From Cymbidium sinense (taxonomy: Eukaryota > Streptophyta > Magnoliopsida > Asparagales > Orchidaceae): a stretch of DNA of 64,000 bases. Location of the stretch: assembly GCA_021442155.1 (NCBI GenBank), contig CM038222.1, positions 20,098,923 to 20,162,922 on the forward strand, given 5' to 3'. Positions within the stretch are counted from its first letter, which is position 1. Every line of letters starts with the position of its first letter. The translations under genes were made by a program, and so were the position numbers. Of the stretch, positions 1 through 64,000 are shown one piece after another. The notes under the pieces are model-generated. The model saw only the letters and a list, made by a program, of their open reading frames with translations, searched no databases and was not told where the DNA came from.

Positions 1-2010
1 GACCACTTTACAACTTACTAATTTGGCAAGATAGAATGTTCACTTAATTTTGATAAAAAATATTAAATAAATATCTTAAAGTGATCTTACTAATATGTTT
101 ATGCTATTATAATTTGTTGATTAATATAAAAATGATTTCAAAATAAATTCACAATAGTCTATTGCACAATAAATTAAATTTCAGTAAGGAATAATTTTAT
201 GTTTAAGAGAAACTATAACTAGAATGTTTATAATAGTGTAAGAAAGATTAACTTTCTATTTAACTTCCTTTTTTTTCATTATTAAACAATGAAAACAACA
301 TGCTTTACTAAATTTCAGCAAGATAATATTTTTAAAATAATGGATATTAGTTGAAATAAAATGATAAGTGATAAATTAAATAATTTAATTTTTTATATAT
401 TTTTATTTTGATAAAGAAACTTGATTTATAATAGATCTAGCATATACTCTAAAATTCCAGCAATAATTTATTTTATTTTAACCAAAATGTAGCTTTTAAT
501 TAATGCAACTAATTAAAAATACTTAAATAAAATTAATATATGATATATAAGTAAACTAGTAAGATTTTAATTAAAAAGAGAGATCTAGCAAATATGAAAA
601 TAATTTCAGCACAATAAATTAATTTGAAATGCTTAAAAAATACTTCTAAAATAGATCTAAGAATAAATTCACTTTAAAATGAGACTAATGAAGAAATATT
701 TCAAGAAACCAAAAGAAATTTATAGGAAGATAAAAATTTCAACAAGTTTAAATAAATCTACAAACTATCACTGAGTTTTCACAAAAAAAATATTTAAAGA
801 AACTTTGATGTGAAAACTTACTTGATGTCCAAAGACTAATCCACCAAAAGTATAAATTAGAAAGAATAAATAGATGGAAAATAGTATGAACAAAAAAAGG
901 GATTAAGATCAAGAAAACAAACTCAAGTAATTTGAGAAAGCTTGTTTAGTTAAAAGATGTTAAACTTCAAACCAAGGATTTGATCTTACAATATTTAGAG
1001 AACACTTGGAAGGAAAATCTAAAATTCTCTTAGATTTTGGAGGTATTTTGAATAATAAAATACTTTCATGAAGAAAAAAATGAGGGTTATGTATAAGCAA
1101 GAAGATCATTTTGAATTATTTCAAAAAATATATTATTATAACATCATTTTATCATATAATAATTTAATATCCAATACAAATATAATTTATATTAAATAAA
1201 TATTAAATTTAAATAACCAAAATTTGGCTATTGAGATGGGGAAGTAAAAAAAAATCAAATATGGCTCTTAATATATTCAAAGCATGTAGCATGCATTCAT
1301 TATTAAAATCATCTAATGTTTCAAAAGTCATATTAAATTCAATTTTAATCAAACGAGGGTCATGTAACCTATCAAATTAAAGGAAAAAAATCAATGAATA
1401 GATGAAAGATAAAATTCTTTGATTATAAAATGACTTAAAAAATAAACTAAAATATTTTTGTTAATTTTCAAATATGACATTTAAATATTATGATATAATT
1501 TATATATACATAATGTTAGTTATCATATGCTTAAAAATTAAATTTAAATATTTAATTATGTTATATATAAACTAATTTTAATAGTCATTTTATTATCATT
1601 TATTATTTTGACAAAATGCTAAAATGCATATATAAATTGAATTTAATTGATAGAGATATATAAATTAATGTATCCTTATTTAAAATAACTAAAAAATATA
1701 AGTTGTGAGTAAATTGATTCATGCCAATGAACTCATATGAATAAGATGTTATAAATGCATAACCTAAAATATTGTATCTTTTACATTATCCATTTTGATC
1801 TATCTTCTTTCTATTCTAAATTTCTCAAACATATTGTGAGATGTATTGATATGAATAGCAATTAATATATAAACATAAAACATACATTAGAACTAATTCT
1901 TTGTTATCATCAAAATTGATCATTGAACATTTAAATATAGTTATTAATATAAACATATATAAATAAAATTTATAAATGAGGAAAAATATATAAAGATATA
2001 TGATGGTGGA
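1..2010. other. AT-rich non-coding DNA, no gene recognised
   Basis: Strongly AT-rich sequence with stops in all frames and no recognisable protein, RNA gene or transposon end. It lacks the CCCTAAA-type periodicity that begins near 2030, so it marks the left edge of the telomere-like domain. A less A-rich patch at about 660-1090 could be the remnant of something transcribed, but I cannot name it. Confidence 0.6.
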
Positions 2011-2024
2011 TCATGCTAAAGAAA

Positions 2025-3918
2025 AAAAACTAAACTTAAGCCTAAAAAAATAAAAAATAAAAACAAAACTAAAATAAAATAAATAAAAATCTAAACTAAA
2101 CTAAAAAATAAAAAAAACCTAAACCTAAAGTAAAAAAAATAAAATAAACCTAAACTAAAAAAAATTAAAACTAAATTAAAATCTAAACCTAATAAATATT
2201 CCTAAAATAAAACATAAAATAAATAAAACCTAGATCAAAACCTAAAATAAACAAACCTAAATTAAAACTAAAACTAAACAAAATAAAATAAACCAAAAAT
2301 AAACCTAATCCTAAACTAAAAATAAAACCTTAACATAAACCTAAAATAAAAACCTAAAACCTAAACCAAAAAAAAAATTAAATAAAAGTTAAACCTAAAA
2401 AAAAAAATAAAACCCAAACCTAAAAAAAATAAAATATAAATAAAACTAAACTAAAATAAATCTAAACCTAAAGAATAAACTAAAATAAGAAAACTAAACT
2501 AAAATAAATAAACCTAAAATAAATAAACTAAACTAAATAAAATAAAAATAAACCAAAAATAAAAAAATAAAATCTAAAATAAACTAAAATAAATATAAAT
2601 AAACTAAATAAACTAAATAAACCTAAACCTAATTTACTTAATTTTTTTTAAAATAAAACAAAATAAAACCCTAAACCTAAATACTAAACCTAAACCCTAA
2701 ACTAACACACTAACCTTAAACCCTAAACCCTAAACCCTAAACCCTAAACCCTAAAACCCTAAACCTTAAACCCTAAACTAGCCCTAAACCCTAGACCCTA
2801 AATAAAAAAACCCTAAACACTAAACAATAACCCTAAACCCAAACCTTAAACCCTAAAAACCAAACCTAAACTTATACCCTAAATTAAATCCTAAAACCTA
2901 AAACCTAAACAAATTAAATAAAACCTAAAAATAAAATAAATAAATAAATTTCTAAACTAAATAAAATAAAAAATAAAATAAAATAAAACCTAAACTAAAC
3001 CTAAAAATAAAAATAAAATAAAATAAACTAATAAAATTTATCTAAAATAAAATAAAAAATACCTAATTAAAATTAAAAAATAAAATAAACAAATAATAAA
3101 TAATTTAAATAAAATAAAACTAAACATAAAATAAAAATAATAAAATAAACCTAAAATAAAATAAAACAAAATAAAATAAAACCTAAATCAAAACAATAAA
3201 CTATAAAATAAAACCTAAAAAATAAATAAAAATAAAGCCTAAACCCTAAACTAAAAAAAACTAACCTAAAATAAAATAAAATAAACAAAATATAATAAAA
3301 CCTAAAAAAAAACTAAACTAAAATAAATAAAACCTAAACCTAAACCTAAAAAAAATAAACTTTAACCTAAACCTATACTAAATAAAATAAAATAAACTAA
3401 AATGAACCTAAATCAAAACTAAACATTAAAAACTAAAATAAACCTAAAATAAAACATAAAATATAATCCTAAAAAAAAAAAAAAACTAAACCAAAAAAAA
3501 ATAAAAACAAAACCTAAACCTAAAAATAAAATAAAATTAAAATTAAACTAAAAAATAAACTTAAACCTAAACTTAAAAAATAAACTAAAATAAAAAACCT
3601 TAACTAACATAGATAAACCTAAAATAAATAAACTAAAATAAAATAAAATAATAAACCTAAATAAAAATAAAAAATAAAATAAACTAAAATAAATAAACTA
3701 AATAAATTAAATAAACTAAACAAACCTAAACCTACTAGTTTACTTTATTTAACCAAAACCAGAACCCTAAACCCTAAAACCCTAAAGCAAAACTATAAAA
3801 TCCTAAACCCTAATCCCTAAAACCTAAACCCCAAAACCTAAACCTAACTAAATAAATTAAAAAAAATAAACCTAAACCCTAAAACTTAATAAACTTAAAC
3901 CTAAACCTAAACCCTAAG
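2025..3918 (+). repeat. Degenerate telomere-like (CCCTAAA-derived) array
   Basis: Mostly variants of the plant telomere heptamer in which the C-run is shortened (CCTAAA, CTAAA) or replaced by TAAAATAAA and ACTAAATAA. Near-canonical CCCTAAA tracts lie at about 2690-2800 and 3760-3840. The + strand is almost free of G. A 12-bp non-telomeric motif precedes each canonical block (2633-2644 and 3739-3750). The last 70 bases lead into GRP fragment A and are shared with the other GRP fragments. Confidence 0.85.
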
Positions 3919-4275
3919 AATAGAACCTTCAGTGAACATCACTAAATTAAATCCATGCATGACTGTTATAAATAGGTGCGGATATAAGGTGGTGAGCACT
4001 AGTGGTTATGGAGGCAGATGAGCGATGGAGGTTAAAAGTAAGTGAGGGAGAGATTGGGATATGATGGTGGATGCCACTGAGACCTGGGGTGGTTATGGGA
4101 ATGAAGAAACTAAAGAAAAATTGATCTAACGCTATGGAATTGTATCTTTATAATAGATGGTTCTTAATGGGGTTTTGATTTGCTCTATGCTCATTTTTAT
4201 TTATGTATGTCTAGAACTTTGTTACTTGGTTGATGAAATTAAAAGAAGATAATAATTTGTTTTCTAAACAAAAAA
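3919..4275 (+). pseudogene. GRP 3' exon and UTR fragment, copy A
   Basis: Heavily decayed copy of the 3' end of a plant RRM glycine-rich RNA-binding protein gene. The usual opening (NGxNLDGKNITVNQAQ in better copies) is scrambled after the first few codons. Recognisable parts are the Gly-rich stretch (gtggttatggaggc, gatggaggtt), the C-terminal part ending in a taa at about 4111-4113, and the 3' UTR (gttacttggttgatgaaat) followed by an A-run of about 9. It sits in telomere-like array on both sides and lacks the RRM core. It is not coding. Intact members of this family bind RNA in the nucleus and cytoplasm, for example in cold or stress responses. Confidence 0.75.
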
Positions 4276-7200
4276 AAATACTAAACCTAAAACCTAAACC
4301 TAAACAAACCTAAACCTATACCATAAGACTAAACCCTAACCCTAAATAAATAAAACTAAACCTAAACCTAAAATAAACCTAAACCTAAATATAAACCTAA
4401 ACTCTAAACTATAAACCTAAACCTTAATTTAAACCTAAACTATAAATCTAATAAACTAAGAAACCCTACATTAAATCTCAACCCTAAACCTAAAATAAAC
4501 CCTAAAAAAAATAAAATAAAAACCTAAAACCTAAACTAAACCTACCTAAACCTAAACCCTAAATAAACTAAACCCTAAACCTAAATAAAAATCCTAAACT
4601 AAACCTAAACCTAAATCCTAAAACCCTAAATAAAACCTAAACCTAAACCCTAACCTAAATCAAAACCTAAACCTAAAATAAAAACTAAACCTAAACTATA
4701 TAAATTAAAAAGAAAATAAATAAATAAACATAAACCTAAAATAAAAAAAATAAAATAAAATTAAACCTAAACCTAAAAAAATAATAAAAATAATAAACTA
4801 ATAAAATAAACTAAAATAAATAAATAAAACCTAAACAATACTAAAAATAAAAAAACCTAATATAAAAAAACCTAAATAAAATAAAACCTAAAATAAAAAT
4901 AAAATAATAAACTAAAATAAAATATAAATAATAAAACCTACACTAAACCCTAAACCCTAAACTAAATCTAAACCCTAAACTAAATACTAAACTAAACCAA
5001 ACTATAAACCTAAACCCTAAACTTAAACCAAAACCTAAAACCTAACTAAACCCTAAACCTAAACTAAAAAAACCCTAAACCTAAACCCTAAACACCAAAA
5101 CTAACCCTAAACCTAAACCCTAAACTAAACTAAACCCTAAACATAATCCTAAATAAACACTAAACCCCAAACCCTAAATCCTAAACCCTCAACCCCAAAC
5201 CCTAATCCACAAACCCTAAACCCTAAATCCTAAACACTAAACCCTTTATGCAAAACCCAAAATCCTTACCCTAAACCCTAAACCCTAAAACCCTAAACCC
5301 TAAAAACCTAAAATCCTCAACCTAAACTAAATAAATCCTAAAGATAAAATAAAAAAAAACCTAAACCTAAATAAAATAAAAAATACAATAAAATAAAATC
5401 ATAATATTAAACCTAAACTAAAACCCAAAAATAATATAAAATATACAATAAAATAAACTAAAATATAATAAATAAAGCTCTAAATTAAATTAAAATAAAA
5501 TAAACCTAAGAATAAAAAACCTAAATAAATAAAATTAAACTTAAAATAAAATAAAATAAACCTAAAATAAAATAAAATAAATACAAACCTTAAACTAAAG
5601 CTAAATTTTAAATCCTAAACCATAAACACTAAACTGAAAAACCCTAAACCTACAAACTAAATTATAAACCTAAACCTAAACTAAACCTTAAACCTAAACC
5701 CTAAAACTATAAACCTTAAATTAAAATAAGAACCCAAAACCTAAACTCTAAATTTAAAAACTAAACTCTAAACTTAAAACCCTAAACCTAAACCTAAAAA
5801 TCCTAAACTATAAATCTAAACTAAACTATAAATAACCTAAAACTAAATAAAAAACCCTAAATCAGAAACTAAACCTAAACTATAAATCTAAATTTAAACC
5901 CTAAAATAAATCTAAATCAAAACCCTAAAAATAAACTTAAAATAAAATAATCCTAAACCTAAACTAAACTAAATTTAAAATACTACCTATAAAAAAACTA
6001 AACCTAAGCTCACCTAAAATAAAATCCTAAAACTATAACCTAAACTCTAAACCTTAAACTTAAACTAACCCTAAACTTAAACTATAATTTAACCAACTAA
6101 ACCTAAACCCTAAACCTAAACCTAAACTCCTAAAATTCAAACCCTAAACCCTAAAACATAAACCTAAATCAAAACCCAAAATAAAACCTAATTTAAATCC
6201 AAAACCCTAAACCCTAAACTAAACCTAAACCCAAAACCAAAACCCTATAAACACTAAACCCTAAAGTCTAAAACCCTAACATTTTAAACCATAAACCCTA
6301 AATAAACCTAAACTAGCCCTAAACACTAAACTCTAAATCTTAAACCCTAAATGCAAAACCATAAACCCTAAACCTAAAATTGTAAACCATATACCATAAA
6401 CCCTAAACCCCTAAACCCTAAAGCCCTAAACTTAAACTAAATATAACTTAAAATAAAATAAAAATAATAAAAATAAAATAAAAGCCTAAACTAAAACCTA
6501 AACCTAAACCTAAAAATAAAATAAAATAAATTAATAAAAATAAATTAAAATAAAATAAATAAAAACCAAAACTAAACTAAAAAAATAAACTTATGAATAA
6601 AAAACTAAAATAAAATAAAAACTAAACTTAAAATAAAAAATAAACCTAAAATAAACCTAAAATAAAATAAAATAAATGTTAAATAAAAACCTAAACCTAA
6701 ATATTAAACCTAAAAATAAAACAAAAAAAATAAAAAATAAATCCTAAACCCTAAACTAAAAAAAAAACCAAAAATAAAAATTAAATAAATAAAATAAAAT
6801 AAACCTAAAGCTAGATTAAAAAACACTAAACTATAATAAATAAGACATAAACCTAAACCTTAACTAAAAAAAAAAAAACCTAAAAAATAAACCTAAAATA
6901 AAAACCTAAAACCTAAACCTAAAAAAATAAAATAAAAACCTAAACCTAAAAATAAAAATAAAAAATAAAACCTAAACCTAAAAAGTAAAATAAATATAAA
7001 ACTAAACTAAAAAGTAAACATATACCTAAACTTAAAAAATAAACTAAATTGAAAAACATACACCTAAACCCTAAACCCTAAACCCTAAACTAAAACCTAA
7101 ACCCTTAAACCTAAACCCTAAACCTAAACCTTAAACCATTAAAACCCTAAACCCTGAACCCTAAAACCCTAAATCCTAAATCCTAAACCCTAAAACCTAA

Positions 7201-10200
7201 ACCCTCAACCCAAAAATAAAAAAAAATAAAAAACCTTAAACCTTAAACCCTAAAAGGCTAAAAACCTAAACTTAAACTAAATAAAACCTAAAATAAATAA
7301 ATAAATCAAACTAACCAAAAATAAAATAAAAAAAGAACATAAAGTAAAAGCTAAACCTAAACCTAAACCTAAACTTAAGAAAAAAATTAAAAAAAACTAA
7401 ACTAAAATAAAATAAAATGACCTAAACTAAACTAAATTATACTTAAATAAAATAAAAACTAAACCTAAAATCAAAATGGAATAAACATAAAATAAAATAA
7501 AATAAAAACTAAATAATAACCTAAACCCAAAAAATAAACCTAAAACTAAATAAAAAATAAAACCTAAACTCTAAACTAAAAAAAACTTAAACTTAAAATA
7601 AAAATAAAATAAACCTAAACAGACAATAAAAAAGCTAAACTAAAATAAATAAACCTAAACCTAAAATAAAATAAAATAAATGTTAAATAAAACCTAAACC
7701 TAAAAAAATAAACCTAAAATAAAAAAAAACATAAAAATAAAAATAATCCTAAACCCTAAACTAAAAAAACCTAAACCAAAAAATAAAATTAAATAAACAA
7801 AATAAAATAAACCTAAAGCTAGACTAAAATAAACTAAAATAAATAAGACCTAAACCTAAACCTAAACTAAAAAAATAAACCTAAAAATAAAACCTAAAAC
7901 CTAAACCTAAAAAAATAAAATAAAACCTAAACCTAAAATAAAAAAATAAAAATAAACCTAAAACCTAAAAGTAAAATAAATATAAACTAAACTAAAAAAG
8001 TAAACATATACTAAACTTAAAAATAAACTAAATTGAAAAACATACACCTAAACCCTAAACCCTAAACCCTAAACTAAAACCTAAACCCAAAACTTAAAAC
8101 CTAAACCCTAAACCCTTAACCTTAAACCATTAAAACCCTAAACCCTAAACCCTAAATCCTAAACCCTAAACAAAACCTAAACCTCAACCCAAAATAAAAT
8201 AAAAAAACCCTAAACCCTAAAAGGCTAAAAACCTAAACTTAAACTAAATAAAACCTAAAATAAATAAATAAATCAAACTAACCAAAAATAAAATAAAAAA
8301 ATAAAATAAAATAAGAACATAAAGTAAAAGCTAAACCTAAACCTAAACCTAAACTTAAGAAAAAAATTTAAAAAAACTAAACTAAAATAAAATAAAATAA
8401 CCTAAACTAAACTAAATTAAACTTAAATAAAATAAAAACTAAAACTGAAATCAAAATGGAATAAACTTAAAATAAAATAAAATAAAAACTAAATAATAAC
8501 CTAAACCCAAAAAATAAACCTAAAAATAAAACCTAAAACTAAATAAAAAAATAAAACCTAAACTCTAAACTAAAAAAACCTTAAACTTAAAATAAAAATA
8601 AAATAAACCTAAACCTACACTAAAATAAGCTAAACTAAAATAAATAAAACCTAAACCTAAACCAAAAATAAACTAAACCAAAACCAAAACCAAAACTAAA
8701 TAAAATAAAATAAAATTAAAAATAAATTGAAACCTAAACTAAAATATAAAACCTAAAAAATCCATAAATTAAAAACCTAAAACCTAAACCTAAAAAAAAC
8801 CTAAACCTAAACGTAAAAATAAAAATAAAACCTAAGCCTAAAAAATAAACTAAAAATAAAACTAAACCTAAACCTAAAGCTAAAAAATCAACTAAAATAA
8901 AAAACCAAAACTAAAATAAATAAACCTAAAATAAATAACCTAAATTAACTAAAAATAAAAATAAACCTAAATAAATAAAGAAAATAAAATAAACTAAAAT
9001 AAATAAAAAATAAACTAAATAATAAATAAATAAATTTTAAAGTAAAATAAAAAAATTTAAAACCCTAAACCTAAACCCTAAACTAACCCCCTAAACCTAA
9101 AAACCCTAAACTAAATAAACCTAAACCTAAAACCTAAACTAAAACCTAATCCTAAACTAAACCTAAACCTAAAACTAAAACCCTAACCTAAACTTAAACC
9201 CTAAACCCTAAACCCTAACTTAAACCAAACTAACCTAACTTAAACCTAAAATGCCCTAAACCCTAAAACTAAAACCCTAAATAGTAAACTATAAACCTAA
9301 ACCCTAAATAATAAAACCATAAAACCCTAAACACTAAACCCTAATCCCTAAACCCTAAAACTAAAACCCAAACTAAAACCTTAAAACACTAAACCTAAAA
9401 CCTAAATGAAACTAAACCTAAACTTAAACCCTAAACCCTAAGCTAACCCTAAATTAACCTTAAACCCTAAACTATGAACCCTAAACCCTAAATCCTAAAC
9501 CAACTAAAACCTGCTAAAACCCTAAACTAAAACTTACAATTAAACTAAACCCTAACCCTAAATCAAAACCCAAGCACCTAACATAAACCCTAAATCGTAA
9601 ACCCTAAACCCTAAACTTAAACCTAAAACTAAAACCCTAAACCCTATGCCCTAAACCCTAAACCATGAAACCTTAAACCCTAAACCCTAAACTAACTGTA
9701 AACCCTAAACCCTACCCTAAACCCTAAACCCTAAACATCAAACTCTAAACCTAAAACCCTAAACCCTAAAGCCAAAAAAATAAACTAAACTTAAACTAAA
9801 AAATAAAATAAATAAATAAAATAAACTAAACTAAAAATAAGTAAATAAATTAAACTAAAAAATAAACGAAAATAAACTAAAAAAAAAATACACCTAAATA
9901 AATTAAACTAAACTAAAATAAAATTAAACTAAATAAACTTAAATAAATAAACTAAATAAATAAACTAAATAAATAAACTAAATAAAAAACCTAAACTAAT
10001 AACCTAAAATCCTAAGCCTAAACTAAAATAACTAAATAAAACCTAAACCTAAATAAAATTTATAAACTAAACTAAATAAACTTAAACCTAAACTAAACCA
10101 AAACCTAAAAAATAAAATAAATTAAAACCTAAACCTAAACCTAAACTCAAAATAAAGAAATAAAAAAATAAACTAAATGAATAAACTAAAACCTAAACCT

Positions 10201-10685
10201 AAATAAAAGTAAAATAAAACTTAAAAAACTAATCTAAAATAAACTAAACTAAAAATAAAAAATAAAAACTTAAAGAAACTTAACCTAAATCTAAACTAAA
10301 AAAAACTAAAATAAAAATAAATAAACCTAAAATAAACTACTTAAACTAAAATAAATAAAAATAAATAAACTAAACCTAAAACCTAAATAAATAAACCTAA
10401 ACTAAATAAACTAAATAAACTAAAATAAAATAAACCTAAACTAAACTAAAAAAAACCTAAAATAAACTAAAATAAATAAACTAAAACTAAACCTAAAATA
10501 AATAATAAATAAAATTAAAAAAGATAAACTAAACTAAACTAAACTAAATTAAATAAACTAAATAAAATAAATTAAAAAATAAACAAAATAAAACCTAAAC
10601 CAAAAGTAAACTAAATAAATAAAATAAACTGAACTAAACTAAGTAAACCAAAACCTAAACCCAAACCAAACCCACTAAACCTAAA
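4276..10685 (+). repeat. Degenerate telomere-like array
   Basis: About 6.4 kb of CCCTAAA derivatives. Canonical-rich stretches (about 4920-5300, 5590-6430, 7060-7260, 8040-8220, 9060-9780) alternate with decayed stretches dominated by TAAAATAAA and CCTAAA. G is rare on this strand. No open frame of any length resembles a protein. It contains a duplication of about 1 kb (listed separately), and its last kilobase resembles the array preceding LINE copy 3. Confidence 0.85.
6660..8640 (+). repeat. Tandem duplication (~1 kb unit) within the array
   Basis: Two adjacent segments share irregular, non-periodic landmarks in the same order: aaatgttaaata, cctaaagctaga (6804 and 7812), gaaaaacatacacctaaa, aaggctaaaaacctaaac (7254 and 8221), gaacataaagtaaaagct and tcaaaatggaataaac. 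Landmark offsets are 967-1008 bases. A third, more diverged version of the unit is visible at about 15600-16700. This shows amplification by unit duplication rather than by heptamer slippage alone. Confidence 0.75.
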
Positions 10686-10876
10686 CCCAGAAAAAACCCT
10701 CCTCCCGCTACCAGCTCTCTCTAGTGATTTTGTTTCCTCTTGGTGGCACCCCACCAGGATCTCTATTTTGGCTTTAGTTCATCCGATTCCAAAGGTTGAT
10801 CTAACACATTACATAATGCTCCATCCTTAATCCTACTTGGTGAGTTTGCTTTCTATGGCTCCACCTCAAATTTTGG

Positions 10877-11660
10877 ATGCTTCAACTAGGCATCCGACAT
10901 TTCAGGTTGGCGCCCCTAACTACAAACTTGATAAATAATTTAAGGATGTGTTCTCGTAAGGCTTCTTCATTTATTGCATCAGTTAATCTCATCTCGAATT
11001 TTGTTCATGATTTGTCGGTCATAAGGTGCTCTGATATGGATGTTGAAATGTTGGTGAAACCATTTGAATTCTCTCTCATCAAAAAATTTGCTTTACATCG
11101 CCAGAATTTGGATAAGATCCACACCTTTTTTTTCATAATCTTAAGCTTATGGGTGTTTTCTCGATTAGCCTTATTGACCCCCCGACATATTATGATTCAA
11201 CTATCTAATGATTTAGATTATTCTCAAGTTTTTGTGCATAGTTATTACTTTATTCTTAATTGTCAAATGCGCTTATTGATGTTGTCTCCCCTTTTTGACA
11301 TTAAGGAGGAATCTCCTATTGTCCCCTGTGGTTATCTCTTCCTAATACATTCATTTTGTTACACATCATGTGCTTTTGTCTTTTTTTGGTCCTTTGCAAC
11401 TCAACCAAGAATCACTGAGCTCGCCTTTCTATATTCTAATTCTAATGGAATTAGACATAACTAAAAAATATCCTAAGGAAGTTTGGATTGGCTTTGAAAA
11501 ATATGGGTATTCGCAAAAGGTTGAATTGGAGAATCTTCCAATTTTTTGTTCTCACAGTAAAATTCAGGGTCATAATAACTCAGATTGCTTTATTCTCCAG
11601 CCTCATTTTAAAAATCAAAATCCTCTCAAGGAAAATGTTCCTAAAAAAAGCTAATCCCCA
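10877..11660 (+). pseudogene. LINE copy 1 ORF1 remnant (DUF4283, zinc knuckle)
   Basis: The nucleic-acid-binding ORF1 of a plant L1 LINE, broken by frameshifts. The DUF4283 region runs through about 11040-11500 (KPFEFSLIKKFALHRQNLDK, LTPRHIMIQLSNDLDYSQVF, CQMRLL, SPLFDIKEESPIV). Next comes ITKKYPKEVWIG in a second frame, and the zinc knuckle FCSHSKIQGHNNSDCF at about 11547-11595. The knuckle normally reads C-x2-C-x4-H-x4-C. Here the second Cys is Ser. In LINEs this protein coats the element RNA. The acidic tail (about 11917-12111) continues in other frames. Not functional as read. Confidence 0.8.
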
Positions 11661-12324
11661 CATATGTTCAAAAATCAGCCTCGGATCCTAAGAATGGTAT
11701 GAAAGCTACTATTGAGGTTAATTGCATGAAGTTTGGGATACCCTATTGAACATGTTTTGGATCCTACGGTTGCTAGGATTCCACTGATTTTCAAAATGGG
11801 AAGGATGAACTACCTCTTACCTCTTCTTTAAAATTGAATATTTCTAATACGAAGAATAATAATTTTTCTATGTTATTGGATGATGATTATGTTTCCTGAT
11901 TCTATTTCTATGCATTTTGATCGACGAAAATGAAAATTCCAATGAAGATTTAAACGATGTCGATCAAGCTGAAAATGTTTCTAATCCAGATTTAATTGTT
12001 TGTGCTTTAAATGGTTCTAAGTTGTCACCATCTCTCATTTCTAATCTTGATATTAATGTTAATCCTACTTTTCAACTTAATTTGTATTTATTAGAGGGTG
12101 AACTTCTCTAAACAATTGGAGAACTCTCTAAATTGGTGACCAATGTTACTAAATCTTACTCGTATGATGATTCTAGGGAAAAAGGAAATTGTTTTCAAAC
12201 TTATGATGCTAAAGAGAAAAAAAGTATTAAAAATTACCCTCCCAAACTATCCAAAAAATCTATATCTGCTACTCGCTCTCACTCATCTCTCAATTAACCT
12301 TTGCTTACCCCTTTTTTTGTTTTC

Positions 12325-12960
12325 ATTATGTTTAATTTTCTTATTTTGAATGTTAGAGGCATTAGTACCCTATCTATTCGTAATCATATTAAAATCTTTA
12401 TCGCATTCCTAATATTTCTTTACTCATTATTTTGAACCTCTCATTCATGCTAATAAATTAGCCATGTTGCTAGAATGATCGGCTTTAATAAATTTTATTC
12501 TAATGTTAGTAATAAGATTTGTGTTTTCAATAATTTCATTGGTTTCTATTATTGATGATTTTCAACAAGATGTTAATTCTCAAATCTTATGGTGACTATT
12601 GTGTTTTAGGCTCCTTTGTTTATGCTTCTTACTATAGATATGGTCATAATCTCCTTTGGGATAATTTGAGGAACATTGTTATCTCTAACAAACCTTGGTT
12701 TGTGGGGAGTGATTTCAACACTAATTTATTTTCTTCTTAATGGAGTGGTGGTTTCTCTCCCAATATTCATTCCATGGAAGATTTTTCCAATATGATCCTT
12801 GGTTATAGTTTGGTTGATATTGGCTTTAAGGCTCTAACTACACTTGGGAAAATTGCTACTCTTCGGTTTATTGATCACTTAAGCATAACCTTGTCTATGC
12901 TCCTCCGGTTTCTAAAAATAATTCTAATATATTAAAAAATAGCTCCTTTTAGATTTAGAA
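12325..12960 (+). pseudogene. LINE copy 1 ORF2 endonuclease remnant
   Basis: Start of ORF2. MFNFLILNVRGI (about 12327) matches the first strand of AP-like LINE endonucleases, and copy 2 has MFNFLIWNVRGI at the same place. Downstream pieces in shifted frames include FVYASYYRYGHNLLWDNLRN and NKPWFVGSDFNTN (the conserved W-x-GGDFN region; here GS replaces GG), then SMEDFSNMIL and YTWENC. Several frameshifts and stops separate these, so it cannot make a nuclease. In live elements this domain nicks the target DNA that primes reverse transcription. Confidence 0.75.
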
Positions 12961-13290
12961 CATGTGGATTCAGATATTGATTTCTTTGATGTTGTAGCTA
13001 AGAATTGGAAAGCCCTTTACATCCCGATAACTTAATTATGGTGATGAATAATACATTTAAACTTAAAAGACTTAAACAAAGTTTAGGTTGGAGACTTACT
13101 GATACTAAAATTTAGGTTGGAGAATAAACAAGCATTATTTTAAAAACCTTTTTACTAATATTGAAGACTTGGAAAATTTGGTTTGAGACCTTGAAGTGTC
13201 AATTATGTCTGACCCTTCAAAGCTTATTGATTTAACTGAAGTGAAAGATAAGCTTGCCAATTTCCAAAACATGGAAGAGACTAACTAAAA

Positions 13291-14246
13291 CTCAAACCTA
13301 TAAATAAAAAATATAAATGAATTCTTAAACTAAATAAAATAAAAAAATAAAATAAAATAAAAACCTAAACTAAAACCTAAGCCTAAACCTAAAATAAAAT
13401 AAAATAAACTAATAAAAATAAACTAAAAGAAAATAAAAAACTAAACTAAACTAAAAATAAAATAAACCTAAGAATAAACTTAAATAAAATAAAAACTAAA
13501 CATAAAATAAAAATTTAATAAACTTAAAATAACATAAAATAAAAATTAAATAAAACCTAAAACGAAAAAATAAAGCTTAAAATAAAACCTAAAAATAAAT
13601 AAAAAATACAACCTAAACCCTAAACCAAAAAAAAACCTATACCTAAAATAAAAATAAAATAAACAAAATAAAATAAACCTAAACCTAAACAAAAATAAAC
13701 TAAACTAAAAAAAATAAAACCTAAACCTAAACTAAATAAAATAAAATAAACTAAAAATAAACCTAAACCAAAACTAAACATTAAAACCTAAAAATAAACC
13801 TAAAACCTAAACCTAAAAAAATAAGATAAAAACTTAAACCTAAACCTAAAAATAAAAAATAAAACCTAAACCTAAATAATAAAATAAAAATAAAATTCAA
13901 CTAAAAATAAACCTAAACCAAAACCTCAAAATTAACTAAAATAGAAAACCTTATCAAATATAATTAAAATTAAAATAAATAAACTAAACTAAATAAAAAA
14001 ATTAAAAAAATAAACATAAATAAAAATAAATAATAAAATTAATTAAAAAATAAACTAAACAAACCTAAACCAACCATTTACTTTATTTTAAAAAAAACCA
14101 TAAACGCTAAACCCTAAACCCTATACTAACCCAAACCTTAAACTCTAAACCTAAACCACAAACCCTAAACCTAAACCTAACTAAATAAATTAAAATAAAC
14201 CTAAACCCTAAAACCTAATAAACTTAAACTAAACCTAAACCCTAAG
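13291..14246 (+). repeat. Degenerate telomere-like array
   Basis: A/C-rich decayed repeats, then the boundary motif variant TTTACTTTATTT (about 14077-14088), then near-canonical CCCTAAA. The conserved leader to GRP copy B follows (ctaactaaataaatt, then cctaataaacttaaac, then ccctaag). Confidence 0.8.
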
Positions 14247-14681
14247 AATGGGCGTAACTTTGCCAAGAACATCATGCCAACCGTGCTCGCCTAGATCTGG
14301 TGGAGGCAAGGTGGAGGTGAAAGTATCTTGGTGGGGTATTTAGAGGTGCTAGTAGATATGGAGGTGGTGGTCGGAGTAGTGGTGGTTATGGAGGTGGGAG
14401 GAGCAATGGAAGTAACAGCCATGGTGGTGGAGGAGGACGAGATTGGGGATATGATGGTGGATCCTGCTACTCGAGAGGTCGGGATGGTTCTGATGGGAAA
14501 TGGAGAAACTAAAGAATGATCGATGATACTACTTATGGAATCAGATCTTTATAGAGATGGTTCTAGTTTTGATTCTTTGATCTAAGCATGCATATTTTAT
14601 TGATATCGCTTATCTAGAAAACTTGGTGTGTTACTTGGTTGATAAAATTGAAAGAAGAAGTTTTGAATCATTAAAAAAAAC
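14247..14681 (+). pseudogene. GRP 3' exon and UTR fragment, copy B
   Basis: 3' part of a plant RRM glycine-rich protein gene. It opens with AATGGGCGTAAC (Asn-Gly-Arg-Asn), the last RRM strand, which is scrambled by small indels. A long Gly-codon stretch follows (ggtggtggtcggagtagtgg, tatggaggtggg). The C-terminal codons are preserved: GYDGGSCYSRGRDGSDGKWRN and a taa at 14510-14512. The 3' UTR continues to an A-run of 8 at about 14672-14680, which suggests an origin from polyadenylated RNA. RRM RNP1 and RNP2 are absent. The longest open frame here (14328-14519) is the wrong frame for GRP. Flanked on both sides by telomere-like repeats. Confidence 0.85.
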
Positions 14682-17618
14682 CAAAACCTAAACCTAAACT
14701 AAAATGAACCTAAACCTAAAACTTGAAACTAAACACTAAACCTCAAAACCCTAAACCATAAAATAAACACCTAAACCTAAACCCTAAACCAAACCCTAAA
14801 CCCTAAAACTAAACCATAAAACCTAAACTTAAAACCTAAACAAAACTCAAACTAAAACCCTAAACCTAAAACTAAACTTAAGCCTAAAACCAAACTAAAC
14901 CTAAACCCTAAACCCTAAACTCTAAAACCCTAAACTATAAACCTAAAACCTAGAGCCCTAAATCTCAACTAAAACTTAAACCCTAAACCTAAACTAAACC
15001 CTAAACTAAACTAACCTAAACCCAAACCCTAAACTTAAACCTAAAAACCCTAAACTATAAACTAAATCTAAACTCCTAAATACTAAACCTAAACTATAAA
15101 CTATAAATCATAAACCCTAAACTTAAATTTAAATCTAAAATCACTTAAACTAAACCCTAAACCCTAAATCTAAAACCCTAAACCTAAAACTTAAATCCTA
15201 AACTAAACCTAACTAAAACCCTAAACTTTAAACTAAAACCTTAAACCCTAAACTTAAACCAACCTAAACTAACCTAAACTAAAACTTAAACTTAAACTTA
15301 AATTTTAAACTTTAAACCTAAACTAAAACTAAAAACCTAAACTTAAAACCTAAACCAAAATCCTAAACTTAAACCCTAAAACTCTAAACTTAAACCCAAA
15401 CTAACCTAAAACCCAAACACTAATCCTAGTATAAACCTAAACCTTAAACCCTAAACTCTAAACCTAAACCTGAGCTAACCTAAACCTAACCCTAAATCAT
15501 AAACCTTAACCCAAAACCCTAAAACCATAAACCATAAATCTTAAACCCTAAACCCTAAACCCTAAACCCCTAAACCTTAAAAACCTAAAATCCTACACTT
15601 AAACTAAATAAAGCCTCAAAAACCTAAACTTAAATAAAATAAAAAATTAAAAAAATAAAAATAAAAATAAAAACCTAAACTAAAACCTAAAAATAAAATA
15701 AAATCAACTAATAAAAAACAATTAAAATAAATTAAATAAAAACCTAAACTAAACTAAAAAATAAATAAACCTAAGAATAAAAAACATAAAGAAAATAAAA
15801 ACTAAACTTAAAATAAAAATAAAATAAACCTAAAATAAACCTAAAATAATATAAACACTAAATAAACACCTAAACAAAAAAATAAAAACCTAAAGATAAA
15901 ATAAAAACTAAAAAAAACCTAAACCTAAAATAAAAATAATAAACATAAAACCTAGCTAAACTAAAATAAATAAACCTAAACTAAACCTATAAACCTAAAT
16001 AAAATAAAAAACCTAAACCTAAACCTAAACAAAATAAAAAATAAAATATAAACTTAAAAAGTAAAATAAAATAAAACTAAACTAAAAAGTAAATATAAAC
16101 CTAAACCTAAACCTCAAAAATAAACTAAATTAAAAAACCTACACCTAAACCCTAAACTAAAACCTGAACCCTAAACCTAAAATATAAACCCTAAATCCTA
16201 ATCCATAAAACATTAAAACCCTAAACCCTAGAACCTAAAACCCTAAACCCTAAAACTTAAACTATGTACCCAAAAATAAAAAAAAAAAAAAAAAAAACCC
16301 TAAACCCTAAACCCTAAAAAGCTAAAAACCTAAACTTAAACTAAATAAAACTTAAAAATAAAATAAATAAATAAAACTAAGCCAAAATAAAAAAAATAAA
16401 ATAAAATGAGAACATTAACTAAAACCTAAACCCAAACCTAAACTTAAACCTAAGAAATAAAATAAAATAAAAATAAAACTAAACTAAAATAAAATAAATA
16501 AAACCTAAACTAACCTAAAAAAACATAAATATAATAAAATTAAACCGAAAATAAAATTAAAATAAACCTAAAATGAAATAAAAAAAAAAACCTAAAACCT
16601 AAATAATAAACCTAAAAATAAAACCTAAAACTAATTAGAAAATAAAACCTAAATCATAAACTAAGAAAAACCAAAACATAAAATAAAAATAAAATAAATC
16701 TAAACTTACTCTATAATAAACTAAACTAAAATAAATAAAACCTAAACCTAAAATAAACTAAACCAAAACCTAAACCTAAACTAAATAAAAAAAAATAAAC
16801 TAAACATAAATTGAAACGAACTAAAAAATAAAACCTAAAAAAAACTTAAAATAAAAACCTAAAAAAATAAAATAAAACCTAAACCTACACCTAAAAAATA
16901 AAATAAATCCTAAACCTAAAAATATACAAAAATAAAACTAAACTAAACCCTAAACCTAAACCTAAACCTAAACCTCAAAAATAAACTAAAATAAAAACCT
17001 AAACAAAAATAAATAAACCTAAAATAAGTTAATTAAACTAAATAAAAATAAAAATAAACCTAAACCAATATAAAAAAAATAAACTAAAATAAAAAATAAG
17101 CTAAATAAACATAAACATGCTAGTTTACTTAATTAAAAATAAACAAAATTTAAATATAATAAAAAATTAAAAAAAAACCTAACCCTAAACGTAACCCTAA
17201 AACTTAAACTCTAAATCCTAAAACCCTAAACCCTAAGCCCTAAACCCTAAACCCTAAACCCTAAACACTAAAACCCTAAACCATAAACCTTAAAAACTAT
17301 ACCCTAAACCCTAAACCCTAAATCCTAAAAAACCATAAACCCTAAATTAACTAAACTCTAAACCCTAAACCCTAAACCCTAAACCCTAACCCTAGCCCTA
17401 AACCTTCAACCCTAAACTCTAAACCTTAAACCCTAAACCCACCTAAACCTTAAAAACCCTAAACCCTAAACCTTAAAAACACTAAGCCCTAAAGTCTAAA
17501 ACTTAAACACTAAACTAACCCTAAACCCTAAGCTAACCTTAAACTAACCTTAAACCCTAAACCCTAAAACTTCCAACCCTAAACCTAAACTCTAAACCCC
17601 AAACCCTAAACCCTAGAC
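14682..17618 (+). repeat. Degenerate telomere-like array
   Basis: CCCTAAA derivatives; canonical-rich at about 14700-15600 and 17160-17610, decayed between. The segment at about 15600-16700 repeats landmarks of the 6.66-8.64 kb duplication (aaagctaaaaacctaaac, gagaacattaac). A boundary motif lies at 17124-17134 (TTTACTTAATT). The canonical stretch runs right up to the 5' end of LINE copy 2. Confidence 0.85.
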
Positions 17619-17789
17619 CTATCCATGCGTGCTCTCCCTCTTCGACATTTTTGGTGATTCAAGAAACCTCTCAGTTTTGTCTTCTCTCGTGGCTTCTGAT
17701 TGGATTTTCGTTGGTAAGGGCTTCAACTTTTGACCTTTGGCTGATCTCATCCATCTTCCCTAGTCTATTGGCTACCATGGTGTCCGATC

Positions 17790-19280
17790 GTGATTGGCAT
17801 GGAAAAACTTAAGGTTCCTGCAGATCAGCCTAGGGCTGATGATCTTTTGGGTAAATCCAACTTTTCTTCTTCTAAATCCTTCAAAGATGCCTTATATGGT
17901 ATGAATGCTTCAACCTCCCATGAATTTTTATTTAATCTTGTTCAAACGATGTTTAATGGAGTTTTGGCTATAATGTGTTCATATTTGGATAATGAGAAAC
18001 TCGTCGAACCTTATGCTTTTACTCTGATTGGCAAAGTTTCTTTTCATCAGCCTAATATGGAAGATATTCATTCTTTCTTTCATGATTTCAAGCTTTTCGG
18101 TGCATTTTCAGTTAGTTTTTTGGATGGTCATCGTCCTTATAAAATTATGTAATGATCTTGATTATAGCTGGATTTTCTCTCACTAATCTTTTTATGTTAA
18201 AAATTGTCAAATGCATATCCTTAAATGGACTCCTTATTTTGACATTCAAGAAGAATCTCCCATAGTTTGGTTTGGATTATTTTGCCTAATCTTAGGATAC
18301 ATTTTATTAATTCTCAATTTCTTCATGTGGTTGGGTCTATTTTTGGTAGACCTTTGCAAATTGATCAAGCAACTGCAGCTAAATCTTGCCTTTCAATTGC
18401 TCATATCCTTGTTGAAATTAATGTTACAAAAAAAGTTTCTAAGGGAGATTTGGATAGGTTACAAAAAGTATGGTTATTTTTAGCTAATTGAATTTGAAAA
18501 CCTTCCTGTGTTCTACAATCACTACAAAACCCATGGCCATGTCTTTTCAGATTGTTTCATTGCTCATCCTCAACTTAGGAAAAAATTTGTTAAAATTCCT
18601 AAACTGATTGATCAATCTGGAGATCATTTAATTAATACAAATAAAATTTATGTTTCTTTAGAAAAAGATAAAGATGTTGGTGATGGTACTTTGAATCTTT
18701 CTAATGCTTTACCTCTTGAGAATAGTTTTGAAATAATGCTAGAAATGAAGATGTTGGTTTGGATGGAAACAAGATTTCGATTGCTTATGTTCCTTTGCTT
18801 TCAAAAATTGTGCAAGTTGATGCTAATCCTATTTTTGTTTCTTCCTTTTAAGATACTTGTGTTCTACAACCTAAAATTTTAAAGATAATGTTTCTCTTGC
18901 GATTTTCAAGAACCTTTAAAAGATAATGATGATTTAATGTCTTTACATAATGAAGATGTTGATGGTATGGATACGGTGGATTTTGTGTAACCTTCTTCTT
19001 ATTTTCTTAACAAGTCCATTTCTGCTCCTTCTTTAATTGCTATTTTTGATGGTGTTTTGCCTATATTTTTTTAGCAATTATTGGATACTAATTTTTTAGT
19101 GCCTTTTCATTTGGAATCTCTTACCAAATCTGTAGTTGTTAAGAGTTATAATGCTCCTTCTGATGATGAATCTTTGGGAAATGAAACTGGTTTTCAAACT
19201 ATTTTGTCAAAAAAGAAAATTTCAAAAAATTTCCTTGAAGTTTCAAGATTAACTCTCTTCTTCATCTTCTTTGCCTAATA
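17790..19280 (+). pseudogene. LINE copy 2 ORF1 remnant (DUF4283, zinc knuckle)
   Basis: ORF1 begins near MIGMEKLKVPADQPRADDLL (17790). DUF4283 follows: EKLVEPYAFTLIGKVSFHQP, MEDIHSFFHDFKLFGAFSVS, and after a frameshift MHILKWTPYFDIQEESPIV and GRPLQIDQATAAKSCLSIAH. The zinc knuckle (18511-18558) reads FYNHYKTHGHVFSDCF. Both leading Cys of the C-x2-C pair are Tyr (TAC at 18514 and 18523), each explained by one G-to-A change, so zinc binding is lost. An acidic, low-complexity tail follows to about 19280 in several frames. The product would have bound element RNA. It is broken by at least three frameshifts. Confidence 0.82.
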
Positions 19281-19287
19281 AGAAGTA

Positions 19288-19965
19288 ATGTTTAATTTTC
19301 TTATTTGGAATGTTAGGGGCATTGGTACTCTTTAGAATAGGATTAGGAACCTTTGTAGGGCTTATAATGTCAATTTCTTGGTTATTCTTGAACCTCTTAT
19401 TTTTTTTCTTCTAAAATAATGCATGCGGCTAGAATGATTGGTTTCTCTAAGTATTTTATTAACAATAGCAATAAGATTTGTTTATTTTGGAATAATTCTT
19501 TTTCTATTAATGTCATTAATGATTTTCATCAAGTTGTAAATGTGGATATTTCTTTTGGTGATTATCATGCTTTTGGCTCTTTTGTTTATGCTGCTTGCAA
19601 GATTGAGAGGAGGATTCTTTGGGATCAATTATCTACTTTTGCTTCTATTGTTAATGATTCTTGGATTGTTGGTGGGGATTTAAATATGATCCTTTCTGTG
19701 AATGAAAGGAAAGGGGGTTCTTCATCAAATTTACATTCTATTGAAGATTTTTTTAATATGATTTTGGATTCTAATTTGCATGATGTTCATTTTATTGGCT
19801 CTCAATTTACTTAGAATAACCATAGACTTTGGCAACATTTGGATCGTGCCTTATTTAATAATTTTTGTTTAATGTTGGCTTTGCTTGAACACATTAGTAG
19901 GACTCTCTCAGATCATGCTCCTTTTTTATTTCCATTAAAGATGTTGTTCATAACAATAATGTCAT
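19288..19965 (+). pseudogene. LINE copy 2 ORF2 endonuclease remnant
   Basis: AP-like endonuclease domain opening ORF2: MFNFLIWNVRGIGTL (19288), the acidic VILEPLI region (about 19380), then a 131-codon open stretch from 19419 with FGSFVYAACKIERRILWDQL, SWIVGGDLNMILSVNERKGG and SIEDFFNMILDSNLHDVHF. The conserved FTWNN is FT*NN, with TAG at 19812-19814. HRLWQHLDRALFNN and LSDHAPFLF (the Ser-Asp-His catalytic signature) follow. Most catalytic motifs remain visible, so decay is fairly young. The domain would nick target DNA to prime cDNA synthesis. Confidence 0.85.
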
Positions 19966-20089
19966 TAAGTATTTCCATTTTCAAAATATGTGGTTACATG
20001 ATAGTAGTTTTCTTGAGGCTATTGCTTTTAATTAGTATGCTCCTCTTGCTCCTGATGATTCTACTTTTGGTATGGTAAGATTTTGGCTT

Positions 20090-21560
20090 CAACTGAAATG
20101 GCTTAAGCATCATATTAATTGGTGGAATAGAAATTATTTCAAAAATCTTTTTGATAATATCAAGAACATGGAACAATAAGTGAAAATTTTGGAAGAACTT
20201 ATTATTAATGATTCCACTTTTCGTTCTAACCTTGCTGAAGCTAAAGATAATCTCACTAAGTTTTAAGATATGAAGGAAACTTACTAGAGATAAAAGGATG
20301 CTTCTAAACATCTTTTTGAGGGGGAAAGAAACACCAAATACTTTCATGCTTTGGTTATTAAAAGGAGAGTTCTTGAAAAAATTTATAAAATCAAGAATTC
20401 TAATGGTTCTTAGATCACCAAAAAAGAGGATATTTTTCTTGCTATTAACTACTTTAAAGATCTTTTAAATAAAATTATATCATCTTGACCAATTATCTAA
20501 CCCATCTATCATTCCTTCTATTATGTCTCTTGATGATAATGATTGCTTGGGTTCTCCTTGGATGACAAAATTTTAATATTCTTAATGGCATTAATGATGA
20601 TTTTGATGGATCTACTCTACCCAATTTTTTTTTAAAAGCTTGGTTTATTATTAAATTTGATCTTAATAATGTTAGGGATTTTTTCTTGGGAATTCTATTA
20701 AATACTTCACTTCTACTAATATTGTTCTTATTCCCAAGAAAGACCATCCTAATTTCGGAATGATTTCACCCATTAGTCTTTATACTTTCTTTAATAAATT
20801 GATTTCTAAAATTTTGACTAGTAGCTTGGTAAATTTCTTCCTAAGATTATTTCTCCTAATAAAATTTTTTGTGAAAGGTATGACTATCTCTGACAATGTC
20901 TTCCTTGCACAAGAATTAATTCATGATTTAAATGTGAAAACTAGATGTGCCAATTTACTTTTCAAGCTTGATATTACCAAAGCTTATGATAGCATTTCTT
21001 GGGATTTTATTAATAGCATCCTCTCTTTATTTGGTTTCTCTACTAAATTTATCTCATTGATTAACAAAATCAGTTGTAATGTTTTGTTCTCTTTAGTGAT
21101 TAATGGTGAAAACTTTGGTTTCTTAAAATCTTCTCAAGGTATTAGACAAGGTGATCCTCTTTCTCCGTCACTTTTTATTATTTCTATTGAATATTTGTCT
21201 CGTTGGCTTAATATTTTATTTGAGAAGAATTCTAGCATGTATTTTAGGAATCTTGGTGGTTTGGCTATATCTCACTTAAGATTTACTGATGACTTCATTA
21301 TATTTTGTAATGGCTTGTTACAATATATTAAAAATTGAAATTTTTTTTGAATAAGTTTGAAAAGGAAAGTGGCCTCGTGATTAGTACTCAGAAAACCTGT
21401 TTAATCTCCTATGTTTCTATTTTTGATCATAGAATCAATAAAATAAAGGATAATACTAGTTTTTCTCATCAATCTTTTCCTATCAAGTATTTAGGTTCTC
21501 TTTTATACTGGTATTTCATTTTTTATCTTTTGGTGGTAGATTAATTGTTATTAAGAGTAT
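20090..21560 (+). pseudogene. LINE copy 2 reverse transcriptase remnant
   Basis: RT domain of ORF2. The N-terminal linker (about 20090-20480) carries TAG at 20285-20287, TAA at 20291-20293 and TAG at 20411-20413, where copy 4 has Trp, Gln and Trp. The core is largely one frame (20760-21338): TISDNVFLAQELIHDL, motif A FKLDITKAYDSISWDF, motif B SSQGIRQGDPLSPSLF, and motif C FTDDFIIF at 21282-21305, where family members usually have Y/FADD. The thumb region continues after a frameshift (KFEKESGLVISTQKTCLISY, FPIKYLGSLL). Without the upstream stops it would be a recognisable RT core. As it stands it is inactive. Confidence 0.88.
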
Positions 21561-22560
21561 TCTTTACTCTCTTCCTTATTTGTCGCTTAATATTGTTCTA
21601 CTTCTCTTATTATTATGAGGATTGAAAGGCCTTTTAATAAATTTTTTTGGGGCTCTAGTATTTCGACTAAAAGACTTCATTGGGCTTCTTGGAATAACAT
21701 GTGTGGTACTTTATTTGAAGGTGGTCTCTGGTCCTTGTTGGATTCCACAAATATTTTTTTTCTTATAAGCTTTGGTGGAATTTCGGAAGAATGTTAGTCT
21801 TTGCAATTTTAAGAACTACAAATACTACAAAGGTAAACATCCTTTAACTTGTAGCTATAAGCATGGTGACTCTATTGGTTGGAAAATCCTTTGTGCTATT
21901 AGCGAACGCTCATTTTTGGGGTATTAATAGTGGCTCCTCTTTCTTTGGCAAGATAATTGGATGGGGGTGTCCTTTATTGATTCTATGCTTAATACTCACT
22001 CTACTTCATCTTTGAAACTTAATCATTTTATTTTAAATGGTGATTGGAATCATTCTCTTTTGCATGATTTAATTCCTGACTGCATTTATAATGATATTAC
22101 CAAGATTTCTATTAATGGTATTATTTCTGATCAAGTTTTTTATATCATTTCTAGTAATGGTGATTTTTCTTTTAAAGATACTTGGCATCATATTAAAAAA
22201 ATAAACCTTCTTCACTTTCTTTAAGATTTGGAATAACATTATCCCTACCTCATATTCTATTCTTGTTTGGAGGATTTTAAGGGGTTTTATTCCTGTTGAT
22301 TCGTTACTTTTGGAGAAAGGTTTTTATCTTCATTCTAAATGCTTGTGTTGTTTTCAAATTGAGATTTTTAGTCATGTATTTGTTAATGGTGCTATTGCTT
22401 CTAAAGTTTGGAATTGGTATGAGGACCTTTTCAACCTTAGTTCTTTTAATGGTAATTTTACCTTAATGCAGCTTCTTAACTCTTATTTTCTTAAGACTAT
22501 CAAAGGGCATATCAAAATTATTGTGGCTATTACTTTGATTTAGTTTATTTGGCTTGACAA
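21561..22560 (+). pseudogene. LINE copy 2 ORF2 post-RT region (zf-RVT-like)
   Basis: Region between RT and RNase H. It contains IERPFNKFFWGSSISTKRLH then WASWNNMCGT (21615-21720), the tract LWQDNWMGVSFIDSMLN (about 21945), FILNGDWNHSLLHDLIPDC, and the zf-RVT-like segment with KGFYLHSKCLCCFQIEIFSH (Cys/His-rich, about 22315-22375). Frameshifts and stops occur throughout. WASWNNM gives the reference Trp for the TAG shared by copies 3 and 5. Confidence 0.78.
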
Positions 22561-22769
22561 AAATGATGTTAAACATCGTAATGTTCTTATGAATCACAAG
22601 AAGGTTATTGCTAGGACTAAGGAAAAAATTCATTCTTTACATAAGGCTGCTCTTTTTAATGGTACTAATTTTAGAGTGTGCAAGTTTGTTGCTTCCAAAT
22701 TGGGTATTAAGTTTTCTTATTGTTACTTGCCTCTTTCTTATAAAATCATTTATTGGATTAAGCCTCTTA

Positions 22770-23230
22770 ATTGTTGTATTAAAATTAACAGATGGTTTTG
22801 TTGCACTTAACAAATGGGTGGTATCTTCACAATAATCTTGGGAATATTATTTTGGCTTTCTTCCTCTTTCTACTACTTCATTATTATGGCTGAACTTATG
22901 GTTGTTTATCATGCTCTTAAGCTTTGTTTGGAGAAGAATTTTCTTTCCATTTGGTATGAATCGATGTTGAGATGGTTGTTACTATGATCAGCTCCAATCA
23001 TAAGGGTAATGATGAATTTTCTACTTAGGAATATTAAAGCTATTATTTCTAAATTGTCTTTAAGATGACTCATATTTTGAGAGAAGGAAATGCTTGTGCT
23101 GACTTTTTTAGCTTGCTTGGGGAGTAATCTTTTTGATTTTACTTTATTTTCCAATGAAAATATTCCTAATAAATTAAGAGGTTTTTCTAACTTAGATAAA
23201 GCTAGTTTGCCTTATGTCAGATTTACTTAA
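22770..23230 (+). pseudogene. LINE copy 2 RNase H remnant
   Basis: C-terminal RNase H-like domain (RVT_3 type). Visible pieces are KLTDGFVALNKWVVSS (first catalytic Asp), AELMVVYHALKLCLEKNFLS (catalytic Glu), and HILREGNACADFF (His/Asp end motif) leading to LRGFSNLDKASLPYVRFT and a stop near 23230. The pieces lie in at least three frames. It would have removed RNA from the cDNA hybrid. Confidence 0.78.
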
Positions 23231-23746
23231 TTTCCTCTTTTTTTTTCTTCTATTAGTGGTTGTTATTCCTTGCTCCTGGCTGACTTTGTTGCTTGGTTGA
23301 GTGCATTTCTCTAAGGTTTGTTGGCAATGATGGCTGGGATGTTTCTTTTTTCCTTTTTGGTTGGTAGCCTTTTTTTGTGAATGTAACCCTTCAGAGTTTG
23401 CTCACAAAATTTGGTTGACCCATTTTTCTATGTTGAGCTGAGCTTTCTTTCTTTCCCTTCCTCTTTTCTTTCTTGATCTCTCTCTCTTACTTTTCTTTGC
23501 TGTCTTTCTTCTTTTCTTGTTTTAACTTCTTGTAGCTGCTCTCCTCCCTACTATTCTCTTTTCTTTCTTTTTTTTCTTTTATTTTGTTGCTCCATTTTTT
23601 AGGTTTCTTTTCATTCTTGCTTTTAGTTGTAATAGTTTGGGAAATCTCTTTAGGTTGATTGTAGCTCTTGAGTGTTAGTTAGAATTTTCCCCTCTTAAAG
23701 ACTTTTGTAATACATGTAATAAATTTATCCCACTTTGGGTTTTATA
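23231..23746 (+). other. LINE copy 2 3' UTR
   Basis: T/C-rich 3' untranslated tail with stops in all frames (tcctcttttctttcttgatc, ctctctcttac), ending with gtaataaatttatcc, tttgggttttat and a six-base A-run. Telomeric CCCTAAA begins at the next base. The aataaattt-tccc block is also present at the 3' end of copy 6, which identifies it as a true element end. Confidence 0.75.
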
Positions 23747-24785
23747 AAAAACCCTAAACCCTAAACCCTAAACTAACCCTAAACTAAAACCCTAAACCCT
23801 AAACCCTAAACTAACCTAAACCCTAAACCCTAAACCCTAAACTAAACCCTAAACCATAAACCCTAACCCTAAACCCTAAACCCTAAAATCAACTTAAAGC
23901 ATAAAAATAAACTAAACCTAAACTAAAAATAAATAAATAAATAAACTAAACTAAACTAAAATTAAATAAATAAACTAAAGTAATAAATAAACTAAAATAA
24001 AATAATAATTAAAATAAAAAATAAACCTAAATAAATTAAACCAAACTAAAATAAAACTAAATTAAATAAACTAAAATAAATAAACTAAATAAATAAAACC
24101 TAAATAAAACTAAAATAAATAAACTAAATAAATAAACCTAAATTAAAAACCTATACTAAAAACCTAAAAAGCCAAACCTAAACTAAAAATAAACCTAAAC
24201 CTAAATAAAATAAATGAACTAAACTAAATAAACCTAAACATAAACCTAAACTATAAATAAATAAATAAATAAAAATAAAAATACACTAAATAAAAAAATT
24301 AAAACCTAAACCTAAATAAAAAAATAAAACCTAAAAAACTAAACTAAAAATAAAATATAAAATAAACTAAACATAAACCTAAAATAAAATAAATAAATTA
24401 AAATAAATAAACCTAAAATTAATTAAATAAACTAAAATAAACCTAAACTAACCTAAAATAAATAAAAATAAATTAACTAAACCTAAAACCTAAATAAATA
24501 AAACTAAACTTAAACTAAACTAAATAAAGTAAATAAACTAAAATAAAATAAACCTAAACTAAATTAAAATAAAGTAAAGTAAATAAAAATCATAAGATAA
24601 ACTAAAATAAATAAACTAAAATAGAACCTAAAATAAATAAAAAATAAAAATAAATAAAAAATAAACTAAACTAAACTAAGCTAAAAAGTAAACTAAACTA
24701 AAAAATAAACTAAATAAAACCTAAACCTAAAACAAACTAAATAAATAACATAAACTAAACTAAACTAAATAAACCTAAACCTAAA
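23747..24785 (+). repeat. Telomere-like array, canonical then decayed
   Basis: Starts with about 140 bases of nearly perfect CCCTAAA, then decays into CTAAATAAA-type sequence. Its landmarks and overall order resemble 9760-10690 in front of LINE copy 1, so the two LINE 5' flanks appear to be duplicates. Confidence 0.82.
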
Positions 24786-24874
24786 CCCAAAAAAACCCCT
24801 CCTCCCCACTCGCCCCGAGCGCTCTCTTCTCTCTAGAAATTTTTCATTTCCTCTTGGTGGCACACCCTCGACTG

Positions 24875-26480
24875 GGGATCTCTGCTATTTTATTTAATGG
24901 GGAAGCTTTGGGCTTCTTTCCCTCTTCTCATGTCTTAAGACAAAGGGATCCCTTATCTCCAGCTTTATTTGTTATTGTTGTTGAGGAATTATCTAGAGCA
25001 TCAATGACTTATTCTTAAATAATCCTAGTATGTACTACAACACTCTTGGTGGTCTCCTTATTTCCCATCTAATTTTTGCTGATGATTTCATCATTTTCTG
25101 CAATGCTTCCATTCATCACATCAAGCATATTAAGAATTTTTTAAATAAATTTGGTAGAGAAAGTGGCCTTTTGATCAATGATAATAAAAGCTATTTTATT
25201 ATGTCCTCTAGCATCTCAAATAATAAAATCAATCAAATCCTTCATATCATAAATTTTAAATAGCAATACTTACCTCTTAAGTACTTAGGTGTTCCGCTCT
25301 TTAAAGGCCCAAAATGTTCCCATCTCTTTGATGAGTTAATTCAAAAAAATTCAAATAAAATATCTATTTCGGAATTCCATTTACTATCCTTTGGTGGTAG
25401 CCACACTATCCTTAAAAGCACTCTCAACTCTATGCATCTTTATTTGATTCAAACCATTATTCCCACTAATCCTACTCTTATCAGAATTGATCGTTTGCTT
25501 AACAAATTATTTTGGGGCTCTAATAATTCTATCAAAAGAATGCATTACACATCTTAGCATAAATGTTGTTGTTGTGGTTCTTTGGGTGAAGGTGCTCTTG
25601 GTTGCAAACCTATTCGTGAAGCTATCATTTCTTTCTCTCATAAACTCTGGTGAAACTTTAGAAAGAATGATAGCCTTTGGGCTAATTTTATGATAAAATA
25701 ATATTGTCAAGGTAAACACCCTCTTAACTGTACTTATAAAGTTTGTGACTCTATGATTTGGAAAAGGCTTTAATCAATTAAATGGGTTGTTAAATCATTA
25801 ATTTCTTGGGATATCTAGTAGGGATCTTCTTTCTTTTGGCAAGACAATTAGATTGGCAATAGTTTGATTGACACCCAATTATGTACCCACTCTACTACTG
25901 CTATCAAAGTTAATTCTTTTTGGCTTAATAATAATTGGAATAAAGATAAACTTGATAACTATATCCCTACTTCCCTTTTTGGCAACTTTAAAAATATTCT
26001 CATTACTTCTAGCAAACTTGATCAAATTCTTTTTAAACTTTCTCATAATGGTGATTTTGTTCTTAAAGAGGTTTGGAACTTTATTAGAGATAAATAACAA
26101 CCATCTAATGTTTTTATTAAACTTTTGAACAATATCATTCCCATTTCTTATTCTCTTTTAGCTTGAGGATTTTGAATAACTATATTCCTGTGGACTCTTT
26201 GCTTTGAACCAAAGGGTTTTCTTTACCTTCAAAGTGCTATTGTTGCTTTCATATTGAAAATGTAAATCATGTCTTTATCAATGGTGCTAATGCTTCTAAA
26301 TTATGGTTTTGGTATGATGATTTATTTAAAACAAAATATTTTCATGGCTCTCTTTCTTTATAGCAACTTCTTGAAGCCTGTTTCAAAAACACTGTGAAAG
26401 GTCATATAAAAGTTTTAATTGCTATTACTTTTATCTTGTTCATCTAGATGGATAGAAATGATGCTAAATATTATGGTATT
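24875..26480 (+). pseudogene. LINE copy 3 RT (second half) and post-RT remnant
   Basis: Begins at [11 protein letters not shown]. Motif B is decayed ([16 protein letters not shown]; the usual GxRQGDP has lost two Gly). Motif C is intact: FADDFIIFC, with the Asp pair at 25081-25086. The open frame 25030-25263 covers motif C through the thumb (NKFGRESGLLINDNKSYF). The post-RT part is split among frames: HYTS*HKCCC with TAG at 25555-25557, the Gly-Ser-Ser-Phe-Phe-Trp-Gln-Asp tract preceded by two TAGs (about 25816-25821), and LNNNWNKDKLDNYIPTSLF. Inactive. Confidence 0.82.
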
Positions 26481-26589
26481 CCTATGAACCATAAAAGGAT
26501 CCTAGAACTAAAGAAAGAATTCATGCACTTTTATATGCCAATCTTATTAGTAACATTCATTTTAGAGGTTACAAATTTGCGGCTGAAAA

Positions 26590-27128
26590 ATTGCGTATCA
26601 TTCTGAATGATCTTGACCCACATAAAGGTGCTAGAATTATTCATTTGATCAATCCTAAAGACAATGTGATTAAAGTTAATACTATTTGTTCTGTTACTTT
26701 CAATAAATATGGCTGTGGTGGTATCCTTAGGGATTCTAAAGGTACTATCACTTGTGCTTTTGTTTACCCTCTCAAAGCCTATTATGTTCTCTTTGATAAG
26801 CATATTGTTGTTAATAAAGTAATTAATATTTGTTTGAATAGAGGTTTCCTCAACATCTGGATTGAAGTTGATGCTCTCTTTATTTTTTATTTCCATAATT
26901 CGAATAGAATTGGGAATGATGAATTATTTTATCTTCATAATCATACTAAAGTTCTGCTTTCTCAAGTTTCTTTTAAATTTTTCACATCCTTCGTGAAGGT
27001 AATGCTTATGTTGATTATTTAGCTAATTTGGGTGTCAACTTGATTGAGTTCACTTTATTTGACAACAAAACTTTGCCTAAATTATTAAAAGGTTTGGTTA
27101 ATACTTGATTACCTTATCTCAAATTATA
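26590..27128 (+). pseudogene. LINE copy 3 RNase H remnant
   Basis: Long frame 26591-27022 covers most of the domain: SVTFNKYGCGGILRDSKGTI, CAFVYPLKAYYVLFDKH, CLNRGFLNIWIEVDALF. The catalytic Glu of the usual AEL block is not evident (LFDKH). The C-terminal block (HILREGNA in copy 5) is frameshifted here. It ends near 27128 with LPYLKL-like codons and a stop, as in copy 5. Confidence 0.8.
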
Positions 27129-28609
27129 ATTTCTTTGATTGGTTTTATCTTTTTTTTATGATGTTTTGTTTTTCTTTTTCCATTATTAAACCCTTCTTTG
27201 GGTTGTGGTCAACTTCTAACTTTCCCTCTTTGGGGTTTTGTTTTCAATTTTGTTTTGTTATGGCTGGTTTTTTGCTGATGGTTTTGTTAGTGCCTAGAGT
27301 GTTTTTTTTTTCATTTTGGTGGTTGGTAATTTTGGCTTTTATCAAATTTTTCCCTTGGCTATTTTCTATTTACTTCTTCTAGGTTTTAGCTTTGGCTACT
27401 GCAAGAATTTCCTTCTGTATGGGTTTTGCCTCTTTTCTGGCCTTCCTACAAATCTATTATACCTGCTGCTGTGATGGTGGACTATATGGCTTGGTTGGCT
27501 ACCTTGGTTGGCTGGTAATTTTTGCTATTTGGATTAGTTGGATGGTTATTTTGGGTGGTTTATCTCTGGCTTATTTTTAGCATGGTGGAGGTGGTCCACT
27601 AGCAGTTATTTGCTCTATTTTATTGATTGGAGTTTGGTGGCTGTTGGGACTATTTCTGGTTGGATTCTTTTGGTTATGGGTTGGACCTCCTCCTATAATA
27701 CTGAGGCTTTGGGTTTCGGTATTGTTTTGAAATGGCGGGTTGACAGTTGATGTATGGCTGTTATTGGGCCTTGGTTACTAAGTTTTTATTTGTGTGCCTT
27801 TCTTGAGCAATTTTTGTTATTTGGCTTGTTATCTGTCTTATTAGGCTCTATATCTTTCTATCTTTGGCTAGTTTTTCTACCCTTCTGGATTGGTTTTTCA
27901 TTTGCCTTGATTGGGTTTGGAGGGTTGTTTTCTTCCCCTTCCCAAGATGGATGCTTCTCGATGACTATTGTTGGTATTGATACTGGTGTTTTTGGGTTTG
28001 ATGACTTGGATCTTCTCTTATTGAGTTGGTTGGCTAGGAGGATTAGTTGGATGGCTATTTGGATTATTTATTTTGGCTGGCTAGACTGGTTGGTGGAGTG
28101 GATGTCTTGGCTGTTTTGTCCTGCTCCTTTGGTGACTACTCCAGAAAACTGTTGGTTGTCTTTCTGTGATTTCTTTCTTCTGGTTTCCTTCTGTTTGGTC
28201 TCATCTCTCTTGGTTGTAGTAGAACACCCTCTTCCTGCTGGGATGGCAACCTTGCTCCCCACCCCTCTTGCTGTTAGGCTAGATTTTTCTATTTGGTGGC
28301 TGGAGGATCTAAGCACTTATGATCTTCCTTTGTACTCTTGTTTGTCTCTTTTTAGTGTTGTTACCCATATCATGATGTTTGCTCCTATTTAATTGGCTAT
28401 TCCCATTTGGTGTACAGCCTGGTGGTGCTCCTTCTATTTTACTTCTTATCCATGGGTTGCTTAACTACCCGTGTTTTTAAGCTTGGAATGTTCGTGGATT
28501 GGTTGGGCTTATTTGCTATATTTTGATTTTGTAGGCTTTGGAGGATCTTGATTATGCATGAGGTATGCTCTGCAAATGATGGCCTCTGATGTTTCCCACT
28601 CTTCTCTTT
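27129..28609 (+). other. LINE copy 3 long T/G-rich 3' region
   Basis: Non-coding-like 3' region of at least 1.5 kb, very T/G-rich. Open frames encode only Trp/Leu/Phe-rich hydrophobic strings (longest 27754-28392, 212 codons). Copies 5 and 6 have homologous frames. In the aligned stretch with copy 5, most differences change the amino acid and copy 5 gains stops, so I read this as 3' UTR, not a gene. It is interrupted by the gap. Confidence 0.65.
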
Positions 28610-28709
28610 NNNNNNNNNNNNNNNNNNNNNNNNNNNNNNNNNNNNNNNNNNNNNNNNNNNNNNNNNNNNNNNNNNNNNNNNNNNNNNNNNNNNNNNNNNN
28701 NNNNNNNNN
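28610..28709. other. Assembly gap of exactly 100 N
   Basis: A run of 100 undetermined bases, the conventional placeholder for a join of unknown length. The orientation of arrays and LINEs reverses across it, so the join itself may be wrong. Confidence 0.98.
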
Positions 28710-29746
28710 TTCACGGAAGAAGGAAAGAAGCCCAAAGCTTCCCCATTAAGTAAAATAGAGAACCATACATTATTAAAATAATTTTTAATAAGAAAAATAA
28801 ATTTAGTAGAAAACCCAAATCAATTTAGAATATGAAAAAGGAAAAGAGATATCAAAAGCTTTGGTAATATCTAATTTGAAAAGAATTTTTTCCACCTCTA
28901 GTCTTAGCATCTAAATCATGAATTAATTCCTTGGCAAGTAAAATGTTATCAAAAATAGATCTACCTCTAACAAAACTAGTTTGGTTGAAAGAGATAATCT
29001 TATGAAGTAAAAGACTAAGCCTGTTGGCAAGAACTTTGGAAATCAGCTTATTGAAGAAGGTGCAAAGACTAATAGATCTAAAATCACTCCAATAGTTTGG
29101 GTTTTCTTTCTTAGGTATGAGAACATTAGAAGTGCTAGAGAAATATCTAGGAAAAGGATTTCCATTAAAAAGAATTAACCATAGGCTCAATCATCATTTT
29201 AATAATAAACCAACATTTTTGGAAAAATTGGGTGGTGAAACCCTCTTGACTAGCAATAGAATCTATGTTCATGCTATTAAGAACTTTAAAAATTTCATCT
29301 TCATTAGGCATACTAGTAAGAAAATTATTGTCATCATTGGTAATAATAGAAGGAATTAAGTGTGATTTAGAAATAACTTTATAAGAGCAACTCTTATTAA
29401 GCATATTTCTAAAGTAATTAATGCCTGAATCTTTAATATCATTATTCTATGTAATCCATTCACCATTTTCATCTTTAAATTTTTTAATATTATTTATGAC
29501 TCTTTTTTCATTAACTAAAGCATAAAAATAGCTAGTATTCTTGTCACCATTCGTAATGTGTTTACTAGCAGGTTTTTGGCACCAATAAGTCTCTTCCATA
29601 TTTTGAAAATTAACAAGCTTATCTTTCACCTCACTCAAGTCCTTAATCTTAGAAGGATTAGATATAATAGATACTTCAAGATCACAAACTAGTTTTTCCA
29701 TATCTTTGATATTAGCAAAAAGGTTTTTAAAGTAATGCTGTTCCAC
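28710..29746 (-). pseudogene. LINE copy 4 RT N-terminal half
   Basis: Three consecutive minus-strand open stretches. 29746-29447: MEQHYFKNLFANIKDMEKLV, then METYWCQKP-like codons that keep the Trp and Gln lost in copy 2, and KHITNGDKNTSYFYALVNEK. 29404-29165: PSIITNDDNNFLTSMPNEDE, FKVLNSMNIDSIASQEGFTT. 29190-28852: NVLIPKKENPNYWSDFRSIS, CTFFNKLISKVLANRLSLLL, SFVRGRSIFDNILLAKELIH (RT fingers). Motif A follows, damaged (the Asp-Ile-Thr-Lys block at about 28870). The last codons before the gap are [11 protein letters not shown]. The catalytic Asp pair would lie inside or beyond the gap. Confidence 0.83.
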
Positions 29747-29899
29747 TAACCCAGATTTTGTTTAAGTATTTTTAGCTTAAACTAAAGTCATTTCATCCCC
29801 ATAATCAAATTATTAGGATGTAAAAAAGCTTTTCAATTGTTAGCCACAACATTAAAAAAATCAATATGTTGAATCCACATGTTCTAAAATCTAAAAGGA

Positions 29900-30600
29900 G
29901 GGAGATTTTTTAATCTATTAGAATTATCTTAAATAGAAACCAAAAGAGGAGCATGATCAGACAAGGTTCTGCTTAAATGATTTATAGAAGTAATAGGCCA
30001 TTGAGTAATCCAATGAGTATTAAAAAGAATCCGGTCCAACCTTGCCAAAGTCTAGAGTTTTTCCAAGTATAATTAGAACACTTAAAACCAATATTAATCA
30101 AATTACAATCAAGGATCATATTGAAAAATTCTTCCATGGAATGAATATTAGGAGAGCAACCACCACTTCATTTAGAAGAGAACAAAATAGCATTGAAATC
30201 TCCACCAACAAACCAAAGTTTATTGACAGAGGTGGCAAAATTAGTCAAGTTATCCCAAAGAAGATTTATACTAGATCTATTACAAGATGCATAAACAAAA
30301 GAGCCTAAAACACAATAATCAAAACAAGAGATTTGAGCATTGTTAACTTGATAAAAATCATCAAGAATAGAAATGCCTACAAAGTTATTCCAAAAACACC
30401 AAATCTTATTACTAACATTAGAGAGAAAAATTATTGAATTTGATCATTCTAGCAACATGGTTAATTTTATTAGCATGAATAAGCAGCTCAAGAATAATAA
30501 GTAAAGAAATATTATACAAAAATTTTCTAATACGTTATGAATAGAGAGGGTAACAATCTCTAACATTCCAAAAAAAAAATTAAACATAAAGAAAAGAAGC
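29900..30600 (-). pseudogene. LINE copy 4 ORF2 endonuclease remnant
   Basis: Minus-strand traces of the endonuclease: MFNFFFGMLEI-like start near 30580, KICFFWNNFVGI near 30410, LGSFVYASCNRSSINLLWDN (about 30310-30250), FVGGDFNAILF (about 30205-30180), MEEFFNMILDCNLINIGF, then TLARLDRILFNTHWIT (about 30045-30005) and LSRTLSDHAPLLVSI (about 29965-29930). Catalytic-region motifs (GGDFN, SDHAP) are visible but frames change repeatedly. Confidence 0.75.
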
Positions 30601-30761
30601 ATGGGGAGTAAAAGTTAATTGAGAGAAGAGAGGGGTCACAACAATTCTAGTGTTTCTTGGCAATTGGGGAAAATTTTAAACATTTTTTTAAAATAGAAAG
30701 TTTGGAAGCATTTTTGCCCTTTGAATCATCATTGAAAAGGATTTAGCAACATTATTAACAT

Positions 30762-32200
30762 TTAGAAATCTCGATGAGAAGTGAATTCTCCTTCTTCCAA
30801 GACACTAGAATTTATTAAAGACAAATGAGCTTCGAGAATAGCAAGGGAGGAAGCAGAAACTGATTTATTAAGAAGGCAAGTGGGAAAACCAAACCCTTCC
30901 TCATCATTAGCCAAATTATTAGATAAAAGGAAATCTTTTTGAGAAGTTAAATCATCCTGAATTTGAAATATGGAATCAGGTTTATCAACTTGATTATCAT
31001 GAGGTATTAAAGCCATATTCTCCATTGAATTAGAATGATGCACAATATTAAATTTATCATTTATGTTCTCCATTAAAGATTCATTTTCATTTATCAAAGA
31101 AGGTTGTAATGATCAATTAGAAGAAACAAAATCCTCATTCAAAAGTTTAGAAAAGCTATTATTGTTCACATTAGAAGCCTTCAATTGCTTAGAAGAAATA
31201 AAAGGTAAATCAACCTTATTAGGAACATTCAAAGAATCCTTTTATTTAACAAATGCCTAGGGTTAGAATAGAAGTTTCCTTAATAGGATTTTCTTTTTAG
31301 GTGAGGATGAAGAATGAAACATTCAATTATCGGACCATGGATTTTGCAAAGTGAGAACAAAAGACAAGGAAATTTTTAAATTCAATTTTTTATATATAAC
31401 CATAATTTTTAGATCCCAACCAGATTTCTTTTGGTGTTTCTTGGTAATGTCCAATTCAATAAGGATTCTAGCCATTGAAGGATGAGATTTTGTAGTATTG
31501 CTTGATCAATTTGCAATGGCCAACCAAATAAGGCACCCACAAAGAAAAGGAATTCTGGTTACCAAATGAATTCACATATTGGGGAGTGAAATCCAATCCA
31601 AAATAATTGGGGATTCTTCCTTAATATCAAATAGTGGAGTCCATTTCAGTAACCTCATTTGGCAATTGAAAATAAAATAAGAATGATCAATGAAATTAAA
31701 ATGTGGTGAGGATCAATTAAATGAATCATAAAAGCACTTAAAAGTTTTAGACTATGAATGAAAGAGCAAATGTTTTCTAGATTAGGCCTACAAAGAGTAA
31801 ACTTTCCAACAAAAGTGAATTCAAATGGCTTAGCAAGCTTTTTCGTAATCAGATCAGAACACATAACAACAAGCATGCCTTAAAAAGAAGTCAAAATATG
31901 TTACAGGGACTCACCTGAATAGCCATCCTTGCCATTGAGAATGTCTTTGAATAATTTTGAAGCCGCCAAAGCTAGGGTAGATGATGTCCTATCAGGATCC
32001 AAAAGATCCTTCTATTTTCACTAAGGAATCTTTAGAGAAGATGCCAAGTGAAGATGTCACTTAAAGAAAGACATGAAATTGGCCAACGGCTATCGATTCC
32101 AAAAGAAATTCAGTGAGAATCGCTCAAAGAAGCTAGCAAGAAGCATCCAAAAAGCCCAAAATGAGAGCAAAAAAGAAAATTTCTAGAACAGGAGGAGAGG
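30762..32200 (-). pseudogene. LINE copy 4 ORF1 remnant (DUF4283, zinc knuckle)
   Basis: Reading down from about 31990: a start region, then MLVVMCSDLITKKLAKPFEF and VGKFTLCRPNLENICSFIHS, HLIDPHHILISL (DUF4283; the codons for 31876-31655). The LxW-x-P-LFDIKEESPII block follows in another frame (about 31645-31605), and a knuckle FCSH-KIHG near 31350 broken by a one-base insertion. The acidic tail 31097-30762 is an open stretch of 111 codons (MINENESLMENINDKFNIVH...). Several frameshifts separate these. Sequence above 32000 is 5' UTR-like. Confidence 0.75.
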
Positions 32201-32215
32201 GCTCGAGTGTCAGGG

Positions 32216-32384
32216 GTTTTTCACTTTAATTTTTGAATATTATTAGGGTTTAGGGTTTAGATTATAGGTTTAGGGTTTAAGGTTTAGTTTAGGGTTTAGG
32301 GTTTATGGTTAAGGTTTTTTATGGTTTAGGTTTAGGTTTAGGTTTTGGTTTTAGATTAAGGTTTAGATTTTTGGTTTTTTAACA
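32216..32384 (-). repeat. Telomere-like array, inverted (TTTAGGG on +)
   Basis: Short tract of TTTAGGG and variants between LINE copy 4 and GRP copy C. The orientation is opposite to the array left of the gap. Confidence 0.8.
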
Positions 32385-32815
32385 GAACTAATTCATATTC
32401 AACATTTATTCTTTTGATTCCATCAACCAAGTAACACACCAAGTTTTCTAAGACACAAATAACAACATAGATAAAAAATGAGCAGTAGATCAAACCTAAA
32501 TCCTTGATAACTAGAACCATCCATAAGCAAGCAGATCGGATCGATGTCTTCCATTTCTTTAGTTCCCATTAGAACCACCTTGCCCTCTCGAGCAGCGAGA
32601 TCCACCATCATATCCCTAATCTCTCCCTCTGCCACCACCAAGGTTGAAACTTCACTCCTCCCGCCTCAATAACCATCATTGCTCTAACCACAACCTCCAT
32701 ATCCAACAGCACCTCTAGATACCCCTCCACTACTGTGATAACCGCCGCCTCCGCCTTCCCCTCCACCACAGATCAAACTAGGCTTTGAGTGATTTTCCTA
32801 CAAGGTTCCCCCATT
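32385..32815 (-). pseudogene. GRP 3' exon and UTR fragment, copy C
   Basis: Minus-strand GRP fragment. It opens at 32815 with AATGGGGGAACCTTG, then the NITVNQAQ-like region (scrambled), Gly-rich codons, and a C-terminus that keeps the GGSR-x-x-x-R-G-G-S core but has lost the TGGAGAAA of the final Asn-Trp-Arg-Asn codons before TAA. The 3' UTR (TTAGAAAACTTGGTGTGTTA, TTGAATATGAATT) ends with an A-run of 6. The RRM core is absent. The open frame 32423-32641 is not the GRP frame. Confidence 0.8.
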
Positions 32816-34057
32816 CTTCTGCTTTAGATTTAGGTTTAAGTTTATTTTTTAATTTATTTAGTTACTTTAGGTTTTTTTGGGGTTTTGGTTTGGTATTATT
32901 TTAGGTTAGTGGTTTAGATTTAGTTTTAGGTTTGTGATTAGGGTTTACTGTTTAGTGCTTAGGGTTATAGGTTTAGGGTTTAGGATTTAAGATTTAGGTT
33001 TATGGTTTTTTAAAATTAAGTAAACTTGTAGGTTCAGTTTTGTTTATTTATTTATTTTATTTATTTTAGTTTATTTTATTTAGGTTTATTTTTATTTAAT
33101 TTAATTTATTTATTTTAGGTTTATGTATTTTAGTTTAGGTTTTTTTTTTAGTTTATTTTTTTGTTTAGGTTTAGGTTTGCTTTACTTTAGTTGACTTTAT
33201 TTTATTTTATTTTAGGTTTTATTTTTATTTTTTTTTATTTAGGTTTAGGTTTTAATTTTATTTTTAAGTCTAGGTTTTAGGTTTTTTATTTTATTTTTTA
33301 GGTTTTTATTTTAGTTAGGTTTATTTATTTTATTTATTTTATTTATTTAGTTTTAGTTTAGGTTTAGGTATTATTTATTTTAGTTTAGTTTATTTTAGTT
33401 TATGTTTAGATTTATTTTATTTTGTTTATTTTCTTTTAGTTTACATTTTTTTAGGTTAAGGTTTATGTATTTTTATCCATTTTAAGTTTTAATTTGGTAT
33501 TTTTAGGTTTAGTTTAATTTTTTATTTTATTTTAAGTTTATTTTATTTTTATTTTACATTTATTTTTATTTTATTTATTTAGGTTTTATCCCAGGTTTAT
33601 TTTATGTTTAGTCTTTATTTATTTATTTTATTTTATTTATTATATATTTTTTAGGTTTAGGCCTAGGTTTTAATTATATTTTTTATATTTTATTTTAGGT
33701 TTAGGTTTATTATGCAGTTTAGGTCAGCCAGGTCTAGTTGTGGTCATAGCTCAGTTTTGTGATTTAGGGTTTGTGGTTCATGGTTTGGGTTTAGTGTTTC
33801 CTTTTTTTGTTTTTAGGTTTTTAGGGTTAGCTTAGGGTTTAGGGCTCAGAGGGGGTTTTGGTTATTGGGGAGTTTAGTGTTTAGGTTTTAGTTTAAGTTT
33901 TATTTTATTTATTTTAGGGGGTTTATGGTTTAGTTTTATTTAGGTTTGGTTTGGTTTAGGGTTTAGGGGTTTAGTGTTTATTTAGGGTTTTAGGGTTTAG
34001 GGTTTATGTTTAGGTTTTAGTTTAGGGTTTGGGGTTTATGGTTTAGGTTTATTTTTC
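32816..34057 (-). repeat. Degenerate telomere-like array, inverted
   Basis: TTTAGGG derivatives on the + strand (TTTAGG, TTTTATTTTA). An inverted boundary motif lies at 33013-33024 (AAATTAAGTAAA). More canonical TTTAGGG occurs at about 33940-34050. No gene seen. Confidence 0.83.
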
Positions 34058-34492
34058 AACGTAAAACAAATTCAAATTCAACATTTCTTCTTTTGATTTC
34101 AAACTAAGTAACACACAGTTCTAAGACACAAGTGACAATATAGATAAAAATGAGCACGGGTAGAGAAAATAAAAAACCCTAAATAAGTAGAATCATCCCT
34201 ACTGTAAAGACACATTTCCATAAGCAGCGAATCGGATTGGTCATTCTTCAATTTCTCAAATTCCCATCAACCACCTCTGAGTAGCAGATCCACCATCAAA
34301 TCCATCTCTCCTCCACCACCATCATCATGTAACCTCTACCCTCTCACCTCCACAACCAACATTCCAACCACCACATCCATATCCATCTGCACTCAGATCC
34401 CCACCACCACACGATAATCACCGCCTTTCATCTCCACCAAGATCTAGACTAAGCTGGTTGACTGAGGATGTTCTGCCAAGTTCCTGCCCATT
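34058..34492 (-). pseudogene. GRP 3' exon and UTR fragment, copy D
   Basis: Minus-strand copy opening at 34492 (AATGGGCAGGAAC). The Asn-x-Thr-Val-Asn-Gln region is damaged, then come Gly-rich codons and the conserved UTR with CTTAGAACTGTGTGTTACTT. Many small deletions. Non-coding. Confidence 0.78.
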
Positions 34493-35415
34493 CTTAGGTT
34501 TAGATTTATTTTTATTTATTTAGTTGCTTTAGGTTTTGGTTTAGGCTTAGGGTTAGTTAGGCGAAATTGTGCTTAGGTTTGTGGGGTTGTGTCAAGGTTT
34601 AGGGTTTAGTTTTTAATGTTTAGTGGTTTAGTTTAGGTTTAGGATTAGTTTAGGTTTGTGGATGTTTTGTGGTTTAGGGTTTAGGTATAGTGTAGTGGTT
34701 TAGGTTTAGAGGTGGATTAGTGGTTTAGGTTTTTAAGGTGTGAGATTTAGGATTATGGTTTAAGGAGGTTTTAATTAAAACAAAAGGTAGGTTTAGTTTA
34801 TTTAATTTATTTTATTTATGAGTTTATTTTTTTATTATATTTATTTTATTTAGCTTTTTATTTTAGGTATTTATTTATTTTTTTTATAGTTTTTAGGTTT
34901 AGGTGGCTTATTTTAATTTAGTTTTATTTTAGGTTTAGGTTTAGTAAGTTTTATTTTTATTATATTTTATAGTTTTATTTATTTTTTATTTTAGGTTTTA
35001 TTTTTATTTTTAGGTTTTTATTTTAGTTTATTTTATTTTTAGTTTATTTTTAGTTTTATTTATTTTATTTTAGTAGTTTAGTTTTTATTTTTATTTTATT
35101 TTATTTTATTTTTTTTACTTTAAGTTTAGGTTTTGGTTTTAGTTTAGGTTTTATTTTATTTATTTATTTAGGTTTTTATTATTTTTTTTTATTTAGTTTA
35201 GGTTTTTTGGTTTAGGGGTTTTATTTAGGGTTTAGGGTTTGGAGTGTAGGTTTAGGTTTGGGTTTAGGGTTTTAGGTTTAGGTTTTGTGGTTAGTGGGGT
35301 TTGGGTTTAGTTTGTGGTTTAAGTTTTTTTATTTTTTATTTTATTTTATTTATTTAGTTTAGGTTTTAAGGTTTAGGGTTTAGGGATTAGGGTTTAAAGT
35401 TTAGGATTTAAGGTT
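34493..35415 (-). repeat. Degenerate telomere-like array, inverted
   Basis: TTTAGG/TTTATTTTA derivatives between GRP copies D and E. The conserved GRP leader (AGTTGCTTTAGG, i.e. AGCAACTAAA on the sense strand) lies at about 34520-34535. No gene seen. Confidence 0.82.
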
Positions 35416-35898
35416 TTTTTAACATAGAACAAATTCAGATTAAATATTTTTCTTTTTGATTTGATCAACCAAGTAACACACCAAGTTTTCTAAGACACAG
35501 TAACAACATAAATAAAAAATGAGCTCGCATAGAGCAAATCAAAAACCCTAGATAACTAAAAATGTTGTTACTGTAATGGCATATTTCCATAAGTTGCAGA
35601 TCAGATCAGTCATTCTTCTGTTTATCCAGTTCCCATCAGAACCACCCTCGCCTCTCGAGTAGCGGGATCTGCCATCATATCTATAATCTCTCCTTACGCC
35701 ACCACCTCAGCTTTAACCTCCATCGCTCCTCTTGCCTCCATAACCACCATTGCTCTGACCACCACCTCCATATCCACCAACACCTCCAAATATCCCACCA
35801 CCACTGTGATAATCGCTGCCTCCACCTTTGCCTCCACCACTAGATCTAGATTGAGCTTGGTTGACGGTGATGTTCCTACCGTTAAGGTTCTACCCATT
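35416..35898 (-). pseudogene. GRP 3' exon and UTR fragment, copy E (well preserved)
   Basis: Minus-strand copy opening at 35898: Asn-Gly-x-Asn-Leu then KNITVNQAQSRSSGGGKGGG in the GRP frame, then Gly/Tyr/Arg codons and the tail GGS-x-YSR. The final WRN-stop is altered (AACAGAAG where others have AACTAAAG), so the stop is lost. The UTR runs to an A-run of 7 near 35416. The open frame 35897-35694 starts in the wrong frame for GRP. The RRM core is absent, as in all copies. Confidence 0.85.
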
Positions 35899-37050
35899 TT
35901 TAGGGTTTAGGTTTATTTATTTATTTAGTTACTTTAGGATTAGGTTTAGGGTTTAGGGTGGAGGGGGGGTAGTTTGGTGGGTTAGGTTGGGTGGGTGGGG
36001 TTTAGTGTGGGGATTATGTTTTTAGGTTTAGGGTTTAGGTAGGAGAGTGGTGAGGGGGTTTAGGTTTAGAGGTGGGTTTAGTGTTTTGTACTTGGGTAGG
36101 TATGGTTTGTGGTTTAGATTTGTGGGTATGGGATTAGGTTAGGTTTAGGGTTTAAAGTTTTAGGATTGTCAGTAGTATTTGGGTCAGGTTTAGGCAGGGT
36201 TTAGGGCTTAGGTAGGATTTAGGGTCATGGGTAGGGTTTAAGATTTTATTTAAGATTAAGAAAACCGACAGTTTAGGTTTATTTAGTTTATTTTTATTTA
36301 AAGTTTATTTTATTTTTTTTTTATTTTATTTTATTTAGTTTATTTATTTTAGGATTATTTATTTTAGTTTTAGTTTTATTAGTTATTTTTTTGGTAGTTT
36401 AGGTTTATTTTAGTTTAGTTTTATTTTATTTTTTATTTTATTATAGTTTAGGTTTTGATTTTATTTTATTAGGTTTATTTTATTTTATTTTAGGTAGTTT
36501 TAGTTAGGTTTTTATTTTAGGTTTATTTTATTTTAGTTTTTTATTTATTTTATTTTATTAGTTTTTATTTTATGTTTATATTATTCTTTAGTTTAGGTTT
36601 AGATTGGTCTTTGGTTTAGGCCTTTATATACATTTTTTATTATTTAATGTGTTTTTTTATATTTTATTTAGGTTTTATTTATTTTAGGTAGGATCTTGTG
36701 TTTTGCCAGGCCTAGTTTAGTGGGTTAGTTTAGGATTTGGGCCTAGGTAGGCCTGGGGTCTAGTTTAGATCTTCCAGTGGTTAGGGCAGGGCTCAGTGGT
36801 CAGGTTTTAGGGCCTAGGTGTCAGTGGTTTAGGGTTTAGGTTTAGTGGTTTAGAGTTTAGGGTTTAGGGTTTAGGGTAGTTTAGGTTTTTTATTTTATTT
36901 ATTTTAGGTTTAGGTTGTGGTTTAGAGGTTTAGGGTTTTGAGGGTTTGGTTTAGGGTTTAGTGGTTTTAATGGTTTAGTAGTAGTTTTTGGTTTAGGTTG
37001 GTTTAGGGTTTAGGGTTTAGGGTTTAGGGTTAGGGTTTAGAGTCTTTTTT
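35899..37050 (-). repeat. Telomere-like array, inverted, G-rich variants
   Basis: TTTAGGG derivatives, unusually G-rich on + at about 35940-36240 (TAGG, GGTTTAGG and longer G-runs). A decayed boundary motif variant lies near 36254-36266. Nearly perfect TTTAGGG occupies 37005-37040 at the 3' end of LINE copy 6. Confidence 0.82.
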
Positions 37051-39170
37051 GGGGAAAATTAGGGGAAATTTATTGCCACAAAATAAGGAGTACAAAGTCC
37101 TTAAAGTGGATGAATCTCTAAACTAATGCTCTAAGAACTATAATAAAACCTAAAGAGATGAATCCCCAGACTATTATAATATTAAATAAAGAGAAGCAAA
37201 AGAAAACCAAATGAATAAAGAAGATCCATATGAGCAACAACAAAATCCACTTGATTTCTTTGATAATAGCAAAATCCTCTAGCTAGACTGCCAACCTATA
37301 AAATAAATCTACAACATTCTAAGGAAAGGATGAGTACAATTAAGTAGGCATAAAGAGAAAGAGCAAAGTAAAGAAAAGGCTCAGGCTTAATCACAATCAT
37401 CTCAAGGAGCAACACTATATGTAAGCATCCAAACTTCAGAAGAATTGTTACAAATATATATAGTGCTACCAACCAAAACAAGAAATAGAGGGAAACATTA
37501 GGGCCATCATAGCCAACATACCTCATGTCGACAGTCATCCAAAGATCATTATCCAACAATGATGCAAAGCCTTCCAACTAGCAAATAGATCATCCAAGCA
37601 CAAAGCTACCAAAACAACCAAGCCTAGTAAGGCAGACCAAGAGCCATCCATCAGGGACAGCAGCAATACAGTACGAAAACCACCAAAGCAAACACCAAAA
37701 GGGAGGAGAAATACCAAAAAAAGCAAGCATCATTAACAAGGATAACAACACAGTCCAGAAAAGATAGGCCCAAAGCCAAAGAACCATCCCAAGATTGTCC
37801 CCAAAGCAACAACAAACCAATACCTAAATAGAGGGGACAACTAACACCAACAAAAGCCAAAAAAAATCCAATCCGTGAGGATAACTCAAGGCATAAGCAA
37901 AGATAAAAATGAGCCGCACCTCCACCAGACAAATAAAAAAAGACCAAAGGAGCATCTTGCAAGGCTACTACCAAGAATAGCCAATGTAATAATAAAACCA
38001 CCACCACAAACCAAGAGGTCGGTATTAGGAAATAAGTACAACAAAAAACACCAGAAAGAGGTAATACCCACAGCCAAAATAAAATCCAAGACACCAAACC
38101 AAGTCACCGGCACCCAAGGAAAAACAACATCCACTAAACAGCCTTTAACCAGTCAACTCGAAATGACAACAAACCAAAAACCAAGACAAAAATAACCATA
38201 AGAGCTCACTAGTAATAAAACAAAAGCAAACAGCCAATAAAGCCACCTAGCCCACCAGCAAACAACATTTATGCCACGAGAAAATATACCCATAGCTAAG
38301 CTGCCACCCAAAAAGGAAAAGAGCAAAAGAAAAAGCGCCAGGAAGGCCAAGAGGCTAAAAACATAACCAAAAGAATCAAACCAAAACTAGTGAAATGATC
38401 ACTAAGCTCTAATCAACAAAAAAAAATAATACCAACAACAAATACTAGGCCAAATCCAAACAAGAAACCACCAACAACCCCTAGACCGCCATCAACAGGA
38501 GGTAAAAGTAGCCAACAGCCCCAACAACCAACCCAGCCAACCAACATAGCCAATCAACTTAGCCAGCCAATAAGGACACCCAACCAACCACCACAACAGT
38601 AGAAGATCCAACTCAGATAAGGAAGAAACTAGCCCAAATATGAGGCAAACCTCATTAAGAGGGAAAGATCGACAAGAGCCACAAACCCAATTGGAGGCCA
38701 CCAAACAAACCAAGAAACAAACCAGGTAATCACCCAACTCAACAACTAAGGAAAGGCAATAGGTGAATAACCCACCAAAAGCCACAAGTCGAGGAACCAC
38801 CACAATCAGAGCCATCAAGCAGCCAAAATAGAAAAGGAAAGCAAGAACCACCAAAAAATCTCAACACTAAGATAAATGAAAAGACTAACAATAGTCTTCA
38901 AACAAGAACCACCCAAGACAACTAGGCAGTGAGTAGAAATAAACACAAGCATCCACCAAACAAGGCATCACTCATAGAAAATGAGGTTAGCCTAAACCCT
39001 AAAGAAGAATATCAAGGAGCAATCCTAATATGGGAAAGCACAAAAACAACAATCAATAAAAAGGCTCAAAGAAAACACCATAGCCAAAAACCAACTAAAA
39101 AGCCACAAATTAAAGTATGAAGTAAGGCAGTCCAGAGCTATCCAGATTAACCAAGCCTCTCAGTAGCTTA
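37051..39170 (-). other. LINE copy 6 long T/G-rich 3' region
   Basis: 3' region of about 2.1 kb. On the sense strand it is T/G-rich and yields several overlapping hydrophobic frames (for example 38097-37651, 148 codons; 38854-38492, 120 codons with ELDLLLLWWLVG, comparable to DLDLLLLSWLAR in copy 3). I see no homology to a known protein and treat it as untranslated. Confidence 0.6.
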
Positions 39171-39174
39171 GTTA

Positions 39175-39710
39175 TGTTTTGATTATCTAATATAGCAAGT
39201 TCATTTAATTCAACACCCAAATTGGCTAGGAAATCCACACAAGCATTACCTTCATGATGAATATGAGAAAATTTGTGGCAAACTAAAGAGAGGAGGGTTT
39301 TAGTGTGATTAAAGAGATAAAATAAGTCAAGATTCCCATTTTAGTAGAAGTGAGCATATCAAGTAAAAGAAGAGTGTCAACTTCAAATATTAAAAGATGC
39401 CTTTGTTCAAAAAAATATCAATAGTTTTATTAACATCCATAAGCTCAACATAAATTATCGAACATGCTTTGAGGGGATAAGCAAAAGCACAAATGATAGT
39501 ACCTTTGGAATCCCTAATAATATCACCACAACCATATTTATTAGGTAAAACTGAAACATCCATATTGATTTAAATAAAGTTCTCATTAGGTTTGATCCAA
39601 TCGATAATCCTAACACCTTATTGAAAGAAACCTTAGGCAGAATGAGACCCAATTTTTTAGCCACAAATTTGTAACCTTAAAATGGATGTCACTAATTAAA
39701 TCAGAATTAA
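39175..39710 (-). pseudogene. LINE copy 6 RNase H remnant
   Basis: Minus-strand RNase H in shifted frames: FKVTNLWLKNWVSFCLR near 39670-39620, INMDVSVLPNKYGCGDIIRD (39565-39505), SKGTIICAFAYPLKACSII (39510-39455), VELMDVNKTIDIF (about 39450-39412), and FSHIHHEGNACVDFLANLGV near 39270-39215. First Asp, Glu and final Asp-type positions are partly visible. Broken by indels. Confidence 0.78.
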
Positions 39711-39810
39711 ATGAAGCATGAATTCTTTTGTTTTCCATGATATTTAGCATCATTTCTATCCATCCAAATAAACCAAATAAGGTAATCAAGGGGTTGTTAA
39801 ATCTTTAATT

Positions 39811-42800
39811 ATCTTGATTTAATGCCTAGTTTATGTGAGGTTATGAATTATTTAAAACTTTAGTTATGAGTTGTAGTAGGGTAAAAGATTTATTTTTTTC
39901 CCTAAGAGCCTAAATCCGCCACACATTCAAACATCAATCATTTAGAAAACTAAGAAAAGTACCATTCTATATCCAAATCATCAACCAATTTCTATAACTA
40001 TCATGAAAGAATAAAATATCGATGTATCGCCATACACCAAAGAAAAGATGGGTGAAGCTCTTATACAACCCAAAATTACAAAATAATAATTACAATTTAT
40101 AATGAATTAATGATATTCATTCTTCATTCTTCATGTCTTTATTTCTTTCCTTTGATTTAATTTTCTCCACTTCAATGACATCACATGGCCTCCTAGGACA
40201 AAGCCTTCTAGCTAATGCTCACCTTATCCCCATAGCACTAATCCTAATTTCTAATTATAAAATTACATTAAGAATAAGAAAAGTAAATCTAACTGCACCT
40301 ACAAAATAGAGGTTAGTTAAACATACATATAATCTTAAGTAGTTATATCAATAGGACTTAGCACCTACACATGGGTAACCAAGCCACCTATCTTGGATTA
40401 TGCTTAGGCTTAAGCAACCTACAAAGAGAGCATTTATATTTATTTTAAGTCTTAAACATAATCCCTATAAAAATATAATTAGCTAATCCATCCCCTACAC
40501 GCATGCATACACCCTAACATCCGCTTATAATAATATACAAACCAAAATATACATCATACCAAGCACCTAACATAAAGCTAGAAGTAGTGACTTAATTCTA
40601 ATGTTGTGTGTATTGTGTGGTATATAGAGTTGTAGTTCTAAGTTTAGAAAGATTTAATTTAACATGAAGGGTTCATAATGTTATTTAATTGATTTAAGAA
40701 TTTTAATTTGTGTTTTCTATTATTTCATTTGATTACACTAACAACTAAGTTATAAAATAAAGAAAAGAGGATTGCCCCTTTCATCCCTACCTTAAGCCAA
40801 TTTCTAAAGCATGTAAATTTGATTTAGTTCTCTTTAGTGAATGGCTTATTACAAATTTTAACTTAATCTAAGTTTAGGCTCACTTTAAATAATCTTATTC
40901 AATATGAAAGGTATCTTAAGATTAATTCAATTGAATTACTATCACATGGCATATGTTCAATCATTCCTTTCCATCACATGTAACATGCATATGATATTAA
41001 TCCTAAATATACCTACACATACAATATGTTTTAGCACACTTAGATGATGAACGAGATGTGTATATTTGTAGAAAAGGAGATTTTAATTCATTAGCTAAAT
41101 GCACATACAATTGTATCAAAGTTTTAAGCTACTTTTCATTGTTAAACGGGGAATGAGGTAAAGACCTCCCTACTTAAACCGTGAATGTCCAGATTAGATA
41201 TACCCATTCTTGAATACATGAATGTACAAATGACTACAAGAATGGAAAATCATTCACAAGTTGTATTTCTTTCAATTGAATTATTTATACAAGTGAGCTA
41301 AAGTTGAAAAAAGAGATTTTCATTCATTAGCTAAATGCATATACAAGTGTATAAAAGTTTTAAGTGGATACTTCACCATTGTTAAACTAGGGGAGTGAGG
41401 TAAAACCCTTTGGGGATACTTAAAGCCTCAGCCCCAATGTCCAAACTAGATATACCCACTATTCTTGAATACACATTAATGACTACAAGAATGGAAAATC
41501 ATGCAAAAGTTGTATTTCTTTCAATTGAATTATTTATACATATGAGCTAAAATTGAAAAAAGAGATGTTCATTCATTAGCTAAATGCACATATGTATAAA
41601 AGTTTTAAGTGGATACTTCACCATTGTTAAACTGGGGAGGTAAAGACCTCCTTGGGGCTACTTAAAGCCTTGCATCCCTAATGTCCAGTAGACATACCTA
41701 CTATTCTTGAATACAAATGAATGTACAAGTGACTACAAGCATTGAAAATCATGCGAAAGTTACATTTCTTTCAATTGAATTATTTATACATGTGAGCTAA
41801 AGTTGAAAAGGAGATTTTCATTCATTTGCTAAATGCACATACAAATATTTAAAAGTTTTAAGTGGATACTTCACCATTGTTATAAAGTGAGGAGGTAATC
41901 CTTGGGGCTCCTTAAACCCACGCCTCGGAATGTCTATGATATATCCACTATTCTTCAATACACATGAATGTACAAGTGACTACAAGAATGGAAAATCATG
42001 CAAAAGTTATACTTTCAATTGAATAATTTATACATGTGAGCTAAAGTTCTATCTAAATTCTATCATAGAAGTACATTGGAATGAATTCGAATAAATATTG
42101 TGTGCTTTTCAAATGGACTATACACTTGTTAACATTCAAACTTTATGTAAAGCCATATAGACTAAAGAAAGAGAAATCCATATCACATGTTCTAAGCCAT
42201 AGAAACATGCAAGCTTATAAATATTTATAACTATTATCTCTCCAAATGTTGTAGTTGACTTATAAGCTTTAACAAATAACTTTGATTTAATAGTGATAAT
42301 AGCCACACTTATATTAAATTTAATCAACACATGCAAGCTTGACATAAAGGGAACCATTTGATTTAGATAATTTTGCAAAAGATGAATGCATGAATCAAAT
42401 GACATACAACATTTAAAATGATTGGAGAGGAATAATTAAATATAAACACATGATTTTGTTCAATTAAATTAATTCTTAAGGACGATCATATAAAATAAAA
42501 ATATTTCAAGCAAACCAAAGTTTCTTATGTCACTTTTAACTTTTATGTTTAGATTTGATTTAATGAAATGAGGGAAAGTTTGTCGATCCTAACCCATTCC
42601 CATGTTTTTGAATTGATTTGGTTTAATAAAATGTAATTAAGTGGATTTTAAGGATTAATAGGTTGTAATATGCATTAAATCCACTAATTAACCCTTACAT
42701 ATGTTACCTTAAAGTAATTAATTAAATAATAATGAGCCAACATGATATGCATGGAAAATAACTTGCAATGATCCTAAGAAATGAAAAGGCCTAATGCAAT

Positions 42801-43882
42801 TAGCTCACAATTATTGATTAATTAGATTAAGGAACTTAATTAATTACTTTTATGATTTTCCAACACATATGGGTAAATCATAATTGACTCTTTTTAGATT
42901 ATTAAACACCCAAAAGATCTACCCATGAATTAAATGAATGACATGATATGTAATTTTAATTTGATTAATGAAATAATTAATTAATTAATCAATTTCTCTT
43001 ACTTAATTTGCCAAATTGATTAATTATCCTCCAAATGAAATGGATTTAATGAATGGGAAAAGAGGTCCCAATCCTATTCCATAAATCCCCTTTAATGAAA
43101 TAAATTAGAGGAAACAATTAGGAAAGAAGTCCTAATCATTTTCTCCAATATTTTATATGAATAACTAATCAAATAAAGCTTAGTCAATTGTAATAGTTAA
43201 ATTAATTATAAATAAGGATATGTCTCATAACTAAATTTTCTTTTGACTTTTATGATCAACATATAACAATTAATTGAATTGATTTTATAATTGACATTAA
43301 TAAATTGTGTTCAAACAACTTTTATATAGATTATAATATTTATAATGTTATGTTTAGTTAATTTTTTTATTCAAAGTTTTACTTAAAATTTATGATAATT
43401 TAATTTGTACATTTTTTTGGATTTTGTTTGATCACATATTATTTTTCTTTCTTTTATTCTAAAGATTGATTAACCTTTTTTAGATCGATTGAATTTAATA
43501 ATAATAAATAAAATATTAGATTAATCATGATCATTCGATCAAAGATCAAATGGCCCACGAGTTAATCATGGCTTGATAGGTGCAATCAAATCACTACGCC
43601 ATTCGGCCTAATCAAAACTATTCACTTCAAACACATAAAATGAATAGTCTTACTTTTGTCTCTAAACTCTTGCCGAAAGGATTAAAAAGTAAAGTGTACG
43701 GCTATAAAGGTTGGATCCTAACAACGCTTACATTCAAAACATCAAACATGAGATCCCTAAGGCTTTCTAAGCATTTAAGAATAACACCTCACCAGAGCTA
43801 ATGTCCGGTGGATTCCGACCAAGAGGTGGCTTCATTTGGAAGAAATAAAGCACTATTGAGGTGTTTGTTGGGTCGAATCAAT
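39811..43882. other. Non-telomeric AT-rich DNA, no gene recognised
   Basis: Ordinary-looking AT-rich plant intergenic sequence with no CCCTAAA periodicity. The only structured element seen is the tandem repeat at about 41045-42050. The segment 42480-43560, rich in AATTAATTAAT, may be an old LTR or MITE remnant, but I cannot identify terminal repeats or a coding domain. Confidence 0.55.
41045..42050 (+). repeat. Four tandem copies of a ~248-bp repeat
   Basis: The landmark gagctaa-agttgaaaa recurs at 41295, 41544, 41794 and 42038 (spacings 249, 250, 244), with a first partial start near 41060. Each unit has ttcattagctaaatgcacat, gttttaagtggatacttc, ccattgttaaac, a gacctcc block, atacccactattcttgaata, gactacaagaatggaaaatc and tttcaattgaattatttata. 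Unit 3 holds a perfect hairpin GGAGGT-AAAG-ACCTCC (41636-41651). No open frame spans a unit. Probably a satellite or element-internal repeat. Confidence 0.85.
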
Positions 43883-43885
43883 TCT

Positions 43886-44716
43886 TCAGCTAGCATTCTT
43901 TTTCTCTGCTCTTATCTTTCGCTTCCTCCTCACTTGCTCATAGACACTTGGCTTTGGGCATCCTACTGGAAGAGGAAAATCTAGATTCTTGATCTTTCTG
44001 AATGTTCTTGGAACAATCTTGTCCACATATATAGTCCCATTCATATGATCAAACTCTCGTAATATGCAGCCATCCATCCGTAAGCAATAATTTTGATAGG
44101 TTGACCAAAATGATCATGACCTATCATCTCCACTAGATGCCACTCTACCATAGCTCTAAATCCATTAATGCTCAAACATCTTTCAAATAACAAAGCTATT
44201 TTGCTTCCCTTCTTTTGAAGCTTTGATTAATTATTACCAAGGATCAAAAGGTCGATGGTCTTGCATGGCTTTAATTTTTTTAGTAGCTAATGTATTCTTT
44301 TTGTCTTCAAGAATAATAATCTCCATCTAGATTATATATATGATGTGTTGGGCATTGAGAACAATAGGTTCAAAAGCCTCTAGTAAAGCATTAATCATTA
44401 AAGAAATCTGATGCTACCAGGCCTTTGATTTGAATTTATGTACAGATCATTGAGGATGGCTTTCAATGCAATTAAATCCCTAACATACTGTTCTACATCA
44501 ATACTTGCACATATTCCATGTCCACTTAGCTCATTTCCCTCAAAGGAATTCCAATCTATGGAGTAGCTAGGTCGATGCCAGGGGCCTCTCGCATGACCAC
44601 AATCATGTCATCTATGATCTTCTGGATCTTCTTCGATCCGAGGAGACCTAAATGGTGGGCTCGTGGAGGACTGGATCACCGACCTCACTAATTTTAGTTA
44701 GGGATTCTTTCTTCAT
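43886..44716 (-). pseudogene. Peptide deformylase 1A (PDF1A) pseudogene
   Basis: Read on the minus strand from 44716: KKESLTKISEVGDPVLHEPT (44715-44655), GSKKIQKIIDDMIVVMREAP (about 44640-44585), a GLAAPQIGIP-like motif altered to DLATP*IGIP (about 44540), IIILEDKK (about 44325), DHRPFD, then SKIALLFERCLSINGFRA (about 44205-44150; family EGCLS), [11 protein letters not shown], and after a frameshift [20 protein letters not shown] and [11 protein letters not shown] (44062-43940). Intact PDF1A removes the N-formyl group from new organellar proteins, using metal bound by the Cys of EGCLS and the two His of HExxH. Here HExxH reads REFDH, so a metal ligand is lost. Extra sequence (~200 bases) between GIP and IIILED may be a retained intron. 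Clearly dead. Confidence 0.88.
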
Positions 44717-44719
44717 GTT

Positions 44720-45290
44720 GATTCCAGAGATCCATCCACGGAGACCTTCAAAGGGGTTCTTCTGCAACCAACGATGCAATGGGAGAAGCGATGAAGAATG
44801 GGGATGCTATGGAAAGTCATGGTCTTCATGAAAAAGGATGGAGGCATAGAGGGATTGTTCATTGGTGGCTAGGCTATGTGAGTGGCATGGTTCAGTCAAT
44901 CAATAGAAAATTCATGGATGTCTCATGTGCTTTCTATAGGAAGCCGATTTATGGGGCTAGTGGGATCAAGTCCCGACATGCCTACATGCCACTGTGTCTC
45001 GATTTTGGAGAAAGTGAGGGAAGAGAGGTCACTTGCTGGAGGAAGAGGGTGGCATGGATGCTGCTTGGGTTGGCTAGGCTTCACTTGGTTGAGAGGTAGA
45101 GATGGACGTGATGGAGAGTTTGCTTTACTCATCCAGTGGGGGAGAGGTTCTGAGAGATTTTATTTTTATTTTTTTTAGAGCGATGGGATGGGAGAGAGCC
45201 TCAAGTGAAGTAGGAATGAGAGGGCTTCAACTTCTCTTGAAGGGAGATGAGAAAAAGATGGTTTTTTAGTATTTAGTGTTTTCTGCTGGG

Positions 45291-45325
<35 letters not shown>

Positions 45326-45700
45326 GCCAACTTTGTCCTAGATGCCTCAACCTCTCCTACATTCCCTCTTTTTATTTCTTTTTTGTTGCTTTTTTTATGT
45401 GTTGTCATGATCACATAAATTAGCAAGGAGTAGGTCATTTAATAGTTTTGTCTTTTCACATTTTTTTTTAAAATTTGGTGAAACATGATTTTTTTTAAAT
45501 AAATGATTCTAAAAGTTTTACATTATTTTAATAGCTTTAGTAAATAATTGAATGAAAATTTATAAGTTATGTGTATAAAATTAAATAATTTTAATTATGA
45601 TTAATAATTGTTCATAATATGGATTAAATTAATTATTTTGATTTAATGCTTAATATATTATATATATATACCATTTATTTTAGTTTTATTTTGATTTAAT
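44720..45700. other. Non-coding flank of the PDF pseudogene
   Basis: Less AT-rich stretch (44780-45240) that may include the transit-peptide or upstream region of the ancestral PDF1A gene on the minus strand, but no residues can be matched. The open frames at 44779-45178 on + do not resemble a known protein. AT-rich from 45420 to 45700, where CCTAAA repeats resume. Confidence 0.5.
45291..45324 (+). repeat. (GA)n microsatellite
   Basis: Dinucleotide run of about 17 GA units with one GG interruption. Confidence 0.95.
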
Positions 45701-45704
45701 TCTT

Positions 45705-47911
45705 AAAACCTAAACCAAAAAATAAACAAAATAAAATAAACCTAAACCTAAACTAAAATACAGAAAACCTAAACTTAAACCTAAAATAAACTAAACCTAA
45801 ACCCTAAACTAAATAAAATAAAATAAAATAAAAATAAACCTAAACCTAAACTAAGAAATAAAGCCTAAAAATAAACCTAAAATAAAAACCTAAAGCCTAA
45901 ACCTAAAAAAATAAAATAAAAACCTAAACCTATACATGAAAAATTAAAAATAAAACCTAAACCTAAAAAATAAAATAAAAATAAAACAAAACTAAAAAAT
46001 AAACATAAACCTAAACCAAAAAGAATAAACTAAAGTAAAAAATCTAAATTAAAATAAATAAACCTAAAATAAAAAAAACTAAATAAAAATAAATAAATAA
46101 ACCTAAATAAAAATAAAAATAAAATAAACTAAATAAACCTAAACTTACCAATTTTTTTAATTTTTTTTAATTTATAAAACCCCTAAACCCTAAACCTTAA
46201 CCCTAAACCCTAAATCCAAAACCCTAACCTAAAACTAACCCTAAACCTAAAACCTTAACCAACAACGCTAAACCTACAACCCTAAACCCAAAATTAAACT
46301 AACCCTAAACCTTAAACCCAAAACCCCAAACCCCAAACCCTAAATGAAAAAATAAATAAAAATCAAATAAAAAACCCTAAACCCTAAACCAAAAAACTTA
46401 ACCTAAACTTTAAACCTTAACTAAACTTAAACCTACAACCTAACTCTGAACCTTAAACCTAAACCCTAAAATAATAAAAAATAAAATAAAACCTTCAGAA
46501 CCCTAAACTAAACTAACTACCCTAAACCCTAAACCCTAAACCTAAACCTAAACCCTAAAAAAACCCTAAACCTAAACCTAAACCTATTCCCTAAAACTAA
46601 ACCTAAACCTAAACCTAAACCTAAACCTAAACCTAAACCCTAATCCTAAACTTGAACCCTAAACCCTAAATCTCAAACCCTAAACCTAAACCTTAAACCT
46701 TAAACCCTAAACCCTAAACCCTACAAACCTAAAATAAACCAAAGATAAACCTAAAATAAAATAAATAAAACCTAAATTACATAAATAAATAAAAAAAATA
46801 AAAATAAATAAAAACCTAAACTAAAACCTAAACCGAAACCTAAACCTAAAAATAAAATAAAATAAATTAAAACCTATATTAAACTAAAAAAATAAAATAA
46901 ACCTAAAAAATATAAATAAAATAAAACCTAAACATAAAATAAAAAAAAAATAAAATAAATAAAAACTAAATAAAAACCCAAACCTAAAAAATAAACCTTA
47001 AAATAAAACCTTAAAATCAATAAAATAACATAAACCTTAAATTAAAAAAAAACCTAAACATAAAATAAATAAAATAAAATAAAATAAACTAAAAGAAAAC
47101 CCAAACCTAAACTAAAAAATAAAACCTAAAAATAAACTTAAAATAAAAACCTAAAACCTAAACCTAAAAAAAATAAAATAAAACCTAAACCTAAACATAA
47201 AAAAAAATAAAACCTAAACATAAAATTAAAATAAAATAAAATCCAACTAAAATAAACCTAAACGTAAACCTAAACCTAAAAAAAATAAACTAAAATAAAA
47301 CTAAATTAAAATAAATAAACCTAAAATAAATAAGCTAAACTAAAAAAATAAAAAATAAACCTAAATGAAGAAAAAGTATACTAAAATTTTAAATAAATAA
47401 ACTAAAATAAATATACTAAATAAACCTAAACCTACCTATTTACTTAATTTAAAATGAAAAAAAAACCTTAAACCTAAATCCTAAACCATAAACCCTAAAC
47501 CCTAAACACTAAATCCTAAACCTACAACCCAAAACATATATCCCTAAACCCTAAACCTAATCCCTAAACCTCAAAAAACTCTAAACCCTAAACCCTAACC
47601 TTAAATCTGAAACTCTAAAAGCATAAACCCTAAAACCCTAAACCCTAAACCCTAAACTAAACCTAAACTAACCCTAACCCCTAAAGATTAAACACTAAAC
47701 CGTAAACCCTAACCCTAAACCCTAGACCTTAAAAACATACAACCTAAAATCCTAAACCATAAACCCAAAACTCTAAACCCTAAACCCAAAACCCTAACCC
47801 TAAACCCTAAAACTTAAACCCCAATCCCTAAACCTAAACCAAAAGTAACTAAATAAATTGAAAAATAATCCTAAACCATAAAACCTAATAAGCCTAAACC
47901 TAAACCCTAAG
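45705..47911 (+). repeat. Degenerate telomere-like array
   Basis: CCTAAA/TAAAATAAA decayed repeats with canonical-rich stretches at about 46170-46730 and 47470-47830. Boundary motif TTTACTTAATTT at 47439-47450 and a weak version near 46150. Ends with the conserved GRP leader (agtaactaaataaattg). Confidence 0.85.
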
Positions 47912-48180
47912 AATGGGCGTAAACTTGATGGAAAGAACATCATCACAACGTGCTTAGTCTAGATCAAGGTGGAGGCGAGGCATTATCATAGTGGGGATCT
48001 CAGTACGTGTGGATATGGAGGTAGTGGTCGGAGAAGTGGTGGTTATGGAGGCGAGGAGCGGCGAAGGTTACAGCCATGGTGGTGGTAGAGGGAGAAATCG
48101 ATGATATGATTATGGATCCCGCTATTCGAGTGGCTGGGTTGGTTCTGATGGGAATGGGAGAAACTAAAGAACGATCGATC
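47912..48180 (+). pseudogene. GRP 3' exon fragment, copy F, UTR missing
   Basis: Opens AATGGGCGTAAACTTGA, then a damaged Asn-Gln-Ala-Gln region and Gly-rich codons (ggtcggagaagtggtgg). The C-terminus has GYDYGSRYSSG-like codons and a taa at 48165-48167. The 3' UTR is cut after about 13 bases (acgatcgatc) and telomere-like sequence follows, unlike the other copies. Confidence 0.82.
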
Positions 48181-51100
48181 CTAAAAATCTAAAAACCTAT
48201 AAACCTATAAACTTAAAAACCTACAAACCTAAACCTAAACTAAATAAAACCTAAAAATAAAATAAATAAAAAAACCTAAACTAAAACCCAAACCTAAACC
48301 TAAACCTAAACCTATAAATAAAATAAAACAAAAAATAAAAACTAAACTAAAATAAAATAAATAAAAACCTAAACTAAACTAAATAATAAAAGAAACCTAA
48401 ATAAAATAAAAACTAAATGTAAGATAAAAATAAAATAAACCTAAAATAAAATTAAATAAAACTTAAATAAAAACCTAAACTTAAAAAATAAACCTAAAAA
48501 TAAATATAAAATAAAACCTAAAAATAAATAGAAAACAAAACCTAAATTATAAACTAAAAAAACTAATCCTAAAATAAACAGAATAAACTAAAACTAAACT
48601 TAAACTAAACTAAACTAAACTAAAATAAATAAAACCTAAACCTAAAATGAAATTAAACTAAACCTAAACCCTAAAATAAATAAAATAAAATAAACTAAAA
48701 ATAAACCTAAGCCTAAACTAAAAAATTAAACCAAAAAATAAACCTAAAACCTAAACCTAAAATAATAAAATAAAAACCTAAACCTAAACCTAAAATTAAA
48801 AAGAAAACCTGAACCTAAAAAAAAAATAAAATAAAAATAAACTAAACTAAAATAAAATAAACCTAAGCTTAAACCTAAAAAAAAATAAACTGAAATAAAA
48901 AATGTAAACAGAAATAAATAAAATTATAATAAATAAACTAAACTAAATAAAAATAAAAAAATAAACCTATATAAAACTAAAAAAATAAAAACTAAATAAA
49001 AAAAATAAACCAAATAAACTCTAAACCCTAAACCCTAAACCCTAAACCTAAACCCAAAAAACCTAAACCTAACTAAACCTAAACCCTACCTAAACCTAAA
49101 CCTAAACTCTAAACCCTAAACCCTAAAAACCTAAACCCCAAACCCTAAACCAAAACCCTAAACACTAAACCCAAAACCCTAAAAACCCTAAATGCTAAAC
49201 TCTAAACCCTATACCCTAAACCCCAAACCCTAAACCTAAACCTAAAACCCAAAAACTATAAACCTAAACTAAACTATAAACTTAAACCCTAAACCTTAAA
49301 ACTCCTAAACTTAAACCTAATAAACTCTAAACCTAAATTAAACCTTAAACTTAAACCCTAAACTAAACCTAACCCTAAACTAAATACTAAACCCTAAAAC
49401 CCTAACTAAACCTTACTAAACTATAAAACTTAAACCCTAAAGCCTAAACTTTAAACCTTAAACCCTATACCCTAAACAAACCCAAAACTCTGAGCTAAAC
49501 CTAAACCGTAAGAACCTAAACCCAAAGAACTATAGACCCTAAAGCCTAAACACTAAACCCTAAACCTTAAACCCTAAACCTTAACATTAAACCCTAAAGC
49601 ACAAAGCCCTAAACCCTAAAACCCTAAACCCTAAACCCTAAACACTAAAAACCTAAAAAACATAAAATAAAATATATAAAAAAACCTAAACTTAAACAAA
49701 ATAAAATAAAAATAATATAATAAACCTAAACTAAAACTAAACCTAAACCTAAAATAAAATAAAATAAACTAATAAAAAATAAACTTAAATAAAGTAAATA
49801 AAAACCTTAACTTAACTAAAAAATAAAATAAACCAAAGATTAAAAAACCTCAATGAAATCAAAACTAGACATAAAATAAAATTAAAATAAAAATAAAATA
49901 AACAAAAGTAAACCTAAAATAAAATAAAATAAAAACTAAATAAAAACCAAAACCTAATAAATGAACCTAAACATAAATAAAAAATAAAACCTAAACCCTT
50001 AACTAGATTAAATTAATGAAACCTAAAATAAAAATATAATAAACAAAAAAAATAAACCTAAACCTAAACTAAAATAAACTAAACTAAAATAAATAAAATT
50101 GAAACCTAAACTAAATGAAATATAATAAATTAAAAATAAACCTAAACCTGAATTAAAAAATAAACCTAAACCTAAAAAAAAATAAATAAAAACCTAAACC
50201 TAAACCTAAAAATAAAAAATAAACCTAAACCTAAAAAATTAAATAAAAATAAAGCTCAACTAAAAATAAACCTAAACCTAAATCTAAGCCTAAAAAATAA
50301 AATAAAATAAATAAACCTAAACTAATATACATAAACCTAAAATAAATAAAAATAAAAAATAAACCTAAATAAAAATTAAAATAAAATAAAATAAAATAAA
50401 TAATAAATAAGCTAAATAAACTAAATAAACCTAAACCTACAAGTTTACCTAATTTAAAAAAAAAAACAAAACCTTAAATCCTAAACCCTAAACCCTAAAT
50501 CCTAAACCCTAAACTCTAAACCCTAAACCAGTAGCCCTAAACCCAGAAAGCATAAAACCTAAACATAAACTAAAATAAACTAATCCTAAACCCTAAACTA
50601 AATAAAATAAAAATAAATATAAACCTAAACTAAAAATAAAACTTAAAAATAAATGTAAAATAAAAAGCTAAAATAGAAACCTAAAAAAAATAAATAAAAA
50701 CCTAAACCTAAACCTAAAATTAGAAAATAAAACCTAAACCTAAAAAATTAAATAAAAATAAAACTCAACTAAAAAATAATCCTAAATAAAAAAATAAACT
50801 AAAATAAATAACCTAAATAAAATAAATAAATCTAAAATAAATAAATAAACTAAATAAGAATAAAAAATAAACCTAAATAAAAATAAAAAATAAAATTGAC
50901 TAAAATAATTAAAAAATAAACTAAATAAAATAAAAAAACCTAAACCTACTTGTTTACTTAATTTAAAAAAAGTCCCATAAACCCTAAATCCGAAACCCTA
51001 AACCCTAAACCCTAAAAAACCCAAAACCCAAAACCCTAACCCTAAACCATAAACCCTAAACCCTAAACCCTAAACCCTAAAAGCAATAACCCTAAACATA

Positions 51101-51222
51101 AAACTTAGCCCTCAACCCTAAACCCTAAATGCCAAACCTTAAACCTAAAGTAACTAAATGAATTAAAAAATAAACCTAAACCCTAAAACCTAATAGACTT
51201 AAACCTAAACCTAAACCTTAAG
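48181..51222 (+). repeat. Degenerate telomere-like array
   Basis: Canonical-rich at about 49015-49650, 50465-50530 and 50970-51110, decayed elsewhere. Boundary motifs at 50444-50455 (TTTACCTAATTT) and 50953-50964. From about 49550 on, the landmarks match 59000-60594. Confidence 0.85.
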
Positions 51223-51655
51223 AATGGGTAGAACCTTGACGGCAAGAACATCACCGTCAACCAGGCTCAATCGACATCTGACGGTGGAGATGAAGGCGAG
51301 GTGGCGCTATCAATATAATTTGGGGGGGGTGGATATGGAGGTGGTGGTCGGAGCAGTGGTGGTTATGGAGGTAGGAGGAGCGATGGAGAATACAACCATT
51401 GTGGTGGCAGAGGGAGAGATCGGGGATATGATGGTGGATCCTACTACTGAGAGGCCAGGTTGATGGAAACTAGAAATTGAAGAATGTCTGATTCATATGG
51501 AACTGTCTTTATAGTAGAGATAATTTAGTTATCAGGTTTTGATTTTCTATGCATTCATTTTTTGATCATGTCATTGTGTCTTAGAAAACTTTGTGTGTTA
51601 CTTGTTGATGAAATCAAAATGAAGAAATGTTGAAATTTGTTCTCTATTAAAGAAA
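51223..51655 (+). pseudogene. GRP 3' exon and UTR fragment, copy G
   Basis: Opens AATGGGTAGAACCTTGACG: Asn-Gly-stop-Asn-Leu, then ARTSPST in the open frame, while the true GRP frame reads KNITVNQAQSI. Gly-rich region, then DRGYDGGSYY followed by an in-frame TGA where others have Ser-Arg-Gly. The UTR (ttagaaaactttgtgtgtta, gaagaaatgttgaa) ends in attaaagaaaag. The open frame 51224-51463 is a shifted frame. Confidence 0.85.
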
Positions 51656-52113
51656 AGACCAAAAACCCTAAACCTTAAACTATAACCTAAACCTAAAACC
51701 TAAGCCCTAAACCCTAAACCCAAGAAACCTTACACCATAAACCCTAAACCCTATACCCAAAACCTAAACTCCAAACCCTCAACCCTAAACCCTAAACCCT
51801 AAACCCGAAACCCTAAACCAAAAAAAAAATAAAACCCTAAACCTTAAACCTTAAAAAAACCCTAAACCTTAAACCCTATAATCCTATGATCCTAAACCCC
51901 AAATCCTAAACCCTAAACCATAAACTCTTGCCTTACAACCTTAAACCCTAAAAACTCCTAAAATCTAAACCCTAAACAAACCCTAAACACTAAACCCTAA
52001 ACCTTAAATGATAATCCCTAAATCCGAAAACCTAAACCCTAAACCCTATAACCCTAAACCCTAAACACTAAACCTAAACCCTAAACCCTAAACCCTAAAA
52101 CCCTAAACCCTAA
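51656..52113 (+). repeat. Telomere-like array, mostly near-canonical
   Basis: High density of CCCTAAA with single-base variants, running directly to the truncated 5' end of LINE copy 5 (ccctaaaat, then aggttttgtt). Confidence 0.88.
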
Positions 52114-53900
52114 AATAGGTTTTGTTAAAGGTAGATCTATTTCTGATAATATTTTACTTGCCCAAGAATTAATTCACAATCTTGATGCCAAGAATAGAGG
52201 GAGCAACATTCTTTTCAAACTTGATATTACCAAAGCCTTTGATAACATCTCTTGGGATTTCCTTTTCCATATTCTGAATTAATTTAAGTTTCCCAAAAAA
52301 AAATTGCTCATCAATAATTGTATCAATAATGCGTGGTGTTTAATTTTGTTTAATGGGGAAGCTTTGGGCTTCTTTTCCTCTTCTCATGGCTTAAGACAAG
52401 GGTATCCCTTATCTCTAGCTTTATTTATTATTATTATTGAGTACTTATCTAGGAGCATCAACAACTCATTCTTAAATAATCCTAATATGTACTATAAACT
52501 CTTGGTGGTCTCCCTATTTCCCATCTATTTTTTTATGATGATTTCATCATTTTCTACAATGCTTCCATTCCATCAAGCATCTTAAGAATTTTTAAATAAA
52601 TTTGGTATAGAAAGTGGCTTTTGATCAATGATAATAAAAGCTATTTTATCATGCCTCTAACATCTCAAATAATAAAATCAATCAAATCCTTTATATCATA
52701 AATTTTAAACATCAACACTTACCTTAAGTACTTGGATCCGCTCTTTAATGGCCTGAAATGTTCCCATATCTTTGATGAGTTAATTCAAAAAATTTCAAAT
52801 AAAATATCTATTTGAGAATTCCATTTACTATCTTTTGGTGGTAGGCTCACCATCCTTAAAAGCACTCTCAACTCTATGCATCTTTATTTGATTCAAACCA
52901 TTATTCCCACTAATGCTACTCTTATCAGAATTGATCGTTTGCTTAACAAAGTTTTTTATGGCTCTAATAATTCTATCAAAAGAATGCATTGGACCTCTTA
53001 GCATAAATGTTGTGGTTCTTAGTATGAAGGTGCTCTTGGTTGTAAACCTATCCGTGAAGCTATCACTGCTTTCTCTCATAAACTGATGGAACTTTAGAAA
53101 GAATGATAGCCTTTGGGCTAAATTTATAATGAAAAAATATTATCAAGGTAAACACCCTCTTAACTGTGCTTATAAAGTTGGTGACTCTCTGGTTTGGAAA
53201 AGGCTTTGTTCCATTAAATGGGTTGTTGAATCATTAATTTCATGGAGTATCCAGTAGGGATCTTTTTTATTTTGGCAAGAAAATTGGATTGCAATGGTTT
53301 GATTGACACCTAATTATGTACCCACTCAACTACTGCTATCAAAGTTAATTATTTTTAGCTTAATAACAATTGGAATGAAAACAAACTTGAGAACTATATC
53401 GCTACTTCTCTTTTTGACAACTTTAAAAATATTCCCATTGGTTCTAGCAAACCAGATCAAATTCTTTATAAACTTTCTCAAAATGGTGATTTTGTTCTTA
53501 AAGAGGTTTGGAACTTTATTAGAGATAAACAACAATGTTCTAATGTTTTTATTAAACTTTGGAACAATAGCATTCCCATTTCTTATTCAGTTTTAGCTTG
53601 GAGGATTTTGAATAACTATATTTTGTGGACTCTTTGCTTTGGACTAAAGGGTTTTGTTTACCTTCAAAGTGCTATTGTTGCTTTCTTATTGAAAATGTAA
53701 ATCATGTCTTTGTCAATGGTGCTATTACTTTAAAATTATGGTTTTGGTATGATGATTTATTTAATACCAACTATTTTCATGGCTCTCTTTCTTTATAGCA
53801 ACTTCTTGAAGCCTATTTCAAAACACTATGAAAGGTCATATAAAGGTTTTAATATGCTACCCTTATCCGTTCATCTGGATGGATAGAAATGATGCTAAAT
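52114..53900 (+). pseudogene. LINE copy 5 RT and post-RT remnant
   Basis: RT from KGRSISDNILLAQELIHNLD, motif A LFKLDITKAFDNISWDF (about 52210-52260), a stop in the next codons (ILN*), motif B SSHGLRQGYPLSLALF (Asp of GDP is Tyr), motif C FYDDFIIF at 52531-52554. Post-RT: HWTS*HKCCG with TAG at 52999-53001, the SIQ*GSFLFWQENW tract (about 53252-53288), LRTISLLLF frames and KGFCLPSKCYCCFLIENVNH (Cys/His-rich, about 53647-53706). Many frameshifts. Confidence 0.83.
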
Positions 53901-54004
53901 ATCATTGTATTCCTATGAACCATAAAAGGATCCTAAAACTAAAGAAAAATTCATGCTCTTTTTAATGCCAATCTTATTAGTAACATTCATTTTAGAGGTT
54001 ACAA

Positions 54005-54533
54005 ATTTGTGGCTAAAAAATTGGGTATCATTCTGCATGATCTTGACCCTCATAAAGGTGCTAGAATTATCCATTGGATCAAACCTAAAGACAATGTGAT
54101 TAAAGTTAATAATGATGGTTCTGTTACTTTCAATAAATATGTATGGTATCCTAGGGATTCTAAAGGTATCATTTGTACTTTTGCCTACCCTCTCAAAGCT
54201 TTCTATTCTCTTTCTGAGCTTATGGTTGTTATATTTATTTTTGAATAGAGGTTTCCTCAACATCTGGATTGAAGTAGATGCTCTCTTGCTTCTTGATTTC
54301 CTTAATTCCAATAAAAAGGGAAATGCTTAATAGAGGTTACTAACGTTATGCTTTCTCAAGTTTCCTTTAAAATTTCCCACATCCTTCGTGAAGGTAATGC
54401 TTGTGCTGATTATTTAGCTAATTTGGGTGCCAACTTAACTGAGTTCACTTTATTTGACAACCAAACTTTGCCTAAATTATTAAGAGGTTTGGTTAATCTG
54501 GATAATATTGGATTGCCTTATCTCAAATTATAA
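54005..54533 (+). pseudogene. LINE copy 5 RNase H remnant
   Basis: KKLGIILHDLDPHKGARIIH, VNNDGSVTFNKY (first Asp of the family), RDSKGII, FAYPLKAFYSLSELMVV (Glu of AEL is in SEL), FLNIWIEVDALLLLDFLNSN, then MLSQVSFKISHILREGNACA and DYLANLGANLTEF (54348 on). It ends in GLVNLDNIGLPYLKL and a stop at 54531-54533. Close to a complete domain but spread over three frames. Confidence 0.83.
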
Positions 54534-56205
54534 TATCTTTGATTGGTTTGATCCTTTTTTTATGGTCTTTTGTTTTTTTTTAAAACCCTCTTTGGGTTGT
54601 GGTCAACTTCTTATTTTCCTCATTAGGGTTTTGTTTTTCAATTTTTGTTTTGTTCTGTTTGGTTGCTCCTTTTTTTTTTATTAGTGTGGTTTGTGTTGGT
54701 TTTCATTTGGTTGGTAACTGCCTAGCTTTTATCAAAATTTTCTCTTATATTATTTCCTTCTTCCTGTCATGACTTTGGTCTTACAAGAATTCTCTTTGTA
54801 TGAGTTTTGCCTTTCGGCCTCCCTACAAATCTATTATATCCGTGGTGGTGTACTATGTGGCTTGGTTGGCTACCTATTTTTGGAAATTTTTGCTTGGGTT
54901 AGTTGGATGGTTGTTTTGGGTGGTTTAACTCTTTTGTTTTGGTAGTGAGGTGGTTCACTATTATTTGCTCTTTTATTTATTTGGTTGTTAGGATTGCTTC
55001 TAGTTGGATTCTTTTGGTTATGGGATGGACCTCCTCCTGTAATATTTAGGCTTTGGGTTTGGGTATTCCTTTCTTGCGATTGTTTTTATTATTTGGCTTG
55101 TTATCTATCATACTGGGATCTATATCTTTCTATCTTTGGCTAGTTTTTCTACCATTATGGATTGGTTTTTCTTTTGCCTTGATTGGGTTTGGAGACTATT
55201 ATTTTTCTCTTACCATTCTCGGGCTATTTTGGATGCTTCTGGCTTGATGATTATTGTTGGTCTTGATAGTGATGTTTTTGGGTTTGAAGACTTGGATCTT
55301 CTCTTGTTGAGGTGGTTGGCTAGGAGGATTAGTTGGATGGATGTTTGGACTATTTGTTTTGGCTAGCTGGACTGGTTGGAGGAGTGGCTATCTTGGCTAT
55401 TTTTTTCTTCTCCTTTGGCGAATGCTCTAGGAAACTGCTAGTTGTCTTTCGGTGATTGTTTCCTGCTGGTTTCCTCTTGCTTGGTCTCATCTCTCTTGGT
55501 TGTAGTAGATCACCCTCTTCTTGCTGGGATGGCAGCCTTGCTCCCCACCCCTCTTGCTGTTAAGCTAGATTTTTCTATTAGGTGACTGGAGGATCTAAGC
55601 ACTTATGGTTTTCCTTTTTGCTCTTGTCTATCTATTTTTAGTGCTATTACCCATATCATGATGGTTGCTCATCTTGAATTGGTTATTCCCTTTTGGTGGC
55701 CATTCTCATGGTGCTCCTTCTATTTTGCTACTATCCTTGCGAGTTGCTTAACTACATGTCTTTTTAAGCTTGAATGTTGTGGTGGATTGGTGGTTGGCTG
55801 CTATATTTACTATTTTGAGGATTTTACAGGCTTGTTGGAGGACCGTTATTATGTGACACGGGTCGGCAATGATGCCTTGATGTTTCCCACTCTTTCTTCT
55901 TTTGGCTAGTAGTGCTACATGTAATTGTAACCCATCTCCTGAAGTATGGATGCTTATATATAGTGTTGCTCATAAAGATGATTGTATCTGAGCTTGAGCC
56001 TTTTATTTACTTTACTCTTTTATCTGCTCTTACTCTTTATGCTTAATTAATTGTACTCATCCTTTAAAAGTATGCTGCAGATTTATTTTACAGGCTGGAA
56101 GACTCTATCAGGTGGATCCTGCTGGCATCAAATGGACCAGATGAAGTTGGCTGCTGCTTACATAGATTTTATTTTATTATTTATTTGGCTATTTTTCTTC
56201 TACTG
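54534..56205 (+). other. LINE copy 5 long T/G-rich 3' region
   Basis: About 1.7 kb, homologous to 27129-28609 in copy 3 and to 37200-39170 in copy 6. Hydrophobic frames align with copy 3 (LGSISFYLWLVFLP; FGFEDLDLLLLRWLARRISW) but contain stops. The last 300 bases are absent from copy 3 because of the gap. Confidence 0.65.
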
Positions 56206-59200
56206 TAACCCTAAACCCGAAAAACCCTAAACCCTAAACCCTAAAACCTAAAATCCTAAACCCTAAACCTTAAACTAACCCTAAATCCTAAAAATCCTAA
56301 ACCCTAAAGTCTAAACCATAAACCTTAAACCTAAACTCTACTAACCCTAAACCTAAAACCTAAACCTAAACCAAACTAACCTAAACTATAAACTAAACTA
56401 AACCCTAAACCAAAACCTAACTCTAACCCTAAACCCTAAATCTAAACCCTAAACTTAAACCTAAACCCTAAACCCTAAAACCTAAACCTTAAACTAAAAC
56501 CTAAAACCCTAAACTCCTAAACTTAAACCCTAAACCCTAAACTCTAAACCCTAAACCTAAATAAAATAAACCCTAAAATACTAAATCATAAACCTTAAAA
56601 TAAACCCTAAAATAAAATAAACTAAAACCTAAACTAAAAAATAAAAAAACCTAAACTAAATAAAACCTAAAAATTAAATAAATAAATAAACCTAAACCAA
56701 AATAAAATAAAAAATTAAAATAAAATAAAAAATTAAAATAAAATAAAAACCTAAACTAAAACCTAAACCTGAAAATAAAATAAAATAAACCAAAATAAAA
56801 CCTTAACTAAACTAAAATAAAATAAACCTAAATATAAAAATAATAAAATAAAACTAAACTAAAATAAAAAATAAAATAAACCTAAAATAAAATAAAATTA
56901 AACTAAATAAAACCTAAACCTAAAAAATAAACCTAAAAAATAAATAAAAATAAACCTAAAACTAAATAAAACCTAAACCTAAAAAATAAAAATAAACAAA
57001 ATAAAATAAACTAAACCTAAACTAAAATAAACTAAAGTTAAATAAATAAATCATAAATAAACCTAAAATAAAATATACCTAAACTAAACTAAATAAAATA
57101 AAATAAACTAAAATAAACCTAAAAAAACTAAAAAAATAAAACCTAAAATAAACTAAAATAAACCAAAACATAAACCTAAAAAATAAAATAAAACCTAAAC
57201 CTAAATCTAAAAATAAAAAATAAAACTAAAAAAATAAATAAATATAAAACTAAACTAAAAAATAAACCTAAACTTAAACCAACACAGAAAAATAAAGTAA
57301 AATAAAAAACCTAAACTAAAATAAATAAATAAAACTAAATAAAAATAAAAAATAAAATAAACTAAAATAAATAAAAAATAAACTAAATAAATCTAAACCT
57401 AATAAAAAAAAAAAAAACCCTAAACTAAACTAAAACCTAAACCATAAACCCTAAACCTAAACACTAAACTAAAAACCTAAACCTAAACCCTAAACCTAAA
57501 CTTAAACCTAAACCTAAAAAAAATAAAAAAAATAAAATAAAATAAACTAAACCTAAACCTAAACCTAAAAATAAACTAAAATAAAATAAACTAAAATAAA
57601 TAAACTTAAAATAAATAAAATAATAAATAAACCTAAATAAAAATAAAAAATAAAATAAATTAAAAAATAAACTAAATAAATAAAAAAAAAACCTAAACCT
57701 AAAAAAAAAAAACCTAAAACCAAAACCCTAAACCTAAACTAAAATAAACCTAAACCTAAATAAAAAATAAATAAAAAATAAAATAAAAAAATAAAAAAAA
57801 TAAAAAATAAAAAAAAAATAAAAAAAATAAAAAAATAAATAAAAAATAAAAAATAAAAAAAATAATAAAAATAAAAAATAAAATATAAAAAAATAAAAAT
57901 AAAAATTAAAAAAAATAAACTAAATCCTAAAATAAAATAAATAAACCCTAAACTAAACCAAAAAAAAAAAAAAAAAAAACCTAAACTAAACCTAAACTAA
58001 AAATAAACTAAACCTAAACCTAAAAAAAATAAACCTAAACTAAAAAACCTAAAAAAAAATAAAAAAAATTAAACCAAAATAAAATAAAATAAAATAAAAA
58101 CATAAACTAAAACCTAAATATAAACCTAAAAATACAAAAAAAACCTAAACTAAAATAAAATAAATAAAAACCTAAACTAAACTAAAAAATAAAAACACCT
58201 AAATAAAATAAAAAACTAAACCTAAAATAAAAATAAAATAAACTAAAATAAATAAAATAAAAAAATAAACCTAAATAAATAATAAACCTAAAAAAATAAA
58301 CCTAAAATAAAATAAAAATAAAACCTAACCCTAAACTAAAACTAAACCTAAAGTAAAATAAAATAAACATAAACCCAAACTAAAAAAATAAACTAAAAAA
58401 TTAAAATAAATAAAATAAACCTAAACCTAAAACTAAACCTAAACCTAAAAAAAAAAAAAATAAAATAAACTAAATAAATAAAACTAAACTAAAAAAATAA
58501 AATAAAAATCTAAACTAAACTAAAAAATAAAAAAAATAAAACTTAAAAAAATAAAATAAAAAATAAAAAAAAAATAAATAAATATAAACTTAAATATAAA
58601 AAAAAACTAAAATAAAAAATAAAATAAATAAATAAAAATAAATAAAACCTAAACCTAAATTAAAATAAACTAAAATAAATGAAAAATAAAGTAAAAACCT
58701 AAACAAATCAATTTTCTTAATTTAAAAAAAATTAAAACAAAACTTAACCCTAAAACCTAAACCCTAAAACTAACCCTAAACCCTACACCATAAATTCTAA
58801 ACCCTAAACCCTAACCCTAAACCCTAAAAGCCTAAACTTTATACTAACCCTAAACCCTAAAAACCATAAAGCCTAATCCCTATACCCAAAGTAAACCCTA
58901 AACACTAAGCTAAACCTAAACCCTAAAGCCTAATCCGTAAACCCTAAAAACCATAAACCCTATTGCCTAAACACTAAAGCCTAACCCTTAAACCCTAAAC
59001 CCTAACCCTAAACCCTAAAGCCCAAAACCCTAAACCCGAAAACCCTAAACCCTAAACCCTAAACCCTAAACCCTAAAAACCTAAAAGCCTAAACCTAAAC
59101 TAAATAAAACTTGAAAATAAAATATATAGAAAAGCCTAAACCTAAATAAAATTAAAAAATATATAAAATAAAAACCTAAACTAAAACTTAAACCTAAACC

Positions 59201-60594
59201 TAAATATAAAATTAATTAAACTAATAAAAATAAATTAAAATAAAGTAAATAAAACCTTAACTAAAAAAATAAAATAAACCAAAGAATCAAAACCTAAATG
59301 AAATGAAAACTAAACATAAAATAAAATAAACTAAGATAAACCTAAAATAAAAATCTAAATAAAAACCTAAACTAAAAAATAAACCTAATAATAAATAAAA
59401 AATAAAACATAAACCCTTAACTATAAAAAAAACCTAAACCAAAAATAAAAATATAATAAACAAAATAAAATAAACCTGAAGCTAAACAAAAATAAACTAA
59501 ACTAAAAGAAAGAAAACCTAAACCTAAACTAAATAAAATATAAAAAATTAAAAATAGACCTAAACCTAAACAAAAAAAATTAAACCTAAAAATAAACCTA
59601 AAATAAAAAACTAAAACCTAAACCGAAAAAATAAATAAAAACCTAAACCTAAACCTAAAAATAAAAAATAAAACCTATACCTAGAAAATAAAATAAAAAT
59701 AAAAAATAAAATAAACTAAACTAGAAAACCTAAACTAAAATTAATAAACCTAAAATAAATAAACAAAACCAAATAAAAATAAAAAATAAAGAAAAATAAA
59801 AATAAAAGATAAAATAAACTAATATAAATAATAAATAAACCAAATAACTTAATAAACCTGAACCTACCGGTTTACTTAATTAAAAAAAACCAATAAACCC
59901 TAAATCCTAAACCCTAAACCTTAAACCCCAAACTTTAAACCCTAAATTGAAAAAGCATTAAACCTAAACATAAACTAAAATAAACTAAACCTAAACCCTA
60001 AACAAATAAAGTAAAATAAACTAAAAAAAATCTCAACCTAAACTAAAAAATAAAACCTAAAATTAAACTTAAAATAAAACCCTAAAATAGAAACCTAAAA
60101 AAATAAACAAAAACCTAAACCTAAACCTAAAAATAAAAAATAAAATAAAAATAAAACTCAACTAAAAAATAAACCTAAACTAAAATAAAAAACCTAAACT
60201 AAAATAAATAATCCTAAAATAAATGAACAATACTAAATAAAAATAAAAATAATCCTAAATAAAAATATAAAATAAATTAAACTAAAATAATTAAAAAATA
60301 AACTAAATAAATTAAAAAAACCTAAACCTACCGGTTTACTTGATTTAAAAAAGAAACACATAAATAATAAATCCTAAACTGTAAACCCTAAAAAACCCTA
60401 AACCCTAAACCCTAGCCCTAAACCATAAACCCTAAATCCTAAACCCTAAAAGCATTATTCCTAAAACCCTAAACCCTAAACCCTAACCCTAAACCCTAAA
60501 CTCTAAACCCCAAACCCTAAACCTAAACCTAAAGTAACTAATTAAATTAAAAAATAGAACTAAACCCTAAAACCTAATGGACCTAAACACTAAG
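56206..60594 (+). repeat. Degenerate telomere-like array
   Basis: Canonical-rich at about 56206-56560, 58740-59090 and 60380-60540. 57750-57925 is the most extreme decay, almost only A and T (AAAAATAAAA). Boundary motifs at 58712-58723 (TTTTCTTAATTT), 59871-59882 and 60335-60346. From about 59000 it repeats 49550-51222. Confidence 0.85.
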
Positions 60595-61030
60595 AATGGG
60601 CAGAACCTTGACGACAAGAACATCACCGTCAACCAGGCTCAGTCGATATCTGGTGGTGGAGGTGAAGGCGGAGGTTGCTGTAATCACAATGGTTGTTATT
60701 ATGGAGGTGGGAGGAGCGATGGAGGTTACAACCATTGTGGTGGCGGAGGGAGTGATCAGGATATCATGGTGGATCCTGCTACTCGAGAGGCCGGGGTGGT
60801 TCTGATTGGAACTGGAGAAACTGTAAAATGGCTGATCCGATCTGCTGCATATGGAACTCTGACTTTATAGTAGAGACAGTTCTAGTTATCTAGGATTTTT
60901 GATTTTCTCTATATGCGCTCATTTTTTATCTATGTCGTCGCTTGTGCCTTAGAAAACTTGGTGTGTTACTTGTCGATGAAATCAATAAGAAGAAATGTTG
61001 AATATGAATTTGTTCTCTATTAAAAAAAAC
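60595..61030 (+). pseudogene. GRP 3' exon and UTR fragment, copy H (best frame)
   Basis: The only copy with a long stretch in the true GRP frame: 60595 onward reads NGQNLDDKNITVNQAQSISG, then GGGEGGGCC, NHNGCYYGGGRSDGGYNHCG and GGGSDQD. A one-base loss near 60758 shifts the frame, so GGSCYSRGRGGS becomes VDPATREAGVV and the normal WRN-stop is missed (open to 60870). This matches the last RRM strand and Gly-rich C-terminus of plant GRP7-like proteins, which bind RNA. The RRM core, start codon and promoter are absent. UTR to an A-run of 8 at about 61021-61028. Confidence 0.88.
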
Positions 61031-62035
61031 TAAAAACCTTAAACCTTAAACTAAAATCTGAATCCTAAACCTAAAACCAAAACCCTAAACCATAAACCCT
61101 AAAACCCCAAAACCATAAACGATAAACCCTAAACCCTAAAATCCCAAACCTGAAACCCTAAACCCTAAAAACTAAACACTAAACCCTAAACCCTAAACCC
61201 AAAACCCTAAACTAAAGAAACCTAAACATTAAACCCTATAACCTTAAACCCTAAACCCTAACTAAAACCCTAAACCTTCTAAACTTTAACCTAAAACCCT
61301 CCCTAACCCTAAATCTTAAAACCTAAACCTAAACTAACCTAAACACTAACCTTAAACCCTAAACCTAAACCCTAAAGTATAAACCCTAAACCAATAGCTA
61401 AATAATAAACCCTAAACACTAAACCCTAAACCCTAAACCCAAACCCTAAATCATAAACCCTAAAACCTTAAACCCTAAACCATAAACCCTAAACCCTAAA
61501 CTAAATGAAAAAAAAAAAAAAACCTAAAAGTAAATTAAAATAAAAAGTAAAAATAAATGAAAATAAAATAAATAAAAACCTAAACTAAACTAAATAAAAT
61601 AAAATAAATCTAAGAATAAAAATTGACATAAAATAAAAACTAAACGTAAAATAAAAATATAATAAACCTAAAATAAAATAAAATAAAAACTAAATAAAAA
61701 CCTAAACCTAAAAAATAAACCTAAGAATAAAACATAAAAATAAATAAGATAAACCTAAACCTAAACCCTAAACTACAAAAAAAAACCTAAAATATAAATA
61801 AAATAAACCTAATCCTAAAATAAAATAAATTAAAATAAAATAAAATAACCATAACCTAAACCTAAAATATACTAAACCTAAACATAAACTAAATAAAATA
61901 AAATAAATTAAAATAAACCTAAGCTTAAACTAAAAAATAAAACCAAAATAAACCTAAAATAAAAACCTAAAACACAAACTTAAATAAATAAAATAAAAAT
62001 CTAAACCTAAACCTAAAAATAAAAAATAAAACCTA
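61031..62035 (+). repeat. Degenerate telomere-like array
   Basis: Near-canonical CCCTAAA to about 61510, then decayed CCTAAA/TAAAATAAA up to an abrupt junction with GRP copy I. Confidence 0.85.
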
Positions 62036-62255
62036 GGGATTTTGACGAGAACTAGAGAAACTGAATAAAGGCCGATCCGATCTACTGCTTATGGAATAGT
62101 GTCTTTATAATAGAGATAGTTCTAGTTATCTAGAGTTTTTTATTTGCTCTATGCTCATTTTTTATATCTATGTCAACGCCAGGTCTTAGAAAGCTTGGTG
62201 TGATGAAATCAAAAGAAGAAATGTTGATTCTGAATTTGTACTCTATTAAAAGAAA
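62036..62255 (+). pseudogene. GRP 3' fragment, copy I (tail and UTR only)
   Basis: Starts abruptly at gggattttgacgagaactag, equivalent to the last dozen codons of other copies, and keeps only the end (gagaaactgaataaag) and the UTR (ccgatccgatctactgctta, ttagaaagcttggtgtgatg, ttctgaatttgtactctatt, then an A-run). The 5' part was deleted or recombined away. Confidence 0.8.
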
Positions 62256-64000
62256 ACCCAAAAACCCTAAAACTTAAACTAAAACCTAAACTGCCAACAT
62301 AAAACTTAAATCCTAAATCCTAAACCCTAAACCCAAAAAACCCTAACCCTTAAATCCTAAACCCTAAAACCCTAAACCCTAAACCCTAAATCCTAAAACC
62401 TAAGCCCTAAACCCTAAAACTTAAACCCTAAACCATAAACCTTAAACCTTAAACCCTAAACCCATAACCCTAAACCCTAAATCCTAAATAAAAAATTAAA
62501 AATAAAATTAAAATAAAACCTAAACCCTAAAACCTAAAACTAACCCTAAACCCTAAACCCTAAAACTTATAACCTTAAACACTAAACCCTAAACCCTAAA
62601 CCCTAAACCCTAAGCCTTTAACCCTAAAAGCAAAATCATAAACCCTAAAAACCTAAAAGTATAAACCCAAACTAAATAAAACCTAAAAATGAAAATAAAT
62701 AAAAAAACTTAAACTTAAATAAAATAATAAAATAAACTAAAAAATAAAAAAAATAAAATAAAATAAAATAAATAAAAACCTAAACTAAACTAAAAAAATA
62801 AAATAAACATAAAAAATAAAAAACTTAAATAAAATCAAAATTAAACAAAAAATAAAAGTAAAATAAACCTAAAATAAAATAAAATAAAAACTAAATAAAA
62901 ACTAAAATAAAGAAAATAAACCTAAAAGTAAATAAAAAATAAAACCTAAACCTAAAATAAACAAAATAAAATAAACCTAAACCTAAACTATAAGAAACTA
63001 AACTAAAATAAATAAAACATAAACCTAAACCTAAAATAAACTAAACCTAAACCCTAAAATAAATAAAATTAAATTAATTAAAAATAAACCTAAACCAAAA
63101 CTAAAATAATAAAACCTAAAAATAAACCAAAATAGAAACATAAACCTAAACGTAAAAATATAAAATAAAAACATAAACTTAAACCTAAAAATAAAAAATA
63201 AAACCTAAACCTAAAAAATAAAATAAAAATAAAACTAAACTAAAAAAATAAACATAGACTAAAGCTAAACCTAAAAAATAAACAAAAATAGAAAACCTAA
63301 ACAAAAATAAATAATCCTAAAATAAATAAAATAAACTAAATAAAAATAAAAAGAACTAAATAAAAATAAAATAAATAAATAAAAAATAAACTAAATAAAA
63401 AAAAACCTAAACCAACAAATTTACTTAATTTCAAAAAAAACCTAAACTTTAAACCTTAAACCCTAAACACTAAACCCTAAACCTTAAAACTAATCCTAAA
63501 CCCTAAACCCTAAAACTAACCCTAAATCTTGAACCCTAAACCTATAACCCTAAACCTACAACCATAAACCCTAAACCCTAAAAACTCAAATATTCTAAAC
63601 CCTAAATCCTAAACCCTAAACCTTAAACCCTAAACCTAAACTTAACCCCAACCTTAAACCCTAACCCTAAACCCTAAAACCATAAACCCTATACCCTAAA
63701 CTAACCCTACACCATAAAAACCCTAAAGCCTAAAGCCTAAAGCCTAAAGCCTAAACCATAAACTAACCCTAAACCCTAAACCCTAACCCCTAAACTAACC
63801 CTAAACCCTAAGCTAACCCTAAACCTATACTAAACCCTAAAAACCCTAAACCCTAAAGGTTAAACACTAAACCCTAAAATATAAACCCTAAACACTAACA
63901 CTAAACCTTAAACCCTAAAACCATAAACCCTAAAACCTTAAACCTAAACCCTAAAAACCCAAACCTAAAAAAATAAAATAAAATCCTAAACCTAAACCTA
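62256..64000 (+). repeat. Degenerate telomere-like array to window end
   Basis: Near-canonical at about 62260-62660 and 63440-63960, decayed between. Boundary motif TTTACTTAATTT at 63420-63431. Continues past the window edge. Local variant clusters such as CCTAAAG four times in a row at about 63722-63750. Confidence 0.85.

Follow-up and report, generated by a model that had tools for sequence, protein, structure and literature searches.

Features of the locus

The window, a 64,000-nucleotide stretch of Cymbidium sinense DNA, is interstitial: it lies 20.1 Mb into C9, a contig of 157.9 Mb, and not at a chromosome end. It holds six LINE segments (A to F) and nine GRP segments (G1 to G9, putative fragments of a glycine-rich RNA-binding protein), set among degenerate telomere-type arrays. 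These arrays carry CCCTAAA on the plus strand, save at about 32.2-37.0 kb, where they read TTTAGGG. The features are as follows.

2030 to 28609, plus: degenerate CCCTAAA arrays between the elements of the first contig
3910 to 4285, plus: GRP fragment G1
10690 to 13310, plus: LINE A, the 5' half of an A/C-type LINE, without the 3' part
14243 to 14690, plus: GRP fragment G2, 5' of LINE B
17618 to 23745, plus: LINE B, near full length, with RVT_1 and zf-RVT
24787 to 28609, plus: LINE C, A/C-type, with its 5' end and an internal deletion, its 3' end lost at the scaffold gap
28610 to 28709, no strand: scaffold gap of 100 N, where the strand of arrays and LINEs switches
28710 to about 32220, minus: LINE D, 5' part, of which locus L043 has a longer version that includes the 3' end
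32220 to 37046, minus: degenerate arrays between D and E, with TTTAGGG on the plus strand
32360 to 32850, minus: GRP fragment G3, 5' limit approximate
34040 to 34496, minus: GRP fragment G4
35399 to 35898, minus: GRP fragment G5, whose frame holds NITVNQAQSR and a Gly-rich stretch
About 37047 to 39800, minus: LINE E, 3' part, whose 3' end AAAAAA adjoins a degenerate C-strand array
39801 to 45700, no strand: spacer X, between two arms, its place kept in other units
45700 to 64000, plus: degenerate CCCTAAA arrays of the right arm
47908 to 48181, plus: GRP fragment G6
51222 to 51674, plus: GRP fragment G7, used as a genome-wide marker (GRP7)
52110 to 56202, plus: LINE F, near the A/C type, beginning within the RT region and without a 3' terminus
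60594 to 61045, plus: GRP fragment G8
62079 to 62263, plus: GRP fragment G9, without its 5' part

By sequence, the reverse transcriptase domain of the LINEs is of non-LTR type and close to L1 ORF2p. Pfam gave a match to RVT_1 (E=5.7e-20), matches to zf-RVT and RVT_3 (RNase H-like), and a weak one to Exo_endo_phos (E=0.032, which falls short of the curated cut-off); NCBIfam contributed no more than a weak RT match. Against the PDB, the five best chains (E about 1e-12 to 1e-13) comprise four named LINE-1 ORF2 and one named RNA-directed DNA polymerase, and R2 matched more weakly than the L1 ORF2 chains. The nearest named proteins come from Dendrobium. LINEs B, A/C, D and E each carry an A-run at the 3' end.

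The GRP segments show the RRM end motif and a Gly-rich tail, and excerpts of PMC9760910 and PMC3575302 assign (N)ITVNEAQSR peptides to glycine-rich RNA-binding proteins. A 58-amino-acid GRP piece found no match in the PDB or the protein collection. No Pfam match was obtained in the eight frames tried from spacer X, from the DNA that follows the C14 array on its 3' side and from the GT-rich 3' regions of the LINEs, nor did spacer X match plasmid records.

Orientation relative to the telomeric strand

The initial annotation had observed that all LINEs and GRP fragments point the same way relative to the telomeric strand, and this holds. Scored against arrays within 600 bp of each segment, the sense strand coincides with the CCCTAAA strand in 14 of the 15 segments, and none is discordant. 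The one segment that received no call is LINE D, whose 5' array tract is shorter than 200 bp and whose 3' side is cut by the gap; in the longer copy at L043, a C-strand array follows on the sense strand. The rule extends, as had been claimed, into the reversed block, where LINE E and G3 to G5 lie on the minus strand and the arrays read TTTAGGG on the plus strand. At 20 other loci all 43 segments were concordant, some of them scored on one side only, which brings the pooled count to 57 of 58 with none discordant. These loci were the 20 highest-ranking of 40 scored LINE B matches once the window's own copy was set aside, drawn from 3449 first-look candidates, and are therefore a non-random sample.

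Copies share flanks and neighbours

Such counts would be striking if each copy were an event of its own, but the copies are non-independent, so chance reckoned copy by copy does not test them fairly. On other chromosomes, LINE B occupies the same position within the same array. Over 105 pairs of copies the identity of the 3' arrays runs from 83.1 to 93.0%, a narrow margin above the maximum of 82.3% among 300 control pairs, and their 5' flanks are 67.3-89.0% identical, a range that overlaps the controls (to 79.6%). The neighbours are shared as well: GRP2 lies 5' of LINE B in 5 of 6 loci with enough sequence, and an A/C LINE lies 3' of it in all 14 such loci. The GRP fragment, LINE B and LINE A/C keep their order and strand between loci, as do four further markers. 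One GRP boundary is common to 8 of the 9 window copies and all 5 read outside, and the 5' array flank of LINE A is found again at LINE C and at the copies downstream of LINE B at other loci.

The degenerate letters of the arrays also match by position between loci. Nanopore miscalls of telomeric repeats, described in excerpts of PMC9414165, could in principle produce degenerate arrays. CCCTGG-type words exceeded three in only two of the 22 loci counted (six in L040, and four, on both strands, in L021), and these low counts, with the position-shared letters, show that miscalls are not the general cause.

Since the LINE B, A/C LINE and GRP copies occupy the same array points, the many concordant copies of each reduce to one founder. 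The uniform orientation is thus mostly that of one founder arrangement, later amplified, a reading that the data support and that the initial annotation had offered as its alternative. Its first explanation, retrotransposition directed at telomeric DNA, finds no support among the copies: their insertion points and neighbours are shared, which rules out an independent retrotransposition for every copy read.

A large unit dispersed over the chromosomes

The shared flanks and the conserved order and strand of the markers place the window within a composite unit of at least 88 kb, parts of which it contains and which is spread over the chromosomes of the 3.5-Gb genome. Its markers follow one another as Y, A/C LINE, B, D, spacer X and GRP7. 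The side with D and B and the one with GRP7 lie on opposite strands, as two telomeric arms set head-to-head around X. Among marker pairs within 100 kb, X and D were on opposite strands in 8 of 8, X and B in 9 of 10, and X and GRP7 on the same strand in 6 of 6, at +6.8 to +7.8 kb; chance would give about 0.09 marker pairs in each of these comparisons. B and Y shared a strand in all 12 pairs, at +11.2 to +14.6 kb. The distance of B varies, from 32 to 65 kb to X and from 23 to 49 kb to D, so it is order and strand that are conserved and not exact spacing. A simple tandem megasatellite was considered, on a hint at L039 (A - GRP - B - A), and rejected, as the pattern was not seen over 27 kb at C14. 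In the literature listings searched, no title or opening of an abstract described such a unit.

One reversal in the window calls for caution. The flip at 28.6/28.7 kb coincides with the 100-N gap (28610-28709), and only in the window does B lie on X's strand and opposite to D; we give an even chance that it is a scaffolding error and no real inversion. On the other side, a GRP7-type copy lies 74.8 kb 5' of the window's B on the opposite strand, as in other units, so that the first contig may represent a neighbouring unit in its correct place. The other strand reversal, at about 39.8-45.7 kb, falls inside one contig and recurs in other units.

Founder insertions and a proposed priming strand

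Grouping the copies by shared flanks, as proposed with the initial annotation, reveals their non-independence. We estimate about five founder events: LINEs B, A/C, D and E and one candidate GRP retrocopy, with F perhaps a further one. The number is an estimate, with at least three as its lower bound, because ORF2 identity between D and A/C is 78%, close to the 81% to which members of the A/C group fall among themselves. All founders lie on the C-strand, which has a chance of 1/32 for five and 1/8 for three.

The founders would have entered telomeric DNA by target-primed reverse transcription, primed at a nick towards the 3' side of the G-strand T-run (GGGTTT^A). The poly(A) RNA would pair with TTT, putting the sense on the C-strand and the A-tail against CCCTAAA. 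The anatomy fits this proposal: B, A/C and D each end in an A-run that the C-strand repeat follows, and in LINE B the A-run adjoins CCCTAAACCC. To this extent the priming scheme of the initial annotation seems sound, with a strand rule drawn from about five events. The telomere tropism attached to it does not follow. TTTTA, an L1-like cleavage site, occurs in the arrays 1523 times on the G-strand and 11 times on the C-strand, and TTTTAA 139 and 11 times. With the T-run and following A almost only on the G-strand, a plain L1-type endonuclease preference would suffice, and untargeted L1 priming predicts the orientation observed.

It could be instead that the original insertions fell on the C-strand by chance and were then amplified, with no strand rule at all. 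The amplification is shown, and with only about five founders the chance of agreement is 1/32, rising to 1/8 if A/C, D and E do not count as independent events. We nevertheless think this rather unlikely, given that five of five lie in the direction predicted beforehand, that the site asymmetry is strong, and that B, A/C and D each have an A-run abutting the array.

Comparison with known telomere-associated elements

The telomere-specific LINEs TRAS and SART belong to the R1 clade. The initial annotation took telomere-associated elements to insert with a fixed orientation. This needs correcting in one respect, as such LINEs differ among themselves: according to excerpts of PMC7265360 SART and TRAS insert in opposite directions to each other. 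It is only the strand of TRAS that agrees with the elements here; SART has the opposite one. TRAS1 of Bombyx mori, as excerpted there alongside SART1, resembles them in its C-strand sense, in a nick expected at G-strand T^A and in having array on both sides. One might therefore suppose that a TRAS-like, telomere-specific LINE keeps inserting into telomeric repeats, each copy being its own directed event. The strand and A-tail junction are those that PMC7265360, in the same excerpts, gives for TRAS, and each of the 20 LINE B copies read is located in telomere-type arrays. This seems decidedly improbable, as the copies have flanks and neighbours in common, the RT is L1-like with L1 ORF2p as its best PDB relatives, and the site preference of an ordinary L1 is enough to yield this strand. 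The copies read do not show the many independent insertions, scattered over telomeric arrays, of the TRAS/SART type; they spread by duplication and not by repeated insertion, in arrays that are interstitial and degenerate. The RNase H-like domain RVT_3 is a further difference.

MoTeR of Magnaporthe oryzae, in excerpts of PMC7367193, is similar in having head-to-tail LINEs parted by telomere tracts, the 5' end toward the terminus, and this order is found within each arm here. The difference is that the present elements are interstitial, 20 Mb into C9, with long degenerate tracts, and were multiplied within a large unit that is now dispersed. Plant L1-type LINEs share RVT_1, zf-RVT, RVT_3, the nearest named proteins in Dendrobium and the 3' A-run, whereas the LINE B copies read all share a single array site and their neighbours.

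That the arrays are part of the LINE, a telomere-like tail which the element spreads by retrotransposition, is scarcely credible: arrays do adjoin LINE B on the 3' side in 20 of 20 copies read and on the 5' side in 18 of 20, but the shared unit far exceeds one LINE, the fixed order of GRP fragments, other LINEs, X and Y rules a tail out, and the array flanks of D and A/C differ from each other.

Implications

We consider it probable that the locus combines an amplified composite unit, founders primed from the G-strand, and a possible telomere fusion. On a speculative view, the head-to-head arms have the geometry that an old telomere-telomere fusion would leave, its surroundings being amplified later. 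A fuller history can be offered tentatively, with more doubt than belief. Plant L1 elements of several lineages, together with an mRNA mobilised by L1, may have settled in telomeric repeats at former chromosome ends, on the strand given by G-strand priming, forming a MoTeR-like plant subtelomere; two such ends may then have joined head-to-head, and the region of this fusion, 88 kb or more in length with X at its centre, may have been amplified and dispersed, seeding interstitial telomeric DNA.

A strand rule that holds in every copy can be mostly pseudo-replication, and the interstitial telomeric arrays read here lead back to one composite unit. Whether an ordinary L1 endonuclease, through its preference alone, sets the direction of LINEs in telomeric repeats becomes a testable question. 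Plant interstitial telomeric repeats, as excerpted from the review PMC8621592, which has Dendrobium among its listed genera, are likewise arrays of the telomeric motif inside chromosomes; those here differ in belonging to a single conserved unit, 88 kb or more in length, that also carries LINEs, GRP fragments and a spacer. Dispersal of a large unit with fusion-like geometry, and not many separate repair or fusion events, is a possible source of interstitial telomeric repeats that are widespread in one plant.

Window content and element identity

The window was placed at C9:20098923-20162922 of the 3.53-Gb Cymbidium sinense assembly. Much of it consists of degenerate telomere-type arrays, CCCTAAA with A-rich variants, which run on the + strand throughout except at ~32.2-37.0 kb. 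Nine glycine-rich-RNA-binding-protein (GRP) fragments, G1 to G9, and six LINE segments are interspersed among the arrays:

10690-13310, +, LINE A
17618-23745, +, LINE B
24787-28609, +, LINE C
28710-~32220, -, LINE D
~37047-39800, -, LINE E
52110-56202, +, LINE F

Among named proteins, those of Dendrobium are closest to the LINE reverse transcriptase, and its best solved-structure relative is L1 ORF2p. Pfam matched RVT_1 and zf-RVT in LINE B and RVT_3 in LINE C, and an endonuclease match scored below the cut-off; by sequence, the LINEs resemble L1 elements of plants. The 3' regions of LINEs of the type of A and C (A/C) are long, G+T-rich and A-poor (27150-28440, 37650-38900, 54650-55750), and gave zero Pfam matches in the frames tried.

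The GRP fragments run from an RRM end through a glycine-rich tail and 3'UTR to an A-run. NITVNQAQSR is read in G5, and PMC9760910 and PMC3575302 attribute (N)ITVNEAQSR peptides to glycine-rich RNA-binding proteins. Direct database searches with a 58-aa piece found no match, so the putative name GRP rests on motif and composition. A possible tenth, GRP-like remnant, GATATATGATGGTGGATCATGC, lies on the + strand at the left array edge (~1990-2030).

Strand concordance and shared flanks

The initial annotation claimed one orientation for all LINEs and GRP fragments relative to the telomeric strand. When every segment was compared with arrays at most 600 bp away, 14 of 15 in the window were concordant (sense strand on the CCCTAAA strand, the C-strand) and none discordant; the claim holds but for LINE D, which received no score either way. 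At 20 further loci 43/43 segments were concordant, in a non-random sample: these are the 20 top-ranked LINE B hits besides the window's own copy, out of 40 scored and 3449 first-look candidates. The orientation pattern is real.

The readable copies are not independent. C-strand array follows the LINE B 3' end in 20/20 copies, and array lies 5' of it in 18/20; the exceptions are locus L021 and the rearranged L026, where antisense GRP and LINE pieces are joined 5' of a 5'-truncated LINE B (1294-4065). Fifteen 800-nt 3' flanks were compared (the window and 14 loci, another six having too little sequence there). Their 105 pairs were 83.1-93.0% identical (mean 87.7%); control comparisons with 20 other window arrays (300 pairs) averaged 78.0% and peaked at 82.3%. 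By this narrow margin, the LINE B 3' arrays across loci are one and the same array, and oddities such as AATCGTAAACCTTAAAGCATAAAAAATAAACTAAAC are common to many copies. The 5' flanks give a less clear picture: identity across 171 pairs from 19 copies was 67.3-89.0%, and controls reached 79.6%. GC-rich CCCTGGG-type variants found there in L040 and L021, rare in other loci, resemble a nanopore telomere miscall described in PMC9414165.

Neighbours are shared as well. A fragment of the GRP2 type lies 5' of LINE B in 5/6 loci with enough 5' sequence (exception L029), and all 14 loci with enough 3' sequence have an A/C LINE on the strand of B, starting 0.8-1.1 kb beyond the B 3' end. By eye, the 5' array flanks of window A, C and ten outside copies can be aligned, L039 most poorly, and that of LINE D does not align with them. 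An identical array/GRP start boundary occurs in 8/9 window GRPs and 5/5 outside copies, with upstream array letters common to nine of these thirteen (by eye); G9 lacks its 5' part. Common 3' array flanks and neighbours of LINE B argue, for these copies, against the telomere-directed retrotransposition first proposed, and favour the alternative offered with it, a single founder orientation amplified by duplication. The apparent strength of the strand pattern is pseudo-replication of one amplified composite unit.

Founders and proposed priming

LINE B is ~60-66% identical to A-type LINEs. A LINE D copy with both ends, at L043, is 92.5% identical to window D and ~78% to A/C over ORF2; the 40 best D hits genome-wide span 95% down to 86%. 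The 3' array flanks of D and A/C agree at 79.4%, the control level for D (maximum 79.7%), by a rough measure in which one of 14 control arrays was 84.0% identical to the A/C flank. LINE E is 67% identical to A/C and 74% to D. F and window A (82% and 81% to full A/C) may belong to the A/C insertion. Since little separates 78% (D) from 81% (A/C group), an old duplication is conceivable for D. We estimate five founders including the GRP retrocopy, and a minimum of three (B, one A-type, GRP). The chance of the predicted strand is 1/32 for 5/5 founders and 1/8 for 3/3.

The 3' ends of B, A/C and D show an A-run and then C-strand repeat; E ends in AAAAAA followed by a slightly degenerate repeat. If a T-run on the G-strand (TTTAGGG) primed cDNA, the A-run would be joined to C-strand repeat, the product seen. 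Over 28,968 positions of window array, G-strand and C-strand counts were 1523 vs 11 for TTTTA, 3810 vs 58 for TTTA and 139 vs 11 for TTTTAA. With sites so unequal between strands, telomere tropism is not needed for the strand bias. The retrotransposition idea thus survives in part: the founder insertions are consistent with an L1-type element that primed on the G-strand, and telomere targeting in the strong sense is unsupported, since L1-site asymmetry suffices. PMC10887698 reports in vitro cleavage of TTAGGG repeats by human L1 endonuclease. TRAS elements use the strand found here and SART the opposite one (PMC7265360), and MoTeRs stand head-to-tail with telomere tracts, as here (PMC7367193).

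A dispersed unit with head-to-head arms

Positions were mapped from the top 40 hits for each of B, GRP7, D and X (X in 41 rows, one place being split) and from 41 rows for Y. The markers used besides B and D are:

51222-51674, GRP7
39801-45700, X, the spacer between two array arms
L041 8200-9700, Y, DNA 3' of the array at C14

Marker order and strand are fixed. Within 100 kb, where chance predicts ~0.09 pairs per comparison, X and D lie on opposite strands in 8/8 pairs (9.6-16.2 kb apart), X and GRP7 on the same strand in 6/6 (+6.8 to +7.8 kb), and X and B on opposite strands in 9/10 (32-65 kb). A seventh X-GRP7 pair, on opposite strands at -97.8 kb, involves the GRP7 of a neighbouring unit. 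B and Y share a strand in 12/12 pairs, at +11.2 to +14.6 kb (accurate to ~1 kb, low coordinates being taken for either strand). Within 150 kb, B-D pairs are on the same strand in 4/5, B-GRP7 on opposite strands in 7/8 and D-GRP7 in 5/6; the B-D and B-GRP7 exceptions come from the window, where the pair spans the N gap, and the D-GRP7 exception involves a neighbouring unit's GRP7. Because C1:231984817-232072798 carries GRP7, X, D, B and Y across 88 kb, the unit is at least 88 kb long. First-look candidates, unconfirmed as copies, number 1453 (X), 3449 (B), 6762 (D) and 10412 (GRP7). At C14, B and Y are separated by a full A/C LINE. Over its first ~500 bp, Y has matches of 76-80% identity beyond the unit (14265 first-look candidates), and a second dispersed repeat may start at Y. 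X contains ~245-250 bp direct repeats at 78-82% identity (41072-42048).

The array/LINE strand flip at 28.6/28.7 kb falls exactly on a 100-N scaffold gap (28610-28709), and the window, across this gap, is the one place with B and D on opposite strands. The flip is either the border of two neighbouring units or a misjoin. The border is favoured: a GRP7-type copy lies 74.8 kb 5' of window B on the opposite strand, as in other units.

Within a single contig, X is flanked by a TTTAGGG-reading D/E arm and a CCCTAAA-reading GRP6-F arm, and LINE 5' ends point towards X. If the arms were chromosome ends, their orientation would make X the meeting point of two termini, resembling a telomere-telomere fusion. 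The more unusual object is the dispersed unit, in which the head-to-head telomeric arms are conserved.
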